Shown here: positions 1 through 64,000 of the stretch, in pieces | Numbering within the stretch: the stretch's first letter is position 1 | Layout: each line of letters opens with the position of its first letter | Source of the DNA: Tardiphaga sp. 709 | Lineage (GTDB): Bacteria > Pseudomonadota > Alphaproteobacteria > Rhizobiales > Xanthobacteraceae | Length of the DNA: 64,000 bases | Assembly (NCBI RefSeq): GCF_032401055.1 | Contig: NZ_CP135529.1 | Coordinates: forward strand, 6,136,501-6,200,500 | Reading direction: 5' to 3' | The notes under the pieces: generated by a model | Told to the model about the DNA's origin: nothing | The model's input: only the letters and a program-made list of their open reading frames with translations | Database searches by the model: none | Position numbers and translations under genes: made by a program

Positions 1-114
1 CGCGTCAAGGCCGATCCGGCCGTGGCCTCCGGGACATTCGTGACCACGGTGACCGATGTGGTCGGCTTCTTCGCCTTCCTCGGCATCGCGACGCTGTGGT
101 TCGGGCTGAAGTAG
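1..114 (+). CDS. mgtE: Magnesium transporter MgtE, C-terminal end (partial)
   Basis: The first 37 codons of the window read in frame to a TAG stop. The peptide contains [18 protein letters not shown] followed by a hydrophobic stretch, [12 protein letters not shown]. This matches the last transmembrane helix of MgtE-family Mg2+ channels, where the DPAxxSxPxxTTxxD signature lines the pore. The 5' part lies outside the window, so the cytoplasmic N and CBS domains cannot be checked. Family assignment rests on this short but characteristic segment. Confidence 0.75.
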
Positions 115-213
115 TTCGCAGTCCGTATAATGGATAAAGCGCAGCGAAACCCATCGCTTTCAATGCACCTGATGATGGATTTGGCTCGGCAGTATCGGAG
201 ACAGAGCGTTATT

Positions 214-594
214 ATGGCTACGAAGGGGTTCGCTGCTGCTGCAATAGCGATAGCCCTTTGTATGCCGTCGATGTCCTTTGCAGACAGCAGGAATGGGGAG
301 CGGATTTTCTTGAACCGCTGCGCCATGTGCCACGGAAACAACGTTAAGGGCACAGGGCCTTTGGCTGATAAAAGCAGTCCGCCTGCACCCAATCTCACGA
401 CACCCGAGTTCAAGAAGCGTCTGCTCGATTATCCCGGTGTCATTGTATCGTCCGTGATACTCCGTCCCAACGGCGATCTCATTCCAAGGACCTTGCGCGA
501 AAACGGCGTCAAATTGCCTCCGTTCGCATGGACGGTTAAGGACTTTCGCGATCTGAATGAGTATCTGACTGACAAGATCGCTAAGACCAAATGA
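214..594 (+). CDS. Secreted c-type cytochrome (single haem)
   Basis: The protein is about 126 aa from the chosen ATG at 214. That start places a Sec signal peptide (MATKGFAAAAIAIALC...SFA) at the N-terminus; an in-frame ATG at 130 would add 28 charged residues before it and is less likely. A CAMCH haem-binding motif sits at residues 36-40, followed by GNNVKGTGPLADKSSPPAPN, typical of small class I periplasmic cytochromes c. A methionine suitable as distal ligand is not obvious in the C-terminal half, where PRTLRENGVKLPPFAW occupies the usual place. It probably carries electrons in the periplasm; the partner is not visible nearby. Confidence 0.8.
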   Translation: MATKGFAAAAIAIALCMPSMSFADSRNGERIFLNRCAMCHGNNVKGTGPLADKSSPPAPNLTTPEFKKRLLDYPGVIVSSVILRPNGDLIPRTLRENGVKLPPFAWTVKDFRDLNEYLTDKIAKTK

Positions 595-668
595 TCAAGG
601 TGTCGCGCAATTCCTGATGACTCGTGGCTGATGGGACTGAACCCAAGATGGGAACGCTGTTGCCGGAT

Positions 669-800
669 TCATGAGGGGCTGTTTCGATAGCGCAACGAAT
701 TCATCGTCCCCGATGGGATCGGTTGACCCTGAACGAAGAACGATAAGTTGACCGAATCCATCGGTGCTTCAGTCGGCAGCGCCAATACGTCGTTTTCCAT
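669..800 (-). CDS. Small ORF, 43 aa, possible gene remnant
   Basis: This frame lies in the 290-bp gap between the cytochrome and the XRE regulator. It begins with ATG preceded by AAGGAG eight bases upstream, a good ribosome binding site, and ends at TGA. The peptide contains VNLSFFVQGQPIPSGTMNSL, which faintly resembles the N-terminus of RusA-like Holliday junction resolvases (FxVxGxPxPxG). It stops before any catalytic aspartates, so it would be a truncated remnant if that resemblance is real. The rest of the gap shows nothing recognisable. Low confidence. Confidence 0.3.
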   Translation of the reverse strand: MENDVLALPTEAPMDSVNLSFFVQGQPIPSGTMNSLRYRNSPS

Positions 801-884
801 CACGGAGTCTCCTTCGCACCTTCTCGCCATGCCGGTACGGAACATTCACCGCTCCTTAACGGTAATAGTCGACCATCGCGCGCA

Positions 885-1217
885 ATGAGGTCGAACATGC
901 GCTTGCGGTTGAAGGCTGACGGACGGATCGTCGAATTGCGGGACGGGCACGAAGTGCCGCTGGTGCCCGATATGCCTGTTGTGCCGGAGCCGGTCGCGGT
1001 GCGACCCGGCGAAGCGGAAGTTCGCAATCTGCGCCGCCGTGCGCAGCTGACCCAGATGGAATTTGCCGCGCGTCTTGGCGTTCCCGTCGAGACGATCCGT
1101 AATTGGGAGCAGGGCAAGCGCATGCCGCGCGGTCCGGCCCGGGCCTTGCTGGCGGTGATCGCACACGCGCCGGAGACGGTGTTCGCGGCGCTTGCACCGG
1201 TTGCTGCGGACGCCTGA
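885..1217 (+). CDS. XRE-family helix-turn-helix regulator
   Basis: The protein is 110 aa. The C-terminal half, about residues 45-95, is a lambda-repressor-like HTH: LTQMEFAARLGVPVETIRNW followed by EQGKRMPRGPARALL. This form is typical of HigA/NadS-type antitoxins and small autoregulators. The N-terminal ~40 residues are short and basic, then proline-rich. An in-frame ATG at 897 is an alternative start. No toxin gene is visible on either side, so an antitoxin role is only a family-level possibility. It is predicted to be cytoplasmic and DNA-binding. Confidence 0.75.
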   Translation: MRSNMRLRLKADGRIVELRDGHEVPLVPDMPVVPEPVAVRPGEAEVRNLRRRAQLTQMEFAARLGVPVETIRNWEQGKRMPRGPARALLAVIAHAPETVFAALAPVAADA

Positions 1218-1310
1218 ACGATCGTTGTGGATTATCGCCTGCGCTGACGCGCCGGTCATGTCCGGGACAAGCTTGTCGGCGTTCGTATCGTTCCTCTGTC
1301 AGAGGAGAAG

Positions 1311-2131
1311 ATGATGCAGTTCGTGGAAGCAAACGGCGCCCGCATCCCGGCCATTGGCCTCGGGACATGGGAACTGCGTGGCCGCGCTTGTGCACGCGTC
1401 GTCGAACAGGCGATCCGGCTCGGCTATCGCCACATCGACACCGCACAGGTCTATGAAAACGAGCGCGATGTCGGCGAGGGCATCCACGCGTCGCACATTC
1501 GCCGTGACGAGATGTTCGTGACGACCAAGGTCTGGACCACGCATTTCGCGCCTCACAATCTCGAACGCTCCGTGAAGGAGAGCCTGACCAGGCTGCGGAT
1601 GACCGAGGTCGATCTGCTGTTGCTGCACTGGCCCAATCCGCAGGTGCCGCTGGAGGAAACCCTTGGCGCACTGGCGCATGCCAGGCAGATGGGCCTGACC
1701 CGGCATATCGGCCTGTCGAATTTCACCGTGGCGCTGATCGAACAGGCTGTCGCCGCATGTCCCGCGCCGCTGGTCTGCGATCAGGTCGAGTACCATCCCT
1801 ATCTCGATCAGGCGAAGGTGCAGGGCGCCTGCCGGCAGAATGGTCTGGCCATGGTCGCCTACAGCCCCATCGCCCGGGCAATGTCCGCGGCGACGAAACG
1901 CTTTCCGACATCGGCAAGGCACATGGCAAGAGCGCGGCACAGGTGTGCCTGCGCTGGCTGGTCCAGCAGGGCGCGGCGGCGATCCCGCGCACCTCCAAGG
2001 TCGAGCGTCTGTCGGAAAATATCGACGTGTTCGATTTCATGCTGTCCGAAAACGAGATGACGCGGATTTCGCATCTGGCGCACCCGAAGGGGCGGCTGAC
2101 CGACTACGGCTTCGCGCCGAAATGGGATTGA
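1311..2131 (+). pseudogene. Aldo/keto reductase, frameshifted
   Basis: The reading frame starts at 1311 and encodes an AKR (2,5-diketo-gluconate reductase/DkgB type). The full catalytic tetrad is visible: D43, Y48, K73 and H106 (HIDTAQVYEN, TTKVW, LLLLHWPNP). After AYSPIAR the frame is lost, and the remaining ~80 residues (DETLSDIGKAHGKSAAQVCL, AIPRTSKVERL) continue in the +2 frame to a stop at 2131. The break coincides with the G run at 1876-1878; adding one G restores an uninterrupted ~273-aa protein of normal family length. It is either a recent pseudogene or a sequencing error in a G homopolymer. Unrepaired, the product would end in missense sequence at 2060. Confidence 0.85.
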
Positions 2132-2217
2132 TCCATCAGGCCAACCGGCATTTGCCGCATTGATCTTGTGGACGGGATGGCTCATGCAGTGACACCGTCC
2201 GGCAAGCCAAGGGCCTC

Positions 2218-3021
2218 ATGTTTTTCACGTTCTCCAAGATGCTCGGCTTCTTCACGGAGCCGTCCAATGCGATCGCCATCATCTGCGTGATCGGCATTGT
2301 GCTGGTGCTGCTGCAACGCCAGCGTGTCGGAACATTGCTGGTCACCTTTGGCATCCTGTTGCTGCTGCTGTTCGGCTATTCGCCTGTTGGCAATGTGCTG
2401 ATGCTGTCGCTGACCGAGCGTTTTCCGAAATGGCAGGACGATGGCCGCGCACCCGACGGCATCATCGTGCTCGGCGGCGCGATCGATTCGGATTCGTCCG
2501 CGGCACGCGGCTCGCTGGAGATCAATTCGGCCGGCGAGCGGATAACGGCGATGCTGGAGCTGGCGCGCCGCTATCCGCAGGCGCGCATCGTCTTCACCGG
2601 CGGCGCCGGCAGCCTGATTGAAAAGTCGCTGTCCGAAGCGCCGGTGGCCGGCGAGCTGCTGCAGCGTTTCGGCGTGGCCCCCGAACGCGTCACGCTTGAA
2701 ACCGCCTCCCGCACCACGGACGAAAATGCCGCCTTCACCGCAGGCCTGGTGTCGCCGAAGCCTGGCGAGCGCTGGCTGCTGGTGACGTCCGCCTGGCATA
2801 TGCCGCGCGCGATCGGCGCGTTCCGCAGGGTCGGATTCGATGTCGACGCCTATCCGGTGGACTGGCGCACGCGCGGCTGGATCGACGCCACCGAGACCTT
2901 CGATTCCGCCAGCGCCGGCCTTGGCCGGAGCGACATCGCGGTTCACGAATGGGTGGGGCTGATCACCTATTGGCTCGCGGGCCGCAGCAACGAGTTGCTG
3001 CCGGGGCCGAAGACGCGGTGA
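2218..3021 (+). CDS. YdcF/ElyC-family membrane protein (DUF218)
   Basis: The protein is 267 aa. Two N-terminal transmembrane helices (about residues 15-32 and 40-60) are followed by a DUF218 domain with the typical opening DGIIVLGGAI, then ARIVFTGGAGSL and TSAWHMPRAIGAFRRVGFDV. ElyC/YdcF proteins act at the inner membrane and are linked to envelope polysaccharide metabolism in E. coli; the reaction is not established. It follows the damaged aldo/keto reductase by 86 bp and converges on the DUF3253 gene. Confidence 0.85.
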   Translation: MFFTFSKMLGFFTEPSNAIAIICVIGIVLVLLQRQRVGTLLVTFGILLLLLFGYSPVGNVLMLSLTERFPKWQDDGRAPDGIIVLGGAIDSDSSAARGSLEINSAGERITAMLELARRYPQARIVFTGGAGSLIEKSLSEAPVAGELLQRFGVAPERVTLETASRTTDENAAFTAGLVSPKPGERWLLVTSAWHMPRAIGAFRRVGFDVDAYPVDWRTRGWIDATETFDSASAGLGRSDIAVHEWVGLITYWLAGRSNELLPGPKTR

Positions 3022-3025
3022 CAGG

Positions 3026-3337
3026 TCACTCCGCCTTCGGCAGCCCCAGCCGATAGACGCCGCGGAAGTCGTTGGGATCCTCGACCGGCTTGCCCTTGCG
3101 ATAGATCACCAGCTTGCCATCCAGCGCGAGCGCCACGGCGGCGCGGCGGATCGGCATCAGCAGCGCGTGCCAGTCGCCCTCGGGCTCGATCACATGCGCG
3201 ATCTCAGGCGGGCTCAGCGTGCCCGTGCCGTTGCGGGTGAGCGCGTCGAGGATCGCCTCGTCGAGCGGCAAGGGCTTCGGTTTCGGGGCCAGCTTGGCGG
3301 CTGACGGCTTTGGGGTCTTTGGAGGGGATTTGGCCAT
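3026..3337 (-). CDS. DUF3253 domain protein
   Basis: The protein is 103 aa: a lysine/proline-rich N-terminal tail (residues 1-25), then a small winged-helix-like DUF3253 domain (LDEAILDALTRNGTGTLSPP, WHALLMPIRRAAVALALDGK, LVIYRKGKPVEDP). The fold suggests nucleic-acid binding but no function is known. It is convergent with the YdcF gene, with stop codons four bases apart. Confidence 0.7.
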   Translation of the reverse strand: MAKSPPKTPKPSAAKLAPKPKPLPLDEAILDALTRNGTGTLSPPEIAHVIEPEGDWHALLMPIRRAAVALALDGKLVIYRKGKPVEDPNDFRGVYRLGLPKAE

Positions 3338-3453
3338 GCACTGCCATGACCGATCGCACCGCGCGACGCAAGCTGTGGCTTGGCGGACATGGCGCGGGGA
3401 AGGGCACGACGCTATGATCGGGCCAGTCGGCGTACAGAAGTCTCATTAGCCCC

Positions 3454-4389
3454 ATGGAACCAAGGCACCTCATCCGCGCAGCGATTGCCGTCTCGGTGGT
3501 CGGCCATCTCGCTTTGGCGGCTGGGGTCTATTTCGCCGATGCGCGTCCGATGGAGCAGCATGAGGAGAGCGTTGCCGTCGATCTGGTAACGCCGCAGCAG
3601 CTCGCAGAGGCGGAGAAGAAGGCCGAGGAGACGCCGCCGGAGCCAGAGAAAAAGCCCGAACCGGAAAAGCCGGAATTTCGGCTGCCCGATTTGACCAACA
3701 AGCCGACCCTGGAAGAGCAGAAGACGCAGGCCGTCGCCGCCAAACCGCAGTCGTCGACGCATAACACCCCGCCGCAGCCGCAAAAGACGTCGCCGCAGCA
3801 ACCCGCGCCGTCACCGCAGCAACAGGCCGCCCAGCAACCGCCGCCGCCTCAGCAGCAACAGGCCCAGCAGCCGCAGGCCACTCCCGCAACGCCGCCTCCG
3901 TCACCGCCACCGGCCGCGCAGCCATCGCTGCAGCAGCAGGCTGCCTTGCAGGCTCAGCCGCCGGCGCCGCAGCCCGGCCCGCAGCAGGCGCCGCCACAGC
4001 CCGAGGCCGATATCACCGTGAAATACGGCGTCATGCTGGGGCTGCCTGAAGGCTTCGGCGGCGGCGCCGCGTCGGAGCAGGCGGACCTGTCGAAGCTGGA
4101 TATCGCCGCTTTCCGGCGGCATCTCAAAACCTGTTCGAAATTGCCCACCACCGTCGCGCGGGGCGATGACGCCAAGGTCAAGCTGCGCGCGGTGTTTTCG
4201 CCGGATGGCCGGCTAGTTGCCGAGCCCACGGTGATCGAGGTCCGGCGGCCGGCCAAGGCCGCGCTCTTGATGCAGGCAGCCAAGCAGGCGCTGGAAGCCT
4301 GCCAGCCCTATGCGATGCTGCCGGCCGACAAATACGACGAGTGGAAAGTGCTCGATCTCGATTTTACGCCGCAGGATTTCGCGGGGTAA
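3454..4389 (+). CDS. TolA/TonB-like energy-transducing protein
   Basis: The protein is 311 aa. An N-terminal membrane anchor (about residues 7-28) is followed by an acidic Glu/Lys/Pro segment (PPEPEKKPEPEKPEF) and a long Pro/Gln-rich linker (about residues 100-185). The C-terminal domain of ~110 residues (DLSKLDIAAFRRHLKTCSKL, VKLRAVFSPDGRLVAEPTV) resembles TolA/TonB C-terminal domains. Such proteins span the periplasm and couple inner-membrane energy to the outer membrane. No exbBD/tolQR genes are adjacent, so its partner is unknown. The 3' end overlaps the convergent DUF599 gene by 26 bp. Confidence 0.7.
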   Translation: MEPRHLIRAAIAVSVVGHLALAAGVYFADARPMEQHEESVAVDLVTPQQLAEAEKKAEETPPEPEKKPEPEKPEFRLPDLTNKPTLEEQKTQAVAAKPQSSTHNTPPQPQKTSPQQPAPSPQQQAAQQPPPPQQQQAQQPQATPATPPPSPPPAAQPSLQQQAALQAQPPAPQPGPQQAPPQPEADITVKYGVMLGLPEGFGGGAASEQADLSKLDIAAFRRHLKTCSKLPTTVARGDDAKVKLRAVFSPDGRLVAEPTVIEVRRPAKAALLMQAAKQALEACQPYAMLPADKYDEWKVLDLDFTPQDFAG

Positions 4390-5083
4390 CCCTGATTTCG
4401 GCGTCGGGCGCCATGGCCTGCCAGGCATTGGAGGCGAACTGCCGGCGCCAGGTCACGATCACCACGGCTGCCGTCGAGACCAGGAACACCCAGGGGCTGA
4501 CGAACCAGCCGAGATAGCCGAGCGCGAAGAAGAAGGCGCGCTGCCCGCGGTTGAAGTGCCGGGCCGCTGCGCCGAACATCCGCGTGGTGCGCACCACATG
4601 CGCTTCGGCCTCCGGCGTGTCGCGCTTCGAGGCCAGCGGCATCGCACCGATCAGGATCGCGACGTAGTTGAACAGCCGGTATGACCAGGCGAATTTGAAG
4701 AACGCATAGACGAAAATCAGAATCAGCCCGAAGCATTTGATCTCCCACATGCCCGGCGTCGTGTTGAAGCCGAGCGGCAGGTTCTGCATCATCGGCATCA
4801 CTTCGTTGGTGGCGCGCAGCAGCGCCAGCGAGCCGCCGATGGCGATCAGCGTGGTCGAGGCAAACCACGCGGTACCGTTCTGCAGCGACGTCATGATATG
4901 GGTATCGACGATACGCGCCTCGCGCTCCAGCAGACGGCGCATCCAGACCTCACGATAGGCGTGCATGCGTGCCGATAGGCTGTCGCGGCCGTATTTGGTG
5001 TGCTCCAGCGTGATCGCATAGGTCGTCCACTCCAGGATGAAGAAGCCCAGCGCGAAGACGTCGACCCAGGAATAGTTGATCAT
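4364..5083 (-). CDS. DUF599 integral membrane protein
   Basis: The protein is 239 aa with at least four hydrophobic segments (near residues 8-25, 70-90, 105-135 and 185-215). Conserved DUF599 features include the N-terminal VFALGFFILEWTTYA, followed by a basic region, REVWMRRLLEREARIVDTHI. The function of the family is unknown. It is predicted to lie in the inner membrane. It is convergent with the TolA-like gene and overlaps its end. Confidence 0.8.
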   Translation of the reverse strand: MINYSWVDVFALGFFILEWTTYAITLEHTKYGRDSLSARMHAYREVWMRRLLEREARIVDTHIMTSLQNGTAWFASTTLIAIGGSLALLRATNEVMPMMQNLPLGFNTTPGMWEIKCFGLILIFVYAFFKFAWSYRLFNYVAILIGAMPLASKRDTPEAEAHVVRTTRMFGAAARHFNRGQRAFFFALGYLGWFVSPWVFLVSTAAVVIVTWRRQFASNAWQAMAPDAEIRVTPRNPAA

Positions 5084-5208
5084 GAAGCACCCATCGTATC
5101 AGTTGGCACTTCTGCCACGCATGCCGTGATGCAGCAACAAGCCTGTGCACGCGGCTTGCTTGCAGAGGCGCATGCGTGGCAATTTACCGGTCTCGCAAGG
5201 AGTGGTTG

Positions 5209-5865
5209 ATGTCGCTGTCGCTGGTGATCGGTAATAAGAATTATTCGTCGTGGTCGATGCGGCCATGGGTTGCGCTCAAGGCTGCCGGCATCCCCTTCGC
5301 GGAGGTGTTTGTGCCGCTGTACACGGATGCCGCCGACAAGCAGCGCATTCTCGATGTGACCCCGTCCGGCAAGGTGCCGGCGCTCGTCGATGGCGAGATC
5401 ACGGTGTGGGATTCGCTGGCGATCATCGAATATGCCGCCGAGCGTTTTCCGGATGCAAAGCTCTGGCCGGAAGACCGGGCCGCGCGCGCCCATGCGCGTT
5501 CGGTGTCTGCCGAGATGCATTCCGGCTTCATGCCGCTGCGCAACGAATGCGGTATGAACCTGCACCGGCCGGTCCGGGCGAAGGCGCTGTCCGACGATGC
5601 CAAGGCTAATATCCGGCGCATCCAGCAGATCTGGGCCGATTGCCGCGCGCGTTATGGCAAGTATGGACCGTATCTGTTCGGCGCCTTCAGCGGCGCGGAT
5701 GCCATGTATGCGCCGGTGGTACACCGGTTCCTGACCTACGACATCGATGTCACGCCGGAAGCCCGTGCGTATATGGATACGATGCAGGCGCTGCCGGCGT
5801 TCCGACAATGGAGCGACGAGGGCCTCGCCGAAACCATCGTGATCCCGCGCTTCGAGGATGACTGA
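5209..5865 (+). CDS. Glutathione S-transferase family protein
   Basis: The protein is 218 aa from the ATG at 5209, preceded by AAGGAG; an upstream in-frame ATG at 5176 lacks such a site. The N-terminal thioredoxin-like GST domain begins LVIGNKNYSSWSMRPWVALK, with the serine-rich active-site loop, and is followed by SGKVPALVDGEITVWDSLAI, the cis-Pro and glutathione-binding region. The C-terminal all-alpha domain runs from about residue 95. It likely conjugates or reduces electrophilic substrates with glutathione; the substrate is unknown. It is divergent from the DUF599 gene. Confidence 0.88.
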   Translation: MSLSLVIGNKNYSSWSMRPWVALKAAGIPFAEVFVPLYTDAADKQRILDVTPSGKVPALVDGEITVWDSLAIIEYAAERFPDAKLWPEDRAARAHARSVSAEMHSGFMPLRNECGMNLHRPVRAKALSDDAKANIRRIQQIWADCRARYGKYGPYLFGAFSGADAMYAPVVHRFLTYDIDVTPEARAYMDTMQALPAFRQWSDEGLAETIVIPRFEDD

Positions 5866-6025
5866 AACGTTTCGGTCGGAACGGGTCCCGGGTCGCGCCG
5901 CCACGATTTCGTCATGACCGGGGCCGTGCCATAACAACCGCATATTGCGGGTTCATGGCAGCCCGACTTTCTTTGGAAGCATTTTCCTTCGGAAATATGG
6001 CTTCCACATATGCGGGGACGACTCG

Positions 6026-6979
6026 ATGAACGGGGTATGGGCGAATTCGCTCGATCAAATCTGGCGCGCGCCAACGCTTCCGATGTGGCTCGCGCTGGCT
6101 GCGTCCATCTTCTTCGCCCTGATCGTGCTGGCAACGCTGCTGCGCGCCGAGAAGTCTGTCGCCAACGGTGCGCTGACCGTGATCACGCTGCTGGCGATCG
6201 GCGTAGCTGCCGCGGCGACGCTGCGCAAATCCGAAACCGCAGGGCAGGACGCCTCGCACGCCGCCGTTGCGGCGCCTCAGGTGACTGCCTCGCTGCCGGC
6301 GCTGTCCTGCCTCGACGATCTCGCCGGCGATATGGTACTCGCGGGCTGCGAGAAGGTGCTGTTCGGCTCGGCGGATTCGGTGGCGGCTGCCGTATCGGCC
6401 TCGGCTGCGCAGATCAATCGTTTGACGTCGTATGGCGATGTCGCCGCAGCGAATAAATCCATGACGCCTGAACTGGCGGGGCTGCGCCGCGCGATCGAAC
6501 GCGATCGCTACGGCCTGATTGCCTATGTGCTGCAATCGCGCGATCGCTGCATGCCGGAGAGCTGCGCTGCCTATGCCGCGTTGACCGATCACAAGCGGAT
6601 TGCCGCGAATATGGAAGAGCGGACCTATGAGGGCCTCGTGACGCGCTATGCGCCCGGCTGGAATGCGCCGCCTGCGGCTGCGGCCGCTGCGACGGGCGCG
6701 CTGGCCGGATTGCCGGCCTCGGTTCCGACCGGCAAGCCGACCACGGCCGATTTCCCGTCCTCGTCCTCGATCCCGCCGATCTCGATCATGACGGAAACGC
6801 CCGTGAAGCCGCCAGCCGCCGCCAATGCGCAGGCGCCTGCGCCGCGCGCCGCCACGACAACGCCGCCACCTGCGGCCGCGAAGAAGCAGCCCGCGCCGAA
6901 GACCGCCGCTCGTCCACAGGCGCCTGCCGCCGTAGCGCCCGTGCAGCTTGCACCGGAGGCTCCGCCGGCCGATAACTGA
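6026..6979 (+). CDS. Hypothetical inner-membrane protein with Ala/Pro-rich tail
   Basis: The protein is 317 aa from the ATG at 6026; an in-frame start at 5945 is possible but has no obvious ribosome binding site. Two N-terminal transmembrane helices (PMWLALAASIFFALIVLATL and a second near residue 50) precede a soluble region with paired cysteines (LSCLDDLAGDMVLAGCEKVL, RDRCMPESCAAYAAL). The last ~100 residues are low-complexity Ala/Pro/Thr. I do not recognise a named family. It is probably a periplasmic-facing anchored protein. Confidence 0.6.
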   Translation: MNGVWANSLDQIWRAPTLPMWLALAASIFFALIVLATLLRAEKSVANGALTVITLLAIGVAAAATLRKSETAGQDASHAAVAAPQVTASLPALSCLDDLAGDMVLAGCEKVLFGSADSVAAAVSASAAQINRLTSYGDVAAANKSMTPELAGLRRAIERDRYGLIAYVLQSRDRCMPESCAAYAALTDHKRIAANMEERTYEGLVTRYAPGWNAPPAAAAAATGALAGLPASVPTGKPTTADFPSSSSIPPISIMTETPVKPPAAANAQAPAPRAATTTPPPAAAKKQPAPKTAARPQAPAAVAPVQLAPEAPPADN

Positions 6980-7029
6980 GCGGTGGATAACGCCTTGTAA
7001 AACCGCGTCGCACTGCCGATTTCTGACCC

Positions 7030-7468
7030 ATGCCCCTGCATCTCATCAAGCTCGCCGTCGGCTGCGAGATCCATCGCGGATTTCAGGAGCTATCTCTCCG
7101 AACGGATGCGCGCAGCAAAAGCGCGCGGCGCACCTCAGCATCACATCCACATCACCCGCATGGTGCCGAAACGCGATGCCGAACTGCTCGACGGCGGTTC
7201 GCTCTACTGGGTGATCAAGGGCGAGATCGCGCTGCGCGAAAAGATTTTGGCCATCGAACCGTTTCGCGACAGCGACGGTATCAATCGCTGTCGCCTGGTG
7301 ATGCAGCCGAAGCCGGTCACGGTCGCGCCGCGCCCGCTGCGCCCGTTCCAGGGCTGGCGCTACCTCACCGACAAGGACGCCCCGCCGGATCTCGGCAAGG
7401 CCGCAGCGAGTATCGAAGCGATGCCGGAGCCGATGCGGCGCGAGCTGCGGGAACTGGGACTGCTGTAG
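7030..7468 (+). pseudogene. DUF1489 family protein, frameshifted
   Basis: The start MPLHLIKLAVGCE is the standard DUF1489 N-terminus. One base later the frame changes: removing the A at 7069 gives CE-SIADFRSYLSER joined to MRAAKARGAPQHHIHITRMV and on through GGSLYWVIKGEIALREK and PFQGWRYLTDKDAPPDL to the stop at 7468. The repaired protein would be about 145 aa, a normal size for the family. As written, translation from 7030 is out of frame after 13 residues; a shortened product could only start at the ATG at 7106. It is a single-base insertion, real or a sequencing error. The function of DUF1489 is unknown. Confidence 0.8.
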
Positions 7469-7494
7469 GGCAGGGCGTCATCATTGCTCCAGCC

Positions 7495-7622
7495 CGTCAT
7501 TCCGGGGCGCGAAGGCGGCAATGCCGCCGAAGCGCGAACCCGGAATCCCGGAGTGTTTTGCGCTGAACATGTCGAGATTCCGGGTTCGCCTGCGCGAAGG
7601 CGCGCAGCCGCCCCGGAATGAC
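7495..7622. repeat. GC-rich palindromic intergenic repeat (CATTCCGGGGCGC family), copy 1
   Basis: The left arm CGTCATTCCGGGGCGCGAAG is mirrored by CCCCGGAATGAC at the right, and an inner pair GCGAACCCGGAATC / GATTCCGGGTTCGC forms a second hairpin. This is a typical double-hairpin repeat of Bradyrhizobium-type genomes. It ends 22 bp before the ~590-bp element at 7645. A related array lies at 58176-58383. Confidence 0.85.
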
Positions 7623-7644
7623 TGTGTGGGGCGGTACGACAGTT

Positions 7645-8238
7645 CCTAAACATTTTTTCCTATTTCCCGTTGACAATATCCCTTTCTTGATTATATTCCC
7701 CCTCGTCCTGCCCCACCGAGAGGGGCGATCGCGATCGTCACGTTCGCGGGGTGGGATGCGGTGGACGCCGGAGATGCGGCGTTACGCGGTTTGGGGGTGA
7801 CGTCTGTCGTCGGGCAGGACGGATCTGCGCCAGCACTGCCACTGGCAAGGAGACGGCCGACCTTGGGATGGAAAGACCCCCTGGACAGTGTGACGGACGA
7901 CCAAGTCAAAACGCGTCCGGCTTACTCGCTTGAGGCTCCCTGTCCCTCCGCCGTGGGACCATCATTTTGGTGATCGGACCGTTCGCCAAGGCAAAGTGCA
8001 AGCAGGCTGAAAAAAACACCGTATGCGGAACGTCGGGCACTTGCTCGGCGCCTCCGAAAGTCCTGATGCACTCACACTTGCGGAAGACCGCATCGCATCA
8101 GGCCCAAGGGTGCAACGGGCACCTGGCGTTCCGCACGCCCTCTCACAGGGGGCAGGGAATGCAAGAGACGACGGCGCCCCCGCGCCGCAAACAATGGGGG
8201 TGATGACGCATGTCTGAAATGGAGTGGCTGCCTGACAG
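7645..8238 (+). repeat. ~590-bp repeated element, copy A (direct)
   Basis: The whole stretch from CCTAAACATTTTTTCCTAT to GGCTGCCTGACA has a second copy in inverted orientation at 57569-58155. By eye roughly nine of ten positions are shared, with several one- to three-base indels that break any common reading frame. Long blocks are identical, for example around GGTGGGATGCGGTGGACGCC and CGCCTCCGAAAGTCCTGATG. Indels out of phase argue that the conserved product is DNA or RNA, not protein. It carries a conserved promoter-like sequence near its 5' end. No transposase frame or clear terminal inverted repeats are seen. From 8239 to 8518 there is nothing recognisable apart from a small hairpin, CTGACA/TGTCAG, at 8232-8253. 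Confidence 0.85.
7670..7697 (+). promoter_or_regulatory. Sigma-70-type promoter inside repeated element A
   Basis: TTGACA at 7670-7675 and TATATT at 7692-7697 are separated by 16 bp. Both hexamers and the spacing are kept in copy B although the spacer differs (CTTTCTTGAT against CTGTATGGAC). This is the pattern expected of a functional promoter. Transcription would run rightward through the element. Confidence 0.6.
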
Positions 8239-8518
8239 TTGAATTCATGTCAGACGTCGCGGCCTGCGCGTAGCGCAAGCCGTTATTGTAGCACCACTCA
8301 GCCCACCGCTTCCGGAAATCCTGACCTCCGCTTTTGTGAGGGCTCACAGGCCGTCACCACGAAGTCGCTACCGCATCAGCAAAAACCGCGGCGATCCCGC
8401 TCCATCCATTCCGCTCTGTGAAATTCACGTCCGCAGCGTGAAATGTTGTCGCTTGCCAAGGCTGCCGTGAAAGGTCACAAAAAACTGAACTGGGACGAAA
8501 CACCAATCGGAGAGACGT

Positions 8519-9667
8519 TTGAGCATCAAGGGCAAGGCATATATCGCCGGCATCTACGAACACCCGACCCGGCATGCGCCGGACAAATCCATTGCGCAGT
8601 TGCATGCCGAGGTCGCCAAGGGCGCGCTCGAGGATGCAGGCCTGACGCATAAGGATGTCGACGGCTATTTCTGCGCAGGCGATGCGCAAGGGGGCCTGTG
8701 GCCGATGGTCGACTATCTCGGCCTCAAGCCGCGTCACGTCGATTCAACCGAGACCGGCGGCTGCTCCTACATCATCCATCTCGGCCATGCCGCGCAGGCG
8801 ATCGCCGCGGGCAAGTGCTCGATCGCACTCGTCACATTGGCCGGCAAGCCGCGCACCGGCGTAATGCCACCGCGTCTGCAGGGCGCCGAAGCCGATTTCG
8901 AGACTGCTTATGGTGCCACCACGCACAATGCCTATGGCATGTGTGCCATGCGTCACATGCACGACTACGGTACGACCAGCGAACAACTCGCCTGGATCAA
9001 GGTCGCGGCCTCGCATCACGCGCAGTACAACCCGCATGCGATGCTCAAGGACGTCGTCACCGTCGAGGACGTGCTGAACTCGCCGATGATCTCCGATCCG
9101 CTGCACCGCATGGATTGCTGCGTCGTCAGTGACGGCGGTGGCGCGATGATCGTCACCACGCCCGAGATCGCCAAGAGCCTGAAGAAGCCGCTGGTGCGCC
9201 TGATCGGCCACGGCGAAGCCATGAAGGGTCCGCGCGGCGGCAAGGATCTCGATCTCACTTACTCCGCCGGTGTGTGGTCCGGTCCGCGCGCCTTTGAGGA
9301 AGCAGGCGTGACCCCACAGGATATGAAATACGCGTCGATCTATGACAGCTTCACCATCACCGTGCTGATGCAGCTTGAAGACTTGGGCTTCTGCAAGAAG
9401 GGCGACGGCGGCAAGTTCGTCTCCGATGGCAACCTGATCTCGGGCGTCGGCAAGCTGCCGTTCAACACCGATGGCGGTGGTCTGTGCAGCAATCATCCCG
9501 TCAATCGCGGCGGCATGACCAAGATTCTCGAAGCCGTGCGCCAGCTGCGCGGCGAAGCCCATCCCAAGGTGCAGGTGCCGAATTGCGATCTGGCGATCGC
9601 CCATGGCACCGGAGGCCTGCTCGGCGTACGTCACGCCGCATCGACCGCTATTCTGGAGCGCGTGTAA
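8519..9667 (+). CDS. Thiolase-family protein (SCP-x / lipid-transfer type)
   Basis: The protein is 382 aa, starting at a TTG codon with GGAGAG four bases upstream. The thiolase fold is seen with the nucleophile Cys82 in ETGGCSYIIH, a C-terminal CSNHPVNRGGM segment and DLAIAHGTGG. The shape is that of SCP-x-like thiolases, which often need a DUF35 partner; such a gene follows with a one-base overlap (TAATG). It likely carries out the thiolytic or retro-aldol step in degradation of a branched or cyclic acyl-CoA. It is followed by MaoC and SDR genes that would supply the preceding hydration and oxidation steps. Confidence 0.85.
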   Translation: MSIKGKAYIAGIYEHPTRHAPDKSIAQLHAEVAKGALEDAGLTHKDVDGYFCAGDAQGGLWPMVDYLGLKPRHVDSTETGGCSYIIHLGHAAQAIAAGKCSIALVTLAGKPRTGVMPPRLQGAEADFETAYGATTHNAYGMCAMRHMHDYGTTSEQLAWIKVAASHHAQYNPHAMLKDVVTVEDVLNSPMISDPLHRMDCCVVSDGGGAMIVTTPEIAKSLKKPLVRLIGHGEAMKGPRGGKDLDLTYSAGVWSGPRAFEEAGVTPQDMKYASIYDSFTITVLMQLEDLGFCKKGDGGKFVSDGNLISGVGKLPFNTDGGGLCSNHPVNRGGMTKILEAVRQLRGEAHPKVQVPNCDLAIAHGTGGLLGVRHAASTAILERV

Positions 9668-10056
9668 TGACTGAAGCCAAGAAGTATCCGACGCCGGCCG
9701 GCAATCCTGAATCGCAGCCGTTCTGGGATGCGGCCAAGGACGGCAAGTTCATGATCAAGCGCTGCACCACCTGCGGCGAAGCGCACTTCTTCCCGCGCGC
9801 GATCTGCCCGTTCTGTTTCTCCGACAAGACCGAATGGGAGCAGAGCTCGGGCGAGGGCGAGATCTACACCTACAGCCACATGCGCAAATCGGCGACCGGT
9901 CCCTACGTGATCGCCTATGTGACGCTGAAGGAAGGCCCCTCGGTGCAGACCAACATCGTCGACTGCGATCCGGGCAGTCTGAAGATCGGCCAGAAGGTGA
10001 AGCTGGTGTGGAAGCCCACCGACGGCGCGCCGCTGCCGTTCTTCACGCCGGCATAA
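9667..10056 (+). CDS. DUF35 OB-fold/zinc-ribbon acyl-CoA-associated protein
   Basis: The protein is 129 aa. An N-terminal helix (QPFWDAAKDGKFMIKRCTTC) leads into a rubredoxin-like zinc ribbon with CTTCGEAHFFP and CPFC, then an OB fold (GEGEIYTYSHMRKSATGPYV, KIGQKVKLVWKPTDG). DUF35 proteins pair with thiolase-like enzymes, as in the Ltp2-ChsH2 steroid side-chain complex. The ATG overlaps the thiolase stop by one base, which implies translational coupling and a complex with it. All four zinc-ligand cysteines appear present. Confidence 0.88.
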   Translation: MTEAKKYPTPAGNPESQPFWDAAKDGKFMIKRCTTCGEAHFFPRAICPFCFSDKTEWEQSSGEGEIYTYSHMRKSATGPYVIAYVTLKEGPSVQTNIVDCDPGSLKIGQKVKLVWKPTDGAPLPFFTPA

Positions 10057-10072
10057 GCAACGCACACAGGCT

Positions 10073-10178
10073 GTCATCACCCGCGTAAGCGGGTGATCCA
10101 GTAAACGCCGAAAGGCCTGTGTGTACTGGATCGCCCGGTCCTCTAGCGAAGCTCGCTTCGCGCTGCCGGGCGATGACA
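10073..10178. repeat. Intergenic palindromic repeat
   Basis: The hairpin TCACCCGCGTAAGCGGGTGA is followed by a second palindromic pair built on ACTGGATCGCCCGG and CCGGGCGATGA. It fills most of the gap between the DUF35 and MaoC genes. It resembles the mosaic hairpin repeats of rhizobial genomes and could stabilise or attenuate the upstream mRNA. No further copy was noticed in this window. Confidence 0.6.
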
Positions 10179-10222
10179 GTGAGAGAGAAACAGCAACAAA
10201 CAAGAAAATCGGGAGCGACCGA

Positions 10223-11083
10223 ATGCCCATCAACTACGAAGCCCTGATGGCGATGAAGAACATCGGCCAGAAATATGCCTGGACCGATCGCGAAGTGATG
10301 CTCTACGCCTATGGCATCGGCATGGGCGCCGATCCGATGGACGAGCGTGAACTCGCTTTCGTCAACGAGGGCACCTATACGCCGCGTCCGCTGAAAGTCG
10401 TGCCGACCTATGCATCGGTTGCCGCATGGGGCTCGGGCCCGGGCGAGATGGGTCTCAACAAGCTGCTGGTGGTCGATGGCGAGCGCGACATCACCTTTCA
10501 CAAGCCGCTGCCGGTGGCTGCGAAGATCACCGCGGACTCAAGCGTGCTTGGCGTGTTCGACAAGGGCGCCGACAAGGGCGCCGTAATCCTGCATCAGACC
10601 ATCCTGCGCGATGAAGCCGGGGAGGCGCTGGCGACTCTCGTGGCGTCGCGTTTCGCCCGCGGCGATGGCGGCTTCGGCGGCAAGTCCGAAGGCCAGCCCG
10701 AGCCGCATGCGATGCCGAAGCGCGCGCCGGACAAGACCGTCGACATCACGACGCGGCCCGACCAGGCGCTGATCTATCGCCTGTGCGGCGACCGCAACCC
10801 GCTGCATAGCGATCCCGAATTCGCCAAGCGCGCCGGCTTCCCGCGTCCGATCCTGCACGGCATGTGCACCTACGGCATCACCTGCCGCGGCGTGCTGCAG
10901 ACCTATGCCGACTACGATCCATCCGCCTTCAAGCAGCATGCGGTGCGCTTCTCGTCGCCGGTGTTTCCGGGCGAGACTGTCAGCATGGATTTGTGGAAGG
11001 ACGGCAACGTCGTGTCGTTCGAGGCCAAGGTGAAGGAACGCGGCGTCACCGTGATCAAGAGCGGCAAGACGGTGCTGGCGTAA
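10223..11083 (+). CDS. MaoC-type 2-enoyl-CoA hydratase (double hotdog)
   Basis: The protein is 286 aa from MPINYEALMAMKN. It has an N-terminal degenerate hotdog (about residues 1-130) and a C-terminal catalytic hotdog with the hydratase-2 motif CGDRNPLHSDPEFAKRAGF, giving catalytic Asp190 and His195, followed by PILHGMCTYG. This is the architecture of the hydratase-2 part of peroxisomal MFE-2. It would hydrate trans-2-enoyl-CoA to (R)-3-hydroxyacyl-CoA, which the downstream SDR could oxidise. An in-frame upstream start at 10121 runs through the repeat and is rejected. Confidence 0.9.
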   Translation: MPINYEALMAMKNIGQKYAWTDREVMLYAYGIGMGADPMDERELAFVNEGTYTPRPLKVVPTYASVAAWGSGPGEMGLNKLLVVDGERDITFHKPLPVAAKITADSSVLGVFDKGADKGAVILHQTILRDEAGEALATLVASRFARGDGGFGGKSEGQPEPHAMPKRAPDKTVDITTRPDQALIYRLCGDRNPLHSDPEFAKRAGFPRPILHGMCTYGITCRGVLQTYADYDPSAFKQHAVRFSSPVFPGETVSMDLWKDGNVVSFEAKVKERGVTVIKSGKTVLA

Positions 11084-11099
11084 ACTCAGTCCTCTCGAC

Positions 11100-11180
11100 G
11101 TCATGCCCGGCCTTGTGCCGGGCATCCACGTCTTGGTCAAAACGTAAGGCGTGGATGGCCGGTTCAAGCCCGGCCATGAC
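11100..11180. repeat. Double-hairpin repeat (GTCATGCCCGGC family), copy 1
   Basis: The outer arms are GTCATGCCCGGC and GGCCATGAC, with inner pairs GCCGGGCATCCACG / CGTGGATGGCCGG. The same element occurs in the opposite orientation at 13157-13238, so the two copies bracket the SDR and DapA-family genes. It lies between the MaoC and SDR genes and may act on mRNA stability. Confidence 0.85.
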
Positions 11181-11226
11181 GGAGCAAAACAAAAAACCAA
11201 AATCGTAAAAATGCAGGGAGCGTGCC

Positions 11227-12105
11227 ATGGGTCTTCTCGACGGTAAGGTTGCCATCATCACAGGCGCCGGTGGCGGCCTCGGTGAAGCCTACGCCAAACT
11301 GTTCGCACGCGAGGGTGCATCCGTCGTGGTCAACGATCTCGGCGGCCCACGCGATGGCTCCGGTTCCGATCTCTCCATGGCGCAGCAGGTCGTCGACGCC
11401 ATCAAGAAAGAGGGCGGCAAGGCCGCCGCCAACGGCGCCGACATCTCGACCATATCAGGCGGCCAATCGGTGTTCGACGATGCCATCAAGGCCTTCGGCA
11501 AGGTCGATATCCTCGTCAACAATGCCGGCATCCTGCTCGACCAGACCTTCGCCAAGGCGTCCGAGGCGGCGTGGGACAAGGTGATGCAGGTGCATCTCAA
11601 AGGCACGTTCTGCGTCACCCAGCCGGCCTTCAAGTGGATGAAGGAAAACGGCGGCGGCGTCATCGTCAACACGTCCTCGACCTCCGGCCTGATCGGCAAT
11701 TTCGGCCAGAGCAATTACGGCGCGGCCAAGGGTGGCATCTGGGGCCTGTCCAACGTACTGGCCATCGAGGGGCGCAAATACAATATCCGCGTGTGGACGC
11801 TGGCGCCGGGCGCGCTGACCCGTATGACGGCGGACCTGCCGCGCTACATCGAAAATCCCGGTGCGGCGCTCGGCCCGGACGGTATCGCGCCGGCGGTGCT
11901 CTACATGGTCAGCGATCTATCCGGCAACCAAACGGGGAAGGTACTCGGCGTGTCCGGCCCGCGCGGCGTCCGCGAGATGAAGATGATGGAAAAAGAAGGC
12001 TGGAAGCCGCCCCATGACGGCTGGAGCGCGCAGGACGTGGTGACCCATGCTGGCGAGATCTTCTTCTCGGACGAGGCAAGCCAGCACGGGGCACGGCGTT
12101 TTTGA
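11227..12105 (+). CDS. SDR-family 3-hydroxyacyl-CoA dehydrogenase (MFE-2 type)
   Basis: The protein is 292 aa. The Rossmann signature TGAGGGLGEAYAKLFAREGA is followed by VVVNDLGGPRDG, an acidic/Gly patch characteristic of the MFE-2/17beta-HSD4 dehydrogenase family. Catalytic Tyr164 and Lys168 lie in SNYGAAKGGIWG, with upstream NTSSTSG serines. A C-terminal extension of ~50 residues follows the core. It probably oxidises (R)-3-hydroxyacyl-CoA made by the preceding MaoC hydratase, using NAD+. It is separated from that gene only by a hairpin repeat. Confidence 0.85.
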   Translation: MGLLDGKVAIITGAGGGLGEAYAKLFAREGASVVVNDLGGPRDGSGSDLSMAQQVVDAIKKEGGKAAANGADISTISGGQSVFDDAIKAFGKVDILVNNAGILLDQTFAKASEAAWDKVMQVHLKGTFCVTQPAFKWMKENGGGVIVNTSSTSGLIGNFGQSNYGAAKGGIWGLSNVLAIEGRKYNIRVWTLAPGALTRMTADLPRYIENPGAALGPDGIAPAVLYMVSDLSGNQTGKVLGVSGPRGVREMKMMEKEGWKPPHDGWSAQDVVTHAGEIFFSDEASQHGARRF

Positions 12106-12181
12106 GGGGCATCTAGGCCCGGTTCGGGCGGACAGACCGGATATTTCCCGGTACAATGCCGGCATCCATTCACAGAGGCCC

Positions 12182-13141
12182 ATGATGAAACTGACCGCCA
12201 AAGCCGCCGGCACCTTCGCCATCGCACCGACCCCGTTCCTCGACGACGGCCGCATCGACGACAAATCGATCGACGGCCTGACGGATTTCTACGCCCAGGT
12301 CGGCTGCAACGGTGTGACCGTGCTTGGCATCATGGGCGAGGCGCCGAAGCTGGAGGGGGCTGAGTCCGAGGCCGTGGCCACCCGCTTCATCAAGCGCGCC
12401 AGCGACAAGATGCAGATCATCGTCGGCGTTTCCGCCCCCGGTTTTGCCGCCATGCGTTCGCTGGCGCTGAAGTCGATGGATGCCGGCGCTGCCGGCGTCA
12501 TGATCGCCCCGCCGCCGCATCTGCGCACCGATGACCAGATCACCAACTATTTCAAGCAGGCGGTGGACGCTATCGGCGACGACGTCCCGTGGGTACTGCA
12601 GGACTATCCGCTGACCCTCACCGTGGTGATGACACCTGCGGTGATCCGCAAGATCATCATGGACTCCAAGTCCTGCGTGATGCTGAAGCACGAGGACTGG
12701 CCGGGCCTGGAGAAGATCACCGCGCTGCGTAACTTCCAGAAGGACGGCAGCTTGCGCGAGACCTCGATCCTCACCGGCAATGGCGGTGTGTTCCTGGAGT
12801 TCGAAATGGAACGCGGCGCTGATGGCGCGATGACGGGTTATGCCTTCCCTGAGCTGCTGATCGACGTCGTCAATCTCTCGAAGAAGGGCGAGCGCGACAA
12901 GGCGCACGATCTGTTCGATGCTCATCTGCCGCTGATCCGCTACGAGCAGCAGCTCGGCATCGGTCTCGCGGTCCGCAAATATGTGCTGCAGAAGCGCGGC
13001 GTTATTGCATCAAGCGCGCAGCGCAAGCCGGGTGTGGCGATCACGGCGCAGGCGAAGGCGGAGGTCGATTATCTCCTCTCGCGCGTCGCGCGCTACGACA
13101 AGCGCGCGAACATCGCACCGCAGTCGAGTGCTGCGGGTTAA
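12182..13141 (+). CDS. DapA-family aldolase/lyase
   Basis: The protein is 319 aa from the ATG at 12182, preceded by AGAGG. It is a TIM barrel of the dihydrodipicolinate synthase/N-acetylneuraminate lyase family: GTFAIAPTPFLDDGRIDD, GVTVLGIMGEAPKL (in place of GTTGE) and the tyrosine loop VLQDYPLTL. The Schiff-base lysine is Lys169 in CVMLKHEDWPG. The altered substrate loop argues against true DapA; the substrate is unknown, plausibly a 2-oxo acid. It shares strand with the acyl-CoA genes but is set apart by its own 5' gap. Confidence 0.85.
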   Translation: MMKLTAKAAGTFAIAPTPFLDDGRIDDKSIDGLTDFYAQVGCNGVTVLGIMGEAPKLEGAESEAVATRFIKRASDKMQIIVGVSAPGFAAMRSLALKSMDAGAAGVMIAPPPHLRTDDQITNYFKQAVDAIGDDVPWVLQDYPLTLTVVMTPAVIRKIIMDSKSCVMLKHEDWPGLEKITALRNFQKDGSLRETSILTGNGGVFLEFEMERGADGAMTGYAFPELLIDVVNLSKKGERDKAHDLFDAHLPLIRYEQQLGIGLAVRKYVLQKRGVIASSAQRKPGVAITAQAKAEVDYLLSRVARYDKRANIAPQSSAAG

Positions 13142-13156
13142 TAACTCCCCAGAAGT

Positions 13157-13238
13157 GTCATGGCCGGGCTTGACCCGGCCATCCATCTTCAGGGTTGCCA
13201 AGTAAAAGATGGATGCCCGGATCAAGTCCGGGCATGAC
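13157..13238. repeat. Double-hairpin repeat (GTCATGCCCGGC family), copy 2 (inverted)
   Basis: This stretch runs from GTCATGGCCGGGCTTGACCC to GTCCGGGCATGAC. Its reverse complement matches the element at 11100-11180, arm for arm, with a diverged centre. It sits between the DapA-family gene and the Nudix gene. Confidence 0.85.
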
Positions 13239-13302
13239 AAACGAGAGGTCGGCAATCGCCGGCACAACAGGCATCAAAGAATGCCGATCAGGGAGAAACT
13301 GA

Positions 13303-14103
13303 ATGCCAAGCGAGCCCGGCGTTGTGCGACCTGCTTCCACCATCCTCCTGCTGCGCAAGGGTGCAACCGACGCCATCGACGTCTTCATGATGGTGCGGCA
13401 CTATCAGATCGAATTCGCATCCGGTGCGCTGGTGTTTCCAGGCGGCAGCGTCGATGCCGGCGATCGCGAGATCGGCACACGGCCCGAACTCTATAGCGGC
13501 GGCCGGGGCCTCGATCCCGATGCGCTGGCTTTCAAGATCGCCGCGATCCGCGAGACCTTCGAGGAAAGCCGCATCCTGCTGGCACGGCCGCGCGGATCGA
13601 AAGACCTGATCGCCGCGACGAAGGCGAGCGCTATCGCCGATCAGTATCGCGATGCGCTGAACGAGGGCAAGGTCAAATTCGCCGATATCATCGCCGAGAA
13701 CGATCTGGAGCTCGCGCTCGATCTGCTGGTGCCCTACGCACACTGGATTACGCCGGAAGGCATGAAGAAGCGCTTCGACACCTGGTTCTTCCTCGCCGAA
13801 GCGCCGCCCGAACAGGTCGGCATGCATGACGGCAAGGAATCCACGGATTCGATCTGGCTGTCGCCGCGCGAAGCGTTGGACGGCGGCGCATCGGGCCGTT
13901 TCACGCTGCCGTTCCCGACCACGCGCAATCTCATCAAACTCGGCAAGCAGCCCAGCGTCGCAGGCGCAATCGACGACGCCAACCGCAGCACGATCGTCAG
14001 CGTGACGCCCATCGTCACGCGCGATGGCGACAAGCGCCAGTTGCGGATTCCGATGGAGGCCGGCTATGACGGCGAGGTGTTCGAACTCACCGGCGCGCCA
14101 TAG
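13303..14103 (+). CDS. Nudix hydrolase, NUDT19-like (CoA/acyl-CoA diphosphatase candidate)
   Basis: The protein is 266 aa. The start is preceded by AGGGAG. The Nudix region is split as in NUDT19/RP2 proteins: GALVFPGGSVDAGDREIG, then an insert, then FKIAAIRETFEESRILLA, which supplies the REUXEE metal ligands. Eukaryotic NUDT19 hydrolyses CoA and acyl-CoA, which would fit the surrounding acyl-CoA genes; the substrate here is inferred. It is convergent with the acyl-CoA ligase gene. Confidence 0.85.
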   Translation: MPSEPGVVRPASTILLLRKGATDAIDVFMMVRHYQIEFASGALVFPGGSVDAGDREIGTRPELYSGGRGLDPDALAFKIAAIRETFEESRILLARPRGSKDLIAATKASAIADQYRDALNEGKVKFADIIAENDLELALDLLVPYAHWITPEGMKKRFDTWFFLAEAPPEQVGMHDGKESTDSIWLSPREALDGGASGRFTLPFPTTRNLIKLGKQPSVAGAIDDANRSTIVSVTPIVTRDGDKRQLRIPMEAGYDGEVFELTGAP

Positions 14104-14112
14104 CGCGCTGGT

Positions 14113-15681
14113 CTATCCCGCCTTGGCTTGCGGCGCCGCTGCGGCATTCTCCCAGAATGGCCGCCGCAACTCGCGCTTCAGCACCTTGCCGGCACCCGAC
14201 AGCGGGAAGGGCTCGCTGCGCACGTCCACGCTGCGTGGGCACTTGTAGCCGGCGATCTTCTCCTTGCAGAAGGCGATGATCTCGGCGGCGTTGACGCTCG
14301 CACCGGGTTTCGGAATGACAAATGCGTGCACGGTCTCGCCCCATTGCGAATCGGGAATGCCGATCACGGCGCATTGCGCCACGGCCGGATGTTGTGCGAC
14401 GACATTCTCGACTTCGGTGGAGTAGACGTTCTCGCCGCCGGAGATGATCATGTCCTTCATCCGATCGACGAGATAGATATAGCCTTCGTCGTCCATGTAG
14501 CCGCCGTCGCCTGTGTGCATCCAGCCGTCGATGACGGCCCTGGCTGTTTCTTCCGGTCGTTCCCAATAGCCCATCATCACGTTCTGGCCGCGCACGGCGA
14601 CTTCGCCGACTTCACCATTCGGCACGGGCTTGCGATTGGCGTCGACGATGCGGGCCTCGCAGCCGATTGCCGCACGGCCGCAAGCGCGTTGACGGTTCTT
14701 CGCCGCAGCTTGCTCGCCAATATGCTGATCCCACGGCAGATGCGTCGCCAGCGGCGACAGTTCGGTCATGCCATAGAGCTGATGGAATTCGGTGCCGGGC
14801 ATGCCGGCCATCGCGCGTTTCAGTAGTGCATCGTTGATCGGCGAGGCGCCATACATCATGATTTTCAATGATGACAGATCGGCGGTCGCGAAAGCGGAGT
14901 GATCGACCAGCATCTGGATCATGGTCGGGACGATCAATGTGACTGACACTTTCTCGCGGGCGATGGTCTGCATCACCAATTCCGGATTGAACATCCGGAC
15001 GATGACATTAGTGCCGCCAGATGCCAGCGAGGTGAACATCACCCCGCCATTGGCGACATGAAACATCGGCGCTGCGTTGAGATAGATCGAACCATGGGGC
15101 AGCAGCCCTTCGCTCATCATATGCAGCGAATTGCTCATGATATTGCCGTGGCTCAGCATTACGCCTTTGGAGCGGCCTGTGGTGCCGCCAGTGTAAAAGA
15201 TACCTGCGAGATCCTCGCGTGTCCGCATCGCATCCAGCACGGGCTCCGTCGATTGGACCAGCTCATCGTAGTTGTGCGCTTCCGCGGGACCTTTTTCGTC
15301 GTCCGCATAGACCAGCGTGAGCGGCATGGCCTTGGCGAGTTCGACGCCCATGGCGGCGAAGACACTGTCGACGACCAACGCGCTGGCGCGGCAGTCGAGC
15401 AGGGATTCGAGAATTTCGGCCTGGCTCCAGCGCACATTGGTCGGCACGATTACGGCGCCGGCCCAGGCGATGCCCAGATAGAGTTCGAGATAGCGGTCGG
15501 AGTTCAGCATCAGCACCGCCACGCGGTCGCCGTGCTTGACGCCAAGCTTTTGCAGCGCACCTGCAAGACGCGCGACGCGGTCTCCAACCTCGCGCCATGT
15601 CCGGCGGCGATCGCCGTCGATGGTGGCTATTGTCTGCGGGCTGGTTTGCAGCGCACGGCGCAGGCCTTGCGTGATGTTCAT
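14113..15681 (-). CDS. Acyl-CoA synthetase (AMP-forming)
   Basis: The protein is 522 aa from MNITQGLRRALQTSPQ; the frame extends 12 codons upstream without a better site. ANL-superfamily motifs are in order: the P-loop-like FYTGGTTGRSKGVMLSHGN, LYGMTELSPLATHLP, GWMHTGDGGYMDDEGY, and the A10 lysine region GKVLKRELRRPFW. It activates a carboxylic acid to acyl-adenylate and then acyl-CoA. It probably feeds the beta-oxidation genes in this region. It is divergent from the PQQ dehydrogenase with a 243-bp gap. Confidence 0.9.
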   Translation of the reverse strand: MNITQGLRRALQTSPQTIATIDGDRRRTWREVGDRVARLAGALQKLGVKHGDRVAVLMLNSDRYLELYLGIAWAGAVIVPTNVRWSQAEILESLLDCRASALVVDSVFAAMGVELAKAMPLTLVYADDEKGPAEAHNYDELVQSTEPVLDAMRTREDLAGIFYTGGTTGRSKGVMLSHGNIMSNSLHMMSEGLLPHGSIYLNAAPMFHVANGGVMFTSLASGGTNVIVRMFNPELVMQTIAREKVSVTLIVPTMIQMLVDHSAFATADLSSLKIMMYGASPINDALLKRAMAGMPGTEFHQLYGMTELSPLATHLPWDQHIGEQAAAKNRQRACGRAAIGCEARIVDANRKPVPNGEVGEVAVRGQNVMMGYWERPEETARAVIDGWMHTGDGGYMDDEGYIYLVDRMKDMIISGGENVYSTEVENVVAQHPAVAQCAVIGIPDSQWGETVHAFVIPKPGASVNAAEIIAFCKEKIAGYKCPRSVDVRSEPFPLSGAGKVLKRELRRPFWENAAAAPQAKAG

Positions 15682-15924
15682 GGCGTTTCCCCTCGATACT
15701 GCGGATGCTGTGCGCATCTCTGTCGCGCGATCATAACCATAGGTGAGGGGCGGGCAAGCGTAGCCGATCGCTTATATCTCACCAGATGGTTCAAAGGAGT
15801 TGCGCGAGCTTTGCGATGCAAAACGCGTCAGAGAAAAATCTGGAACTGTTCTCATCTGTTGACGATTCAACTCCTGCGCGTAACATCGCGACAGGCCCGC
15901 CAGAGGCCATTGGGAGTGAAATGC

Positions 15925-18105
15925 ATGAGACAGCTTGCTCGTCGGGGCGCGTCTTCGCGTCCATTTTTCAACGGGACACTCAACTCACATATAATACTGC
16001 ACCGTTGGCTCCGAACATCCATCGCAGTCGCATTTGGTGCAACGTTGTTGGGCGGTGCCGCCAACGCACAGACCAAGGGCACACCAGATCATATCAAGGC
16101 GGTTACATCGGTAATCGATAGTGCCGCGATTACGGCCAATACGGCGACGTCCAAGGACTGGCCGACTTACGGCCTCGATTACGCCGAGACACGCTTCAGC
16201 AAGCTTAATCAGATCACCGCCGAAAACGTCAAAGATATCGGCCTGATGTGGACCTATAATCTGGAATCCATCCGCGGCGTTGAGGCGACGCCGCTGGTCG
16301 TCGACGGCATCATGTATGTATCTGCGCCTTGGAGTGTCGTGCATGCGGTCGATACCCGCACCGGCAAGCGGCTATGGACATTTGACCCACACGTCGATCG
16401 TGAGAAGGGCTATCGCGGCTGCTGCGACGTCGTGAACCGCGGTGTTGCGCTCTACAAGGGCAAGGTGTTCGTCGGTGCCTATGACGGCCGGTTGGTCGCG
16501 CTGGATGCGGCGACGGGCACGAAAGTCTGGGAGAAGGACACGGTCATCGACCGCAACATGTCCTATACGATCACCGGCGCGCCGCGTGTCTTCAACGGCA
16601 AGGTGGTGATCGGCAATGGTGGCGCCGAATATGGCGTGCGCGGTTACGTGACGGCCTATGACGCCGAGACTGGCAATCAGGCATGGCGCTGGTTCACGGT
16701 GCCCGGCGATCCCGCAAAGCCGTTCGAGGACGACTCGATGGCCGCCGCGGCGAAAACCTGGGATCCGGCGGGCAAATACTGGGTCAATGGCGGGGGTGGC
16801 TCGGCCTGGGATACGATCACCTTCGATCCCGACCTGAACATGGTCTATATCGGCACCGGCAACGGCTCGCCCTGGAATCGCAATCTGCGCAGTCCGGGAG
16901 GCGGCGATAATCTCTATCTCGGCTCAATTGTCGCGCTGAATGCCGATACCGGGAAATATCTCTGGCACTATCAGGAAACGCCCGGCGACAACTGGGACTA
17001 CACCTCGACACAGCCGATGATTCTCGCCGATCTCACCATCGACGGCGCGCCGCGCAAGGTGGTGCTGCATGCGCCGAAGAACGGCTTCTTCTTCGTCATC
17101 GACCGCACCAACGGCAAGTTCATCTCTGCCAAGAACTTTGTCGATGTAAATTGGGCCACCGGCTACGACGCCAGCGGAAGACCGATCGAGGTGCCGGAGG
17201 CGCGCTCGGCGGACAAGTCCTTCGACAGCATTCCCGGACCGTTCGGTGCTCATAACTGGCATCCGATGTCGTTCAATCCGCAAACCGGGCTGGTCTATCT
17301 GCCGGCGCAGGGTGTGCCTTTGAATCTCACGGGCGAGAAGACGCTGGTGCAGAATGCGCCGGGCTCGAACAAGTTCGGCGGCACCACCGGCTGGAATGTC
17401 GGCTTCTCGCTCAACGCCGAGCCGCCGAAGAACCCGCCATTCGGTCGCCTGATCGCGTGGGATCCGGTGAAGCAGAAAGAAGCATGGCGCGCCGAATACA
17501 TCGCGCCCTGGAATGGCGGTACGCTCACGACGGCCGGCAATCTCGTGTTCCAAGGGACCGCGGACGGCCGCTTCATCGCCTATAACGCCAGGACAGGCGA
17601 GAAGCTCTGGGAAACGCCGGTTGGCACCGGCGTGGTGGCTGCACCTGCGACCTATATGGTCGATGGCGTACAATACGTCTCGGTGGCGGTCGGGTGGGGC
17701 GGCGTGTTCGGCATCACTCAGCGCGCGACGGATCGTGAGGCGCCCGGCACGGTCTACACCTTTGCCATTGGTGGCAAGGCGCCGTTGCCGGCCTTCACCA
17801 AGTACCAGATCGGCAATCTGCTGACTGGCGTGAAGTACGATCCCACTCACGTCTCGGAGGGCACCTCGATCTATGTCAACGCCTGCGCGACCTGCCACGG
17901 TGTGCCGGGCGTGGACAAGGGCGGCAATGTGCCCAACCTGGGCTATGTCTCCACCGAGACCATCACCAACCTGAAGGACATCGTGTTCAACGGGCCGTTC
18001 AAGGACAAGGGCATGCCTGATTTTACCGGCAAGCTCACGGAAGCGGATGTGGTCAAGATCCAGGCCTTCATCCAGGGCACGGCCGACGCGATTAGGCCGA
18101 AATAA
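15925..18105 (+). CDS. PQQ-dependent alcohol dehydrogenase with C-terminal cytochrome c
   Basis: The protein is 726 aa from the ATG at 15925, which gives a signal peptide ending ...LLGGAANAQ. An eight-bladed propeller follows, with the vicinal disulfide YRGCCDVVNRG that covers PQQ, the catalytic-Asp segment NWDYTSTQPM, and W-motif repeats such as GTKVWEKDT and GEKLWETPVGTGV. A C-terminal class I cytochrome c has CATCH at residues 654-658. This is the type II quinohaemoprotein alcohol dehydrogenase layout, periplasmic, oxidising alcohols and passing electrons to haem. No PQQ synthesis genes are in the window. A terminator-like hairpin follows. Confidence 0.92.
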   Translation: MRQLARRGASSRPFFNGTLNSHIILHRWLRTSIAVAFGATLLGGAANAQTKGTPDHIKAVTSVIDSAAITANTATSKDWPTYGLDYAETRFSKLNQITAENVKDIGLMWTYNLESIRGVEATPLVVDGIMYVSAPWSVVHAVDTRTGKRLWTFDPHVDREKGYRGCCDVVNRGVALYKGKVFVGAYDGRLVALDAATGTKVWEKDTVIDRNMSYTITGAPRVFNGKVVIGNGGAEYGVRGYVTAYDAETGNQAWRWFTVPGDPAKPFEDDSMAAAAKTWDPAGKYWVNGGGGSAWDTITFDPDLNMVYIGTGNGSPWNRNLRSPGGGDNLYLGSIVALNADTGKYLWHYQETPGDNWDYTSTQPMILADLTIDGAPRKVVLHAPKNGFFFVIDRTNGKFISAKNFVDVNWATGYDASGRPIEVPEARSADKSFDSIPGPFGAHNWHPMSFNPQTGLVYLPAQGVPLNLTGEKTLVQNAPGSNKFGGTTGWNVGFSLNAEPPKNPPFGRLIAWDPVKQKEAWRAEYIAPWNGGTLTTAGNLVFQGTADGRFIAYNARTGEKLWETPVGTGVVAAPATYMVDGVQYVSVAVGWGGVFGITQRATDREAPGTVYTFAIGGKAPLPAFTKYQIGNLLTGVKYDPTHVSEGTSIYVNACATCHGVPGVDKGGNVPNLGYVSTETITNLKDIVFNGPFKDKGMPDFTGKLTEADVVKIQAFIQGTADAIRPK

Positions 18106-18109
18106 ACAC

Positions 18110-18148
18110 CATGCTGGACGGTTCGGCCCGATCGGGCCGTCCAGCATG
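18110..18148 (+). terminator. Hairpin terminator after PQQ dehydrogenase
   Basis: The arms CATGCTGGACGG and CCGTCCAGCATG are perfectly complementary, with an inner palindrome CGGCCCGATCGGGCCG, four bases past the stop codon. The T tract is weak (TTCCCCCC), so it may stall or protect the mRNA end more than terminate efficiently. Confidence 0.75.
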
Positions 18149-18207
18149 TTCCCCCCGCGGCTGAAGTCGGGATATATTGGGACGCTCTGAAGTCCGGTCC
18201 CACAACC

Positions 18208-20889
18208 ATGTCCTCTGCCATTACGGCATTCTTTCAGCGGGTCCGATCGTCCTCGCTCTCGATCGGCCAGCTGACCTTCAGCGGGTTCCTGCTGGTGTTG
18301 ACGGTGATCCTCATCACCAGCATCGCCAGCGTGGTTGCGATCCGTCATATTGACAATACCTTCGCCGAGCTTGAGCGGCTGCAGAGCGTCGGCGATCTGG
18401 CCGAAAATATCGACCGTCGCCTCATCAGCCTGCGGCTGGCTGCACGCGATTTCGTCACCGATCCCGACGCACAGCCGGAAAAGGTCTCGCAGGCTGCCAC
18501 GGCGCTCGGTGATCTCCTCAAGAAGACCCGGATCGAGCTTGCGCCCGAGCAGCGCGACATGATCGACGGTGTCGACGCGCGGTTGACCAAGTACCGCGAA
18601 GGGATTGAGCGCGTCTCATCGCTGATTGCACGCCGCTCCGCTATGCTGGCGACGCTCCCGCCGCTCCGCGAGCAATTCGAGAACGCCGTTCCGGATGTGA
18701 CGAATTCAAATGCCGCCAAGGCCATGTTCCGTGCGCAGAACGAGATCGCGGCGGCTTTGCTGGCACGCGATCCGATCGGAGCCGAGCAGGCCGCACAGCG
18801 CATGCGTGCGCTGCCGATCAGCACGCCCGCACTTCGTGTGGCGGCCGATGCCTACACCGATGCAATCATTTCGATCTCGGAAACCGAGAGCGAGATCGCC
18901 GATCTCGACAGGGATGTGCTTGGCGCCGAAGGCCGATTGATCGGTCGGGTGACTGAACTATTGCGTGAGCTTAGCGCCCGTCGTGGCCGCGTCCTGTCGC
19001 GTGAATTCGCGCGCACGCTGACCGAGGCGAGATGGCAAAGTATCATTCTTGGCACGGCGGGCGTTCTGGTCGGGCTGCTGGCGGCACTTTTCGTGGTGCG
19101 GCGGATCGTGAAGCCGCTGAAGGCGATTGCCAAGTCGATCCGTGCGCTGGCCGGCGGCGCCAAGCACACGCCGATCCCGGCCATGGATCTGGAGAATGAA
19201 ATCGGTGACATCGCGCGCGCCGCGGAGGTGTTCCGCAAGACGCTGGTCGATGCCGATGCCGCGCGCGAGGCGGCCTTGCATGCGCTGGCCGAGCAGAGGC
19301 TGGCGGAAGAAAGTTATCGCAAGCTGTTTGAAGGATCCGTCGACGGCATCTATGTGACGACGCCGGCAGGCGCGCTACTCAATGCCAATCCGGCACTGGC
19401 GCGGATGATGGGGTATGATTCACCGGAAGATCTGATCCGCGCCACGCTCGATATCTCGCGCAACATCTATGTCGATCCCGCGGCACGCGCCGAGTATCAA
19501 CAGCGCATGGAAAGCGACGGCATGGTGCGCGAATTCGAGTATCAGGTCCGTCAACGGCACGACACGGTCCTCTGGCTGTCCGACAGCGCCACGGCGGTGC
19601 GCGACGAGAATGGCGAGGTTGTGCGCTATGAGGGAACAGTCCGTGACATCACCAACCAGAAACATGCCGAAGCCGCGATCAGGGAAGGCCGCAGGTTGCT
19701 GCAGCAGGTCATCGATACCGTTCCTGCCGTCATCAACGTAAAAGACACCGATCTGCGATATGTCCTGATGAACCGCTATATGGCGGGAATTTTCGGCATA
19801 GACCCCGGTGAGGCGATCGGGAAAACCACTGGCGAGTTGATGATGCGCTTTGGTGCGTCAAAGACCGACTCGCCTGACAAGATGGTGCTGGCGACCAGAA
19901 AGGGGCTCGGTTTCTACGAAGAGGAATACAAGGATGCTGCCGGCGTGATGCGGCAGTGGCTGGTCAACAAGCTGCCTTTGCTGACGGCCGATGGTGATAT
20001 CCAGAACATCGTGACCGTGGCGCTCGATATCGGCCAGCGCAAGCGCAGCGAGCAGGAGATGCTCAAGGCCAAGGATGCCGCTGAGACGGCGCTACGCAAT
20101 CTGCGTGAGACGCAGAATTCCTTGATTGAGGCGGAGAAGCTTGCGGCGCTTGGGCGGCTGGTTGCCGGCGTGGCTCATGAGGTCAATAATCCCGTGGGCA
20201 TCAGCCTGACCGTGGCATCATCGCTGGAACGCAAGATCGCGCTGTTCGGCGAGGAGGTTGCGCGCGGCGAGCTGCGCCGCTCGACCCTGACCGAATTCAT
20301 CGAGTCCAACCGCGATGCGGCGGCACAATTGGTCGCCAATCTCAATCGCGCGGCTGAGTTGATCCAGTCGTTCAAGCAGGTTTCCGCCGACCGTAATTAT
20401 TCCGACCAGCGCGTCTTTGATCTCGCCGATCTCACAGAACAGGTGGTGATGAGTTTGAAGCCGGGATTACGAAAACAGAAGCTGGCGCTTTCGGTCGACT
20501 GCAAGCCGGGACTGACGATGAACAGCTATCCGGGTCCGTATGGTCAGGTGCTAACCAATCTATTCCTCAATTCCGTCGCTCATGCTTTCCCCGATGGCAA
20601 TGGTGGCTCGGTCGAGATCAAGGTGCAGGAAGCCGGCAACGATCATGTGGAAATTCTTTTTGCGGATAACGGCGTCGGCATGAGCCCGGAGGTCCGGCGG
20701 CGCGCTTTCGACCCGTTCTTCACGACGCGCCGGGATCAGGGTGGCACGGGCCTGGGTCTGCACATCGTCTACAGCATCGTCACCAGCCGCCTCGGTGGTC
20801 GTCTGCACCTGCAGTCCGATCCGGGGCAGGGAACGCGCATTCAGATCATCCTGCCGCGCGTCGCGCCGCTGGAGATGGCTGCGGAATAG
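18208..20889 (+). CDS. Sensor histidine kinase with HAMP and two PAS domains
   Basis: The protein is 893 aa. An N-terminal transmembrane helix (about 24-48), a ~230-residue periplasmic helical region and a second helix (near 275-297) are followed by HAMP (LKAIAKSIRALAGGAKHTPI), PAS1 (SYRKLFEGSVDGIYVTTPAG), PAS2 (VIDTVPAVINVKDTDLRYVL) and a kinase core. The phosphoacceptor is His657 in VAGVAHEVNNPVGI, with an N box LTNLFLNSVAHAF and G boxes ADNGVGMS and GGTGLGLHIV. It is an orphan: no response regulator gene is adjacent. It follows the PQQ dehydrogenase on the same strand but beyond a terminator hairpin. Confidence 0.92.
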   Translation: MSSAITAFFQRVRSSSLSIGQLTFSGFLLVLTVILITSIASVVAIRHIDNTFAELERLQSVGDLAENIDRRLISLRLAARDFVTDPDAQPEKVSQAATALGDLLKKTRIELAPEQRDMIDGVDARLTKYREGIERVSSLIARRSAMLATLPPLREQFENAVPDVTNSNAAKAMFRAQNEIAAALLARDPIGAEQAAQRMRALPISTPALRVAADAYTDAIISISETESEIADLDRDVLGAEGRLIGRVTELLRELSARRGRVLSREFARTLTEARWQSIILGTAGVLVGLLAALFVVRRIVKPLKAIAKSIRALAGGAKHTPIPAMDLENEIGDIARAAEVFRKTLVDADAAREAALHALAEQRLAEESYRKLFEGSVDGIYVTTPAGALLNANPALARMMGYDSPEDLIRATLDISRNIYVDPAARAEYQQRMESDGMVREFEYQVRQRHDTVLWLSDSATAVRDENGEVVRYEGTVRDITNQKHAEAAIREGRRLLQQVIDTVPAVINVKDTDLRYVLMNRYMAGIFGIDPGEAIGKTTGELMMRFGASKTDSPDKMVLATRKGLGFYEEEYKDAAGVMRQWLVNKLPLLTADGDIQNIVTVALDIGQRKRSEQEMLKAKDAAETALRNLRETQNSLIEAEKLAALGRLVAGVAHEVNNPVGISLTVASSLERKIALFGEEVARGELRRSTLTEFIESNRDAAAQLVANLNRAAELIQSFKQVSADRNYSDQRVFDLADLTEQVVMSLKPGLRKQKLALSVDCKPGLTMNSYPGPYGQVLTNLFLNSVAHAFPDGNGGSVEIKVQEAGNDHVEILFADNGVGMSPEVRRRAFDPFFTTRRDQGGTGLGLHIVYSIVTSRLGGRLHLQSDPGQGTRIQIILPRVAPLEMAAE

Positions 20890-20898
20890 TAGACGCTG

Positions 20899-21258
20899 CT
20901 ACTGCTGAAATTCTGCAAGCTTGCGTAGTGTTGCCCGAAATATCTGGCTGTGCTTGCCGACGAGCGCTGTGCCGTTCATCGTCGCCGACGTATCCGTGAA
21001 AGTACCCGACAGACCGATGCCGACCGGTTGGCTCTGGCCGCCGAAGAGTGGGCTCATGTCAGGACTGGGCGTATGCTGCATGACAGAAACCTCGCCCTTG
21101 AAGGTGCCGGCTTCCTTGTTGAGCACATAGGTACCGACATAGAACAGGTACGCGTCGCCGCCGAGCAGTTCGCCTTCGCGAAAGGTTACAACACCGCTGC
21201 CCTTGCCTGAACGCCCGTCGAGAAGCTCGACATGGATCGAGTAGAGTCCATTCTTCAT
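20899..21258 (-). CDS. GrlR-like regulatory protein
   Basis: The protein is 119 aa from MKNGLYSIHVELLDGRSGKG. Beta-rich motifs (GSGVVTFREGELLGGDAYLF, YVGTY, GTFKGEVSVMQH) match the GrlR family, first known as a negative regulator of the enteropathogenic E. coli LEE type III system. Homologues without type III secretion are annotated in rhizobia, where the role is unknown. The upstream in-frame ATG at 21297 lacks a ribosome site. No GrlA or type III genes are seen here. Confidence 0.65.
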   Translation of the reverse strand: MKNGLYSIHVELLDGRSGKGSGVVTFREGELLGGDAYLFYVGTYVLNKEAGTFKGEVSVMQHTPSPDMSPLFGGQSQPVGIGLSGTFTDTSATMNGTALVGKHSQIFRATLRKLAEFQQ

Positions 21259-21658
21259 AATAGCCCGATGGCGCGAACCCGTCCCTTGGTTGCGCAATCA
21301 GAAGTATTGCAAAGACCATATACCAACGTCAACGCATTCGCGGGCGCTGTTGGTGCACGAGCGAAAGACCGAGTGACGCAGGCGCGCTCGCTTGCCGCCT
21401 TGGCACTTCGCGACGAGGGCGTTCTTAAATACCTCTGCCATTGAAGTTATCACCACAAATTCGCTGCAGTGCGAAGAGAGCCTGCGGGTGCTAACGGAGA
21501 ATCGCCTATCGTTTGATTGGGCGTCTGTCGCGAAGTTGAAGCGCAGCCGTTCTTCGATAGTCGTATGATGCGCTTTGCGTGAGTGACTACAGAAGAGGCG
21601 GGTCTCGCCCGCGACAAACCTGAACATCATTGTGCCGGCCGGGGGCTGGAGCAAGCAA

Positions 21659-22111
21659 ATGAGCGACTGGATGACTTCCGGCGCCGACGCGCCGTGTTCG
21701 CTAACTACTATCTCTCACGATCGACGCGTCCGGCGTCGTGCAGGCTGGCTGAAGCTGGGAGCGCCGACCTTGTGTGTTGCGGCTCTGTTATCAGTGCCGC
21801 TGATGCAATCGGTCGCTGCGCGCGATCGCGGACAATTCGCCAACACCAGCCCCGATCTGAAAGCCTGGTTCGATAGTCTGCGCAGCGGCAAGGGGCCGTG
21901 TTGTTCCGATGCCGATGGCAGTGCGGTCAGCGATGTGGATTGGGAATCCAATAGCGGGCACTACAAGGTGCGGATCGACGGGACGTGGCTCGATGTACCT
22001 GACGAAGCTGTCATCACGGTGCCGAACCGCGTCGGTCGCACTATGGTGTGGCCGATACAGGGCTCGTCCGGCACAGTGATCCGTTGCTTCATGCCAGGTA
22101 GCATGACGTAG
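21659..22111 (+). CDS. Hypothetical exported/membrane-anchored protein
   Basis: The protein is 150 aa from the ATG at 21659; a GTG at 21632 is an alternative. A hydrophobic segment (about residues 31-52, LGAPTLCVAALLSVPLMQSV) precedes a small domain containing LRSGKGPCCSDADGSAVSDV and YKVRIDGTWLDVPDEAVITV, with a late cysteine (VIRCFMPG). The CC-D pattern recurs in rhizobial hypothetical proteins. Function unknown; probably periplasmic. The 400-bp region before it, 21259-21658, shows no gene or structure I can support. Confidence 0.65.
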   Translation: MSDWMTSGADAPCSLTTISHDRRVRRRAGWLKLGAPTLCVAALLSVPLMQSVAARDRGQFANTSPDLKAWFDSLRSGKGPCCSDADGSAVSDVDWESNSGHYKVRIDGTWLDVPDEAVITVPNRVGRTMVWPIQGSSGTVIRCFMPGSMT

Positions 22112-22115
22112 CTGG

Positions 22116-23315
22116 TCACGACGCCCGGCGGACCGATGCGAGCGCGGCGATCAGCGAGATCGTCGCGAGGACAATGACCACTGCGCCATAGATATCGAGC
22201 GTGAGCGGCAGGCCGAGCGTCGGGATTGCCAAGCCTGCGACGATAGTCGGCAGGCTGAAGGCAAGATAGCAGATGATGAAGATCACGGAGAGCAATCCAG
22301 CGCGTTCATGCGCGGGGACAAGTGGCACAACGGTCCGGATGCTGCCGAAGAAGCCGGCGCCGAAGCCAAAGCCGGCAATGACGGTGCCAACCAATAGTTG
22401 CGGGATGCTTTGTGTATAGACCCCACCCAGCGTGATCAGCACGCCGAGAATAAGACACGCCATGCTGCGGATCAGAATGATGGTGCCAGGCCATTTGCGC
22501 GCCACCAGCATCGAGGCGGCACCGCTCAAGGTCAGCGCTGTCACGGCGAGTCCGCCAAGGAGAGGCGAATTCGATCCGGTGATGAGCCGGAGCAGCGAGG
22601 GCATTAGCGACAGATAGAACCCGCCCAACGCCCAGACGGCAATGTTGCCCGGCGAGACCAGGGTCAAGGGTTGTCGCACGTAAGGCGGTACGGTCACGAT
22701 CGGTCGGAGCGATGCCCATGCGCCGGATCGACGGGCGACCGTTTCCGGCATCCACCACAGCAGAATGGCTTGTATGAGCGTTGCTGCGAGGAGCAGCAGA
22801 TAGACCAGCTGCGTCGGCATTGGCGCGTAGCTGACGAGCACACCGGATAGCAACGCGCCGATCCCTGTGCCCGTGACGGGCGTCAGGCTGTTCATCAGCG
22901 ATCCATGCACGCGGTTCAGGTCGAGCATGGCTGCACCGATGGTGCCGAAGGCAATGCCGGTCGCAAATCCCTGAATGGTACGGGCAGTGATCAGTGCAAC
23001 GACGGAATCCGCAGTGATGAAAACCAGCAGTGCCACAACATTCAGGATTAGCGCGGAGAACATTACGGGGCGACGGCCGATGTAATCCGACAATCCACCG
23101 ACCGTCAGCAGCGCCACCAGCAGACTGAGCGCATAGGCGGAGAACACCGTCGTGACCATAACCGGCGAGAGATGCCAGTGGTCCTGATAGATCCGGTAGA
23201 GCGGTGTCGGCGCGCTGGCGAACATGGCGACAGTGCCGAGCGTTGCGATCTGAAAAATAATGGCAGCGCGACGCGTCATCACGCCTTTCGGCCGGGCGTC
23301 GAGATTGCTGGACAT
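22116..23315 (-). CDS. MFS transporter
   Basis: The protein is 399 aa with about 12 predicted helices in two halves. MFS loop motifs are visible: GGLSDYIGRRPVMF (the GxxxDrxGrR motif between helices 2 and 3) and, in the first half, ASAPTPLYRIYQDHWHLSPV. The family is drug/metabolite efflux-like; the substrate is unknown. It is convergent with the exported hypothetical gene, with stops five bases apart. Confidence 0.88.
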   Translation of the reverse strand: MSSNLDARPKGVMTRRAAIIFQIATLGTVAMFASAPTPLYRIYQDHWHLSPVMVTTVFSAYALSLLVALLTVGGLSDYIGRRPVMFSALILNVVALLVFITADSVVALITARTIQGFATGIAFGTIGAAMLDLNRVHGSLMNSLTPVTGTGIGALLSGVLVSYAPMPTQLVYLLLLAATLIQAILLWWMPETVARRSGAWASLRPIVTVPPYVRQPLTLVSPGNIAVWALGGFYLSLMPSLLRLITGSNSPLLGGLAVTALTLSGAASMLVARKWPGTIILIRSMACLILGVLITLGGVYTQSIPQLLVGTVIAGFGFGAGFFGSIRTVVPLVPAHERAGLLSVIFIICYLAFSLPTIVAGLAIPTLGLPLTLDIYGAVVIVLATISLIAALASVRRAS

Positions 23316-23516
23316 CGGGGAAGGGACCTAATGGGCAAGGTGGGGCAAGCCCAATGGTCGCTTCCGTCCTTGATTGATTTACCGCTGTCCAATGCTCGCT
23401 CAGGTGATGCGCGGAGCAACAGCGGACGAAGATGATGCATGTACGGCCGGGCCTTCACAACGGCGGCTGGCTCGCGCGCCCTGTGCGAGATTGCATGGCT
23501 CGTCTGGATCGCGCCC

Positions 23517-23545
23517 CTTAACACCGCGCGAATCTTTCCTATACT
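23517..23545 (+). promoter_or_regulatory. Promoter of the small leader/sRNA unit
   Basis: CTTAAC at 23517-23522 and TATACT at 23540-23545 are separated by 17 bp. This is close to the alphaproteobacterial housekeeping consensus CTTGAC-N17-CTATAT. It lies 20 bp upstream of a near-perfect Shine-Dalgarno and a mini-ORF. Confidence 0.6.
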
Positions 23546-23579
23546 CAGGGTGTCACGAACAATGAAAGGAGGTGGTCCA

Positions 23580-23624
23580 GTGTCTAATTCCAAGCGCTGT
23601 CACCTCGCTGAGGCCGCCCGCTAG
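23580..23624 (+). CDS. 14-codon mini-ORF (leader peptide candidate)
   Basis: The frame is GTG-initiated and encodes MSNSKRCHLAEAAR, then TAG. It is preceded six bases upstream by AAAGGAGGTG, an almost complete complement of the 16S rRNA 3' end and the strongest ribosome site in the window. A hairpin terminator follows at 23680. The peptide has no known domain. It may be a leader peptide or a translated small RNA; I recall similar sequence in related genomes but cannot verify it here. Confidence 0.55.
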   Translation: MSNSKRCHLAEAAR

Positions 23625-23679
23625 GCTCACTCTTTGAGCTTCGGAAGGGCGTCTCGGCGCCTGGTTCAGCGAGAACAGG

Positions 23680-23715
23680 GAAGGGGCGCGCCGAGTGATC
23701 GGTGCGCCCTTTCTT
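23680..23715 (+). terminator. Intrinsic terminator of the small unit
   Basis: The 14-bp stem AAGGGGCGCGCCGA / TCGGTGCGCCCTTT has two G-U pairs and a GTGA loop, followed by CTTC. It closes a transcript of about 160 nt starting near 23552. Confidence 0.75.
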
Positions 23716-23811
23716 CTGAGCGCAAACCTGTCGCGCCGTGAAACATGACGCTTGATCTGCCGGTCATCCGTGACAATCTATCAGACGTTGCTTGTGTCCG
23801 GAGTAGCAGCA

Positions 23812-24051
23812 ATGCCGGGAACACCGCGCGATCTGGCGGAGAGAATGGCCGCGCGCCAGCAGCGGCGTGCCATTGATGACGGCTATGTGCGCGAGAGCTT
23901 CACACAGCCACGCGAAAATGCCCGCAAGACGGCGCGGGCGTTTCTGGATCGGTTCCCGAAGCAAGCCTACATGAGCGAAGTCGAGCGCTGGCGCGAGCTG
24001 CCGGACGGCGACATTGAATTTACGATGCGGCGGCTGCGGACCGCTGATTGA
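23812..24051 (+). CDS. Hypothetical protein, 79 aa
   Basis: The start at 23812 (MPGTPRDLAERMAARQQRRA) follows CCGGAG; the frame is open from 23752. The protein is small, charged and helical (RESFTQPRENARKTARAFLD, YMSEVERWRELPDGDIEFTM). It has no membrane segment or known motif. Its end overlaps the convergent gene at 24020 by 32 bp. Confidence 0.55.
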   Translation: MPGTPRDLAERMAARQQRRAIDDGYVRESFTQPRENARKTARAFLDRFPKQAYMSEVERWRELPDGDIEFTMRRLRTAD

Positions 24052-24298
24052 GCTGACACGCTGCGATCATCTGGCTGATGTCGTGCTCGCTCATGCCTGT
24101 AGCGTCCGATTTTTCGACTGCATCGGAGGCACATGCATGGATCGCATAGCCGATATCGAGAAGACGACGCGGCGGATCTTCCTCGCCCAGGCCGACCTCC
24201 GTCACCAAGCCACTCTCGACGGCATGCCGCCAGACATCGGATTTGTTGGGGAAGGCCTTACTGACTTTGACCGAATTTGAAAACAGCGCGTAGGGCAT
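24020..24298 (-). CDS. Hypothetical protein, 92 aa
   Basis: The start MPYALFSNSVKVSKAFPNKS is chosen at 24298; an upstream ATG at 24358 adds 20 unconserved-looking residues. The protein contains DVWRHAVESGLVTEV and MSEHDISQMIAACQ. It is of a small soluble type seen in rhizobia, without assigned function. It overlaps the 3' end of the convergent 79-aa gene. Confidence 0.55.
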   Translation of the reverse strand: MPYALFSNSVKVSKAFPNKSDVWRHAVESGLVTEVGLGEEDPPRRLLDIGYAIHACASDAVEKSDATGMSEHDISQMIAACQLNQRSAAAAS

Positions 24299-24402
24299 GC
24301 GGCAACCTCCGTGATGAGGCGATAACGCGGAATATGGCATCTGGTTGCACTGCAGCAAGCCCGACTTTCGTTACCCACGAGGTCGTGATGATCGGTCGGC
24401 TG

Positions 24403-24657
24403 TCAGTCCCGCTGGGTAATCTGCAATTCCAGCAGCGCCATGGTCTGGAGCATCGTGGGATCGCGTTCGCCCTCGCTTGTGGTGCGCAGGATGCTTTCGG
24501 CGATGGATTGCACGTGAGCGGAGTTGACGGGATGCGGCAGCGTTGAAACAGCTCCGTCCAGCGCCTGTTTCATCACTGAGATCGTGTCTGGCGGAAACGC
24601 GGCATGGGAAAAGTTTTTCACGGCGGCTCCGGGGTTCAAACGGATAAACGCACCCAA
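24403..24657 (-). CDS. Hypothetical protein, up to 84 aa
   Basis: The frame starts at 24657; an internal ATG at 24573 (MKQALDGAVSTLPHPVNSAH) would give a 56-residue version that looks like the conserved core. The sequence ends VQSIAESILRTTSEGERDPT and MLQTMALLELQ, a helical region. No family is recognised. It lies downstream of the PilZ gene on the same strand. Confidence 0.5.
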   Translation of the reverse strand: MGAFIRLNPGAAVKNFSHAAFPPDTISVMKQALDGAVSTLPHPVNSAHVQSIAESILRTTSEGERDPTMLQTMALLELQITQRD

Positions 24658-24776
24658 CTGTCAATGGGACAAGAGTTGGCGTGCGCGAACGTTCCTGCCG
24701 CAAAGTTGGGCAGATCCGTGCAGCGGCGTCGGCTGCCGCGTGTCGGCGCCAGGTTCCAGAAATGGTCGCAGGGATG

Positions 24777-25088
24777 TCAGGATTCGGTGTCAGCCGGCCG
24801 GGCGGCTTTCTTCTTGGCGCCCTGTCGCAGAAATGTCGCGCCGATCTCCTCGCCATTGACCCAGGCCAGCTCGCAGCGACGGAACGCCAGTCCTGTGGAC
24901 GACAGCAGCAGGAAGAATTCCTTGAGATTGATACCCTCGATCGAACTCTCGACGATAAGGCGTGCGCCCGTCTCGGACACGTCCATGATGCGGCAGCTGC
25001 GGCGCCATGTGCCATCAATGGCCATGAGCCAGACAGGGAAACCGCGCTCGAACGCGACGCGGCCAGCATTTGGTTTTTCAGGGGTCAT
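24777..25088 (-). CDS. PilZ-domain protein
   Basis: The protein is 103 aa from MTPEKPNAGRVAFERGFPVW. The PilZ core is seen in CRIMDVSETGARLIVESSI (the D-x-S-x-x-G segment), LLLSSTGLAFRRCELAWVNG and GATFLRQG. The N-terminal RxxxR c-di-GMP motif is not clear (only ERGFPVW), so ligand binding is uncertain. A lysine-rich tail ends the protein. It is cytoplasmic, in a family that links to c-di-GMP-controlled surface behaviour. Confidence 0.75.
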   Translation of the reverse strand: MTPEKPNAGRVAFERGFPVWLMAIDGTWRRSCRIMDVSETGARLIVESSIEGINLKEFFLLLSSTGLAFRRCELAWVNGEEIGATFLRQGAKKKAARPADTES

Positions 25089-25330
25089 CGACGCTTCCTT
25101 GGCGCCGGGGATTTTAAATTGGATGGTGGTAACGGCTGGTAAATGCCGCTGACGGCAGACTTTGCGGTTCAGCACGCCATCAAGATGTTGTTTTCAAAGA
25201 GCGCCGCGGCGCACAGCCTTATTCGGTTGAATGGTGCAACCGCAACGACGGGTTTCAGACGCGGCGGTTGTGAAGGTGCGCGTTAACGGAATGGTTACAA
25301 GCTGGTGCAATGTAAAGTGGAATCCATGGC

Positions 25331-26287
25331 TTGTTGAAGGGCCTCGGCGGAGCACGTTACTGCATGAACACGCCAGCTGCCCTGATATCTGCCGGCGTGG
25401 GTGCAGCGTTTTTTGCGGCCGCATCCGTGTTTTATTATCAGCCGTCCTTCATTCGGCCCGACTATGCGCTGGATGCCATCCTGACAACCAATCACTCGAA
25501 GGCGCGTGCTGCAGTCACGCGACTCTTGCTCAACCCGTCATCTGCGCAATTCGATGGCTTGCGGTCGGTCCAGGTCGATACCAGGAAATATGTTTGCGGC
25601 AGCGTGAACGCCAAGGACAAATCGGGAGCTTACAGCGGGCATCGAGCTTTCGTTTACACGGTCGCCATCGACTTTGCGCGTATCGACGACGATGGAGAGA
25701 TTGCGCAACGGCACGATGCGTACAAGGCTTGTCCGGTCTCTGAAGAAGAAGAGAAGCTGGCTCAACAGAAGATCGGCATATCACCCAGTGCGCTCCAGGC
25801 GATCAAGCTGGTTCAAAAGACACTGCCGACAGCCGATCCGTCAGTGCTCACGAACATGGCGTCGCAACTATCGCCAGCGGGCAGTGGACCGGCCGGGACG
25901 ACCGAGCAGCAACTCGGCCGTCTGGCAGGCCAACCCGGCTCGGGTGGGCAACAATCGGAAACCCAGACATTCAATCGCACGCCCGGCCCCGAAGCCGACT
26001 GGCGTGCCGACAAGCCGCCGACCGCCTGGCCAGTCTTTCCGCCGGACCACGTATTGGCGAAGCCTGCCCAGAAACGAACGAATGCCGAGGCGTTGGCGCT
26101 GGCAAAATCGGTCGAAGATCTCTGGGTAAAGTCCAAAGCGGGAACCTCATCTCAGCGGCCTTCGCTGGACGAACTTCGAGAGGCCCTTCGGGCTCTGATC
26201 GCCATCGATGCCAAGAGTGCCGAGTTTCCCCGCGCTTGGGCGGCATTCATCCGGTTGCGGATGATCGAGCGCGAAGCGAGCGCTTAG
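25331..26287 (+). CDS. Hypothetical anchored exported protein
   Basis: The start is TTG at 25331 or ATG at 25364; the ATG gives a 307-residue protein with an N-terminal hydrophobic anchor (ISAGVGAAFFAAASVFYYQP). The first domain contains LLLNPSSAQFDGLRSVQVDT and YVCGSVNAKDKSGAYSGHRA, a pattern shared by small periplasmic proteins that sense or bind unknown ligands. A Gly/Gln-rich middle (about residues 185-225) and a C-terminal helical region follow. Function unknown. Confidence 0.6.
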   Translation: MLKGLGGARYCMNTPAALISAGVGAAFFAAASVFYYQPSFIRPDYALDAILTTNHSKARAAVTRLLLNPSSAQFDGLRSVQVDTRKYVCGSVNAKDKSGAYSGHRAFVYTVAIDFARIDDDGEIAQRHDAYKACPVSEEEEKLAQQKIGISPSALQAIKLVQKTLPTADPSVLTNMASQLSPAGSGPAGTTEQQLGRLAGQPGSGGQQSETQTFNRTPGPEADWRADKPPTAWPVFPPDHVLAKPAQKRTNAEALALAKSVEDLWVKSKAGTSSQRPSLDELREALRALIAIDAKSAEFPRAWAAFIRLRMIEREASA

Positions 26288-26333
26288 TCTCTGGAAAAGC
26301 CGAATGGACACAGGCGTTTAAGGGCACCTGTCA

Positions 26334-26410
26334 TGGTGCACTCGGAGCGATTCGAACGCCCGACCCTCGGAATCGAAATCCGATGCTCTATCCAGCTGAG
26401 CTACGAGTGC
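26334..26410 (-). tRNA. tRNA-Arg (anticodon TCG)
   Basis: On the minus strand the 77-nt sequence folds as a cloverleaf: acceptor GCACTCG/CGAGTGC, D arm GCTC/GAGC, anticodon stem TCGGA/TCCGA with loop TTTCGAT, T arm GGGCG-TTCGAAT-CGCTC, discriminator A and encoded CCA. Anticodon TCG reads CGA arginine codons. It lies between the hypothetical gene and the O-antigen-ligase-like gene. Confidence 0.95.
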
Positions 26411-26513
26411 GACGGCGGCACCATAGCGGCGAAAGTCGCAAAAGCTAGCCCCGCGATGAGGAGCGCAGCGGTTTTGCCTAACGTCAGGGGGCTGCTCGCG
26501 ATAGTCTGCCTTT

Positions 26514-27944
26514 ATGAATCAAGGCCGACTCAAATCCGGTCCGGCGGATTTCGTCCTGTCCGGGTGGCTACCGACTGCGCTGCTTCTGATCGTGACCCTG
26601 GTGGTCGGTCCCGCGCTGGGCGGCCTGTCGCGTCCGCTCTTCGTGGTCGGCTGCGCGGCTGCTGGCTGGCTGGCCTGGCAACGCAGCACCGCGGCCCATA
26701 TCCAGTCGGCCATCCTTCTGTTTGCCTTCGCACCATTCGTGCGGCGTGTGGTCGATGTGTCGGTGGGCTACGACGCCGCCAGCATCATGCTGATCGGACC
26801 GCTGCTATTTATCCTGACGCCGTTACCGAGCCTGTGGACGTTGCTGTCGTCCCGCGAGCAGTTGCGCGATCCCTGGCTGATCGCGCCGGCTATCGTGCTG
26901 GCCTGCATCGCTTACGGTGCCATGCTGTCGGTTTTTCAGAATGACTGGATGAGCGCGGCGACAGGTGCGTTGAAGTGGGCGGCACCTGTGCTTTACGGCA
27001 TCGCTTTGCAGCAGCGCGCAAGGTCCGACGGCGAACTCGTCAATGCCATGGCGCGTATCTTTCTGGTCGTGCTGCCGCTGACGGGTCTCTACGGCATCTG
27101 GCAATATGTCGATCCGCCGAGTTGGGATCGGTTCTGGATGAACTACGCCTCGATCCTGTCGGCAGGGTATCCGTTGCCCTATATGGTGCGCGTCTTCAGC
27201 ACGATGAACGGGCCCGCCACTTACGCGACCTTCACCGCAACGGGACTGCTGTTGCTGGGCTTCCTGAGACCGGGATGGCAGTCGCTGATTGCCCTGGCGC
27301 CCGCGGCACTGGGCCTGTTGCTGTCGCTGTATCGGACCGGCTGGATCGCGCTCGCGCTGGCCGTGGTGTTCTGCATGGTGTTTCAATCCACGCGGCGGCG
27401 GGCGCTTGCGACCGGACTTGGCATCGTCGGTGCAGCCATGGCCGCGGTCCTGTTCACGCCCTTCGGCGATGTGATCACCGAGCGGCTGCAGTCGCTCGGC
27501 AGCGGTTCCGAGGATGGCAGCGGCAACGAGCGTCTCGAAGAATTCGTGACGCTGTGGAATACACCTGACAGCATGGTGGTGGGGTCTGGCTTCAGCTTCA
27601 CCGATATCGGTGTCGCGGGCACTATGCCGGTCGATGGCCAGATCATTGCGAGCTGGCTCACGCTCGGCATTCCCATCGGACTACTTTGTTTGGCAGCCTA
27701 TATTTGGGTCGGGGTCTGGAGCACGTCTGCGGCATGGCGGATGCCGACCAAAGAAGGCGTGGTGCTCGGTGCTCTCTCGCTCGGCGGTATCCTGATTCAC
27801 TTGCCCCTGACCAGTATCTCGTCAGGTGAGATATCGGCCCTGTTCTGGATGATCTTCGCGATGGCCTGTCCGCACGACCAAACTGCCAGACCTGCCGAGG
27901 ATGCCGCGATGCCCCTGGAGCAGGCGCGGACCGGCAGAGTTTAG
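26514..27944 (+). CDS. O-antigen ligase/polymerase-like membrane protein
   Basis: The protein is 476 aa with 10-12 predicted helices and a large periplasmic loop between about residues 310 and 365. The pattern (GLYGIWQYVDPPSWDRFW, MVRVFSTMNGPATYATFTAT, LLLSLYRTGWIALALAVVF) fits the Wzy/WaaL O-antigen ligase superfamily, including the conserved arginine in LYRTGWI. It would polymerise or transfer polysaccharide repeat units on the periplasmic side. The neighbouring convergent gene is an acyltransferase. No glycosyltransferases are adjacent. Confidence 0.75.
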   Translation: MNQGRLKSGPADFVLSGWLPTALLLIVTLVVGPALGGLSRPLFVVGCAAAGWLAWQRSTAAHIQSAILLFAFAPFVRRVVDVSVGYDAASIMLIGPLLFILTPLPSLWTLLSSREQLRDPWLIAPAIVLACIAYGAMLSVFQNDWMSAATGALKWAAPVLYGIALQQRARSDGELVNAMARIFLVVLPLTGLYGIWQYVDPPSWDRFWMNYASILSAGYPLPYMVRVFSTMNGPATYATFTATGLLLLGFLRPGWQSLIALAPAALGLLLSLYRTGWIALALAVVFCMVFQSTRRRALATGLGIVGAAMAAVLFTPFGDVITERLQSLGSGSEDGSGNERLEEFVTLWNTPDSMVVGSGFSFTDIGVAGTMPVDGQIIASWLTLGIPIGLLCLAAYIWVGVWSTSAAWRMPTKEGVVLGALSLGGILIHLPLTSISSGEISALFWMIFAMACPHDQTARPAEDAAMPLEQARTGRV

Positions 27945-29014
27945 TCCGATCGGGCCGCCTGGCTGACAAGCGGAGCGGGTGCAGGTTTGCGCTTCGGCAG
28001 TGGCGCAAGCCCGAGTGGTGCGAGCAGGTTCAGCCGCTGCAACACGACATGGGCTACCATGGGCAAGATCACGCCGGCCGCGGTGCCTGCGAGGAGATAG
28101 ATCCACGGCATTGGCGGCACGTGCAGCATCTGCATGATGATCCGTGTTCCGGATCCCGCCATGATGTGCAGGACATAGATCGTCATGGACATCACGCCGA
28201 CGAGTGCAAGCCAGCGATGCCGGGTTTCGTTGAGCAACTTGCAAAGCAGCACCACGCCGGTGATGCCGAGGATACATGCCGGAAGCGATGCTATGCCATT
28301 TGCGTCGAAGCCGGAGAGATGTCCTCCAGCGGCAACCCCAGCAGTGAAAGCGGCGGCGATCACGGTCAACATGGTCCAGCCCGTTCTCCCACGAGGCTGC
28401 CACGCCATCACAATGCGGGTTGCATAGAGACCTGCGACATAAAACGGCAGGTGATGCATCGTGAGCGCAAGATCGGGCCGGATCGGCAACAGCATGAATA
28501 TGATCAGGCCAGCGAGCGCGACGACAATCATGATGGTGCGATTGGGAATGAGTACCGCCAATATGTGGCAGATCATCAGGGCATATAGAAACCAGAATTG
28601 CGCCATCGGCCGATACCAGATCGCCACGAGGTCGCTGGTGGTGATCGGAATATTGGCATTGCGCGATATCAGCATGATCACGCCGCCCTGGATCAGCGAC
28701 CAAAGCACATAGGGATAGGCGATCGTCCACGCCTTACTGCTGAGGAATGCTCGAGTGCCGCGTGTAAGGCTATGCTGTACGTTCAGGCCCGCGAGAAAGA
28801 AGAACAGCGGCATGTGGAACGTGTAGAGCGTATAGCTCATCCACTGCGCGAGCGGCCCGTCAGGAAACAGATGTGGCGGTATCAGGCCGCCGAGTACGTG
28901 GCCATAGACCACGAGAATGACGCCTATACCGCGAGCAAAATCAATCCAGACCTGACGCGTGCGATCGGTCTGCGATCTTGGTGCTTCTGCATCTTCGGCT
29001 GGCGATAGTTGCAT
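27941..29014 (-). CDS. Acyltransferase-3 family membrane protein (OafA/YrhL type)
   Basis: The protein is 357 aa with about 10 helices. The family start is clear: WIDFARGIGVILVVYGHVLG, with the conserved Arg and His of acyltransferase-3 proteins, then YTFHMPLFFFLAGL. It likely O-acetylates a surface or exported sugar. It overlaps the convergent O-antigen-ligase-like gene by four bases, which suggests a shared polysaccharide role. Confidence 0.85.
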   Translation of the reverse strand: MQLSPAEDAEAPRSQTDRTRQVWIDFARGIGVILVVYGHVLGGLIPPHLFPDGPLAQWMSYTLYTFHMPLFFFLAGLNVQHSLTRGTRAFLSSKAWTIAYPYVLWSLIQGGVIMLISRNANIPITTSDLVAIWYRPMAQFWFLYALMICHILAVLIPNRTIMIVVALAGLIIFMLLPIRPDLALTMHHLPFYVAGLYATRIVMAWQPRGRTGWTMLTVIAAAFTAGVAAGGHLSGFDANGIASLPACILGITGVVLLCKLLNETRHRWLALVGVMSMTIYVLHIMAGSGTRIIMQMLHVPPMPWIYLLAGTAAGVILPMVAHVVLQRLNLLAPLGLAPLPKRKPAPAPLVSQAARSD

Positions 29015-29242
29015 CGTAGGACATCGCTGGTTCTGAATATCTGGATCAGCAAGACAACATACGCCGAGAGCCGTACACCATCGTTAACGCCGATCCATGA
29101 AATGGCGGTCGGGCGTTCATAGGTGCTTTTCTGGAAAACAGGCTTGATTTATCGGCCATTTCGGTGCCCATCTGCGCCGACAAGCTGTCGGCAAGCCGTT
29201 CTGTGGCCAGTTCGGTCTCTGCCACATGTTCGAGGACTACCT

Positions 29243-30760
29243 GTGACTGACTACGTTCGCAAAATCCTGGACAGCCGCGTCTACGACGTCGCGATCCAGA
29301 CGCCGCTGGACCCGATGGTTCGGCTGACCGCGCGCATGGGAAGCCCCGTGCTGCTCAAGCGCGAGGATTTGCAGCCGGTGTTCTCGTTTAAGATTCGTGG
29401 CGCGTACAACCGCATTGCGGGGCTGTCTGCGGAGCAGCGCGCGGCCGGCGTGATTTGCGCGTCGGCTGGCAATCATGCGCAGGGCGTGGCGCTGTCGGCG
29501 CAGCGGCTCGGGATCAAGGCAACCATCGTGATGCCAGTGACCACGCCGCCAATCAAGATCGATGCTGTCAGATATTGGGGCGGCAATGCCGTGCTGTTCG
29601 GCGACACGTTTGACGAAGCAGCGGCGCATGCGCGCAAGCTCGAGGCCGAGCAGAAGCTGACCTTCGTGCATCCCTATGACGATCCCGACGTGATCGCGGG
29701 GCAGGGCACCATCGGCATGGAAATCCTGCAGCAGCATCCCGATCCCATCGAGGCGGTGTTCGTGCCGATCGGCGGCGGCGGGCTTGCGGCCGGCGTTGCC
29801 TCCTTCATCAAATTTCTGCGCCCGGAGACCAAGGTCATCGGTGTCGAGCCCGTCGATGCCGCATCGATGAAAGCCGCGATAGATGCTGGCGAGCGCGTCG
29901 TTCTCAATCGCGTCGGTTTGTTCGCTGACGGTGTGGCCGTGCGCCAGGCTGGGGTCGAAACATTCCGTCTCTGCCGTGAATTGCTTGATGATGTGATCAC
30001 GGCCGACACCGACGAGATGTGCGCCGCCATCAAGGATATTTTCGAGGATATGCGCGTGATCGCGGAGCCGGCCGGCGCCTTGGCGCTGGCAGGACTGAAG
30101 AGCTATGCCGCGAACAATCCCACGCGCACGGGGGCGCTGGTCGCCATCAACAGCGGCGCCAACATGAATTTCGATCGCCTGCGGCACGTCGCAGAGCGTG
30201 CCGAGGTCGGTGAAGCGCGTGAGATCCTGCTGGGCGTGACCATTCCGGAGCAGCCCGGCAGCTATCGCCGCTTTATTCAGACCATCGGCAATCACAACAT
30301 CACCGAGTTCAACTATCGCTATGCCGACGCCAAGGAAGCCAATGTCTTTGTCGGCCTGAAGCTGAGTGGCGCCAAGAACGACAAGGGCGAGCTGATCGGG
30401 CAGTTGCAGGCGCTCGGTTACAAGGTGCTGGACATCAGCGCGGACGAAACCGCCAAGTTGCACATCCGCTATATGGTTGGCGGGCGAGCACCGCCGGCTT
30501 TGCGGGACGAGGTTATCCTGCGCTTCGAGTTTCCGGAGCGTCCGGGCGCCTTGCTGAAATTTCTCGACCAGATGGGCGCGGACTGGAACATCACGCTGTT
30601 CCATTACCGCAATCACGGTGCGGATTATGGCCGGGTGCTGGTTGGCATTGAAGTTCCGCAGGCCGACCGGCCGACCCTGACGCAGCGGCTGACGTCGCTC
30701 GGCTATCCCTATGAGGACGAAACGCAAAATCCGGTCTACCGGATGTTCCTGAACGGCTAG
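29243..30760 (+). CDS. ilvA: Threonine ammonia-lyase (biosynthetic)
   Basis: The protein is 505 aa from the GTG at 29243 (VTDYVRKILDSRVYDVAIQT). The PLP lysine is Lys50 in PVFSFKIRGAYNRI; SAGNHAQGVALSAQ and the glycine loop VPIGGGGLAAGVASF bind the cofactor. Two C-terminal ACT-like regulatory domains (LLGVTIPEQPGSYRRFIQTI, VILRFEFPERPGALLKFLDQ) identify the isoleucine-feedback-regulated long form. It converts threonine to 2-oxobutanoate and ammonia. A terminator follows. Confidence 0.95.
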   Translation: MTDYVRKILDSRVYDVAIQTPLDPMVRLTARMGSPVLLKREDLQPVFSFKIRGAYNRIAGLSAEQRAAGVICASAGNHAQGVALSAQRLGIKATIVMPVTTPPIKIDAVRYWGGNAVLFGDTFDEAAAHARKLEAEQKLTFVHPYDDPDVIAGQGTIGMEILQQHPDPIEAVFVPIGGGGLAAGVASFIKFLRPETKVIGVEPVDAASMKAAIDAGERVVLNRVGLFADGVAVRQAGVETFRLCRELLDDVITADTDEMCAAIKDIFEDMRVIAEPAGALALAGLKSYAANNPTRTGALVAINSGANMNFDRLRHVAERAEVGEAREILLGVTIPEQPGSYRRFIQTIGNHNITEFNYRYADAKEANVFVGLKLSGAKNDKGELIGQLQALGYKVLDISADETAKLHIRYMVGGRAPPALRDEVILRFEFPERPGALLKFLDQMGADWNITLFHYRNHGADYGRVLVGIEVPQADRPTLTQRLTSLGYPYEDETQNPVYRMFLNG

Positions 30761-30780
30761 GCCGGGTAGGGCAGACAGTG

Positions 30781-30806
30781 AGGCAGGGCCGATTTCTGCC
30801 TTTTTT
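30781..30806 (+). terminator. Intrinsic terminator after ilvA
   Basis: The stem AGGCAG / CTGCCT is followed directly by a run of T residues, 20 bp past the ilvA stop. The loop is GGCCGATTT. A short but standard rho-independent form. Confidence 0.7.
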
Positions 30807-30914
30807 CGCTCAAAGCCGATGCTTAACGGAATACTAGCACTGTCCGGCGAGAGTCGGGCGGTGTGCTGATGCCGGAATGGGCGTTGGCTTGGGTCCCCTT
30901 ACCGGTTTCATCGC

Positions 30915-31370
30915 GTGATGCGCCTTTCGCTGCTGCCTGTGCTGATGTCGTTGTTGGTGCTATCCGTGGCTCCGGCCAAGGCCGATTTGCGCATCACCCG
31001 CGACCATGGCGGCTATGTCGAGGAATACAAGGCCAAGTATGAGCGCATCCGCGACCGCAAGGAGCGGGTGATTATCGACGGCATCTGCAATTCGGCCTGC
31101 ACGCTGGTGTTCGGCATCGTGCCGATGAACAAGGTCTGCGTGACTCCGCGGGCCAGTCTCGGCTTCCATCAGGCCTATTACGACAAGGCTTTCACCTTCG
31201 GCATGAAGGTGATCAGCTACGAAGGCACCTCGGACCTGATGGCCTATTATCCGCCGCCGGTGAAAGACTGGCTTGCGCGTAACGGCGGTCTCACGCCGGA
31301 AATGAAGAAGATCAAGAACGGCATGGATCTCTGGAAGATCGTCGATCCATGCCCGGAAGAGTTTTTCTAG
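30915..31370 (+). CDS. Periplasmic ClpP/crotonase-like protein (COG3904-like)
   Basis: The protein is 151 aa. A signal peptide (MRLSLLPVLMSLLVLSVAPAKA) precedes a domain with VIIDGICNSACTLVFGIVP and RASLGFHQAYYDKAF. The GxxNSACT-then-GFH order recalls the serine and histidine of ClpP-fold periplasmic proteins grouped as COG3904. Catalysis is unproven. It is predicted to be periplasmic. It is convergent with the TRAP operon. Confidence 0.6.
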   Translation: MMRLSLLPVLMSLLVLSVAPAKADLRITRDHGGYVEEYKAKYERIRDRKERVIIDGICNSACTLVFGIVPMNKVCVTPRASLGFHQAYYDKAFTFGMKVISYEGTSDLMAYYPPPVKDWLARNGGLTPEMKKIKNGMDLWKIVDPCPEEFF

Positions 31371-31405
31371 CTCTCAATCTTCAATCGACCTGAATGCCTT
31401 CGCGG

Positions 31406-33610
31406 TCATGACACCGCGAGCCGCGCGTCGCCGCGCCTGATCAGCGCCAGCGCGACCAGCACCGTCGGCGCGAGAATGCAGGCGGCGAGGGCAATGATCT
31501 GCCACTGCGACAGCGGATTGATGCCGCCGCCTGGTGTCGCCAGCACGAAGCCGCCGATCACCAGCAGGACGCGCAGCGGCCATTCCATCGCGCCCGCCCG
31601 TCGGAGATCGCCGACATAGGCCTGATAGCCCTGGATGCCGCCGCAGATGAAGATGATGCCGAGACAGGCAAGGCCGGTCAGGCCGAAGGCTTCGAGATAA
31701 GGGCTGTCGCCCTGCAATAGCAGCGCCGGATTCAGCACGAAGAAGAACGGGATGAAATAGATGATGCTGCCGACCCACATCGACTCCCAGCCAGTCTTCA
31801 TCGCCGGCGCGCCGGCAATACCGGCGGCCGCAAAGGACGCGATGGCGACCGGTGGCGTGATCGACGACAGCATGCCCCAATAGAAGATGAACATGTGTAC
31901 GGCCATCTTGTTGAGGCCGAGCTTCTCCAGCGCCGGCGCGACGAGAATGGCGAGGAAGATGTAGCAGGACGTCGTTGTCAGGCCGAGGCCGAGGATCAGG
32001 CTGGTGAAGGCGCACATAATCAGCAGCAGGAAGACGTTGCCGCCGGCGATCGCCAGAAGGTCGTTGGCCAGGCTTGAGATTACGCCGGTGAGCGAAAAGG
32101 CGCCGATCAGCAACCCGCAGCCGGCGAGGATCGCGATTAATTCGACGAAGGTCTTGCCGTTGAGTTCGAGGAAGTGAATCCAGCGCACGCCGCCCCAATT
32201 TTTGCCAGGGAAGAATTCATTGAGCGCAGCGAGGATGCACATTCCCCATAGATAGGCGTTCTGCAGATCGAGCCAGACCATCAGCCCGGTCAGCGCAATC
32301 GAGAGCGCCAGGACGGCGGTGTTGCCCTTCTTCCACTGTGCGGGGCCTGACCATTGATGCAGGATGACCAGCAAAGCGGTGGCATAGAACGGCGCGTGGC
32401 TCTCACGTTTGAAGTACAGCAGCATCACGACAAGGATCGCGATGACAAAGAGATAGTACCAGCCCTCCTTGAGCGCATCCATGAAGCGGGGCAGTTCCTC
32501 GCGCGGGATTCCTTCGAGCTTGTGGCGCGCGGCGTAGCTGTCGACCTGCGCGAACAGACCGAAGTAATACAGGATCGACGGAATCGTGGCGGCGAGTGCG
32601 ACGTCGGCATAGCTCGTGTTCATGAACTGCGCCATGACGAAGGCTGTCGCGCCCAGCACCGGCGGCGCCAGCACGGCGCCGGTGGACGCGCAGGCTTCGA
32701 TCGCTCCGGAATAGGACGGCGTGAAGCCGGTTTTCTTCATTGCAGGGATCGTCATTGTTCCGGCGGTCAGCACGTTGGAGACGATGCTTCCGCCGACGGT
32801 GCCAAGCAGGCCGGATGCAAAGATGCACACCTTTGCCGCGCCACCACGGAAGGTACCGCACATCGCGAAGGCAATGTTGATGAAGAACTTGCCGGCGCCG
32901 GTCATCATCAGCGCAGTGCCAAACACCAGGAAGCCGATTACGGTATCGGCGAAGGCCTGGATCGGAATGCCGAGCAGGCTCTCGCCAGACAGCACGTGAT
33001 AGGCCGTGGTTTGCTCCAGCGTCGACTGGGTGCCGCGAAATGGTCCGAGCCATTTTGCGTCGGCAAACAGCGGATACAGTGTGAAGGGGAAGACGCTGAG
33101 CAACAGGCTCCAGCCGCCGGTACGGCGCAGCGCCTCCATCAGCACAAACCACATCACGAGGCCTGCGGCGATCACCGGCTTAGGTGCGCCGTCGAATTCC
33201 CAGCCGAATTGGGCGGCCTTGCGGATGTTCATCATCAGGAAGATCGCCGCTGCGAAAGTGGCGACGAATAATACGACGTCGTACCACGGCACACGGTCGA
33301 GATCGGCCTTTGACGTTCCCGGAAAGATCAGGAACGTGAACGGCAGCATCAGTGCGATCAGCAGATAGAAATATTCGGTGTTGAGTTGCGTGACATCGAC
33401 GAAGAAGCGCAGCGAAAATTGCTGGTTGATGCAGAGCAGGATGGTCGCAAGGGTGGCCAGTATGAGCGCCCAGCGCCACACGCCGTGCAAGGCGCGGACG
33501 CGCGAGACCTCGGATTCCTGGAGGTCGGCGACCCCATGGGGATCGTCGAGCTCCATTTTTACGCGAATGTCGGATGCGGGCCGCGCATGATCGGGTGATG
33601 AAACTGACAT
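31406..33610 (-). CDS. TRAP transporter fused permease (4TM-12TM), TAXI type
   Basis: The protein is 734 aa. The first ~200 residues form the small-subunit-like helices. The rest is the large DctM-like subunit, with GKFFINIAFAMCGTFRGGAA, GTVGGSIVSNVLTAGTMTIP and LGLGLTTTSCYIFLAILVAP motifs. Fused permeases of this length pair with TAXI-type binding proteins, and one is encoded 46 bp upstream. The complex imports organic acids using an ion gradient; the substrate is not predictable from sequence. It lies last in the minus-strand operon BCCP-binding protein-permease. Confidence 0.92.
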   Translation of the reverse strand: MSVSSPDHARPASDIRVKMELDDPHGVADLQESEVSRVRALHGVWRWALILATLATILLCINQQFSLRFFVDVTQLNTEYFYLLIALMLPFTFLIFPGTSKADLDRVPWYDVVLFVATFAAAIFLMMNIRKAAQFGWEFDGAPKPVIAAGLVMWFVLMEALRRTGGWSLLLSVFPFTLYPLFADAKWLGPFRGTQSTLEQTTAYHVLSGESLLGIPIQAFADTVIGFLVFGTALMMTGAGKFFINIAFAMCGTFRGGAAKVCIFASGLLGTVGGSIVSNVLTAGTMTIPAMKKTGFTPSYSGAIEACASTGAVLAPPVLGATAFVMAQFMNTSYADVALAATIPSILYYFGLFAQVDSYAARHKLEGIPREELPRFMDALKEGWYYLFVIAILVVMLLYFKRESHAPFYATALLVILHQWSGPAQWKKGNTAVLALSIALTGLMVWLDLQNAYLWGMCILAALNEFFPGKNWGGVRWIHFLELNGKTFVELIAILAGCGLLIGAFSLTGVISSLANDLLAIAGGNVFLLLIMCAFTSLILGLGLTTTSCYIFLAILVAPALEKLGLNKMAVHMFIFYWGMLSSITPPVAIASFAAAGIAGAPAMKTGWESMWVGSIIYFIPFFFVLNPALLLQGDSPYLEAFGLTGLACLGIIFICGGIQGYQAYVGDLRRAGAMEWPLRVLLVIGGFVLATPGGGINPLSQWQIIALAACILAPTVLVALALIRRGDARLAVS

Positions 33611-33655
33611 GATGGCCCCGATCAGTGTTCGCGGGTAAAGCTGGAAATGACGACG

Positions 33656-34807
33656 CTATTCGAAGCCGTTCGGCATGCCGGCCTTCTTGAGCGCAGCCGC
33701 GCGGGCGTTCATCCAGCCGTCGAGAAACTCCTTTTCGCCGGCTGATGCACTGGCCTTGGCGTATTCGCTCCATGCCGCCTTCAAGACGTCCTGCCGCTTC
33801 AGCAGTCCGTCATTGTGTGTCTGGTCTTCCGGCGTCCAGTTGCCGGCTTCCTTGAGGGCTTTCACGGCACCGGGATGAAACGGAACGACCCATTTCATGG
33901 ACTGCGCTTTTACGGCGAGGCCCAAAGCGCCTGGTGCGTTGTCTTTGTAGGCGTCGAAGTTGACGATCATTGCCTTGGTGATCGCGTAGATCTGATCTTC
34001 CGCCTGCGAGCCGTAGACGGTCGCGACGGGGTAGGGGTAGGTGCTCATGTTGACGGGCGCTGATGCCGTGATGCCCGCGCCGCAGGTCGCGACATGCGGA
34101 TTGAAGAACGGTGCCACCCGCTTGACGCGCTCCCAACCGGCCTTGTCTTCAGCGGGGAGGGGCGGCCAGATGATGCCGCGCGGCGATGTCTCGACTTCCT
34201 TGGCCGGGCCGGTGATGGTGGTAGCAAAGGCGGCATCGACGTCGTTGTTCACCATGCCTTTCCACATTGCGCCGTAGCTTGCGAACTCGATCGGCTTGAT
34301 GTCTGCCTTTGTGAGACCGCCGAATGCCATGATCGCAAGCGAGTTCTGGTTCAGGGCAGGTGAGCCGACGACGAAGCCGACGCGTTTGCCGCGTAGATCC
34401 TTGATCTCCTTCACGCCGATATCGCGGGCGACGCCGAGCGAGGCGCCATTACAGTCGATGGTCGACAGCGTGACCTGTGCTGGCTGTGGACCCCATTCCT
34501 TGACGCCGAATTCGAACACGCCTTCCTGCGCGAAGTAGATGCCCGAGCCCATCCAGGCAATTGTGGCGCGACCGGCGCGCAATGGCGCCAGCCGCGCGAC
34601 ATCATTGCCGGCGGGCAGCACACGCACGTCGGTGGAATATTTGTCCTTCATCATCTTGCCGACGGCGACGGCGATGTTGAAGCCGGCAGTGCCGGTGTCA
34701 TAGGCGGTGACCGCCATGGTTGGTGGAAGCTTGATATCCTGTGCGCATACAGCGCCGGTCGAACTGAACACGGCAACGGACGCCAGCGTGATGAGCCGGT
34801 GAAGCAT
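33656..34807 (-). CDS. TAXI-family TRAP solute-binding protein
   Basis: The protein is 383 aa from MLHRLITLASVAVFSSTGAV, which gives a signal peptide ending at VCAQ. TAXI features include TAGFNIAVAVGKMMKDKYST, RVLPAGNDVARLAPLRAGRA and a later KRVGFVVGSPALNQNSLAIM. It is a periplasmic receptor that delivers substrate to the fused permease encoded just downstream. Confidence 0.92.
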   Translation of the reverse strand: MLHRLITLASVAVFSSTGAVCAQDIKLPPTMAVTAYDTGTAGFNIAVAVGKMMKDKYSTDVRVLPAGNDVARLAPLRAGRATIAWMGSGIYFAQEGVFEFGVKEWGPQPAQVTLSTIDCNGASLGVARDIGVKEIKDLRGKRVGFVVGSPALNQNSLAIMAFGGLTKADIKPIEFASYGAMWKGMVNNDVDAAFATTITGPAKEVETSPRGIIWPPLPAEDKAGWERVKRVAPFFNPHVATCGAGITASAPVNMSTYPYPVATVYGSQAEDQIYAITKAMIVNFDAYKDNAPGALGLAVKAQSMKWVVPFHPGAVKALKEAGNWTPEDQTHNDGLLKRQDVLKAAWSEYAKASASAGEKEFLDGWMNARAAALKKAGMPNGFE

Positions 34808-34960
34808 TTTCCCCTCCAGATGCATTCGCTTTGCGAATTGCTTTTTATTGTTCGGCGATCATGTCATCGCCGTCCGGCGCTGGCAATGTCCTGAGGCAGT
34901 TCGCTGGATGATAGGAACGATCACTATCTCAGACAGAATGCCGCGGCACATCGGTACTGC

Positions 34961-35182
34961 TCACGTCTCGACTGTGCCGAGCAACTGTCCTTCCGCGACC
35001 ACGTCGTCGACCGCGACGATCATCGATTTGATTTTACCTGCGGCAGGGGAGGCGACCGGAATTTCCATCTTCATGGCTTCGACAAAAGCCACTTCGTCTC
35101 CTTCATTCACGGAAGCGCCGGTTGCGAGCGGTAGTGAGCAGATGCGGCCGGCGACTTCACTGAGGATCTTGATCTCTGGCAT
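34961..35182 (-). CDS. Biotin carboxyl carrier protein (short, single domain)
   Basis: The protein is 73 aa from MPEIKILSEVAGRI; an in-frame ATG at 35200 is less likely. It is a complete biotinyl/lipoyl domain with the biotinylation motif EAMKMEI, the modified lysine being Lys38. The stand-alone form resembles carrier subunits of multi-subunit acyl-CoA carboxylases or decarboxylases. The carboxyltransferase at 36319 is the likely partner. No biotin carboxylase gene is visible in the window. Confidence 0.9.
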   Translation of the reverse strand: MPEIKILSEVAGRICSLPLATGASVNEGDEVAFVEAMKMEIPVASPAAGKIKSMIVAVDDVVAEGQLLGTVET

Positions 35183-35420
35183 GGTGTTCTCCGCGATCAC
35201 GCGGGCGGCTGCTCGCTATAGGTGTAGCGCCGACGCGACCGGACAATCCCTAAGAATGAGAAGAAACGAGCAGCTTGGTGTTGTCGCCGCAGATTGCCTG
35301 AGGTAGCGTAGCCCGCAAGTGGAATATAATTCCGCAGAGTGGAACGGGATGGCGGCGCACATCGGGGCAATCCAACGGATTGGCTCCCCGCGAGATGCGT
35401 CGTTTTAAGGGAAACGCATC

Positions 35421-36389
35421 ATGGGACGACGTTCGGAACGGCTCAGCAAACAAGGCATGCTCGCCAGCGATCTGGCAGGCGACGGCGATGTGATCCAGGT
35501 GGTTTCGCGCGCCTTTGATATTCTTCGCTGCTTCGAGGGCCATGATGCCCGACTGGGTAATCTCGAAATTTCCAATCGCTGCGGCCTGCCGCGCTCCACC
35601 GTATCGCGCCTGACACATACGCTGACGCGCATGGGCCAGCTCGCCTATTTGCCTGCAGATCAGAAGTACCGCATCGGATCGAGTGCGGTCGCGATGAGCG
35701 CGTCGATGATGCGGGGACTTCAGGTGCGCAACCTGATCCGCCTGCGTTTGCAGGAAGTGGCGGAGCAGGTACCTGGCACGATTGGCTTCACGATTCCTGA
35801 TCGTTTCCACATGGTCTATCTCGAATATGCCCGCGCCGATCACGCGCTCGGATTGCATTCGACCACCGGCAGCCGCATTGCCATGGGCCGGACTGCAGCC
35901 GGTCACGCCTACACCGCAGCGCTCGATGAAGACGTCGGCAATGCCCTGATCAACGATATCGCGCGCGAAATGCCCGAGGACGCCAAGATCCTGCGCGGCA
36001 AAATCGCGAGCAATCGCGAATGTCTGCGTGACAATGGCTACGTTCTCGCAGGTGGCCTTTGGTCGCCGCATATCACCGGAATTGCGACGCCGATCTGGTC
36101 GCCGCAGTATCAGACCTATGTGGTCGTCACTATCGGTCTGCTTGCCGCCATGTATGACGAGCAGCGCCTGCAGGACGAGATCGCTCCGATCCTGCGTCAG
36201 CTCAGCAGCAGGATCAGCATGATGGTTCAGAATGCAGATAGCGGCCTGACCAGTGCGCCCGTTCCAGATGCGCCTCCCGCGCCAACAGCTCAGAAAAAAA
36301 TGCTCCCGGAGGGATTGAATGAACTGGAAGCCGGAACTCGACGACCTCGCCCGGCGCGAAGCCTTCGCGCGGGAGATGGGGGGCGCTGA
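35421..36389 (+). CDS. IclR-family transcriptional regulator
   Basis: The protein is 322 aa. An N-terminal winged HTH (VVSRAFDILRCFEGHDARLG, ISNRCGLPRSTVSRLTHTLT) and a C-terminal ligand domain (LHSTTGSRIAMGRTAAGHAY, GGLWSPHITGIATPIWSPQY) are intact. The last ~50 residues run past the usual family end and overlap the carboxyltransferase start by 71 bp. It probably controls the divergent BCCP-TAXI-TRAP operon and the downstream carboxyltransferase in response to their substrate. Confidence 0.92.
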   Translation: MGRRSERLSKQGMLASDLAGDGDVIQVVSRAFDILRCFEGHDARLGNLEISNRCGLPRSTVSRLTHTLTRMGQLAYLPADQKYRIGSSAVAMSASMMRGLQVRNLIRLRLQEVAEQVPGTIGFTIPDRFHMVYLEYARADHALGLHSTTGSRIAMGRTAAGHAYTAALDEDVGNALINDIAREMPEDAKILRGKIASNRECLRDNGYVLAGGLWSPHITGIATPIWSPQYQTYVVVTIGLLAAMYDEQRLQDEIAPILRQLSSRISMMVQNADSGLTSAPVPDAPPAPTAQKKMLPEGLNELEAGTRRPRPARSLRAGDGGR

Positions 36390-37875
36390 CAAGGTCAAGC
36401 GACAGCATGACCAGGGCCGGCTCACGGTTCGTGAGCGTATCGACAGACTGATAGATGCAAAAAGCTTTCACGAAGTCGGGGCCGTCTCCGGCATCGGTGA
36501 ATATGATGCATCCGGCGAGTTGAAGCACCTCACGCCGGCGAATTGTGTATTCGGTCGTGGCAAGATCGACGGTCGTCCCGTCGTCGTTGTTGGCGATGAC
36601 TTCACCGTGCGCGGCGGTTCGGCAGACGCCTCGATCTCGGCTAAGCCGCTGATGGCCGAGGAAATGGCGCATGACTTCCGGTTGCCGATCATTCGCGTGA
36701 TCGAAGGCTCCGGCGGCGGCGGCTCGGTCAAGACCATCGAGACCAGGGGCGCAGCCAATCTGCCGGGCGGTGTCGGCGGCACGCGCTGGTACTGGTACAC
36801 GACGTCCAATCTGGCGCAGGTGCCAGTCATTGGCCTCGGCCTTGGTTCAGTCGCCGGCCTCGGTGCCGCGCGGCTTGCAGCCAGCCACTACTCGGTCATG
36901 ACCAAGAATTCCGCGATGTTCGTCGCCGGGCCTCCCGTTGTCGCGCGCCTCGGCCAGTCGCTTGAGAAGAAGGAGCTCGGCGGCGCCGATATCCAGACGC
37001 GCGCTGGCGGCGTCGATCATGCCGTGGAGACAGAAGAGGAGGCCTTCGCCTGCGCGCGGCGCTTCCTGTCCTATCTGCCATCGTCCGTCTATGACCTGCC
37101 GCCCACGATCGCCTGCAATGACGATCCCGAACGTGCGGAAGAATCTCTGCTGAACGCCGTGCCGCGCAATCGCCGGCAGGTCTACAAGATGCGCCCGATC
37201 ATCGATGCGGTGGTCGACAAGGGCTCGTTCTTCGAGATGGCCGCGAATTTCGGCCGGCCGATCATCACCGGTTTTGCGCGTCTCGAAGGCCGTGCGGTGC
37301 TGCTGCTCGCCAGCGATCCGTTTCATTATGGCGGTTCGTGGACGGCGGAAGCCTGCCAGAAGGTCGTGCGTTTCGTCGACCTTGCCGAAACGTTCCATCT
37401 CCCGGTCGTCTATCTCATGGATTGCCCGGGCTTCATGATCGGGCTCGATGCGGAGAAGGCGGCGACCATCCGGCACGGTGTTCGCGCCATGACAGCAGTC
37501 AATCAGACCACGGTGCCGTGGTGCACGATCATCATTCGTAATGCCTTCGGCGTCGCTGGCGTGGTGCATCAGCCGGCCAACCGGTTCTCGATGCGTTACG
37601 CATGGCCTTCGGCCTATTGGGGCTCGCTCCCGCTGGAAGGTGGCATCGAGGCTGCCTATCGCGCTGAGATCGATGCGGCGGAGGATCCCAAGGCCAAGCA
37701 GCAGGAAATCGAGGACCGCCTCAACAAGCTGCGTTCGCCATTTCGCTCGGCCGAGAAATTCTGGGTCGAGGAAGTCATCAACCCGACGAAGACGCGCTCG
37801 CTATTGTGTGAGTTTGCGCGTCTTGCCGAACCGCTCCGCAATGCAGGCCCGTCACGGCTGGCGATGCGGCCGTAA
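36319..37875 (+). CDS. Acyl-CoA carboxylase carboxyltransferase subunit (PccB-like)
   Basis: The protein is 518 aa. The start is supported by GGAGGGATTGA six bases upstream. N- and C-carboxyltransferase domains are complete: RLTVRERIDRLIDAKSFHEV, RVIEGSGGGGSVKTIETRG, VYLMDCPGFMIGLDAEKAAT and GVAGVVHQPANRFSMRYAWP. It moves CO2 between carboxybiotin and an acyl-CoA (propionyl/methylcrotonyl-like). It overlaps the IclR gene, and the BCCP is encoded divergently; the biotin carboxylase must be supplied from elsewhere if it acts as a carboxylase. Confidence 0.9.
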   Translation: MNWKPELDDLARREAFAREMGGADKVKRQHDQGRLTVRERIDRLIDAKSFHEVGAVSGIGEYDASGELKHLTPANCVFGRGKIDGRPVVVVGDDFTVRGGSADASISAKPLMAEEMAHDFRLPIIRVIEGSGGGGSVKTIETRGAANLPGGVGGTRWYWYTTSNLAQVPVIGLGLGSVAGLGAARLAASHYSVMTKNSAMFVAGPPVVARLGQSLEKKELGGADIQTRAGGVDHAVETEEEAFACARRFLSYLPSSVYDLPPTIACNDDPERAEESLLNAVPRNRRQVYKMRPIIDAVVDKGSFFEMAANFGRPIITGFARLEGRAVLLLASDPFHYGGSWTAEACQKVVRFVDLAETFHLPVVYLMDCPGFMIGLDAEKAATIRHGVRAMTAVNQTTVPWCTIIIRNAFGVAGVVHQPANRFSMRYAWPSAYWGSLPLEGGIEAAYRAEIDAAEDPKAKQQEIEDRLNKLRSPFRSAEKFWVEEVINPTKTRSLLCEFARLAEPLRNAGPSRLAMRP

Positions 37876-37883
37876 GCTGCGGC

Positions 37884-39146
37884 CTACATCCGCCGCAGCA
37901 CGATCGTGGCGTTCACGCCGCCAAAGCCGAAGCCGTTCGACATCACATGGTCGATGGCTATCGGCCGTGCCTTGCCGCGGATCAGATCGATGCCTTCGGC
38001 AGTGGGGTCGGGGTTTTCGAGGTTGAGCGTGGCCGGTGCGATCTGGTCGCGCAGCGCAAGGATCGCGTAGACCGCCTCAAGCCCTCCGGCTGCACCGAGC
38101 AGGTGACCCGTGGCGGATTTGGTCGAACTGACAGCGACCCCGCCAGTCGTGCCGAAGATGGTCTTGATGGCTTCGAGTTCGCCATGATCGCCGACCGGCG
38201 TCGATGTCGCATGGGCGTTGAGATGCTGGACATCGGCAGGCGTGATGTTGGCCTGTGCCAGAGCGATATCCATCGCGCGCCTGGCGCCATCGCCGTCCTC
38301 GCGACCGGCCGTCATGTGGAACGCATCGGACGTCGTGCCGTAACCGATCAGTTCAGCGATCGGCTTGGCGCCGCGTGCCAGGGCATGATCCAGTTCCTCA
38401 AGCACCACGACCCCGGCGCCTTCGCCCATCACAAAGCCGTCGCGGTCGCGATCGAACGGACGCGAGGCGCGCTCCGGATTGGCAACGAAGTCGGTGGAGA
38501 GCGCGCGAGCGGCGGCGAAGCCGCCGAGGCTGACGCGGTCGATGCAGGCCTCGGCTCCCCCGGCGATGGCGACGTCCGCTTCGCCGGCGCGAATGAGACG
38601 TGCAGCGTCACCGATCGCCTGCACGCCGGCGGCGCAGGCTGTCACGGGTGCGCCGAGCGCGCCCTCGAAGCCGTAGCGGATCGAGATATGACCGGCCGCG
38701 AGATTGACCAGGAATGAGGGCACGGTGAACGGCGACAGCCGGCGGATGCCCTTGGTATCTGTCGTGCGGACGGCGTCGGCAATCGCCGGAAAGCCACCGA
38801 TGCCGGATGCGATGATCGTGGCGGTGCGCTGGCGCTCTTGCGCGGTCTTCGGCTGCCAGCCTGCCTGCGCGATGGCCTCATCGGCGGCCATCAGCGCAAA
38901 CAGGATGAAGCGATCCATCTTCTTCTGATCTTTGCGCGCCGCCGCCTTGTCGGGATCGAAACCGCCTTCCGGATCATTGGTGATGTCAGGCACCTGGCCG
39001 CCGACCTTGGCGGTGAGATCAGCCGTCATGGCCTCCGGCAACAGGCGGATACCGGATTGCCCGGCGAGCAGCCGGGACCAGTTGATCTCGACGCCGCAAC
39101 CGAGCGGCGACACCGCTCCCATCCCCGTAATTACAACGCGGCGCAT
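37884..39146 (-). CDS. fabF: Beta-ketoacyl-ACP synthase II
   Basis: The protein is 420 aa beginning RRVVITGMGAVSPLGCGVE. The Cys-His-His triad is visible in APVTACAAGVQAIGDAARL, NAHATSTPVGDHGELEAIKT and SATGHLLGAAGGLEAVYAIL. It elongates acyl-ACP with malonyl-ACP in type II fatty acid synthesis. It stands apart from fabD/fabG/acpP and next to an MFS transporter and beta-oxidation genes, so it may be an accessory paralogue. It is convergent with the carboxyltransferase gene. Confidence 0.92.
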   Translation of the reverse strand: MRRVVITGMGAVSPLGCGVEINWSRLLAGQSGIRLLPEAMTADLTAKVGGQVPDITNDPEGGFDPDKAAARKDQKKMDRFILFALMAADEAIAQAGWQPKTAQERQRTATIIASGIGGFPAIADAVRTTDTKGIRRLSPFTVPSFLVNLAAGHISIRYGFEGALGAPVTACAAGVQAIGDAARLIRAGEADVAIAGGAEACIDRVSLGGFAAARALSTDFVANPERASRPFDRDRDGFVMGEGAGVVVLEELDHALARGAKPIAELIGYGTTSDAFHMTAGREDGDGARRAMDIALAQANITPADVQHLNAHATSTPVGDHGELEAIKTIFGTTGGVAVSSTKSATGHLLGAAGGLEAVYAILALRDQIAPATLNLENPDPTAEGIDLIRGKARPIAIDHVMSNGFGFGGVNATIVLRRM

Positions 39147-39197
39147 GATGTATTCCCGTTCTGATATGAGTGGCGAGCGGCCTGAATCCCGCGGGGA

Positions 39198-40481
39198 TCA
39201 GGCGATCGCGACGTTCTTGTCCCTTGAAATCGCCAGCACGATCAGCGCTGCAATAATACATAGCGCACCTGCCGCGAAAAAGGCAGGCAGATAGCTGAGC
39301 AGGACCGTGCGCGACAGGCCAGCGCCGAATGCCGCCGTTGCTGCGCCTAGTTGATGGCCGGCGAAGATCCAGCCGAACACCAGACCCGCGCGTTCAGGAC
39401 CGAATTTGGATGCGGTGAGGCGCACGGTCGGCGGCACGGTGGCAATCCAGTCCAGGCCATAGAACAGCGCGAAGAGTGAGAGACCATAGAACGAGAAGTC
39501 GGTGAACGGCAACACCAGCAGCGAGAGGCCACGCAGGCCATAATACCAGAACAGCAGGTAACGATTGTCATACCGGTCAGACAGCCAGCCCGACGCGATG
39601 GTGCCGACGAAATCGAACACGCCCATGGCCGCAAGCAGGCCGGCCGCCTGAATCTGCGGGATGCCGAAGTCGAGGCACATCGGGATCAGGTGAACCTGGA
39701 CCAGCCCGTTGGTGCTGGCGCCGCAGATGAAGAAGGTCGCGAACAGGATCCAGAACACTTTGGTCTGGGCAGCATCGCGCAAGGCGCCGAGCGCTGCCGC
39801 CATGATCGGTGAGGTGTTCGGTGGTGGAACGGCCAGCGGTTCGGTGCTGGTGTCGCCGTAGGGGCGAATGCCGATATCGCTGGGGCGGTCCCGCATCACC
39901 AGCAGCACGCCGAGTGCGGCTATGGCCAGCATCACGCACATCAGCGCCAGTGCCCAGCGCCAGTTACTGTGCTCGGTGATGCTGGCCAGGATCGGCAGGA
40001 AGATCAACTGACCTGTCGCGGCGCTTGCCGTGAGGATGCCCACGACGAGACCACGGCGTGCGCTGAACCAGCGCGCTGCGACGGTGGCGCCGAGCACCAG
40101 CGCCGTCATGCCGGTGCCAATACCAACGGCGACGCCCCAGAGCGCCATGAGCTGCCAGACCTGCGTCATCCCGAGCGACAAGATGAGGCTTGCAGCAACG
40201 ACGAGCAGCGCAATCAGCGTGACGTTGCGCAACCCATAACGGTTCATCAGCGCCGCGGCGAACGGCGCCATCAGGCCGAACAGCACGAAGCGGATCGACA
40301 TGGCCGAGGATATCTCCGCGGTGCTCCAGCCGAACTCCTTCTGCAGCGGCACGATGAACACGCCGGGTGCGCCAACCGCCGCAGCGCTGACCAGCGCCGT
40401 CACGAAGGTCACGGCGATCATCGCCCATCCATAGTGAATGTTGCGGCGGGCGAGGGCAGTCGAGAGCCATCCGGAAATCAT
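39198..40481 (-). CDS. MFS transporter (oxalate/formate or monocarboxylate type)
   Basis: The protein is 427 aa from MISGWLSTALARRNIHYGWA; six extra codons upstream are possible. It has twelve predicted helices, with GVFIVPLQKEFGWSTAEISS and LVQVHLIPMCLDFGIPQIQA. This matches the monocarboxylate/oxalate-formate antiporter-like MFS branch common in Alphaproteobacteria. It sits between fabF and the thiolase on the same strand. Substrate unknown. Confidence 0.88.
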   Translation of the reverse strand: MISGWLSTALARRNIHYGWAMIAVTFVTALVSAAAVGAPGVFIVPLQKEFGWSTAEISSAMSIRFVLFGLMAPFAAALMNRYGLRNVTLIALLVVAASLILSLGMTQVWQLMALWGVAVGIGTGMTALVLGATVAARWFSARRGLVVGILTASAATGQLIFLPILASITEHSNWRWALALMCVMLAIAALGVLLVMRDRPSDIGIRPYGDTSTEPLAVPPPNTSPIMAAALGALRDAAQTKVFWILFATFFICGASTNGLVQVHLIPMCLDFGIPQIQAAGLLAAMGVFDFVGTIASGWLSDRYDNRYLLFWYYGLRGLSLLVLPFTDFSFYGLSLFALFYGLDWIATVPPTVRLTASKFGPERAGLVFGWIFAGHQLGAATAAFGAGLSRTVLLSYLPAFFAAGALCIIAALIVLAISRDKNVAIA

Positions 40482-40555
40482 CGGTAATCCTGCAATCAAC
40501 GAGAATAGGCGTCGCGACGACCATCGCCGCGACGATCATATCTGGGAAGGGCGTC

Positions 40556-41752
40556 TCAGTGAATGATGCGTTCGATGGCAATGGCCGTCGCTTCGCCGCC
40601 GCCGATGCACAGTGCCGCGACGCCGCGTTTCAGGCCTCTGGCTTCCAGCGCGTGCAGCAGCGTCACAATGAGCCGCGCGCCGGTTGCACCGATGGGGTGG
40701 CCCAGCGCGCAGGCGCCGCCATTGACGTTGAGCTTCTCGCGAGGGATGCCAAGGTCGCGTTGCGCGGCCATCGGCACTACGGCGAAGGCCTCGTTGATCT
40801 CGAACAGATCGACATCGCCGACGCTCCAGCCGACCTTGTCGAGCAATTTGCGGATTGCCGGAATGGGCGCAGTCGTGAACCATTGTGGTTCCTGGCTGTG
40901 CGTGGCGTGGCCATGGATCACGGCCAGCGCGGGCAGGCCCTCACGATCCACGAGGGAACGCTTGGCCAGCACCAGGGCAGCAGCGCCATCGGCGTTAGCG
41001 GACGAAGCAGCGGGCGTGATGGTGCCGTTGCTGCGGAAGGCTGGTTTGAGGTTCGGGATCTTGGCGGGATCGACCTTCAGCGGATGTTCGTCATTGGCGA
41101 TCTCGCGCGGTCCGGACTTCTCGACGACGGTCAGTGGCGTGATCTCGGCCTTGAAGGCGCCGCTCTCCACGGCCTTTCGCGCGCGGGTCAGCGTCTCGAT
41201 CGCATAGGCGTCCTGATCTCCACGCGTGAACTGATAGGCCTCAGCGGTGGCTTCGCCAAAGTCACCCATCGAGCGACCGACCTCATAGGCATCTTCAAGC
41301 CCATCCATCAGCATGTGATCGATGATGCGATCATGGCCGACGCGGTAACCGCCGCGCGCCTTCTGTAGCAAATAGGGCGCATTGGTCATGCTCTCCATGC
41401 CGCCGGAGACGACGATCTCCGCCGAGCCGGCATGGATGATGTCGTGGGCAAGCATGGTCGCCTTCATGCCGGAGCCACAGACCTTGTTGATCGTCGTGGC
41501 CCCTGTGGCATCCGGCAGCTTGGCACCTCGGGCGGCCTGGCGGGCGGGCGCCTGACCCTGGCCTGCGGGAAGCACGCAGCCCATGAGGACTTCGTCGATG
41601 CGCTCGGGTGTCAGTTTCGCGCGTGCCACGGCAGCGCCGATGACGTGGCTGCCGAGCTTGTGGCCGGAGAAGGGCGACAGTTCGCCCTGGAAGCGGCCGA
41701 GCGGGGTGCGGGTGGCCGAGACGATGACGACCGGATCTGAAGCTGCGGACAT
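40556..41752 (-). CDS. Acetyl-CoA acyltransferase (thiolase)
   Basis: The protein is 398 aa from MSAASDPVVIVSATRTPLGR. The nucleophilic cysteine lies in TTINKVCGSGMKATMLAHDI; the His and second Cys lie in NVNGGACALGHPIGATGARL and VAALCIGGGEATAIAIE. It is a classic tetrameric thiolase II/I that either cleaves 3-ketoacyl-CoA or condenses acetyl-CoA. It is encoded next to a crotonase gene, consistent with beta-oxidation. Confidence 0.93.
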   Translation of the reverse strand: MSAASDPVVIVSATRTPLGRFQGELSPFSGHKLGSHVIGAAVARAKLTPERIDEVLMGCVLPAGQGQAPARQAARGAKLPDATGATTINKVCGSGMKATMLAHDIIHAGSAEIVVSGGMESMTNAPYLLQKARGGYRVGHDRIIDHMLMDGLEDAYEVGRSMGDFGEATAEAYQFTRGDQDAYAIETLTRARKAVESGAFKAEITPLTVVEKSGPREIANDEHPLKVDPAKIPNLKPAFRSNGTITPAASSANADGAAALVLAKRSLVDREGLPALAVIHGHATHSQEPQWFTTAPIPAIRKLLDKVGWSVGDVDLFEINEAFAVVPMAAQRDLGIPREKLNVNGGACALGHPIGATGARLIVTLLHALEARGLKRGVAALCIGGGEATAIAIERIIH

Positions 41753-41861
41753 GATGGAGGCTCCTTCGCGCAAGCGCGCATCATTTGGATGACACTCATC
41801 ATATGATGCGCTGCAAGATACGCAATGCCGGCCTGTGCAAAATTCTCGTGAGGTCGAGCTG

Positions 41862-42632
41862 CTAGCGCTTGCGGTTGATGAAACCCTGCATCAGTCGCTG
41901 GGGCTCGCCGGTCAGATAGGCCTCGCCGAACACGCCGACGCTGAGATTGACGGATTCCTTCAGCGGCAGCTCTTCCCACTGTTTCAGCAGGGCTTTTTGC
42001 GACCGCATGGCTTCGGGGCCACACTCGAGTATGGCCTCGATCGTCTTTTCAACCTCGGCATCGAGTGCGCCTTCGGCCGCAACCACATCGACCAGACCCC
42101 AATTGAGCGCGGTCGGTGCATCGATGGTGGCGGCGGTCATGATCAGCCAGCGCGCACGGCCCCAACCGATCAAGCGCGGCAAGAGGGCAGCGTGAATCAC
42201 TGAGGGAATACCGACCCTGACCTCGGGCATGGCGTATTTGGAATCGTGCGAAGCAATACGGAAATCGCAGGCGGCAGCGAATTCGAGGCCGCCGCCAAGG
42301 CACCAGCCAGGGATACGGGCAATCACGGGCGCGGGAAATGCGCGCGCAGCCTCGCAGAGATCGCGCAGGCCGGAAATGAACTTCTCGGCGGAGGCCTGAT
42401 CCAGCGTCGCCATCTCCTTGATGTCGGCGCCGCCAATCATGCTCTTTTCGCTCTGGCCGGCGATGACAAGCGCGCGAATGGCGCGTTCCGTGGCCAATAC
42501 CTCGATGCCTTCGCGAACGCCCTTGATTGCGGCTGAATTGAGAATATTGAGTGAGCCGGCGTTGCAGATCGTCAGCCGAACTATACCTCGCGGGTCACGT
42601 TCGACACCGCAGTGGGGATTAAGCATATGCAT
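41862..42632 (-). CDS. Enoyl-CoA hydratase/isomerase-family protein
   Basis: The protein is 256 aa from MHMLNPHCGVERDPRGIVRL; the frame extends to 42722 without support. Crotonase-fold oxyanion-hole segments are KSMIGGADIKEMATLD and RIPGWCLGGGLEFAAACDFR, with the acidic catalytic position at MPEVRVGIPSVIHAALLPRL. It hydrates or isomerises enoyl-CoAs. It is transcribed toward the thiolase gene, 109 bp away, and divergent from the TetR regulator. Confidence 0.88.
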   Translation of the reverse strand: MHMLNPHCGVERDPRGIVRLTICNAGSLNILNSAAIKGVREGIEVLATERAIRALVIAGQSEKSMIGGADIKEMATLDQASAEKFISGLRDLCEAARAFPAPVIARIPGWCLGGGLEFAAACDFRIASHDSKYAMPEVRVGIPSVIHAALLPRLIGWGRARWLIMTAATIDAPTALNWGLVDVVAAEGALDAEVEKTIEAILECGPEAMRSQKALLKQWEELPLKESVNLSVGVFGEAYLTGEPQRLMQGFINRKR

Positions 42633-42807
42633 GAAGTCGTCTCGTCCCTTGCATTTCCTTTGGGCCGGCGCGGATCGCCGGTCTTGTCCTATCAATTCCC
42701 CGTCAAACCGCGGTGTTGTCAAGGCCTGCGGCCAAGCGCGCGTTGCGCGCGCGAGGCGGTGCGGGTAATATGATCGACATCATCTATTTGTCTTGAATGG
42801 ACCGCTG

Positions 42808-43488
42808 ATGCGCTATTCCAAGGAACACAAGCTCGAGACGCATGCGCGGATCGTGAAGAAGGCTTCGGTGCGTTTGCGCGAAAAGGGCGCGCATGGCATC
42901 GGCGTAGCTGACCTCATGAAGGACGCGGGTCTTACCCATGGCGGCTTCTACGCGCATTTCGATTCGCGCGAGGCGCTGGTGATCGAAGCTTTTGCCTATG
43001 CGATGGACCGCTCGACCGACCGCTGGCGTCAGCTGGCCGGGCAGGCACCACCGGACCAGCGTCTGGCCACGTTCGTGGACTTCTACCTGTCGTCGCAGCA
43101 CCGCGACAATCCCGGCCACGGCTGCGCCGTTCCCGCCTTGGGCGCGGAGATCGCGCGCGAGAGCCCCAAGACACGCAAGGTGTTTGCCGCCAAACTCGAT
43201 CAGATGATCGAGATGATGTCCGAGCAGTTTCATGGCGGACCGAGCAAATCGGCGCGCAAACAGGCGATGGCGGCGCTTGCCACCATGATGGGCACCATCG
43301 TGCTCGCCCGCGCCGCCGGCAATGGCGAGTTGTCCGAAGAGCTTTTGAGCGCTGGTCGCGAGGCCGTGCGGGGGCGTGCTGCAGCGCCCAAGCCTGCAGC
43401 GTCCAAGGCTGAGGCTCCCAAGAGCGCGGCTAGAAAGCCGACTGCGAAAAAGGCGGCGACCAAGGCTATGTCTCCCGCCAAGAACTGA
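42808..43488 (+). CDS. TetR-family transcriptional regulator
   Basis: The protein is 226 aa from the ATG at 42808; a TTG at 42793 is an alternative. The N-terminal HTH reads HARIVKKASVRLREKGAHGI, GVADLMKDAGLTHGGFYAHF and DSREALV. The ligand domain follows, and then an unusual Ala/Lys-rich tail of ~45 residues (KPAASKAEAPKSAARKPTAK) resembling histone-H1-like tails. It is divergent from the crotonase-thiolase group and upstream of the valine genes, so it could control either. Confidence 0.9.
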   Translation: MRYSKEHKLETHARIVKKASVRLREKGAHGIGVADLMKDAGLTHGGFYAHFDSREALVIEAFAYAMDRSTDRWRQLAGQAPPDQRLATFVDFYLSSQHRDNPGHGCAVPALGAEIARESPKTRKVFAAKLDQMIEMMSEQFHGGPSKSARKQAMAALATMMGTIVLARAAGNGELSEELLSAGREAVRGRAAAPKPAASKAEAPKSAARKPTAKKAATKAMSPAKN

Positions 43489-43650
43489 TAATCGGCGCAC
43501 TGCCTGCGACATTGTCGCGGCGGTGACATTCTGACAGGGCGAAACTGCAGCGAGCCTGCAATTTCGCAAATCCGCCGCGCGTGCAGGGCCTTTCCAAACG
43601 CCATAAAGCCTGATCAACATCGGGCCAAATTTGGCTCCCAGGAGGAACGC

Positions 43651-45147
43651 ATGCGCACGATCGGACATTTCATCGGCGGCCGTGAGGTCGAGGGCAAGTC
43701 GGGGCGTTTCGCCGACGTTTTCGAGCCGATGACCGGCGAAGTTCAGGCCAAGGTTGCGCTGGCCAGCAACGCTGAGATGCGCGCCGCGGTGCTCAATGCC
43801 GCCGAGGCGCAGGTCGCCTGGGGCAACACCAATCCACAGCGCCGCGCCCGCGTGCTGATGAAGTTCCTCGAACTCGCCAATCGCGACTACGACAAGCTGG
43901 CCGATTGCCTGGCGCGTGAGCATGGCAAAACCGTGCCGGACGCCAAGGGCGACATTCAGCGCGGCCTCGAAGTGATCGAATTCGCCTGCGGCATTCCGCA
44001 TCTGATGAAGGGCGAATACACCGAAGGCGCCGGTCCGGGCATTGACATTTATTCGATGCGGCAGGCGCTCGGCGTCGTCGCGGGCATCACGCCGTTCAAC
44101 TTCCCGGCGATGATCCCCATGTGGAAATTCGGCCCGGCAATCGCCTGCGGCAACGCCTTCATCCTGAAGCCCTCGGAGCGCGATCCCGGCGTGCCGATGA
44201 TGCTCGCCGCACTGATGATCGAAGCCGGTCTGCCGCCGGGCATCCTCAATGTCGTCAACGGCGACAAGGAAGCCGTCGACGCAATCCTCGACGACGAAGA
44301 CATCAAGGCTGTCGGCTTCGTCGGCTCGTCGCCGATTGCCCAGTATATCTATGAGCGCGCTGCGGCGACCGGCAAGCGCGCTCAATGCTTCGGCGGCGCC
44401 AAGAACCACGCCATCATCATGCCCGATGCGGATATGGACCAGACCGTCGATGCGCTGATCGGCGCCGGCTACGGCTCCGCCGGTGAGCGCTGCATGGCGA
44501 TCTCGGTGGCGGTACCTGTTGGCAAGACCACGGCCGACCGCCTGATGGAAAAACTCATCCCGCGCGTCGAGAGCCTGAAGATCGGCACCTCCGTGGATCC
44601 GTCGGCCGATTTCGGTCCGCTGGTGACCAGGGAAGCCGTCGACCGCGTCAAGAACTATGTCGATATCGGCATCAAGGAAGGCGCCACGCTCGCCGTCGAT
44701 GGCCGTGGCTTCAAGATGCAGGGCTACGAGAACGGCTTCTATATGGGTGGCTGTCTGTTCGACAACGTCACCAAGGACATGCGTATCTACAAGGAAGAGA
44801 TCTTCGGGCCCGTGCTGTCGGTGGTGCGTGCCCACGATTACGAAGAAGCTCTCGCGCTGCCGTCGGATCATGACTACGGCAACGGCGTTGCGATCTTCAC
44901 CCGTGACGGTGACGCTGCGCGCGACTTCGCGGCCAAGGTCAATGTCGGCATGGTCGGCATCAACGTGCCGATCCCGGTGCCGATTGCCTATTACACCTTC
45001 GGTGGCTGGAAGAAGTCCGGCTTCGGCGATCTCAACCAGCATGGTCCGGATTCGATCCGCTTCTACACCAAGACCAAGACGGTCACCGCGCGCTGGCCAT
45101 CGGGTGTCAAGGAAGGCGCCGAGTTCTCGATCCCGTTGATGAAGTAA
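43651..45147 (+). CDS. mmsA: Methylmalonate-semialdehyde dehydrogenase (CoA-acylating)
   Basis: The protein is 498 aa, preceded by AGGAGG. Aldehyde dehydrogenase motifs are FNFPAMIPMWKFGPAIACGN, VGFVGSSPIAQYIYERAAAT and the nucleophile cysteine in GSAGERCMAISVAV. The MmsA type is indicated by the whole-length pattern and the adjacent valine genes. It converts methylmalonate semialdehyde to propionyl-CoA with NAD+ and CoA, the last step of valine degradation. A hairpin terminator follows. Confidence 0.93.
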   Translation: MRTIGHFIGGREVEGKSGRFADVFEPMTGEVQAKVALASNAEMRAAVLNAAEAQVAWGNTNPQRRARVLMKFLELANRDYDKLADCLAREHGKTVPDAKGDIQRGLEVIEFACGIPHLMKGEYTEGAGPGIDIYSMRQALGVVAGITPFNFPAMIPMWKFGPAIACGNAFILKPSERDPGVPMMLAALMIEAGLPPGILNVVNGDKEAVDAILDDEDIKAVGFVGSSPIAQYIYERAAATGKRAQCFGGAKNHAIIMPDADMDQTVDALIGAGYGSAGERCMAISVAVPVGKTTADRLMEKLIPRVESLKIGTSVDPSADFGPLVTREAVDRVKNYVDIGIKEGATLAVDGRGFKMQGYENGFYMGGCLFDNVTKDMRIYKEEIFGPVLSVVRAHDYEEALALPSDHDYGNGVAIFTRDGDAARDFAAKVNVGMVGINVPIPVPIAYYTFGGWKKSGFGDLNQHGPDSIRFYTKTKTVTARWPSGVKEGAEFSIPLMK

Positions 45148-45158
45148 GAACACGCAAG

Positions 45159-45197
45159 CGGCCCGGCGCTCCCAAAGGTGGTGCACCGGGCCGTTTC
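45159..45197 (+). terminator. Hairpin terminator after mmsA
   Basis: The arms CGGCCCGG and CCGGGCCG enclose a 19-nt loop, followed by TTTCATTTT. It lies 12 bp after the mmsA stop, between mmsA and the acyl-CoA dehydrogenase gene. Confidence 0.65.
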
Positions 45198-45235
45198 ATT
45201 TTCCCGGCTGATCAACAATCAACAAGAAGGGCGTG

Positions 45236-46381
45236 ATGCAATTCGCTCTCGATGAGGAACAGACCGCCGTTCGCGACATGGCGCGCGAATTTGCTGCGGA
45301 AAAGATCGCTCCCTTTGCGCTCAAATGGGATGAAGACAAGCATTTCCCGAAAGAGGTGATGCGCGAAGCCGCGCTGCTCGGCATGGGCGGCATCTACATC
45401 CGTGACGATGTCGGCGGCTCCGCACTGACGCGTTTCGACGCCGCGCTGATCTTTGAAGCGCTGGCGACCGGCTGTCCGACCACCTCGGCCTTCATTTCGA
45501 TCCACAACATGGCGTCGTGGATGATCGATTCATATGGCAGCGAAGCGCAGCGCCAGAAGTGGCTGCCGCGTCTCTGCACCATGGAGCTACTGGCGAGCTA
45601 CTGCCTGACTGAGCCAGGCTCGGGATCGGATGCGGCGGCGCTGCGCACCCGCGCTGTCGTGGACGGCGATCACTATGTTCTTAACGGGCAGAAGCAATTC
45701 ATTTCCGGCGCTGGCGACACCGACGTCTATGTCGTGATGGTGCGCACCGGCGGCGAGGGAGCGGGCGGCGTCTCGACCATCGTGGTAGAAGCCGGCACGC
45801 CCGGTCTGTCGTTCGGCAACAACGAACGCAAGATGGGCTGGAACGCGCAGTCCACACGCGCGGTGATCTTCGAAAATTGCCGCGTGCCGATTGCCAACCG
45901 GCTGGGTGACGAGGGCATCGGCTTCAAGATCGCCATGGCCGGCCTCGACGGTGGTCGTCTCAACATCGCTGCGTGCTCGCTTGGTGGCGCGCAGTCTGCG
46001 CTCGACAAGTCGCTGAGCTACATGAAGGAGCGGAAGGCGTTCGGCAAGCGACTCGACGAATTCCAGGCGCTGCAGTTTCGTATCGCCGACATGGCGACCG
46101 AGCTGGAAGCCGCACGCACCTTCCTGTGGCGAGCGGCGGCGGCGCTGGACCGCAAGGATGCCGATGCCGGCATGCTCTGTGCTATGGCCAAGCGCTTCGG
46201 CACCGATATCGGTTTCGAGGTCGCCAACGACGCGCTGCAGCTGCATGGCGGCTATGGTTATCTCGCCGAATACGGCATCGAGAAGATCGTGCGCGATTTG
46301 CGGGTGCACCAGATCCTCGAAGGCACCAATGAAATCATGCGGCTGATCGTGTCGCGCAAGTTGATCGAGGGCGCGCGATGA
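45236..46381 (+). CDS. Isobutyryl-CoA dehydrogenase-like acyl-CoA dehydrogenase
   Basis: The protein is 381 aa from the ATG at 45236 (an adjacent GTG at 45233 is possible). ACAD motifs are YCLTEPGSGSDAAALRTRAV, LNGQKQFISGAGDTDVYVVM and the C-terminal LHGGYGYLAEYGIEKIVRD and HQILEGTNEIMRLIV, which contain the catalytic-Glu region. The SGAGDTDVY segment is typical of ACAD8/isobutyryl-CoA dehydrogenase. It oxidises isobutyryl-CoA to methacrylyl-CoA using FAD. It overlaps the next gene by four bases (ATGA). Confidence 0.88.
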   Translation: MQFALDEEQTAVRDMAREFAAEKIAPFALKWDEDKHFPKEVMREAALLGMGGIYIRDDVGGSALTRFDAALIFEALATGCPTTSAFISIHNMASWMIDSYGSEAQRQKWLPRLCTMELLASYCLTEPGSGSDAAALRTRAVVDGDHYVLNGQKQFISGAGDTDVYVVMVRTGGEGAGGVSTIVVEAGTPGLSFGNNERKMGWNAQSTRAVIFENCRVPIANRLGDEGIGFKIAMAGLDGGRLNIAACSLGGAQSALDKSLSYMKERKAFGKRLDEFQALQFRIADMATELEAARTFLWRAAAALDRKDADAGMLCAMAKRFGTDIGFEVANDALQLHGGYGYLAEYGIEKIVRDLRVHQILEGTNEIMRLIVSRKLIEGAR

Positions 46382-47448
46382 ACTCCGACGTTGTGACCGA
46401 AGCCGGCGACCTCATCGTCGAGCGCGCAGGCGCGGCCGGTGTGATCCGCCTGAACCGGCCGAAGGCGCTGAATGCACTGACGCTGGAGATGACGCGTGAG
46501 ATCGCGACGGCGCTCGATATGTTTGAGGCCGATCCGAAGGTTGCGCTGATCATTCTGGAAGGTGCGGGCGAACGGGGATTGTGTGCCGGGGGTGATATCC
46601 GCGGTCTCTATGAGAGCGCCAAGGTCAAAGGCGATCTCGGCAAGATCTTCTGGCGCGAGGAATATATCGTCAACGCGAGGATTTCGAAGTACCCGAAGCC
46701 TTATGTCGCCTACATGGATGGTTTCGTGATGGGCGGCGGCGTCGGTCTGGCCGGCCATGCCAGCCACCGCATCGTTACCGAGAAGACCAGGATGGCGATG
46801 CCGGAAGTGGGCCTCGGCTTCTTCCCGGACGTCGGCGGTACATGGCTGTTGTCGCGCGCGCCGGGCGAACTCGGGACGTATTTCGGTCTGACCGGACTGA
46901 CAGCAAATGGTGCCGATGCGCTTGCTGCACATATGGCGGACGTCCTGATCGACACCGTCAATTGGCCGGCATTGCGCGAGGCGCTGACAAAGCTGTCGGC
47001 GGGGGCCGATGCAGCGTCGGTGATGACGGCACTCAAGAAGTTTGCAGCTCCGGAACAAACCGGTCCAGTTACGGCGCAGCGTGCGCTGATCGATCGCGCT
47101 TTCGCCCATGACAGCGTCGAGGAGATCGTGGCTGCGCTTGAGCAGGACGGTTCAGATTTCGCGCTGGCGACACTCAAGGCCATGTCCGACAAGTCACCGC
47201 GGGGGCTCAAGGTTACCCTGAAGCTGCTGCGGCTCGCGCGTGCATCGAAGTCACTCGAGGAATGTCTGTCGCGCGAATATCTCGCGGCGCTCGAGGTGTT
47301 CGATAGCGCCGACTTCGTCGAGGGCGTGCGCGCTGCCATCATCGACAAGGATCGTAATCCAACATGGCAGCCGCCGGATCTCAGGAGCGTGACGCCGGAG
47401 ATCGTGGCGCGCTATCTGGCCAAACGGGATGTTGAGCTGACCTTCTGA
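46378..47448 (+). CDS. 3-hydroxyisobutyryl-CoA hydrolase (HIBCH-like)
   Basis: The protein is 356 aa. It is a crotonase fold with the hydrolase-type signatures GERGLCAGGDIRGLYESAKV, MDGFVMGGGVGLAGHASHRI and AMPEVGLGFFPDVGGTWLLS, plus the long C-terminal helical extension typical of HIBCH. It releases 3-hydroxyisobutyrate from its CoA ester in valine catabolism. It is translationally coupled to the acyl-CoA dehydrogenase gene. Confidence 0.9.
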   Translation: MNSDVVTEAGDLIVERAGAAGVIRLNRPKALNALTLEMTREIATALDMFEADPKVALIILEGAGERGLCAGGDIRGLYESAKVKGDLGKIFWREEYIVNARISKYPKPYVAYMDGFVMGGGVGLAGHASHRIVTEKTRMAMPEVGLGFFPDVGGTWLLSRAPGELGTYFGLTGLTANGADALAAHMADVLIDTVNWPALREALTKLSAGADAASVMTALKKFAAPEQTGPVTAQRALIDRAFAHDSVEEIVAALEQDGSDFALATLKAMSDKSPRGLKVTLKLLRLARASKSLEECLSREYLAALEVFDSADFVEGVRAAIIDKDRNPTWQPPDLRSVTPEIVARYLAKRDVELTF

Positions 47449-47530
47449 AGGTCGAGCGTTCTGAACGAAAGTTGGATTTCGTCGTTTTCATCAGGCTTTA
47501 AAAACAAACAAACGATCACGAGGGCAGGAC

Positions 47531-48418
47531 ATGACCAGCATTGCATTCATCGGTCTCGGCAATATGGGTGGCCCGATGGCCGCCAATCTGGTCAAGGCAG
47601 GCCACAAGGTCACCGGTTTCGACCTCGTTGAGGCGTCCCGCGCGCAAGCCAAGGCCGATGGCGTGACCATCGCCGACAAGGCGGTTGATGCCGTGAAGGG
47701 AGCCGAGGTCATCATTACCATGTTGCCCGCCGGCAAACATGTGGTGTCGGTCTGGAGCGAGGTCATTCCCGCAGCCGCCAAAGGCGCGCTGATGATCGAT
47801 TGCTCGACCATCGATGTGGAAAGCGCACGCAAGGCGCATGAACTGGCGGCTGCGCAGAAGCTACCATCGGTCGATGCGCCGGTCTCGGGTGGCACCGGCG
47901 GCGCCAAGGGCGCGACACTGACCTTCATGGCCGGCGGCGATGCCACGGCGTTCGCGTCGGCCAAGCCGATCCTGGAAGCCATGGGCAAGAAGATCGTCCA
48001 TTGCGGCGATGCCGGCGCGGGGCAGGCGGCCAAGATCTGCAACAACATGATCCTTGGCATTTCCATGATCGGCGTCAGTGAAGCCTTCGTGCTCGCCGAG
48101 AAGCTGGGTCTGTCGCATCAGGCGCTGTTCGATGTGGCGTCGACCTCGTCGGGCCAGTGCTGGTCGCTGACGACCTATTGCCCGGTGCCGGGACCGGTGC
48201 CGACATCACCAGCCAATAACGAATATAAGCCCGGCTTCGCCGCGGCGCTGATGCTCAAGGATCTCAGGCTGTCGCAGGAGGCCGCGAAAGCGGCCGGCGC
48301 CCGGACGCCGCTCGGCGCCCATGCCGAGAGCATCTACGAGACCTACGAGAAGGAAGGTCACGGCGGTGATGACTTCTCGGGGATCATTCATCACCTCAGG
48401 CATTTGATGCCGAAATAG
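47531..48418 (+). CDS. mmsB: 3-hydroxyisobutyrate dehydrogenase
   Basis: The protein is 295 aa, preceded by GAGGGCAGG. The dinucleotide site is IAFIGLGNMGGPMAANLVKA, the substrate signature DAPVSGGTGGAKGATLTFMA, and the catalytic-Lys region AGAGQAAKICNNMILG. It oxidises 3-hydroxyisobutyrate to methylmalonate semialdehyde with NAD+, the step before MmsA. It completes a set of four adjacent valine-pathway genes. Confidence 0.94.
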   Translation: MTSIAFIGLGNMGGPMAANLVKAGHKVTGFDLVEASRAQAKADGVTIADKAVDAVKGAEVIITMLPAGKHVVSVWSEVIPAAAKGALMIDCSTIDVESARKAHELAAAQKLPSVDAPVSGGTGGAKGATLTFMAGGDATAFASAKPILEAMGKKIVHCGDAGAGQAAKICNNMILGISMIGVSEAFVLAEKLGLSHQALFDVASTSSGQCWSLTTYCPVPGPVPTSPANNEYKPGFAAALMLKDLRLSQEAAKAAGARTPLGAHAESIYETYEKEGHGGDDFSGIIHHLRHLMPK

Positions 48419-48431
48419 CGAGAACGTCGGC

Positions 48432-50174
48432 ATGACCACGTTCAAGCAGGCCCGCGCCTTCCTTCTCGAACACCGCACCGACTACGACACAGCCGTTGCC
48501 GGCTTTCGCTGGCCCGATCCGGTCGACTTCAACTGGGCGCTCGACTGGTTCGACGCCGAACTCGCCCATGATCCCGTCGGCAAGCACCGGACCGCGCTCT
48601 GGATCGTCGATGCGGCCGCCAGCCGCGAGACGAAGTTGTCGTTCGAGGTGCTGTCACGGCGCTCCAATCAGGTTGCCAATTTCCTGCGCGCGCAGGGGCT
48701 GAAGCGCGGCGATCATCTGTTGTTGCTGCTCGGCAATGTGGTGCCGCTGTGGGAGACCATGCTGGCGGCGATCAAGCTCGGCGTCGTCATCATTCCCGCC
48801 ACCACGCTGCTGACGCCGGATGAATTGCAGGACCGGCTCGATCGCGGCCGCGCCAGGCTCGTGGTGGCGGCAGAGGATCAGGTCGCCAAGTTCGGCAGCC
48901 TGAAGACTGACGGCATCGGCCAGATCGTCGTCAACGCCACGTCGCCACATGACGGCTGGCTCGCCTTCGAAAGCTCCGCGGATTTCCCCGATACATTCAC
49001 ACCGGATGGTCCGACCAAAGCCGACGATCCGATGTTGCTCTATTTCACCTCGGGCACGACCGCGAAGCCGAAGCTCGTGCGGCACAGTCAGCGCAGCTAT
49101 CCCGTCGGCGGACTTTCGACGATGTTCTGGATCGGGCTGCAGCCGGGCGACGTGCATCTCAACATCTCCTCGCCGGGCTGGGCCAAGCATGCCTGGAGTT
49201 GCTTCTTCGCGCCCTGGAATGCCGGCGCAACGGTGTTCGTGGTCAATCAGCCGCGCTTCGACGCCAAGGGCCTGCTCGCCACCATCGGACGCTGCGGTGT
49301 GACGACGCTGTGTGCGCCGCCGACGGTGTGGCGGCTGTTCATTCAGGAGAAGCTCGCGACGTTCAAGGTCGCGCTGCGCGAGGTCTGCGGCGCCGGCGAG
49401 CCGCTCAATCCGGAAGTGATCGATCAGGTCAAGGCGGCCTGGGGTCTCACCATTCGCGACGGCTATGGCCAGACCGAGACAACGGCGCTGGCCGGCAATT
49501 CGCCAGGCCAGATCGTCAAGGTCGGCTCCATGGGCCGTCCGCTGCCGGGCTACAAGGTCCGCGTTGTCGATGCCGATGGCAATCCGGCGAAGGAGGGCGA
49601 GGTCAGTCTCGTGCTTGGCATCGATCGCCCGGCAGGACTGATGCAGGGGTATCAGGCCGAAGACGGTAGCGTCAGCGGTGCAAGCGGCGACGTCTATCGC
49701 AGTGGTGATGTCGTGTTCGTCGATGACGACGGCTATCTGACTTTCGTCGGTCGCTCCGACGATGTGTTCAAATCGTCGGACTATCGCATCAGCCCGTTCG
49801 AACTGGAGAGCATTCTGCTCGAACACGATGCCGTGGCTGAGGCCGCCATCGTGCCGAGTCCCGATCCGATCCGGCTCGCCATCCCCAAGGCCTATGTGTT
49901 GCTGATCGGCGATACCGCGCCGTCAAAGGCGACGGCGTTGTCGATCTATCAGCATCTGCATGTGCGTCTGGCGCCGTTCAAACGTATACGTCGGATCGAG
50001 TTCGTGACCGAGCTGCCGAAGACGATTTCGGGCAAGATTCGCAGGGTCCATCTGCGTCGGCTCGAACACGCCGACGATCGCAGCGATCCTCTTCGCGGCG
50101 TCGAGTTTCGTGAAGAGGACTTCCCCGAATTGCAGGCACTCCGCGCGGCGGGATCGCAAGAGGGCGAGCGGTAA
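48432..50174 (+). CDS. Acyl-CoA synthetase (medium-chain/ACSM-like)
   Basis: The protein is 580 aa. ANL motifs are LLYFTSGTTAKPKLVRHSQR, VRDGYGQTETTALAGNSPGQ written as TIRDGYGQTETTALAGN, DVYRSGDVVFVDDDGYLTFV and the C-terminal LPKTISGKIRRVHLRRLE, which carries the adenylation lysine. It activates a carboxylic acid with ATP and CoA. It begins 13 bp after mmsB on the same strand and could belong to the same transcript; the MaoC and SDR genes follow. Confidence 0.9.
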   Translation: MTTFKQARAFLLEHRTDYDTAVAGFRWPDPVDFNWALDWFDAELAHDPVGKHRTALWIVDAAASRETKLSFEVLSRRSNQVANFLRAQGLKRGDHLLLLLGNVVPLWETMLAAIKLGVVIIPATTLLTPDELQDRLDRGRARLVVAAEDQVAKFGSLKTDGIGQIVVNATSPHDGWLAFESSADFPDTFTPDGPTKADDPMLLYFTSGTTAKPKLVRHSQRSYPVGGLSTMFWIGLQPGDVHLNISSPGWAKHAWSCFFAPWNAGATVFVVNQPRFDAKGLLATIGRCGVTTLCAPPTVWRLFIQEKLATFKVALREVCGAGEPLNPEVIDQVKAAWGLTIRDGYGQTETTALAGNSPGQIVKVGSMGRPLPGYKVRVVDADGNPAKEGEVSLVLGIDRPAGLMQGYQAEDGSVSGASGDVYRSGDVVFVDDDGYLTFVGRSDDVFKSSDYRISPFELESILLEHDAVAEAAIVPSPDPIRLAIPKAYVLLIGDTAPSKATALSIYQHLHVRLAPFKRIRRIEFVTELPKTISGKIRRVHLRRLEHADDRSDPLRGVEFREEDFPELQALRAAGSQEGER

Positions 50175-50279
50175 TTTGTCGCGCTTTGCATGGCTGCAGC
50201 GCACAATTTCGCTTGGCGTCAGGGTGTGCGCTGTGGAATCTGCGCCCGCAACGCAACTGGATTTGAGGACTGAGACTGA

Positions 50280-50741
50280 ATGAGCGCGATGATTGAACGT
50301 GATGCCTATATCGCCATGGTGGGCAAGGAAGTCGGCGTGTCGCCCTGGCATGTCATGGACCAGAAGCGCATCGATGCGTTCGCCGCGGCGACGGAGGATT
50401 TTCAGTTTATCCATGTCGATTCCGCGCGTGCCCGCGAAACGCCGTTCGGCTCGACCATTGCACATGGCTTTCTGACCATGTCGATGCTCTCGGTGTTCTC
50501 CTATGAGGCTCTGCCGCAACTCGCCGACGTCGCCATGGGTGTGAACTACGGCACCGACAAAGTGCGTTTCGTGTCGCCGGTTAAAGCCGGTACGCGCATT
50601 CGCGGCCGCTTCACGCTGACCGAAGCGACGTTGCGCAAGCCCAAGGAATTGTTCACGCGCACCAGCGTGAGTGTCGAGATCGAAGGCGAGGACAAGCCGG
50701 CGCTGGTCGCCGACTGGCTCGGCCTTGTCTATTTCAATTGA
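50280..50741 (+). CDS. MaoC-family dehydratase (single hotdog)
   Basis: The protein is 153 aa. The hotdog motif has Asp40 and His45 in AAATEDFQFIHVDSARARET, followed by STIAHGFLTMSMLSVFSYE. It is NodN/MaoC-like, hydrating 2-enoyl-CoA to 3-hydroxyacyl-CoA. It precedes the SDR gene by 12 bp and follows the acyl-CoA synthetase, giving activation, hydration and oxidation steps in order. Confidence 0.9.
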   Translation: MSAMIERDAYIAMVGKEVGVSPWHVMDQKRIDAFAAATEDFQFIHVDSARARETPFGSTIAHGFLTMSMLSVFSYEALPQLADVAMGVNYGTDKVRFVSPVKAGTRIRGRFTLTEATLRKPKELFTRTSVSVEIEGEDKPALVADWLGLVYFN

Positions 50742-50753
50742 GGAGAGTTCCAA

Positions 50754-51671
50754 ATGACCATTCGATTTGACGGCCGCGTCGCCATCGTCACCGGCGCCGG
50801 CAATGGATTGGGCCGCGCCCATGCGCTGGGCCTTGCGAAGCTCGGCGCCAAGGTCGTCGTCAATGATTTCGGCGGCGCGCGCGATGGCACCGGCGGTTCG
50901 CTGACGGCGGCGGAGTCCGTCGTCGAGGAAATCCGCGCGGCCGGCGGCACGGCGATGCCCGATGGCGCTGATGTCTCCAACTTCGAGCAGGTCAGTGCGA
51001 TGGTCGACAAGGCCACCAAGGAGTGGGGCAGTGTCGACCTGATGTGCGCCAATGCCGGTATCCTCCGCGACAAGTCGTTCGCCAAAATGGAGCTTGCCGA
51101 TTTCGCCAAGGTGCTCGACGTGCATCTCACCGGCACGTTCTATTGCTGCAAGGCCGTGTGGGAAGGTATGCGCGCGCGCAACTATGGGCGCATCGTGCTC
51201 ACCACCTCGTCGTCCGGCCTCTATGGCAATTTCGGTCAAGCCAATTACGGCGCGGCCAAAACAGGCATGGTCGGACTGATGAATGTGCTCGCCGAGGAAG
51301 GTCGGAAGACCGACATCCGCGTCAACATCGTATCGCCGACCGCCGCCACGCGGATGACCGAGGAACTGTTGCCGGCGCAGGCGCTGCAACTGATGAAGCC
51401 GGAAGCGATCACGCCGGCGGTCGAATATCTCCTGAGCGAGAATGCGCCGACGAAGACCATCATGGGCGCCGGCGCAGGCTCCTTTGCGGTCATCAAGATT
51501 CTGGAAAGCGAAGGTGTCAATTTCGCCGAAGCTGACTGGAGCCCGGACACGATTGCCGCGCATTTCGCGGACATTAGTGATATGTCGAAGGCTAGGGCGC
51601 TGGAAGGCGCTTTCCATCAGACCCAGAAGTATGTCGAGCAGGCCGCCACTCGCTTGGGCGTGAAGGCCTGA
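50754..51671 (+). CDS. SDR-family dehydrogenase (MFE-2-like)
   Basis: The protein is 305 aa, preceded by GAGGAG. TGAGNGLGRAHALGLAKLGA binds the nucleotide; VVVNDFGGARDGTGGS matches the MFE-2-type SDR at 11227. Catalytic Tyr165 and Lys169 lie in NYGAAKTGMVG. It likely oxidises 3-hydroxyacyl-CoA. It is paired with the MaoC gene immediately upstream. Confidence 0.88.
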   Translation: MTIRFDGRVAIVTGAGNGLGRAHALGLAKLGAKVVVNDFGGARDGTGGSLTAAESVVEEIRAAGGTAMPDGADVSNFEQVSAMVDKATKEWGSVDLMCANAGILRDKSFAKMELADFAKVLDVHLTGTFYCCKAVWEGMRARNYGRIVLTTSSSGLYGNFGQANYGAAKTGMVGLMNVLAEEGRKTDIRVNIVSPTAATRMTEELLPAQALQLMKPEAITPAVEYLLSENAPTKTIMGAGAGSFAVIKILESEGVNFAEADWSPDTIAAHFADISDMSKARALEGAFHQTQKYVEQAATRLGVKA

Positions 51672-51692
51672 CCGGCGGCTTCGCCAGATCGT

Positions 51693-52931
51693 GTGACCGT
51701 GACTAAGCCTGTGAAGAACCAAGTTGCGGTCATCGGCGCAGGTCCTGCTGGGCTGATGGCGGCCGACGTCCTGAGCCGTGGCGGCGCTGCCGTTACGGTC
51801 TATGACGCGATGCCGTCGGCAGGCCGCAAGTTCCTGATGGCCGGACGCGGCGGGCTCAATCTCACTCATAGTGAGCCGCTGCCTCAATTTCTCAAGCGCT
51901 ATGGTGCCGCGGAAGCGCGGCTCGCGCCATCGATCTCGGCTTTCACGCCGACCGCTTTACGGGGCTGGAGCGAGGCGCTCGGGCAGCCGACATTCGTCGG
52001 CTCCAGCGGCCGGGTGTTTCCGCAGGCCTTCAAGGCATCGCCATTGCTGCGCGCGTGGCTGCGGCGACTGGACGAGAGTGGCGTTCAATTCGCGTTTCGG
52101 CATCGGTGGACCGGATGGGACGGCGAGGGACGTTTGATATTCCAAACGCCGGACGGCTCGCAGACGGTCGCCTGCAAGAGCGCGATTCTTGCGCTGGGCG
52201 GTGCAAGCTGGCCGCGGCTTGGCTCGGACGGTGCGTGGGTCGATGTGCTCGCGGCGAAGGGCGTGAGTATCGCGCCGCTGCGTCCGGCGAATTCCGGCTT
52301 TACGGTTGCGTGGTCGGAGATCTTCAAGGACCGTTTCGAAGGTCAGCCGCTGAAGGGCGCCGCGCTGTCGTTCGGCGTGCACACGGTGCGCGGCGAGGCA
52401 ATGGTGACGCGCACTGGCATTGAAGGTGGCGGCATCTATGCGCTGTCGTCTCTGTTGCGTGAGGCTGTCATCGCGGACGGCAAGGCTACGCTGCGCGTTG
52501 CTCTGCGACCTGATCTCGACGCGGGTGAACTGACGACGAAGCTGGCCGCTTCGCGCGGCAAGCAGTCGTTCTCCAATTTCCTGCGCAAGGCGATCCATCT
52601 GTCGCCGGTGGCGATTGGGCTGCTGCAGGAAGTCACTGTCGCCGAGGGGCTTCAACTGGCGTCGTTGTCGCCGGAGAAGCTGGCCTCCTTGATCAATGCC
52701 GTGCCGGTCACGCTCAGCGGCGTCGCGCCGATCGGACGCGCGATTTCGACGGCGGGTGGCGTCTCGTTCGATGAGATCGACGACGCCTTCATGCTGAAGC
52801 GCATGCCGGGCACTTTCGTCGCCGGCGAAATGCTCGACTGGGAAGCGCCGACCGGCGGCTATCTGCTGCAAGCCTCGTTTGCAACAGGCGCTGCGGCCGG
52901 TGAGGGCGCGCTGCGTTTTCTCGCGCGCTAG
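51693..52931 (+). CDS. HI0933-like flavoprotein (TIGR03862 family)
   Basis: The protein is 412 aa with a GTG start. An FAD-binding Rossmann motif, VAVIGAGPAGLMAADVLSRG, is followed by AGRKFLMAGRGGLNLTHSEP, the hallmark of the HI0933/BaiN family, and a C-terminal FVAGEMLDWEAPTGGYLLQA. These are flavin-dependent oxidoreductases with poorly known substrates. The stop overlaps the end of the convergent aldolase-like gene by four bases. Confidence 0.88.
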   Translation: MTVTKPVKNQVAVIGAGPAGLMAADVLSRGGAAVTVYDAMPSAGRKFLMAGRGGLNLTHSEPLPQFLKRYGAAEARLAPSISAFTPTALRGWSEALGQPTFVGSSGRVFPQAFKASPLLRAWLRRLDESGVQFAFRHRWTGWDGEGRLIFQTPDGSQTVACKSAILALGGASWPRLGSDGAWVDVLAAKGVSIAPLRPANSGFTVAWSEIFKDRFEGQPLKGAALSFGVHTVRGEAMVTRTGIEGGGIYALSSLLREAVIADGKATLRVALRPDLDAGELTTKLAASRGKQSFSNFLRKAIHLSPVAIGLLQEVTVAEGLQLASLSPEKLASLINAVPVTLSGVAPIGRAISTAGGVSFDEIDDAFMLKRMPGTFVAGEMLDWEAPTGGYLLQASFATGAAAGEGALRFLAR

Positions 52932-54007
52932 CGCAACCGACCACGCGCGGCCACCGGGAGCGTGCCGATAATCTCGTCACCGCGCACCATCACCACTTCA
53001 TCGAACATGTTGACGACCACGCAGACATGGTTCGGCACGATGCGGACGACGTCGCCGACGTTGGGGCGGGTGTTGCTGCGGCCGAGATCGAGGAAGCCAT
53101 GCTCCTCGGCGAAGCGCGCGATCTTGGCTTCGGGATGTTCGAGGATCAGGCCGTAGCCATCGAGGCCGCCGGTGTCGGGCGTCAGCGTCTTGGAGCCGGC
53201 ATCGAGAATGCCGCGTTCCGGGCCGGCGCGGCTGACCACGGTCGAATAGACGTTGAGCGCGCAATCGTCCCAGGTCGCGGAGCCGGCGGCCACCTGCATG
53301 CGGTCGTTGTAGATGTAAGTGCCGAAGCGATGTTCGGTGGCGCCCTTGAGCGAGCCGACATTCTTCAGGTTCGGCGTGCCGCCGGTGGAGACGATGCTCG
53401 GCTCGAGGCCGAGTGCGCGGACGCCGGCCAGTGCTTCGTCATAGAATTTCTGTGCGTCGGGCCAGCCGGTTTCGGTCGGATATAGCATAAAGCCCGCGAA
53501 GGTCAGGCCCTTCGAGGCGGCGATCTCCTTGGCCAGTGCAATCGCCTCCGCCGGCGTCTCGACGCCGGCGCGCTTGCGGCCGGTGTCGCATTCGACAACG
53601 ACGTTGAGGTTGCGACCCGAAATCGCGGCGGCTTTCGGCAGATCTCCGATGACGACGGAATTGTCGGCGGCCACGGTGACGTTTGCCTTCGCCTGCAGGG
53701 CGCCGAGCCGCGCCATCTTCTCGTCGCCGAGCAGGTTGTAGCTGATCAGGATGTCGTCGATCCCTGCATCGGCCATGATCTCGGCCTCGCCGAGCTTCTG
53801 GCAGGTGATGCCTTTGGCGCCGGCCTCGATCTGCATCTTCGCGATCACCGGGCTCTTATGCGTCTTGATATGCGGCCGGTTGGCGATGCCGGCATCATCG
53901 CAGACCTTCTGGATACGCGCGATGTTGCGCTCGACGCGGTCCATGTCGATGACGAGGGCAGGCGTGCCGTATTCGTTGGCGATCTTGGTTGCAAGCGATG
54001 TGGTCAT
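52928..54007 (-). CDS. D-threonine aldolase-like PLP enzyme
   Basis: The protein is 359 aa from MTTSLATKIANEYGTPALVI. It has an alanine-racemase-type TIM barrel with the PLP lysine in NRPHIKTHKSPVIAKM (about residue 48) and the C-terminal metal site region RIVPNHVCVVVNMFDEV, where His and Cys bind a divalent metal. This pattern fits D-threonine aldolase, 3-hydroxyaspartate aldolase or D-serine dehydratase; the exact reaction cannot be settled. An ABC-F gene lies upstream on the same strand. Confidence 0.85.
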   Translation of the reverse strand: MTTSLATKIANEYGTPALVIDMDRVERNIARIQKVCDDAGIANRPHIKTHKSPVIAKMQIEAGAKGITCQKLGEAEIMADAGIDDILISYNLLGDEKMARLGALQAKANVTVAADNSVVIGDLPKAAAISGRNLNVVVECDTGRKRAGVETPAEAIALAKEIAASKGLTFAGFMLYPTETGWPDAQKFYDEALAGVRALGLEPSIVSTGGTPNLKNVGSLKGATEHRFGTYIYNDRMQVAAGSATWDDCALNVYSTVVSRAGPERGILDAGSKTLTPDTGGLDGYGLILEHPEAKIARFAEEHGFLDLGRSNTRPNVGDVVRIVPNHVCVVVNMFDEVVMVRGDEIIGTLPVAARGRLR

Positions 54008-54069
54008 GTCGTTAGTCTCCTGCGCGTGTTCTGATCGCAAAACCGGTACCCACTTTTACGGAACACGCG

Positions 54070-55881
54070 CTACGCGTTCTCGATCTCTTCGCGGAGCATT
54101 TCCAGCTCCAGCCATTGCTCTTCCGAATCCTGCAATTCCTTCTGTGCCTTTGACAGCGCAGCGGTGGCCGTATCGAACTTCTTGCGATCCTTCTTGTAGA
54201 GATTGGGATCGTCGAGATGGCGCTGCTGCTTGGCGATTTCGGAGCGCAGGTTGTCCATCGTCTTCGGCAGGGTGTCCAGCGCGTGCTTGTCCTTGAAGTT
54301 CAGCTTGCGCTTGCCGGCGGGCTTGGACGAGTCCGACTTGCTGCCGTTGCTTTTGGCAGCCACGGCTTCGGTCTTCGCCTCGCGCTTCAGGTCGGCGCCG
54401 CGCTGCGCCAGCATGTCGGTATAGCCGCCGGCATATTCCATCCACTTGCCGTTGCCTTCCGGCACGATCACTGACGTCACGACGCGATCGAGAAAGTCAC
54501 GGTCATGGCTGATCAGGATCACGGTGCCCTCGTAGTCGCCGAGCATTTCCTCGAGCACGTCGAGGGTTTCGAGATCGAGGTCGTTGGTCGGTTCGTCCAG
54601 CACCAGCACATTGGATGGTTTCGCCAGCGCCCGCGCCAGCATCAATCGGCCGCGCTCACCGCCGGACAACACTTCGAGCGGCGTGCGCATCTGCTCCTGC
54701 GAGAACAGGAAGTCCTTCATGTAGCTGACCACATGCTTGGGCTGGCCGTTGACCATCACATGGTCGCCGCGGCCGCCGGTGAGGGCCTCCGCCAGCGTGG
54801 TCTTCGGGTTGAGGCTTTCGCGATGCTGGTCCAGCGTCGCCATTTCGATATTGGCGCCGAACCGGATGGTGCCGGAATCCGGCGGCTCGGTGCCGGTCAG
54901 CATGTTGATCATCGTGGTCTTGCCCGCACCGTTCGGACCGACCACACCAATGCGATCGCCACGCTGCACACGGATCGAGAAGTCGTCGACGATCTTGCGG
55001 TCACCGTAAGTGCGGCAGATGTTCTTCGCTTCGAAGATCAGCTTGCCGGACTTCTCGGCTTCGGCCGCAGCGAGCGTCGCGTTGCCCGCGGCGCCGCGAT
55101 AGTCCTGGCGCTGTGCGCGCAGTTCATGCAGGCCGGCGAGGCGCTTGACGTTGCGCTTGCGGCGGCCGGAGACGCCGTGGCGCAGCCAATGTTCTTCATT
55201 GACGATCTTGCGGTCGAGCTTGTGCTGGTCGCGCTCTTCTTCCGCCAGCACGTCGTCGCGCCACTGTTCGAAGGCCGAGAAGCCGCGATCAATCTGGCGG
55301 ATCTGGCCGCGATCGAGCCAGGCGGTGGCACGTGAGAGGTTGCTGAGAAAGCGGCGGTCATGGCTGATCAACACCAGCGCGCAGCGGCGGCTGGCGAGTT
55401 CGCCTTCGAGCCATTCGATCGTCGTCAGATCGAGATGGTTGGTCGGCTCGTCGAGCAGCAGGATATCCGGCTCGGGCGCCAGCACGCGGGCCAGCGCCGT
55501 GCGGCGCGCTTCACCGCCGGAGAGATTGTTCGGATCCTCGTGGCCGGTGAGGCCGAGCTGTTCGAGCAGATATTGCGCCTGATAGATGTTGTGGCCGTCG
55601 CCCATGCCGGCTTCGACATAAGCGAGCGTCGTCGCATAGCCGGAGAAGTCCGGCTCCTGCGGCAGATACTGCACGGTGGCGCCGGGCTGCACGAAGCGGC
55701 TGCCTTTGTCGTTTTCGACGATCCCCGCCACGATTTTGAGGAGCGTCGACTTGCCGGAGCCGTTGCGGCCGATCAGACAGACGCGCTCGCCCTGCGACAC
55801 CGAGAGTTCGACGCCGTTGAGCAGCGGCGTGCCGCCGAAGGTCAGGAAGATGTCTTTCAGCTGGATAAGCGGAGGAGCCAT
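54070..55881 (-). CDS. uup: ABC-F family ATPase (Uup-like)
   Basis: The protein is 603 aa. Two ABC cassettes without membrane segments: Walker A GRNGSGKSTLLKIV and GPNGAGKTTMINML, signatures LSGGEARRTALARVL and LSGGERGRLMLARAL, and Walker B ILLLDEPTNHLD and VLVLDEPTNDLD. The C-terminal ~90 residues form a Lys/Glu-rich coiled coil, as in Uup. ABC-F proteins act on the ribosome or nucleic acid. The gene name is assigned by architecture only. Confidence 0.92.
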   Translation of the reverse strand: MAPPLIQLKDIFLTFGGTPLLNGVELSVSQGERVCLIGRNGSGKSTLLKIVAGIVENDKGSRFVQPGATVQYLPQEPDFSGYATTLAYVEAGMGDGHNIYQAQYLLEQLGLTGHEDPNNLSGGEARRTALARVLAPEPDILLLDEPTNHLDLTTIEWLEGELASRRCALVLISHDRRFLSNLSRATAWLDRGQIRQIDRGFSAFEQWRDDVLAEEERDQHKLDRKIVNEEHWLRHGVSGRRKRNVKRLAGLHELRAQRQDYRGAAGNATLAAAEAEKSGKLIFEAKNICRTYGDRKIVDDFSIRVQRGDRIGVVGPNGAGKTTMINMLTGTEPPDSGTIRFGANIEMATLDQHRESLNPKTTLAEALTGGRGDHVMVNGQPKHVVSYMKDFLFSQEQMRTPLEVLSGGERGRLMLARALAKPSNVLVLDEPTNDLDLETLDVLEEMLGDYEGTVILISHDRDFLDRVVTSVIVPEGNGKWMEYAGGYTDMLAQRGADLKREAKTEAVAAKSNGSKSDSSKPAGKRKLNFKDKHALDTLPKTMDNLRSEIAKQQRHLDDPNLYKKDRKKFDTATAALSKAQKELQDSEEQWLELEMLREEIENA

Positions 55882-55890
55882 AAGGTCAGT

Positions 55891-56373
55891 TCAACTTTGT
55901 TTCGGCGCGGGCGCAAAGGCCGGGTCGCGCTGGATGCGGCGGATGGTTTGATCCAAGGCCGACAGGAACGCCGAGCGATCGCGCGGCGCGAATGATTTGG
56001 GACCACCGGTGATTTCGCCCGAAGACCGCAAATCGGTCATCAGGTTGCGTACCGCGAGCGTCATCCCGATGGATTGTTCTGTGAACGGCTTGCCGTTAGG
56101 GGCAATTACCGCGGCGCCCGCCTTGACGCAGCGGCTGGCCAGCGGAATGTCCGCCGTAATCACGATATCGCCCTTCCGGGCGCGTTCCGCAATCCAGTCA
56201 TCGGCCGCATCCATGCCCGAACCTGCGGCAATCCGCTCGATCAGGGGATCGTCAGGCACCCGGATGAAGTTTCCGGCGACCACGCTGACGGGCAGGCTGA
56301 AGCGGGCGGCGACGCGGTAAATCTCGTCTTTGACCGGGCAGGCGTCGGCGTCGATATAGATGCGTGTGGTCAA
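55891..56373 (-). CDS. YaiI/YqxD family protein (DUF188)
   Basis: The protein is 160 aa. [20 protein letters not shown] and [20 protein letters not shown] are the signature acidic clusters of the family, arranged like a PIN-type nuclease site. No activity is established. It is directly upstream of the ABC-F gene on the same strand, nine bases apart. Confidence 0.92.
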
Positions 56374-56531
56374 GGGAGCACAAGTTCCACGAAAAGGCAG
56401 TCATTTGCGGGTGGGCGATGTGGCGCTGACGCGGGACAGTTCCCCGCCCGTCGCCTTGCCTCGAACATGGTGACGGGTATCATCTCCTGCCAAGGCGAAC
56501 ACTCAATTTCGCGCAGTTTTCGGGAGGAATC

Positions 56532-57332
56532 ATGACCAAACGGCTCGAACCGTACCGTGTTGAGGCCTTTAACACGGCCAAACAGTCCGAAAACAAGATG
56601 CATGACGATTCTGTCGCCCGGAAATTCGGTTTCAGCGGCGGATTGGTGCCTGGCGTCGACGTGCTGGCCTATATGATCCATCCGCCGGTGCAGCACTGGG
56701 GACGGGACTTTCTGGAGCGTGGTCTGATCGAGGCCCGTTTCACCAAGCCGGTCTATGACGGCGAGACAGTCGAGGTGGTCGCCGAGGAAGCCGGCGAGGG
56801 GCTCGCGCTGAGCGTTGAGGGCGGCGGCGAGATTCGTGCGGCCGGGACCGCATCGCTGACTCAGCGGCCGATGGTGCCGGCGCTGGACGATTTCCCGGAC
56901 ACGGCGGCTGTGTCGAAGCGGCTGCCGGTGGATGCCAATTCCTACGCGCTGGACAAGTGGCTCGGGACCGCGCCGCGGGTCTGGCCGGAGGATGGACTTG
57001 CCGAATATCTGGGTGAGGTTCGCGAGGCCGACGATCGGTATCTGCGCGAGGGCATCGTGCATCCCGGCGTGCTGCAGCGGATCATGAACAAGGTGCTGGT
57101 GGACAATGCGCTGCTCGGGCCGTGGATTCACGTCGGCAGCAGGATGCAGTTGCTCGCGACCGCGAATACCGATGACGAGTTGATCGCGCGGGCGAAGGTG
57201 ACCGCCAATTACGAGAAGAAAGGGCATCGCTTTGTCGAGCTCGATGCGCTCATCGTGGCCAATGGCACGACGCCCATAGCGCACTGCCAGCATATCGCGA
57301 TCACTCAGCCGCGCGAGGTCGTGGCGGCGTGA
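56532..57332 (+). CDS. Hotdog-fold MaoC-like protein
   Basis: The protein is 266 aa, preceded by GGGAGGA. VARKFGFSGGLVPGVDVLAY and a second similar segment from about residue 130 suggest a double hotdog. The D-x4-H catalytic pair of hydratase 2 is not evident (KMHDDSVARKFGF is the nearest match), so enzymatic activity is uncertain. It could bind an acyl-CoA or thioester. Confidence 0.7.
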   Translation: MTKRLEPYRVEAFNTAKQSENKMHDDSVARKFGFSGGLVPGVDVLAYMIHPPVQHWGRDFLERGLIEARFTKPVYDGETVEVVAEEAGEGLALSVEGGGEIRAAGTASLTQRPMVPALDDFPDTAAVSKRLPVDANSYALDKWLGTAPRVWPEDGLAEYLGEVREADDRYLREGIVHPGVLQRIMNKVLVDNALLGPWIHVGSRMQLLATANTDDELIARAKVTANYEKKGHRFVELDALIVANGTTPIAHCQHIAITQPREVVAA

Positions 57333-57360
57333 TGTTGTAGAGCAGCGGCGCTCTTCCTTT

Positions 57361-57540
57361 TCCCTCCTCCGCGCTTGCGTGGGGAGGGTGGCCGGCCGTT
57401 AGGCCGGTCGGGTGGGGGTGGTGCCACACACGTCAAGCTCGCGGAGATACCCCACCCCGGCCTCCACTTCGTCGATGCTTCGCATCGCCTCGCTCGGCCG
57501 ACCCTCCCCACTGCGCTTCGCTTGGGGGAGGGATATTTCT
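57361..57540. repeat. GC-rich palindromic repeat cluster
   Basis: Segments such as CGCTTGCGTGGGGAGGGTGG, GGCCGGCCGTTAGGCCGG and CCTCCCCACTGCGCTTCGCT are mutually complementary and form nested hairpins. This is a common type of intergenic repeat in Bradyrhizobium-like genomes, often downstream of genes. It separates the hotdog gene from element copy B. No protein is supported here. Confidence 0.65.
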
Positions 57541-57568
57541 GGCGCCTGCGCGCCATCGTAGATGTGAA

Positions 57569-58155
57569 TGTCAAACAGCCACTGCTCTTCAGACATGCGT
57601 CATCACCCCCATTGTTTGCGGCGCGGGGGCGCCGTCGTCTCTTGCATTCCCGCCCCCTTGTGAGAGGGCGTGCGGAACGCCGGGTGCCCGTTGCACCCTT
57701 GGGCCTGATGCGAATGCGGTCTTCCGCAAGTGAGTGCATCAGGACTTTCGGAGGCGCCGAGCGAGTGCCCGACGTTCCGCATGCGGTGTTTTTTCGGTTG
57801 CTTGCACTTTGCCTCAGCGAACGATCCGATCACCGAATTAAAGTCCCAAGGCGATGGGAAGGGAGCCTCAAGCGAGTAAGCCGAACGCGTTTCGATTTGG
57901 TCGTCCGTCACACTGTCCAGGATTCTTTCCATCCGAAGGTCGGCCGTCTCCTTGCCAGTGGCAGTGCTGGCGCAGATCCGTCCTGCCCGAAGACAGACGT
58001 CACCCATGAACCGCGTAACGCCGCATCTCCGGCGTCCACCGCATCCCACCCCGCGAACGTGACGATCGCGATCGCCCCTCTCGGTGGGGCAGGACGGAGG
58101 GGAATATAGTCCATACAGGGATATTGTCAACGAGATATAGGAAAAAATGTTTAGG
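57569..58155 (-). repeat. ~590-bp repeated element, copy B (inverted)
   Basis: The reverse complement matches 7645-8238 from CCTAAACATTTTTTCCTAT through the segment ending ...GTCTGAAGAGCAGTGGCTG. Differences are point changes and small indels, for example ACACTTGC against ACTTGC and ATCGCATC against ATTCGCATC. Long frames on both strands here are products of GC bias and are not shared between the copies. Like copy A, it is preceded on its 5' side by the CATTCCGGGGCGC hairpin repeat. Confidence 0.85.
58103..58130 (-). promoter_or_regulatory. Sigma-70-type promoter inside repeated element B
   Basis: On the minus strand TTGACA (58125-58130) and TATATT (58103-58108) are 16 bp apart, identical in hexamers and spacing to copy A. 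Confidence 0.6.
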
Positions 58156-58175
58156 CGTGGTCCCGGCCAAGAACT

Positions 58176-58383
58176 CGTCATTCCGGGGCGCGGGCGCGCC
58201 TTCGCGCACGCGAACCCGGAATCTCAGCATGGGAGTCTCTGGTCAGCGCCAAACACTTCGAGATTCCGGGTTCGCACTACGCGGCTGCGCCGCTTCGTGC
58301 GCCCCGGAATGACGAGCTTGGATCAAGATTCCGAGCTCAGTCCGGCCCGGAATGACGAGCCCAGACGCACGCCCCGGAATGAC
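58176..58383. repeat. Palindromic repeat array (CATTCCGGGGCGC family), copy 2
   Basis: The main unit at 58176-58314 has outer arms CGTCATTCCGGGGCGCGGG / GCGCCCCGGAATGACG and inner arms GCGAACCCGGAATCTC / GAGATTCCGGGTTCGC. Two further partial units ending in CCCGGAATGACGAG and CCCCGGAATGACAA follow. It is the same family as 7495-7622 and again adjoins the ~590-bp element. Confidence 0.85.
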
Positions 58384-58455
58384 AAAGTGGTGATGCTTTG
58401 TCGCCCGCTGCTGTCGGATGGGCTATGTCAGAGCGTGATGATCAAGGGGCAAATG

Positions 58456-59286
58456 ATGACGGATGTTTTTCGGCTGGATCGCTATCTCGCGCGCATCGGC
58501 TTTGACGGATCGGTTGCGCCGGATCTGGCGACACTGACGGCCATTCATGTCGCTCACATCAATGCGCTGCCTTTCGAGGGTCTCAATCCTTTTCTCCGTC
58601 TGCCGGTCAAACTGGACATGGCGTCGCTGCAACAGAAACTCATCGATGGCCGACGTGGTGGTTATTGCTATGAGCTGAATGCGGTGCTGAGGGCTGCACT
58701 CGTCGCGATCGGCTTCAAGGTCACGGGACTCGGCGCCCGGGTGCGCTGGAATGCGCCGCCGGACAGTCCGCTTGGCCCCAGGACGCACATGCTCTTGAAA
58801 GTCGATCTTCCGGACGGACCTTATCTCGCCGATACCGGCTTTGGCGCCTGCATGCTCGATGCACCTCTACGGCTCCTCACGGGGACCGAGCAGCAAACGG
58901 CGATGGGGACCTATCGGCTGATCGAAGCTGATGGCCTGTTGTCGCTGAGTGTGAAGCGGGCGGACGGCTGGCGGACGATGTACGTGTTTGACCGCACGCC
59001 GCAACTGCCGTCGGATTACGAGCTCGGCAACTGGTACACATCGACCAGTCCCTTCGTGCCCTTCACCTCGACGCTGGTGATGGAGCGCGTCAGCAGCGGC
59101 CGGCGTTATAAACTGGTCAATCGCCACCTGATCACGGAGGGACCTGACGGCGAACCGATGTCTGAACGCGTGCTCGGCAGCGCTGCGGAGTTGCAGCAGG
59201 TTCTTGACGAGACCTTCGGCGTCACGCCGCCGGCATCCGCCGACGAGATATTCGCGGTCATCAACGCAAACGCGGAGCGCCGTTGA
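58456..59286 (+). CDS. Arylamine N-acetyltransferase
   Basis: The protein is 276 aa. The start at 58456 sits seven bases after AAGGGG; an ATG at 58453 is equivalent, and upstream frame from 58147 is repeat sequence. The NAT catalytic triad is complete: Cys71 in RRGGYCYELNAVL, His111 in GPRTHMLLKVDLP and Asp126 in YLADTGFGACML. The INALPFEGLNPFL segment is also conserved. It transfers acetyl from acetyl-CoA to aromatic amines or hydrazines; the natural substrate is unknown. Confidence 0.93.
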   Translation: MTDVFRLDRYLARIGFDGSVAPDLATLTAIHVAHINALPFEGLNPFLRLPVKLDMASLQQKLIDGRRGGYCYELNAVLRAALVAIGFKVTGLGARVRWNAPPDSPLGPRTHMLLKVDLPDGPYLADTGFGACMLDAPLRLLTGTEQQTAMGTYRLIEADGLLSLSVKRADGWRTMYVFDRTPQLPSDYELGNWYTSTSPFVPFTSTLVMERVSSGRRYKLVNRHLITEGPDGEPMSERVLGSAAELQQVLDETFGVTPPASADEIFAVINANAERR

Positions 59287-59373
59287 CCGCTGCGTAATCC
59301 CACCATTCCGACCCGATTGCGGCGAATGACGCCTTCGGCTAATTCGCCCCCGGGATCATCACGAGGAACGTCA

Positions 59374-59529
59374 AATGTCGCTGTCATCCGCCAAGAATTA
59401 CGCGCTGCGCGCCGCCAAGTCGCAGGACCAGAAGGAAGCCACCGAGCTTTTGTCCAAGGCGATCATGGAATTGACGCTGGCGATCGAGGCGCAGGACGCC
59501 AAGATCAAGAAGATGAACAAGGGCGCATA
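59374..59529 (+). CDS. Small helical protein, 51 aa
   Basis: The ATG at 59374 follows ACGAGGAACG. The peptide begins MSLSSAKNYALRAAKSQDQK and continues EATELLSKAIMELTLAIEAQ to DAKIKKMNKGA. It is strongly helical and charged, without cysteine or membrane segment. Small proteins of this form are common in rhizobia and have no assigned role. It precedes the DUF2171 gene by 83 bp. Confidence 0.65.
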
Positions 59530-59612
59530 ATCGGGACGCCGATCTCACCGGATCGCGATTGAACCTATTGCGCAGCCGCACGTTCAGTGTTCCCCACATC
59601 AGAGGATACGAC

Positions 59613-59855
59613 ATGAGTGCGCTCAGCAAGATCAAAGAACATATGGAAGTCATCGGCGCGGACGGCGTGCACGTCGGCACGGTCGACAAGGTCGAGGGCA
59701 ACCGCATCAAGCTGACCAAGAAGGACAGCGGCGAGGGCAGCCACAAGGGTCACCATCACTTCATCGATGGCGGTCTGGTCGCCGAGGTTGAGGGCGACAA
59801 GGTGCGGCTCTCGGCCAATGGCGACGTCGCCTTTGCGATGGAAGAAGAGAAGTAG
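59613..59855 (+). CDS. DUF2171 protein
   Basis: The protein is 80 aa from MSALSKIKEHMEVIGADGVH, with AGAGGA upstream. The family core is seen in VGTVDKVEGNRIKLTKKDSG, SHKGHHHFIDGGLVAEVEGD and KVRLSANGDVAF, a PRC-barrel-like beta domain. Function unknown; DUF2171 genes often occur near stress-related genes. An intrinsic terminator follows. Confidence 0.85.
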   Translation: MSALSKIKEHMEVIGADGVHVGTVDKVEGNRIKLTKKDSGEGSHKGHHHFIDGGLVAEVEGDKVRLSANGDVAFAMEEEK

Positions 59856-59861
59856 AACGAA

Positions 59862-59894
59862 AAAGCCCCGCGGTGCGAACCGCGGGGCTTTCGT
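59862..59894 (+). terminator. Intrinsic terminator after DUF2171 gene
   Basis: The stem AAAGCCCCGCGG / CCGCGGGGCTTT has a TGCGAA loop. It lies seven bases after the stop codon and is flanked by A and T runs, so it can work in both directions, also for the convergent Bug-family gene. Confidence 0.88.
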
Positions 59895-59929
59895 TCGGAT
59901 CACTCAGATGGAGCGAGGTGAGACGCGCC

Positions 59930-60934
59930 TCACTTCACCTCCATCTGCAGGCCTTCCTTGTCGATGATGGTCTTGAACTTGGCCGTCTCAGCCTCGACGA
60001 AGGTCTGGAATTGTTGGGGCGTGCCGTAGTCCGACACGGCGCCCATGGCCGCGATGGTCTTCTTGGTCGCATCCGTGCCGAGCAGAACCTTGATCTGCTC
60101 ATTGAGCGAGGTCACGGCTTCGGTCGGTGTGCTCTTCGGATAGAATACGCCAAACCATGACGCGACGTCGAACTTCTCCAGCTCGGGCGCGGTCTCGCGC
60201 ATCGCCGGAACGTTCGGGCACTGGGCATTGCGCTGCTGCGTGGTGACGGCAAGGCCGGTGAGCTTGCCGTCGAGCACCTGCGGCAGCGACGGATAGAGAT
60301 TGTCGAACAGGATCTGGATGTCGCCAGCGAGGGCCGCCTGCAGCGCAGGACCCGCGCCGCGGAACGGCACGTGCTGCATCTTCAATCCGGTGAGCTGCAG
60401 CCACCATGCGCCGGTGAGATGCGGGCTCTGGCCGACGCCCGACGAGCCATAGTTCAGCTTGTCCGGATTGGCCTTGATATAGGCGATCAGCTCCGGGATC
60501 GTCTTGATCGGCACGCTCGGATGCGCGCAGACGATGTTCGGAATCTTGATCATGTTGCTGACCGCCTGCAACTGATCGCTCTTGTAGGTCAGGTTCTTGA
60601 AGATGCTGTAGGCGATGGCGTTGGGGCCGGGATTGCCGACCAGGATGGTGTGGCCATCGCCCTTGAGGCGCGCGACTTCGGCGGTGCCGATGGTGCCGCC
60701 GCCGCCCGAGCGGTTTTCCACCACCACGGACTGGCCCCAGGCCGGCTGCAGATGCGCAGCGAGCATACGGCCCATCACGTCGGTGGAGCCGCCGGCTGCG
60801 GCGGGCACGATGACGCGGACGGTTTCAGTGGGCTTCCATTCGCCGGCGCCGAGACTCGCGCGCGGCAGGATCGCGGCGCTGGTGATCGCGGCGGCGCCGG
60901 TGAGTACCCGGCGACGGGTAACCAGATTGGTCAT
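59930..60934 (-). CDS. Tripartite tricarboxylate transporter binding protein (Bug/TctC family)
   Basis: The protein is 334 aa from MTNLVTRRRVLTGAAAITSA. The signal has a twin-arginine-like RRR followed by a hydrophobic run. Bug motifs are TVRVIVPAAAGGSTDVMGRM, VVENRSGGGGTIGTAEVARL and LNYGSSGVGQSPHLTGAWWL. It is a periplasmic receptor for carboxylates or other small acids. No TctAB membrane genes are adjacent, as is common for this family. Confidence 0.9.
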   Translation of the reverse strand: MTNLVTRRRVLTGAAAITSAAILPRASLGAGEWKPTETVRVIVPAAAGGSTDVMGRMLAAHLQPAWGQSVVVENRSGGGGTIGTAEVARLKGDGHTILVGNPGPNAIAYSIFKNLTYKSDQLQAVSNMIKIPNIVCAHPSVPIKTIPELIAYIKANPDKLNYGSSGVGQSPHLTGAWWLQLTGLKMQHVPFRGAGPALQAALAGDIQILFDNLYPSLPQVLDGKLTGLAVTTQQRNAQCPNVPAMRETAPELEKFDVASWFGVFYPKSTPTEAVTSLNEQIKVLLGTDATKKTIAAMGAVSDYGTPQQFQTFVEAETAKFKTIIDKEGLQMEVK

Positions 60935-61036
60935 AGCTTCTTCCCTCGATGGTGTCGTTTTGGTTTTTGATCTTGCTGAAATCGTAATGAGGCAGATGGT
61001 GGCGGGCAAGCCGACGTTGGCCACAGCGTAAAGAAA

Positions 61037-61062
61037 AGCCCCGCAGCGTGTGCTGCGGGGCT
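61037..61062 (-). terminator. Intrinsic terminator of bamE
   Basis: The stem AGCCCCGCAGC / GCTGCGGGGCT has loop ACAC on the minus strand, followed by TTTTCTTT. It lies about 30 bp past the bamE stop. Confidence 0.85.
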
Positions 61063-61091
61063 CTTGCAATTCAGCGATTTGATAGTTCCGC

Positions 61092-61562
61092 CTAGCGGAA
61101 ACTGATCAGCTTGAACAGCGGCGTGAGGTAGCTCATTTCCTGACCGGAGGTCGGCGTGGTGCGGCTGATGAAGTCGAAGATCTTGCCGTCCTGCAGGCCG
61201 TAATTGGCGAGCCGGATCACCTTGCGGTTCTTGTCGAAATAGATCGCGATGACGCGCTGGTCGGTGACCTTCTGCGGCATGAACGCGACGGCGCGTTCGG
61301 CGCGCTGCGAGATGTAATAGAACACTTCGCCTGATAGCGTGGCGACAGTGGATGGCGTGCCCATCACGATCAGGACCTGATCCTGGCTGGCGCCGATCGG
61401 GATCTGCTCCAGCGCGCCGGGGGGCAGGATGTAGCCCTTCTGGAATTGCTCGGCACAGGCGCCCAGCGTAACGCACAGGGCCGCGACCGCGAGTGCGGCG
61501 CGCATGCCGCGCCAGCCACGTGTCAGCCGCGCCTTCGCGCTGATGGAGGTCGAAATTGTCAT
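61092..61562 (-). CDS. bamE: Outer membrane assembly factor BamE (SmpA/OmlA)
   Basis: The protein is 156 aa from the ATG at 61562; an internal ATG at 61505 would still include the lipoprotein signal. Lipobox VTLGAC gives the acylated Cys36. The BamE domain follows: KGYILPPGALEQIPIGASQD, QVLIVMGTPSTVATLSGEVF and YYISQR. It is an outer-membrane lipoprotein of the Bam complex. It is divergent from the Cbp3-like gene, an order typical of Alphaproteobacteria. Confidence 0.9.
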   Translation of the reverse strand: MTISTSISAKARLTRGWRGMRAALAVAALCVTLGACAEQFQKGYILPPGALEQIPIGASQDQVLIVMGTPSTVATLSGEVFYYISQRAERAVAFMPQKVTDQRVIAIYFDKNRKVIRLANYGLQDGKIFDFISRTTPTSGQEMSYLTPLFKLISFR

Positions 61563-61702
61563 AGCGGAGGGGGTCCCATCCTCTTGATTCTCGGGAAGGC
61601 CTTGCTTCCGAAAGACTTGCATCCCGGAAGGCGTTGACGTACCGGGCAGAACCTCTGAATGCAACATGCGCGTGCCCGAGGGGCCCGCCTGAGGAACCCA
61701 AG

Positions 61703-62245
61703 ATGGTCTGGCCGTTCAGTCACTTCAGAAAGCCCCCGGCGCCGTTGCGCGGCACCATTGAAGCCATCTATGGCATGATCGTGGCGCAGGCGCGAGAACC
61801 CTTGTTTTATCGGGACTTGGGAGCACCGGATACGGTAAACGGGCGTTTCGATATGTTGCTGCTGCACCTGTGGCTGGTGCTGCGCCGGCTGAACCCGAAG
61901 GATGAGTTGTCGCAGGGACTTTTCGACAGGTTCTGCAGCGATATGGACGATAACCTGCGCGAACTCGGCACCAGCGATATGAAGGTGCCGAAGAAAATGC
62001 GGGAATTCGGCGATGCGTTTTACGGCCGGACAGGCGCCTATGACGCAGCGCTTGGCGCGGGCAGGGAGCCTCTGGCGGCGGCGCTGTCGAAGAATATCTA
62101 TAGTGGCATGGACATCGAGAACGCCCGGCGTCTCGCTGTTTATGTCGAAGCGGCGAATGCCCGTCTGGGCACGCTGGATGCAACGACACTGACATCAGGC
62201 GCGTGGCATTTCCCGTCGCCTGCGGAGACCTTGGTAACGACATGA
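61703..62245 (+). CDS. Ubiquinol-cytochrome c chaperone family protein (Cbp3-like)
   Basis: The protein is 180 aa from MVWPFSHFRKPPAPLRGTIE. The conserved helical domain includes YGMIVAQAREPLFYRDLGAP, DTVNGRFDMLLLHLWLVLRR and KVPKKMREFGDAFYGRTGAY. The family is homologous to mitochondrial Cbp3, a cytochrome b assembly chaperone. It overlaps the next gene by four bases (ATGA). Its role in bacteria is inferred. Confidence 0.9.
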   Translation: MVWPFSHFRKPPAPLRGTIEAIYGMIVAQAREPLFYRDLGAPDTVNGRFDMLLLHLWLVLRRLNPKDELSQGLFDRFCSDMDDNLRELGTSDMKVPKKMREFGDAFYGRTGAYDAALGAGREPLAAALSKNIYSGMDIENARRLAVYVEAANARLGTLDATTLTSGAWHFPSPAETLVTT

Positions 62246-62832
62246 ACAAACCCGACCGCACCGTGGATCTCACGCCGCCCTGGAGCGTGCCCATCGCCGT
62301 GATCCAGATCCCGGAAACGGGGCTGGCGCGCGACATCGAGGCCACGCCCGAGGAGCGCAAGCGGATCGCCGAACTCGGTGGCCTCGTCAGCGTGGGCGCC
62401 GTGAAAGGCGAACTCCTGCTGAACCCCGTCAAGGGCGGTACGGTGCATGTCACCGGTCGCATCTGGGGCAAGGTCGAGCAGACCTGCGTGGTGACGCTGG
62501 ACCCGCTGGCTGCCGATTTCGAGGAAGAGATCGACGTGATTTTCGCGCCGCCATCGCAGATTCGCGAACTCGCCGAATCGGTGGACGAGGACGTGGAGAG
62601 CGACGAGGAGACCCCGGATCCGCCGGAGCCGATCGAAAACGGTTTGATCGACCTCGGCAAACTGGCGACCGACGCGCTGTTTCTGGGGCTGGACCCGTAT
62701 CCCCGTAAGCCAGATGCCGTATTCGAGCCGCTGGTGGAGGTTCCGGACCCGGAAGAGCATCCGTTTGCGGCCCTGAAAGCGCTGAAAACCGCCTCTGAGA
62801 CGCCCCAATCCAAAAAGCCCGGGAAGGGCTGA
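62242..62832 (+). CDS. YceD/DUF177 family protein
   Basis: The protein is 196 aa from MNKPDRTVDLTPPWSVPIAV. The family signature is GGTVHVTGRIWGKVEQTCVV followed by TLDPL, with an acidic C-terminal half (DVESDEETPDPPEPIENGLI) and DLGKLATDALFLGLDPYPRK. In many bacteria the gene precedes rpmF-plsX and affects 23S rRNA maturation. Here plsX follows, after a gap of 202 bp with no rpmF. Confidence 0.9.
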   Translation: MNKPDRTVDLTPPWSVPIAVIQIPETGLARDIEATPEERKRIAELGGLVSVGAVKGELLLNPVKGGTVHVTGRIWGKVEQTCVVTLDPLAADFEEEIDVIFAPPSQIRELAESVDEDVESDEETPDPPEPIENGLIDLGKLATDALFLGLDPYPRKPDAVFEPLVEVPDPEEHPFAALKALKTASETPQSKKPGKG

Positions 62833-63034
62833 GACCGGGGTCCGATTCCACGCCCGGTGCGGCTGACGGGACAAAAGCGCCCGGTCAAGATGTTGTATCG
62901 GGTCACGGAAACGCTATTGTCCCCGGCCGAAATCGGGTTAATGCCATAACTTCGCCGTCTGCCGCCAAATGCGGCAGACTTCGTCCGCGGCCACGAGCGT
63001 CACAGGCCGCAAGAGACAGGTTTCCGGAACGTCC

Positions 63035-64000
63035 ATGCCGAAAAAGGTTCGCATCGCGCTAGACGCCATGGGTGGCGACATCGGCGCATCGGTGGTCATT
63101 CCCGGCGCCGCGATTTCGTTGACCCGGCATCCCGACAGTGAGTTCCTGCTGTTCGGTGACAGCGCGCTGATCGAGAAAGAACTCGCCAATCATCCGGCAC
63201 TGAAGGCCGTATCGAAGGTGATCCATACCGACGTTGCCGTCAGCATGCATGACAAGCCGAGCCAGGCGCTGCGCCGTGGCCGCAAGGTCTCGTCGATGTG
63301 GCTGGCGATCGAGGCGGTAAAGAAGGGCGACGCCGATGTCGCGATCTCCGCCGGCAATACCGGCGCGCTGATGGCGATGGCGCGCTTTTGCTTGCGCATG
63401 CTCGACGGTATCGAACGTCCGGGCCTCGCCGCGATCTGGCCGACCACGCGCGGCGATTCCGTCGTGCTCGATCTCGGCGCCACCATCGGCGGCGACGCCA
63501 ACCATCTGAAGACTCTCGCCGTCATGGGCAGCGCCATGGCCAGCGCGCTGTTCGATCTGGCGCGGCCGACGGTCGGCCTGCTCAATATCGGCGTCGAGGA
63601 AATTAAGGGCGGCGACGAAATCCGCGATGCCGCCGAACTGCTGCGCACCGCCAATCTGCCGCAGCTCGAATTCGTCGGGTTCGTGGAGGGCGACGGCATC
63701 GGCCGCGGCGATGCCGACGTGATCGTCACCGAAGGTTTCAGCGGCAATATCGCGCTCAAGGCGGCTGAGGGCACCGCGCGCCAGTTCGCCGAATACCTGC
63801 GCAATGCCATGGCCCGCACCTGGCGCTCGCGCATCGGCTACCTGTTCGCCAAGAATGCCTTCAAGGCGGTGCGCGACAAGGTCGATCCGAACAAGTCCAA
63901 TGGCGCGGTGTTTCTCGGCCTGCGCGGCATCGTGGTGAAGAGCCACGGTGGTACCAATGCCGACGGTTTCGCCTATGCGGTGGATGTCGGTTACGACATG
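63035..64000 (+). CDS. plsX: Phosphate acyltransferase PlsX (3' end outside window)
   Basis: The first 322 codons are open to the window end. [20 protein letters not shown] is the PlsX N-terminus; later motifs are [40 protein letters not shown] and [20 protein letters not shown]. It makes acyl-phosphate from acyl-ACP for phospholipid synthesis. About 30 residues are missing. In related genomes fabH and ihfA follow. Confidence 0.95.

What the first reader, a model, noticed from the sequence alone, without database searches (positions are those of the whole stretch)
7645..58155. Inverted pair of ~590-bp elements bracketing about 49 kb
7645-8238 and the reverse complement of 57569-58155 align end to end with long identical blocks, yet with indels that break any shared reading frame. 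No transposase, integrase or group II intron reverse transcriptase frame lies inside either copy. Conservation without a protein suggests a non-autonomous mobile element or a structured RNA. Two inverted copies could also recombine and flip the 49-kb segment.
Basis: seen in the sequence. Interest (0 to 1): 0.75.

Follow-up and report, generated by a model that had tools for sequence, protein, structure and literature searches.

The report
Multi-copy structured RNA genes in Tardiphaga
The two inverted 590-base copies belong to a family of 28 similar stretches scattered over this soil bacterium's chromosome that look like genes for a folded, non-protein-coding RNA, each with its own strong start signal; no reference library searched here knows this RNA and its job is unknown.

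Summary
7645-8238 (+) and 57569-58155 (-) are 92% identical members of a 28-copy family in a Tardiphaga or close relative. All 28 start just after a near-consensus sigma70-type promoter. They do not code: 154 of 154 indel runs break frame and variable sites ignore codon position. Two domains keep their folds across the family; in the 3' domain 75 cells carry two-sided compensatory changes against 20 in shuffles. Both domains also occur together in two genomes of other families of the order, one 5' match each. Many copies keep their place between species, yet same-place copies are no more alike than randomly chosen ones, as expected of exchange between copies. 22 of 28 end in a near-exact copy of the rRNA leader's boxA-like string. 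Rfam 15 has no match. The 49-kb block is not flipped in Tardiphaga sp. P9-11, but another inverted pair has swapped flanks there, as an inversion would. Best reading: a dispersed family of structured RNA genes with rRNA-like control signals; expression and function untested.

The parts
7645..8238 (+).
7670..7697 (+). sigma70-type promoter, TTGACA - 16 - TATATT, preceded by an A/T-rich tract from about 7647
   Evidence: 1 mismatch of 12; 28 of 28 copies at 2 mismatches or fewer, against 1 of 2000 random window 52-mers
7704..7770 (+). conserved 5' domain (model R2)
8019..8143 (+). conserved 3' domain (model R1), closed by the stem GCGGAACG/CGTTCCGC
8226..8237 (+). degenerate boxA-like string (2 mismatches to GGCTGTTTGACA)
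7496..7622 (+). REP-like palindrome GTCATTCCGGGG...CCCCGGAATGAC just upstream; such an end lies within 150 bases upstream of 24 of 28 copies (not L013, L020, L023, L027 by that pattern)
   Evidence: a neighbour, not part of the RNA
57569..58155 (-). RNA gene copy 2 (L012)
58103..58130 (-). sigma70-type promoter, TTGACA - 16 - TATATT
58030..58096 (-). conserved 5' domain (in the alignment of model R2)
57663..57786 (-). conserved 3' domain (R1)
57569..57580 (-). boxA-like string GGCTGTTTGACA, exact; the same 12 bases stand about 246 bases before the only 16S gene found
58177..58313 (-). REP-like palindrome upstream of copy 2
7106..7468 (+). gene upstream of copy 1: DUF1489 protein
8519..9667 (+). 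gene downstream of copy 1: thiolase domain protein
56532..57332 (+). gene convergent with copy 2: weak MaoC-like match, below Pfam's cut-off
58147..59286 (+). ORF upstream of copy 2, divergent: arylamine N-acetyltransferase domain from residue 126

Best explanation
Each copy is an independent transcription unit whose product is a structured, non-coding RNA of roughly 520-540 bases. SHOWN by sequence: a near-consensus promoter directly before the conserved body in every copy; two conserved helical domains joined by a variable middle; no coding constraint; many copies at the same places in other species while sequence has been exchanged between copies. INFERRED: the RNA is made in quantity and folds into a stable particle; the many genes supply dosage; gene conversion between copies mixes them, and as a by-product inverted copies sometimes recombine and invert chromosome segments. 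INFERRED and weaker: where present, the boxA-like 3' string loads NusB-S10 (as in rRNA leaders), helping the RNA fold or mature, so that the genes follow rRNA-like growth control.
For: 28 copies. Promoter at 2 or fewer of 12 mismatches in 28 of 28 copies (related copies, so not independent); control 1 of 2000 random window places. L023 has different DNA upstream but still a promoter at the same place. 3' domain, 43 sequences: 98.8% of cells paired, 75 two-sided changes against a shuffled mean of 20.1 (0 of 500 reach it), 8 of 22 pairs with double changes against 6.1 (6 of 500); sliding partners leaves 31-56% paired. 5' domain, 12 distinct sequences: 96.8% paired, 8 double-change cells against 2.6 (0 of 500). 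Non-coding: variable sites 23/27/24 by codon position, 154 of 154 indel runs frame-breaking. Synteny: both flanks kept for 16 of 28 (G002 = P9-11) and 17 of 28 plus 2 split (G005). Exchange between copies: same-locus copies rank 2nd to 17th of 17 in G002 (11 pairs) and 1st to 20th of 20 in G005 (15 pairs); this genome's paralogs are on average more alike than the ortholog in 11 of 11 and 13 of 15 pairs; mosaic signal, 0 of 500 permutations as low. Wider conservation: 56 of 149 genomes and 21 of 47 genera of the family; both domains in two genomes of other families, one folding at z -6.58. boxA-like string at 1 or fewer mismatches in 22 of 28.
Against: No expression data were available; promoter and fold are predictions. 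Own copies fold only modestly better than shuffles (z -2.16 and -2.50). Some covariation measures do not exceed shuffles: further pair types (425 of 500 for the 3' domain, 374 of 500 for the 5'), and pairs with double change in the 5' domain (3 against 1.9, 77 of 500); the structures were derived from the same alignments. Homogenisation within a genome is plain only for this genome against G002 (93.6% within, 83.0% between); G002 within is 84.7% and G005 within is 91.6% against 91.8% to this genome. The boxA-like string is within 2 mismatches in only 20 of 80 relatives' copies (0 of 80 for the reversed string) and in 2 of 37 Bradyrhizobium-type ones, so it is not universal and the Nus step may be wrong; it also stands after the RNA, not before it as in rrn. 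The long-range pairing GCGGUG/CACCGC shows only one-sided G-C to G-U changes, in 62 of 82 loci picked by its 5' string. Some copies are absent at orthologous sites. 11 of 28 bodies have a frame open over more than 95% (65 of 500 mononucleotide shuffles do), though in different frames and strands.
Confidence: 0.8

Rival explanations
1. A slowly moving non-autonomous mobile element (MITE- or SINE-like) that carries its own promoter and is copied in trans, its RNA structure serving transposition.
For: Many similar copies; presence/absence between close species at the L013 and L018 loci; 5 of 28 own copies have no counterpart in the 24 G002 loci compared.
Against: Many copies are at orthologous places; no inverted repeats at the ends of the two window copies; no clean duplication at the two polymorphic sites read; no match in 72,556 plasmid and 50,697 phage records at E 1e-5; two-sided compensatory changes and lone matches in other families fit an old RNA gene better. 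Loss of locus identity at fixed places points to exchange between copies rather than transposition.
Confidence: 0.12
2. A DNA-level element (REP/BIME-like, or a recombination or chromosome-organisation site) whose palindromes look like RNA helices.
For: REP-like palindrome ends lie just upstream of 24 of 28 copies; copies recombine; convergent gaps preferred.
Against: The body begins at the promoter's start point even where upstream DNA differs (L023); helices tolerate G-U, which matters for RNA, not DNA; the REP palindromes lie outside the conserved body and are missing at some copies.
Confidence: 0.05
3. A cis-acting leader (5' UTR, riboswitch or boxA antitermination leader) of the downstream gene.
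For: The order promoter - structured RNA - boxA resembles an rrn leader; copy 1 is followed by a same-strand gene about 280 bases on.
Against: The downstream gene is convergent in 20 of the 27 copies with a called gene (home-made gene caller).
Confidence: 0.03

Closest known systems
Large structured bacterial RNAs OLE, ROOL, GOLLD (passages of PMC12286853)
   Same: Long non-coding RNA with conserved elaborate structure and poorly understood function; ROOL is reported there as abundant as 16S rRNA in at least one strain.
   Different: No Rfam match; chromosomal and dispersed in 28 copies that exchange sequence; ROOL and GOLLD are described there as encoded in prophages and phages.
rRNA operon leader with boxA (Nus factor sites; passages of PMC5725501)
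   Same: Strong sigma70-type promoter, A/T-rich upstream tract, C-rich first bases, and the same GGCTGTTTGACA string as this genome's rrn leader.
   Different: No rRNA follows; the string stands after, not before, the structured RNA; that paper expects only a few regulatory targets in any given species, here 22 of 28 copies carry it.
Mobile/repeat sequence candidates of intergenic RNA surveys (passages of PMC11109978)
   Same: Multiple copies per genome.
   Different: No transposase or integrase found in or at the window copies; places conserved; structure covaries.
REP / palindromic intergenic repeats (recalled kind)
   Same: Intergenic, many copies, often between convergent genes.
   Different: Long promoter-driven body; REP-like palindromes are separate neighbours here.

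Membership tests
Known Rfam 15 family | Match at the family's gathering score | tested here: not met
   Searches (window: only a tRNA; L012, L023, L046, L047 and family-2 loci: only rRNA/tRNA, in L137), at lax E-values: no credible match on the element
Structured non-coding RNA gene (general kind) | Compensatory base changes beyond chance | tested here: met
   (most measures above shuffles; further pair types not)
Structured non-coding RNA gene (general kind) | Own promoter | tested here: met
   by consensus match only
Structured non-coding RNA gene (general kind) | Transcript observed | not testable with these tools
Non-autonomous transposon (MITE) | Terminal inverted repeats | tested here: not met
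   both window copies, repeats of 10 bases or more
Non-autonomous transposon (MITE) | Target site duplications | tested here: inconclusive
   None clean at the two presence/absence sites read; the other copies were not examined for this
Non-autonomous transposon (MITE) | Insertion at new sites between close relatives | tested here: inconclusive
   presence/absence exists, direction (gain or loss) not settled
rRNA-type leader with boxA | boxA string at the rrn leader and in the element | tested here: met
   (22 of 28 at 1 or fewer mismatches); naming it boxA rests on position and on recalled E. coli boxA
rRNA-type leader with boxA | boxA precedes a stable RNA or mRNA whose transcription it affects | tested here: not met
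   The string follows the RNA; downstream gene convergent in 20 of 27
Protein-coding gene | Conserved frame, third-position bias | tested here: not met

The most novel reading that the evidence does not exclude
A dispersed, rRNA-like multigene family of an unknown ribonucleoprotein RNA: dozens of genes exchanging sequence, under rRNA-type promoter control, whose boxA-bearing transcripts bind NusB-S10 and so form a particle that tunes rRNA synthesis or ribosome assembly with growth. A second, distantly similar boxA-ended family with at least 10 matches sits in the same genome and can stand in for the first at the same locus in close relatives, suggesting the two are interchangeable.
Probability: 0.15. 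Interest if true: 0.92.

Novelty: new variant of a known kind. Interest (0 to 1): 0.72.

Why it matters
From general knowledge, few large structured bacterial RNA classes are known, and those are largely phage-borne. A chromosomal family with 28 genes in one genome, present in Tardiphaga relatives and, more diverged, in Bradyrhizobium, would be an unrecognised major RNA of a well-studied group of soil and nodule bacteria. It offers a natural test of gene conversion between dispersed loci, and accounts for some assembly breaks and rearrangements. If the boxA link holds, it ties an unknown RNA to the machinery that makes ribosomes.

Tried and rejected
Protein-coding gene: rejected. Cis-leader of the next gene: rejected by gene orientation. 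Plasmid- or phage-borne element: no match in those collections; a 5'-domain pattern hit 2 IMG/VR stretches with no 3' domain found in them. Flip of the 49-kb block: not seen in P9-11. Published description: ten searches of the held library listed none; the Bradyrhizobium TSS paper PMC4842269 was seen only as abstract and passages, PMC3091675 only as passages; neither passage set names such a family. Most subscription papers and all supplements were out of reach. Bias with replication direction was not tested. A possible 3' pseudoknot was noticed but not tested. A regular-expression error made one search return nothing; one search repeats it. Rows dropped: one search was given 78 of the 82 loci of three genomes (four partial G002 loci left out) and used 64 with a complete body; one search used 24 G002 and 30 (of 40 matches) G005 loci; one search used 80 of the 82 sense matches (two duplicates dropped); alignment A4 (102 matches, 20 antisense) was not used for counts; A5 took 43 of the 80; one search used 62 of 82.
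Full report
WHAT WAS CLAIMED AND WHETHER IT IS THERE. The two stretches are real inverted copies (92% identity). They are two of 28 copies in a 6.36-Mb genome of two contigs; all 28 lie on the large contig. A covariance model of the 3' domain finds the same 28 places (150 of 4867 candidates scored). Contig lengths tie these to G002, G001 and G005.

ANATOMY. In all 28 copies the conserved body starts a few bases after TTGACA-16-TATATT or a close variant (0, 1 or 2 mismatches in 1, 25 and 2 copies; 1 of 2000 random window 52-mers does as well). An A/T-rich tract precedes it and a C-rich stretch follows. The body has a 5' domain of about 67 bases, a variable middle, a 3' domain of about 125 bases and a tail. 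Copy L023 has different DNA upstream yet a promoter at the same spacing, so similarity is anchored at the start of transcription rather than at an element end. Neither window copy has inverted repeats at its ends.

NOT A PROTEIN. Among the 28 bodies, 154 of 154 indel runs against copy L012 are not multiples of three, and variable sites fall 23/27/24 over the three codon positions. In 11 of 28 bodies some frame is open over more than 95%, but on different frames and strands; 65 of 500 shuffled bodies show the same. ORFs overlapping copy 2 have no Pfam or PHROGs match.

STRUCTURE. RNAalifold on 43 sequences gives a long stem closing the 3' domain. 98.8% of 946 cells pair; 75 cells have both sides changed and still pair, against 20.1 in shuffles; sliding partners by 1-3 columns leaves 31-56% paired; the number of further pair types does not exceed shuffles. 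For example, GCGGAACG/CGTTCCGC in Tardiphaga is AGGGAAGG/CCTTCCCT in Bradyrhizobium copies. The 5' domain shows 8 double-change cells against 2.6, on 12 distinct rows; there pairs with double change (3 against 1.9, 77 of 500) and pair types do not stand out. A further long-range pairing, GCGGUG with CACCGC, is compatible at its six positions in at least 59 of 62 loci read but shows only G-C to G-U changes, and a seventh pair holds in 43 of 62. Single-copy folding is only mildly unusual for the window copies (z -2.16, -2.50) and strongly so for the distant L300 (z -6.58).

DISTRIBUTION. By DNA: 24 of 61 genomes, 17 of 18 of the genus counting this one (at most 9 candidates scored per genome). 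By the 3' model: 56 of 149 genomes, 21 of 47 genera of the family (23 scored per genome). By the 5' model: 20 of 397 genomes of the order, 16 of them in the family (13 scored per genome). Genus g49, many of whose genomes reach or approach the cap, is Bradyrhizobium: G421 has a contig of the same length as the named Bradyrhizobium sp. 199 contig, and named Bradyrhizobium loci match the models. Two of the four matching genomes outside the family carry both domains about 200-230 bases apart on one strand, with one 5' match each. I infer an old RNA gene amplified in this family.

EVOLUTION. Flanks show that 16 of 28 copies (one weakly) are in the same place in P9-11, and 17 of 28, plus 2 split over contig ends, in G005 (24 and 30 loci compared). 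Yet same-place copies are not nearest relatives: orthologs rank 2nd to 17th of 17 in G002 (11 pairs) and 1st to 20th of 20 in G005 (15 pairs), close to random (64 of 78 copies used). Paralogs here average 93.6% against 83.0% to G002; but within G002 the mean is 84.7%, and within G005 91.6% against 91.8% to this genome, so strong homogenisation is plain only here. Sites along the body are mosaic. Exchange between copies explains this best. In P9-11 one copy joins the upstream flank of L017 to the downstream flank of L026 and another the reverse; L017 and L026 are inverted in this genome, as expected of an inversion through two copies. The window's own pair keeps all four flanks in P9-11, 49 kb apart. 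Turnover exists: at L018 this genome and G005 have the RNA gene plus REPs and P9-11 has about 52 bases between the matched flanks; at L013 this genome and G005 (the latter cut by a contig end) have family 1, G001 and G010 have a second RNA family in the same gap, and P9-11 has neither.

PLACE. With a simple codon-usage gene caller, the downstream gene is convergent in 20 of 27 copies, and both neighbours point at the copy in 13 of 25, against 8 of 48 neighbouring gene pairs in the window.

THE boxA LINK. The string GGCTGTTTGACA lies about 246 bases before the only 16S gene found. It ends 16 of 28 copies exactly and 22 of 28 with at most one mismatch. Of the 28 genome places within one mismatch of GGCTGTTTGANATT, 21 are in these copies, 3 in the second RNA family and 4 elsewhere. 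That it is boxA is inferred from position and recalled similarity to the E. coli site. It is not universal: 20 of 80 copies, mostly from relatives, within two mismatches, 0 of 80 for the reversed string, and 2 of 37 Bradyrhizobium-type copies. [quoted passage not shown] by analogy I propose that they aid this RNA. This is the weakest step.

MECHANISM AND NOVELTY. I commit to a dispersed multigene family of structured RNA genes with rRNA-like control signals; product abundance, 3' end and partner are unknown. Rfam 15 has nothing and ten literature searches listed no description in the held library. From recall, untested here, ORFs across such repeats may be annotated as hypothetical proteins in Bradyrhizobium genomes, so parts may have been seen without being recognised.

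Noticed in passing
L119, L120, L128 (own genome C1 near 1233496, 1334842, 4912320, - strand): A second multi-copy family with the same layout (promoter, GAGGGGCG...GGGATGCGG 5' motif, boxA-like end); 10 matches here (10 candidates scored), 28 of 61 genomes. The 5' model of family 1 hits its 5' part weakly (E 0.003-1.5) on the right strand in 14 of 22 loci.
   Followed up: partly
L013, L276, L279, L280, L275: One convergent gap holds family 1, family 2 or neither in five close genomes.
   Followed up: yes
window 7106-8519 and L195-L207: After the DUF1489 gene the RNA gene is found in 4 of 80 named loci (three titled Tardiphaga isolates and Bradyrhizobium sp. NFR13; two of the four cut by contig ends); the seven other loci read have different sequence there, so this may be a synteny breakpoint.
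   Followed up: partly
window 7496-7622, 58177-58313: GTCATTCCGGGG-type palindrome ends lie within 150 bases upstream of 24 of 28 copies; other palindromes often lie just downstream.
   Followed up: partly
window 7704-7716 with 7809-7821; 57977-57988 with 58087-58098: In the window copies the first strand of the 5' domain (CGTCCTGCCC) can also pair with GGGCAGGACG about 95 bases on, competing with the conserved helix.
   Followed up: no
tails of L033, L039, L043, L012: Possible H-type pseudoknot GGCGCCCCCGCGCCGCAAACAAYAGGGG; some copies (L025, L027, L028, L036) carry a different tail CTCGGACGC...GCGCCGCGAGA or similar.
   Followed up: no
G005, G001, G010 contig ends: Many draft contigs end inside copies, i.e. 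the family breaks assemblies.
   Followed up: no
L333, L334: Two IMG/VR contigs carry the 5' domain without the 3' domain.
   Followed up: partly
L202 after 2464: Reverse-complement boxA-like string just after the DUF1489 gene in a Tardiphaga MAG, perhaps the end of an inverted copy.
   Followed up: no
L190: Rfam matches below gathering score (RF02625 43 bits, RF01766 39.8 bits) beside a copy.
   Followed up: no
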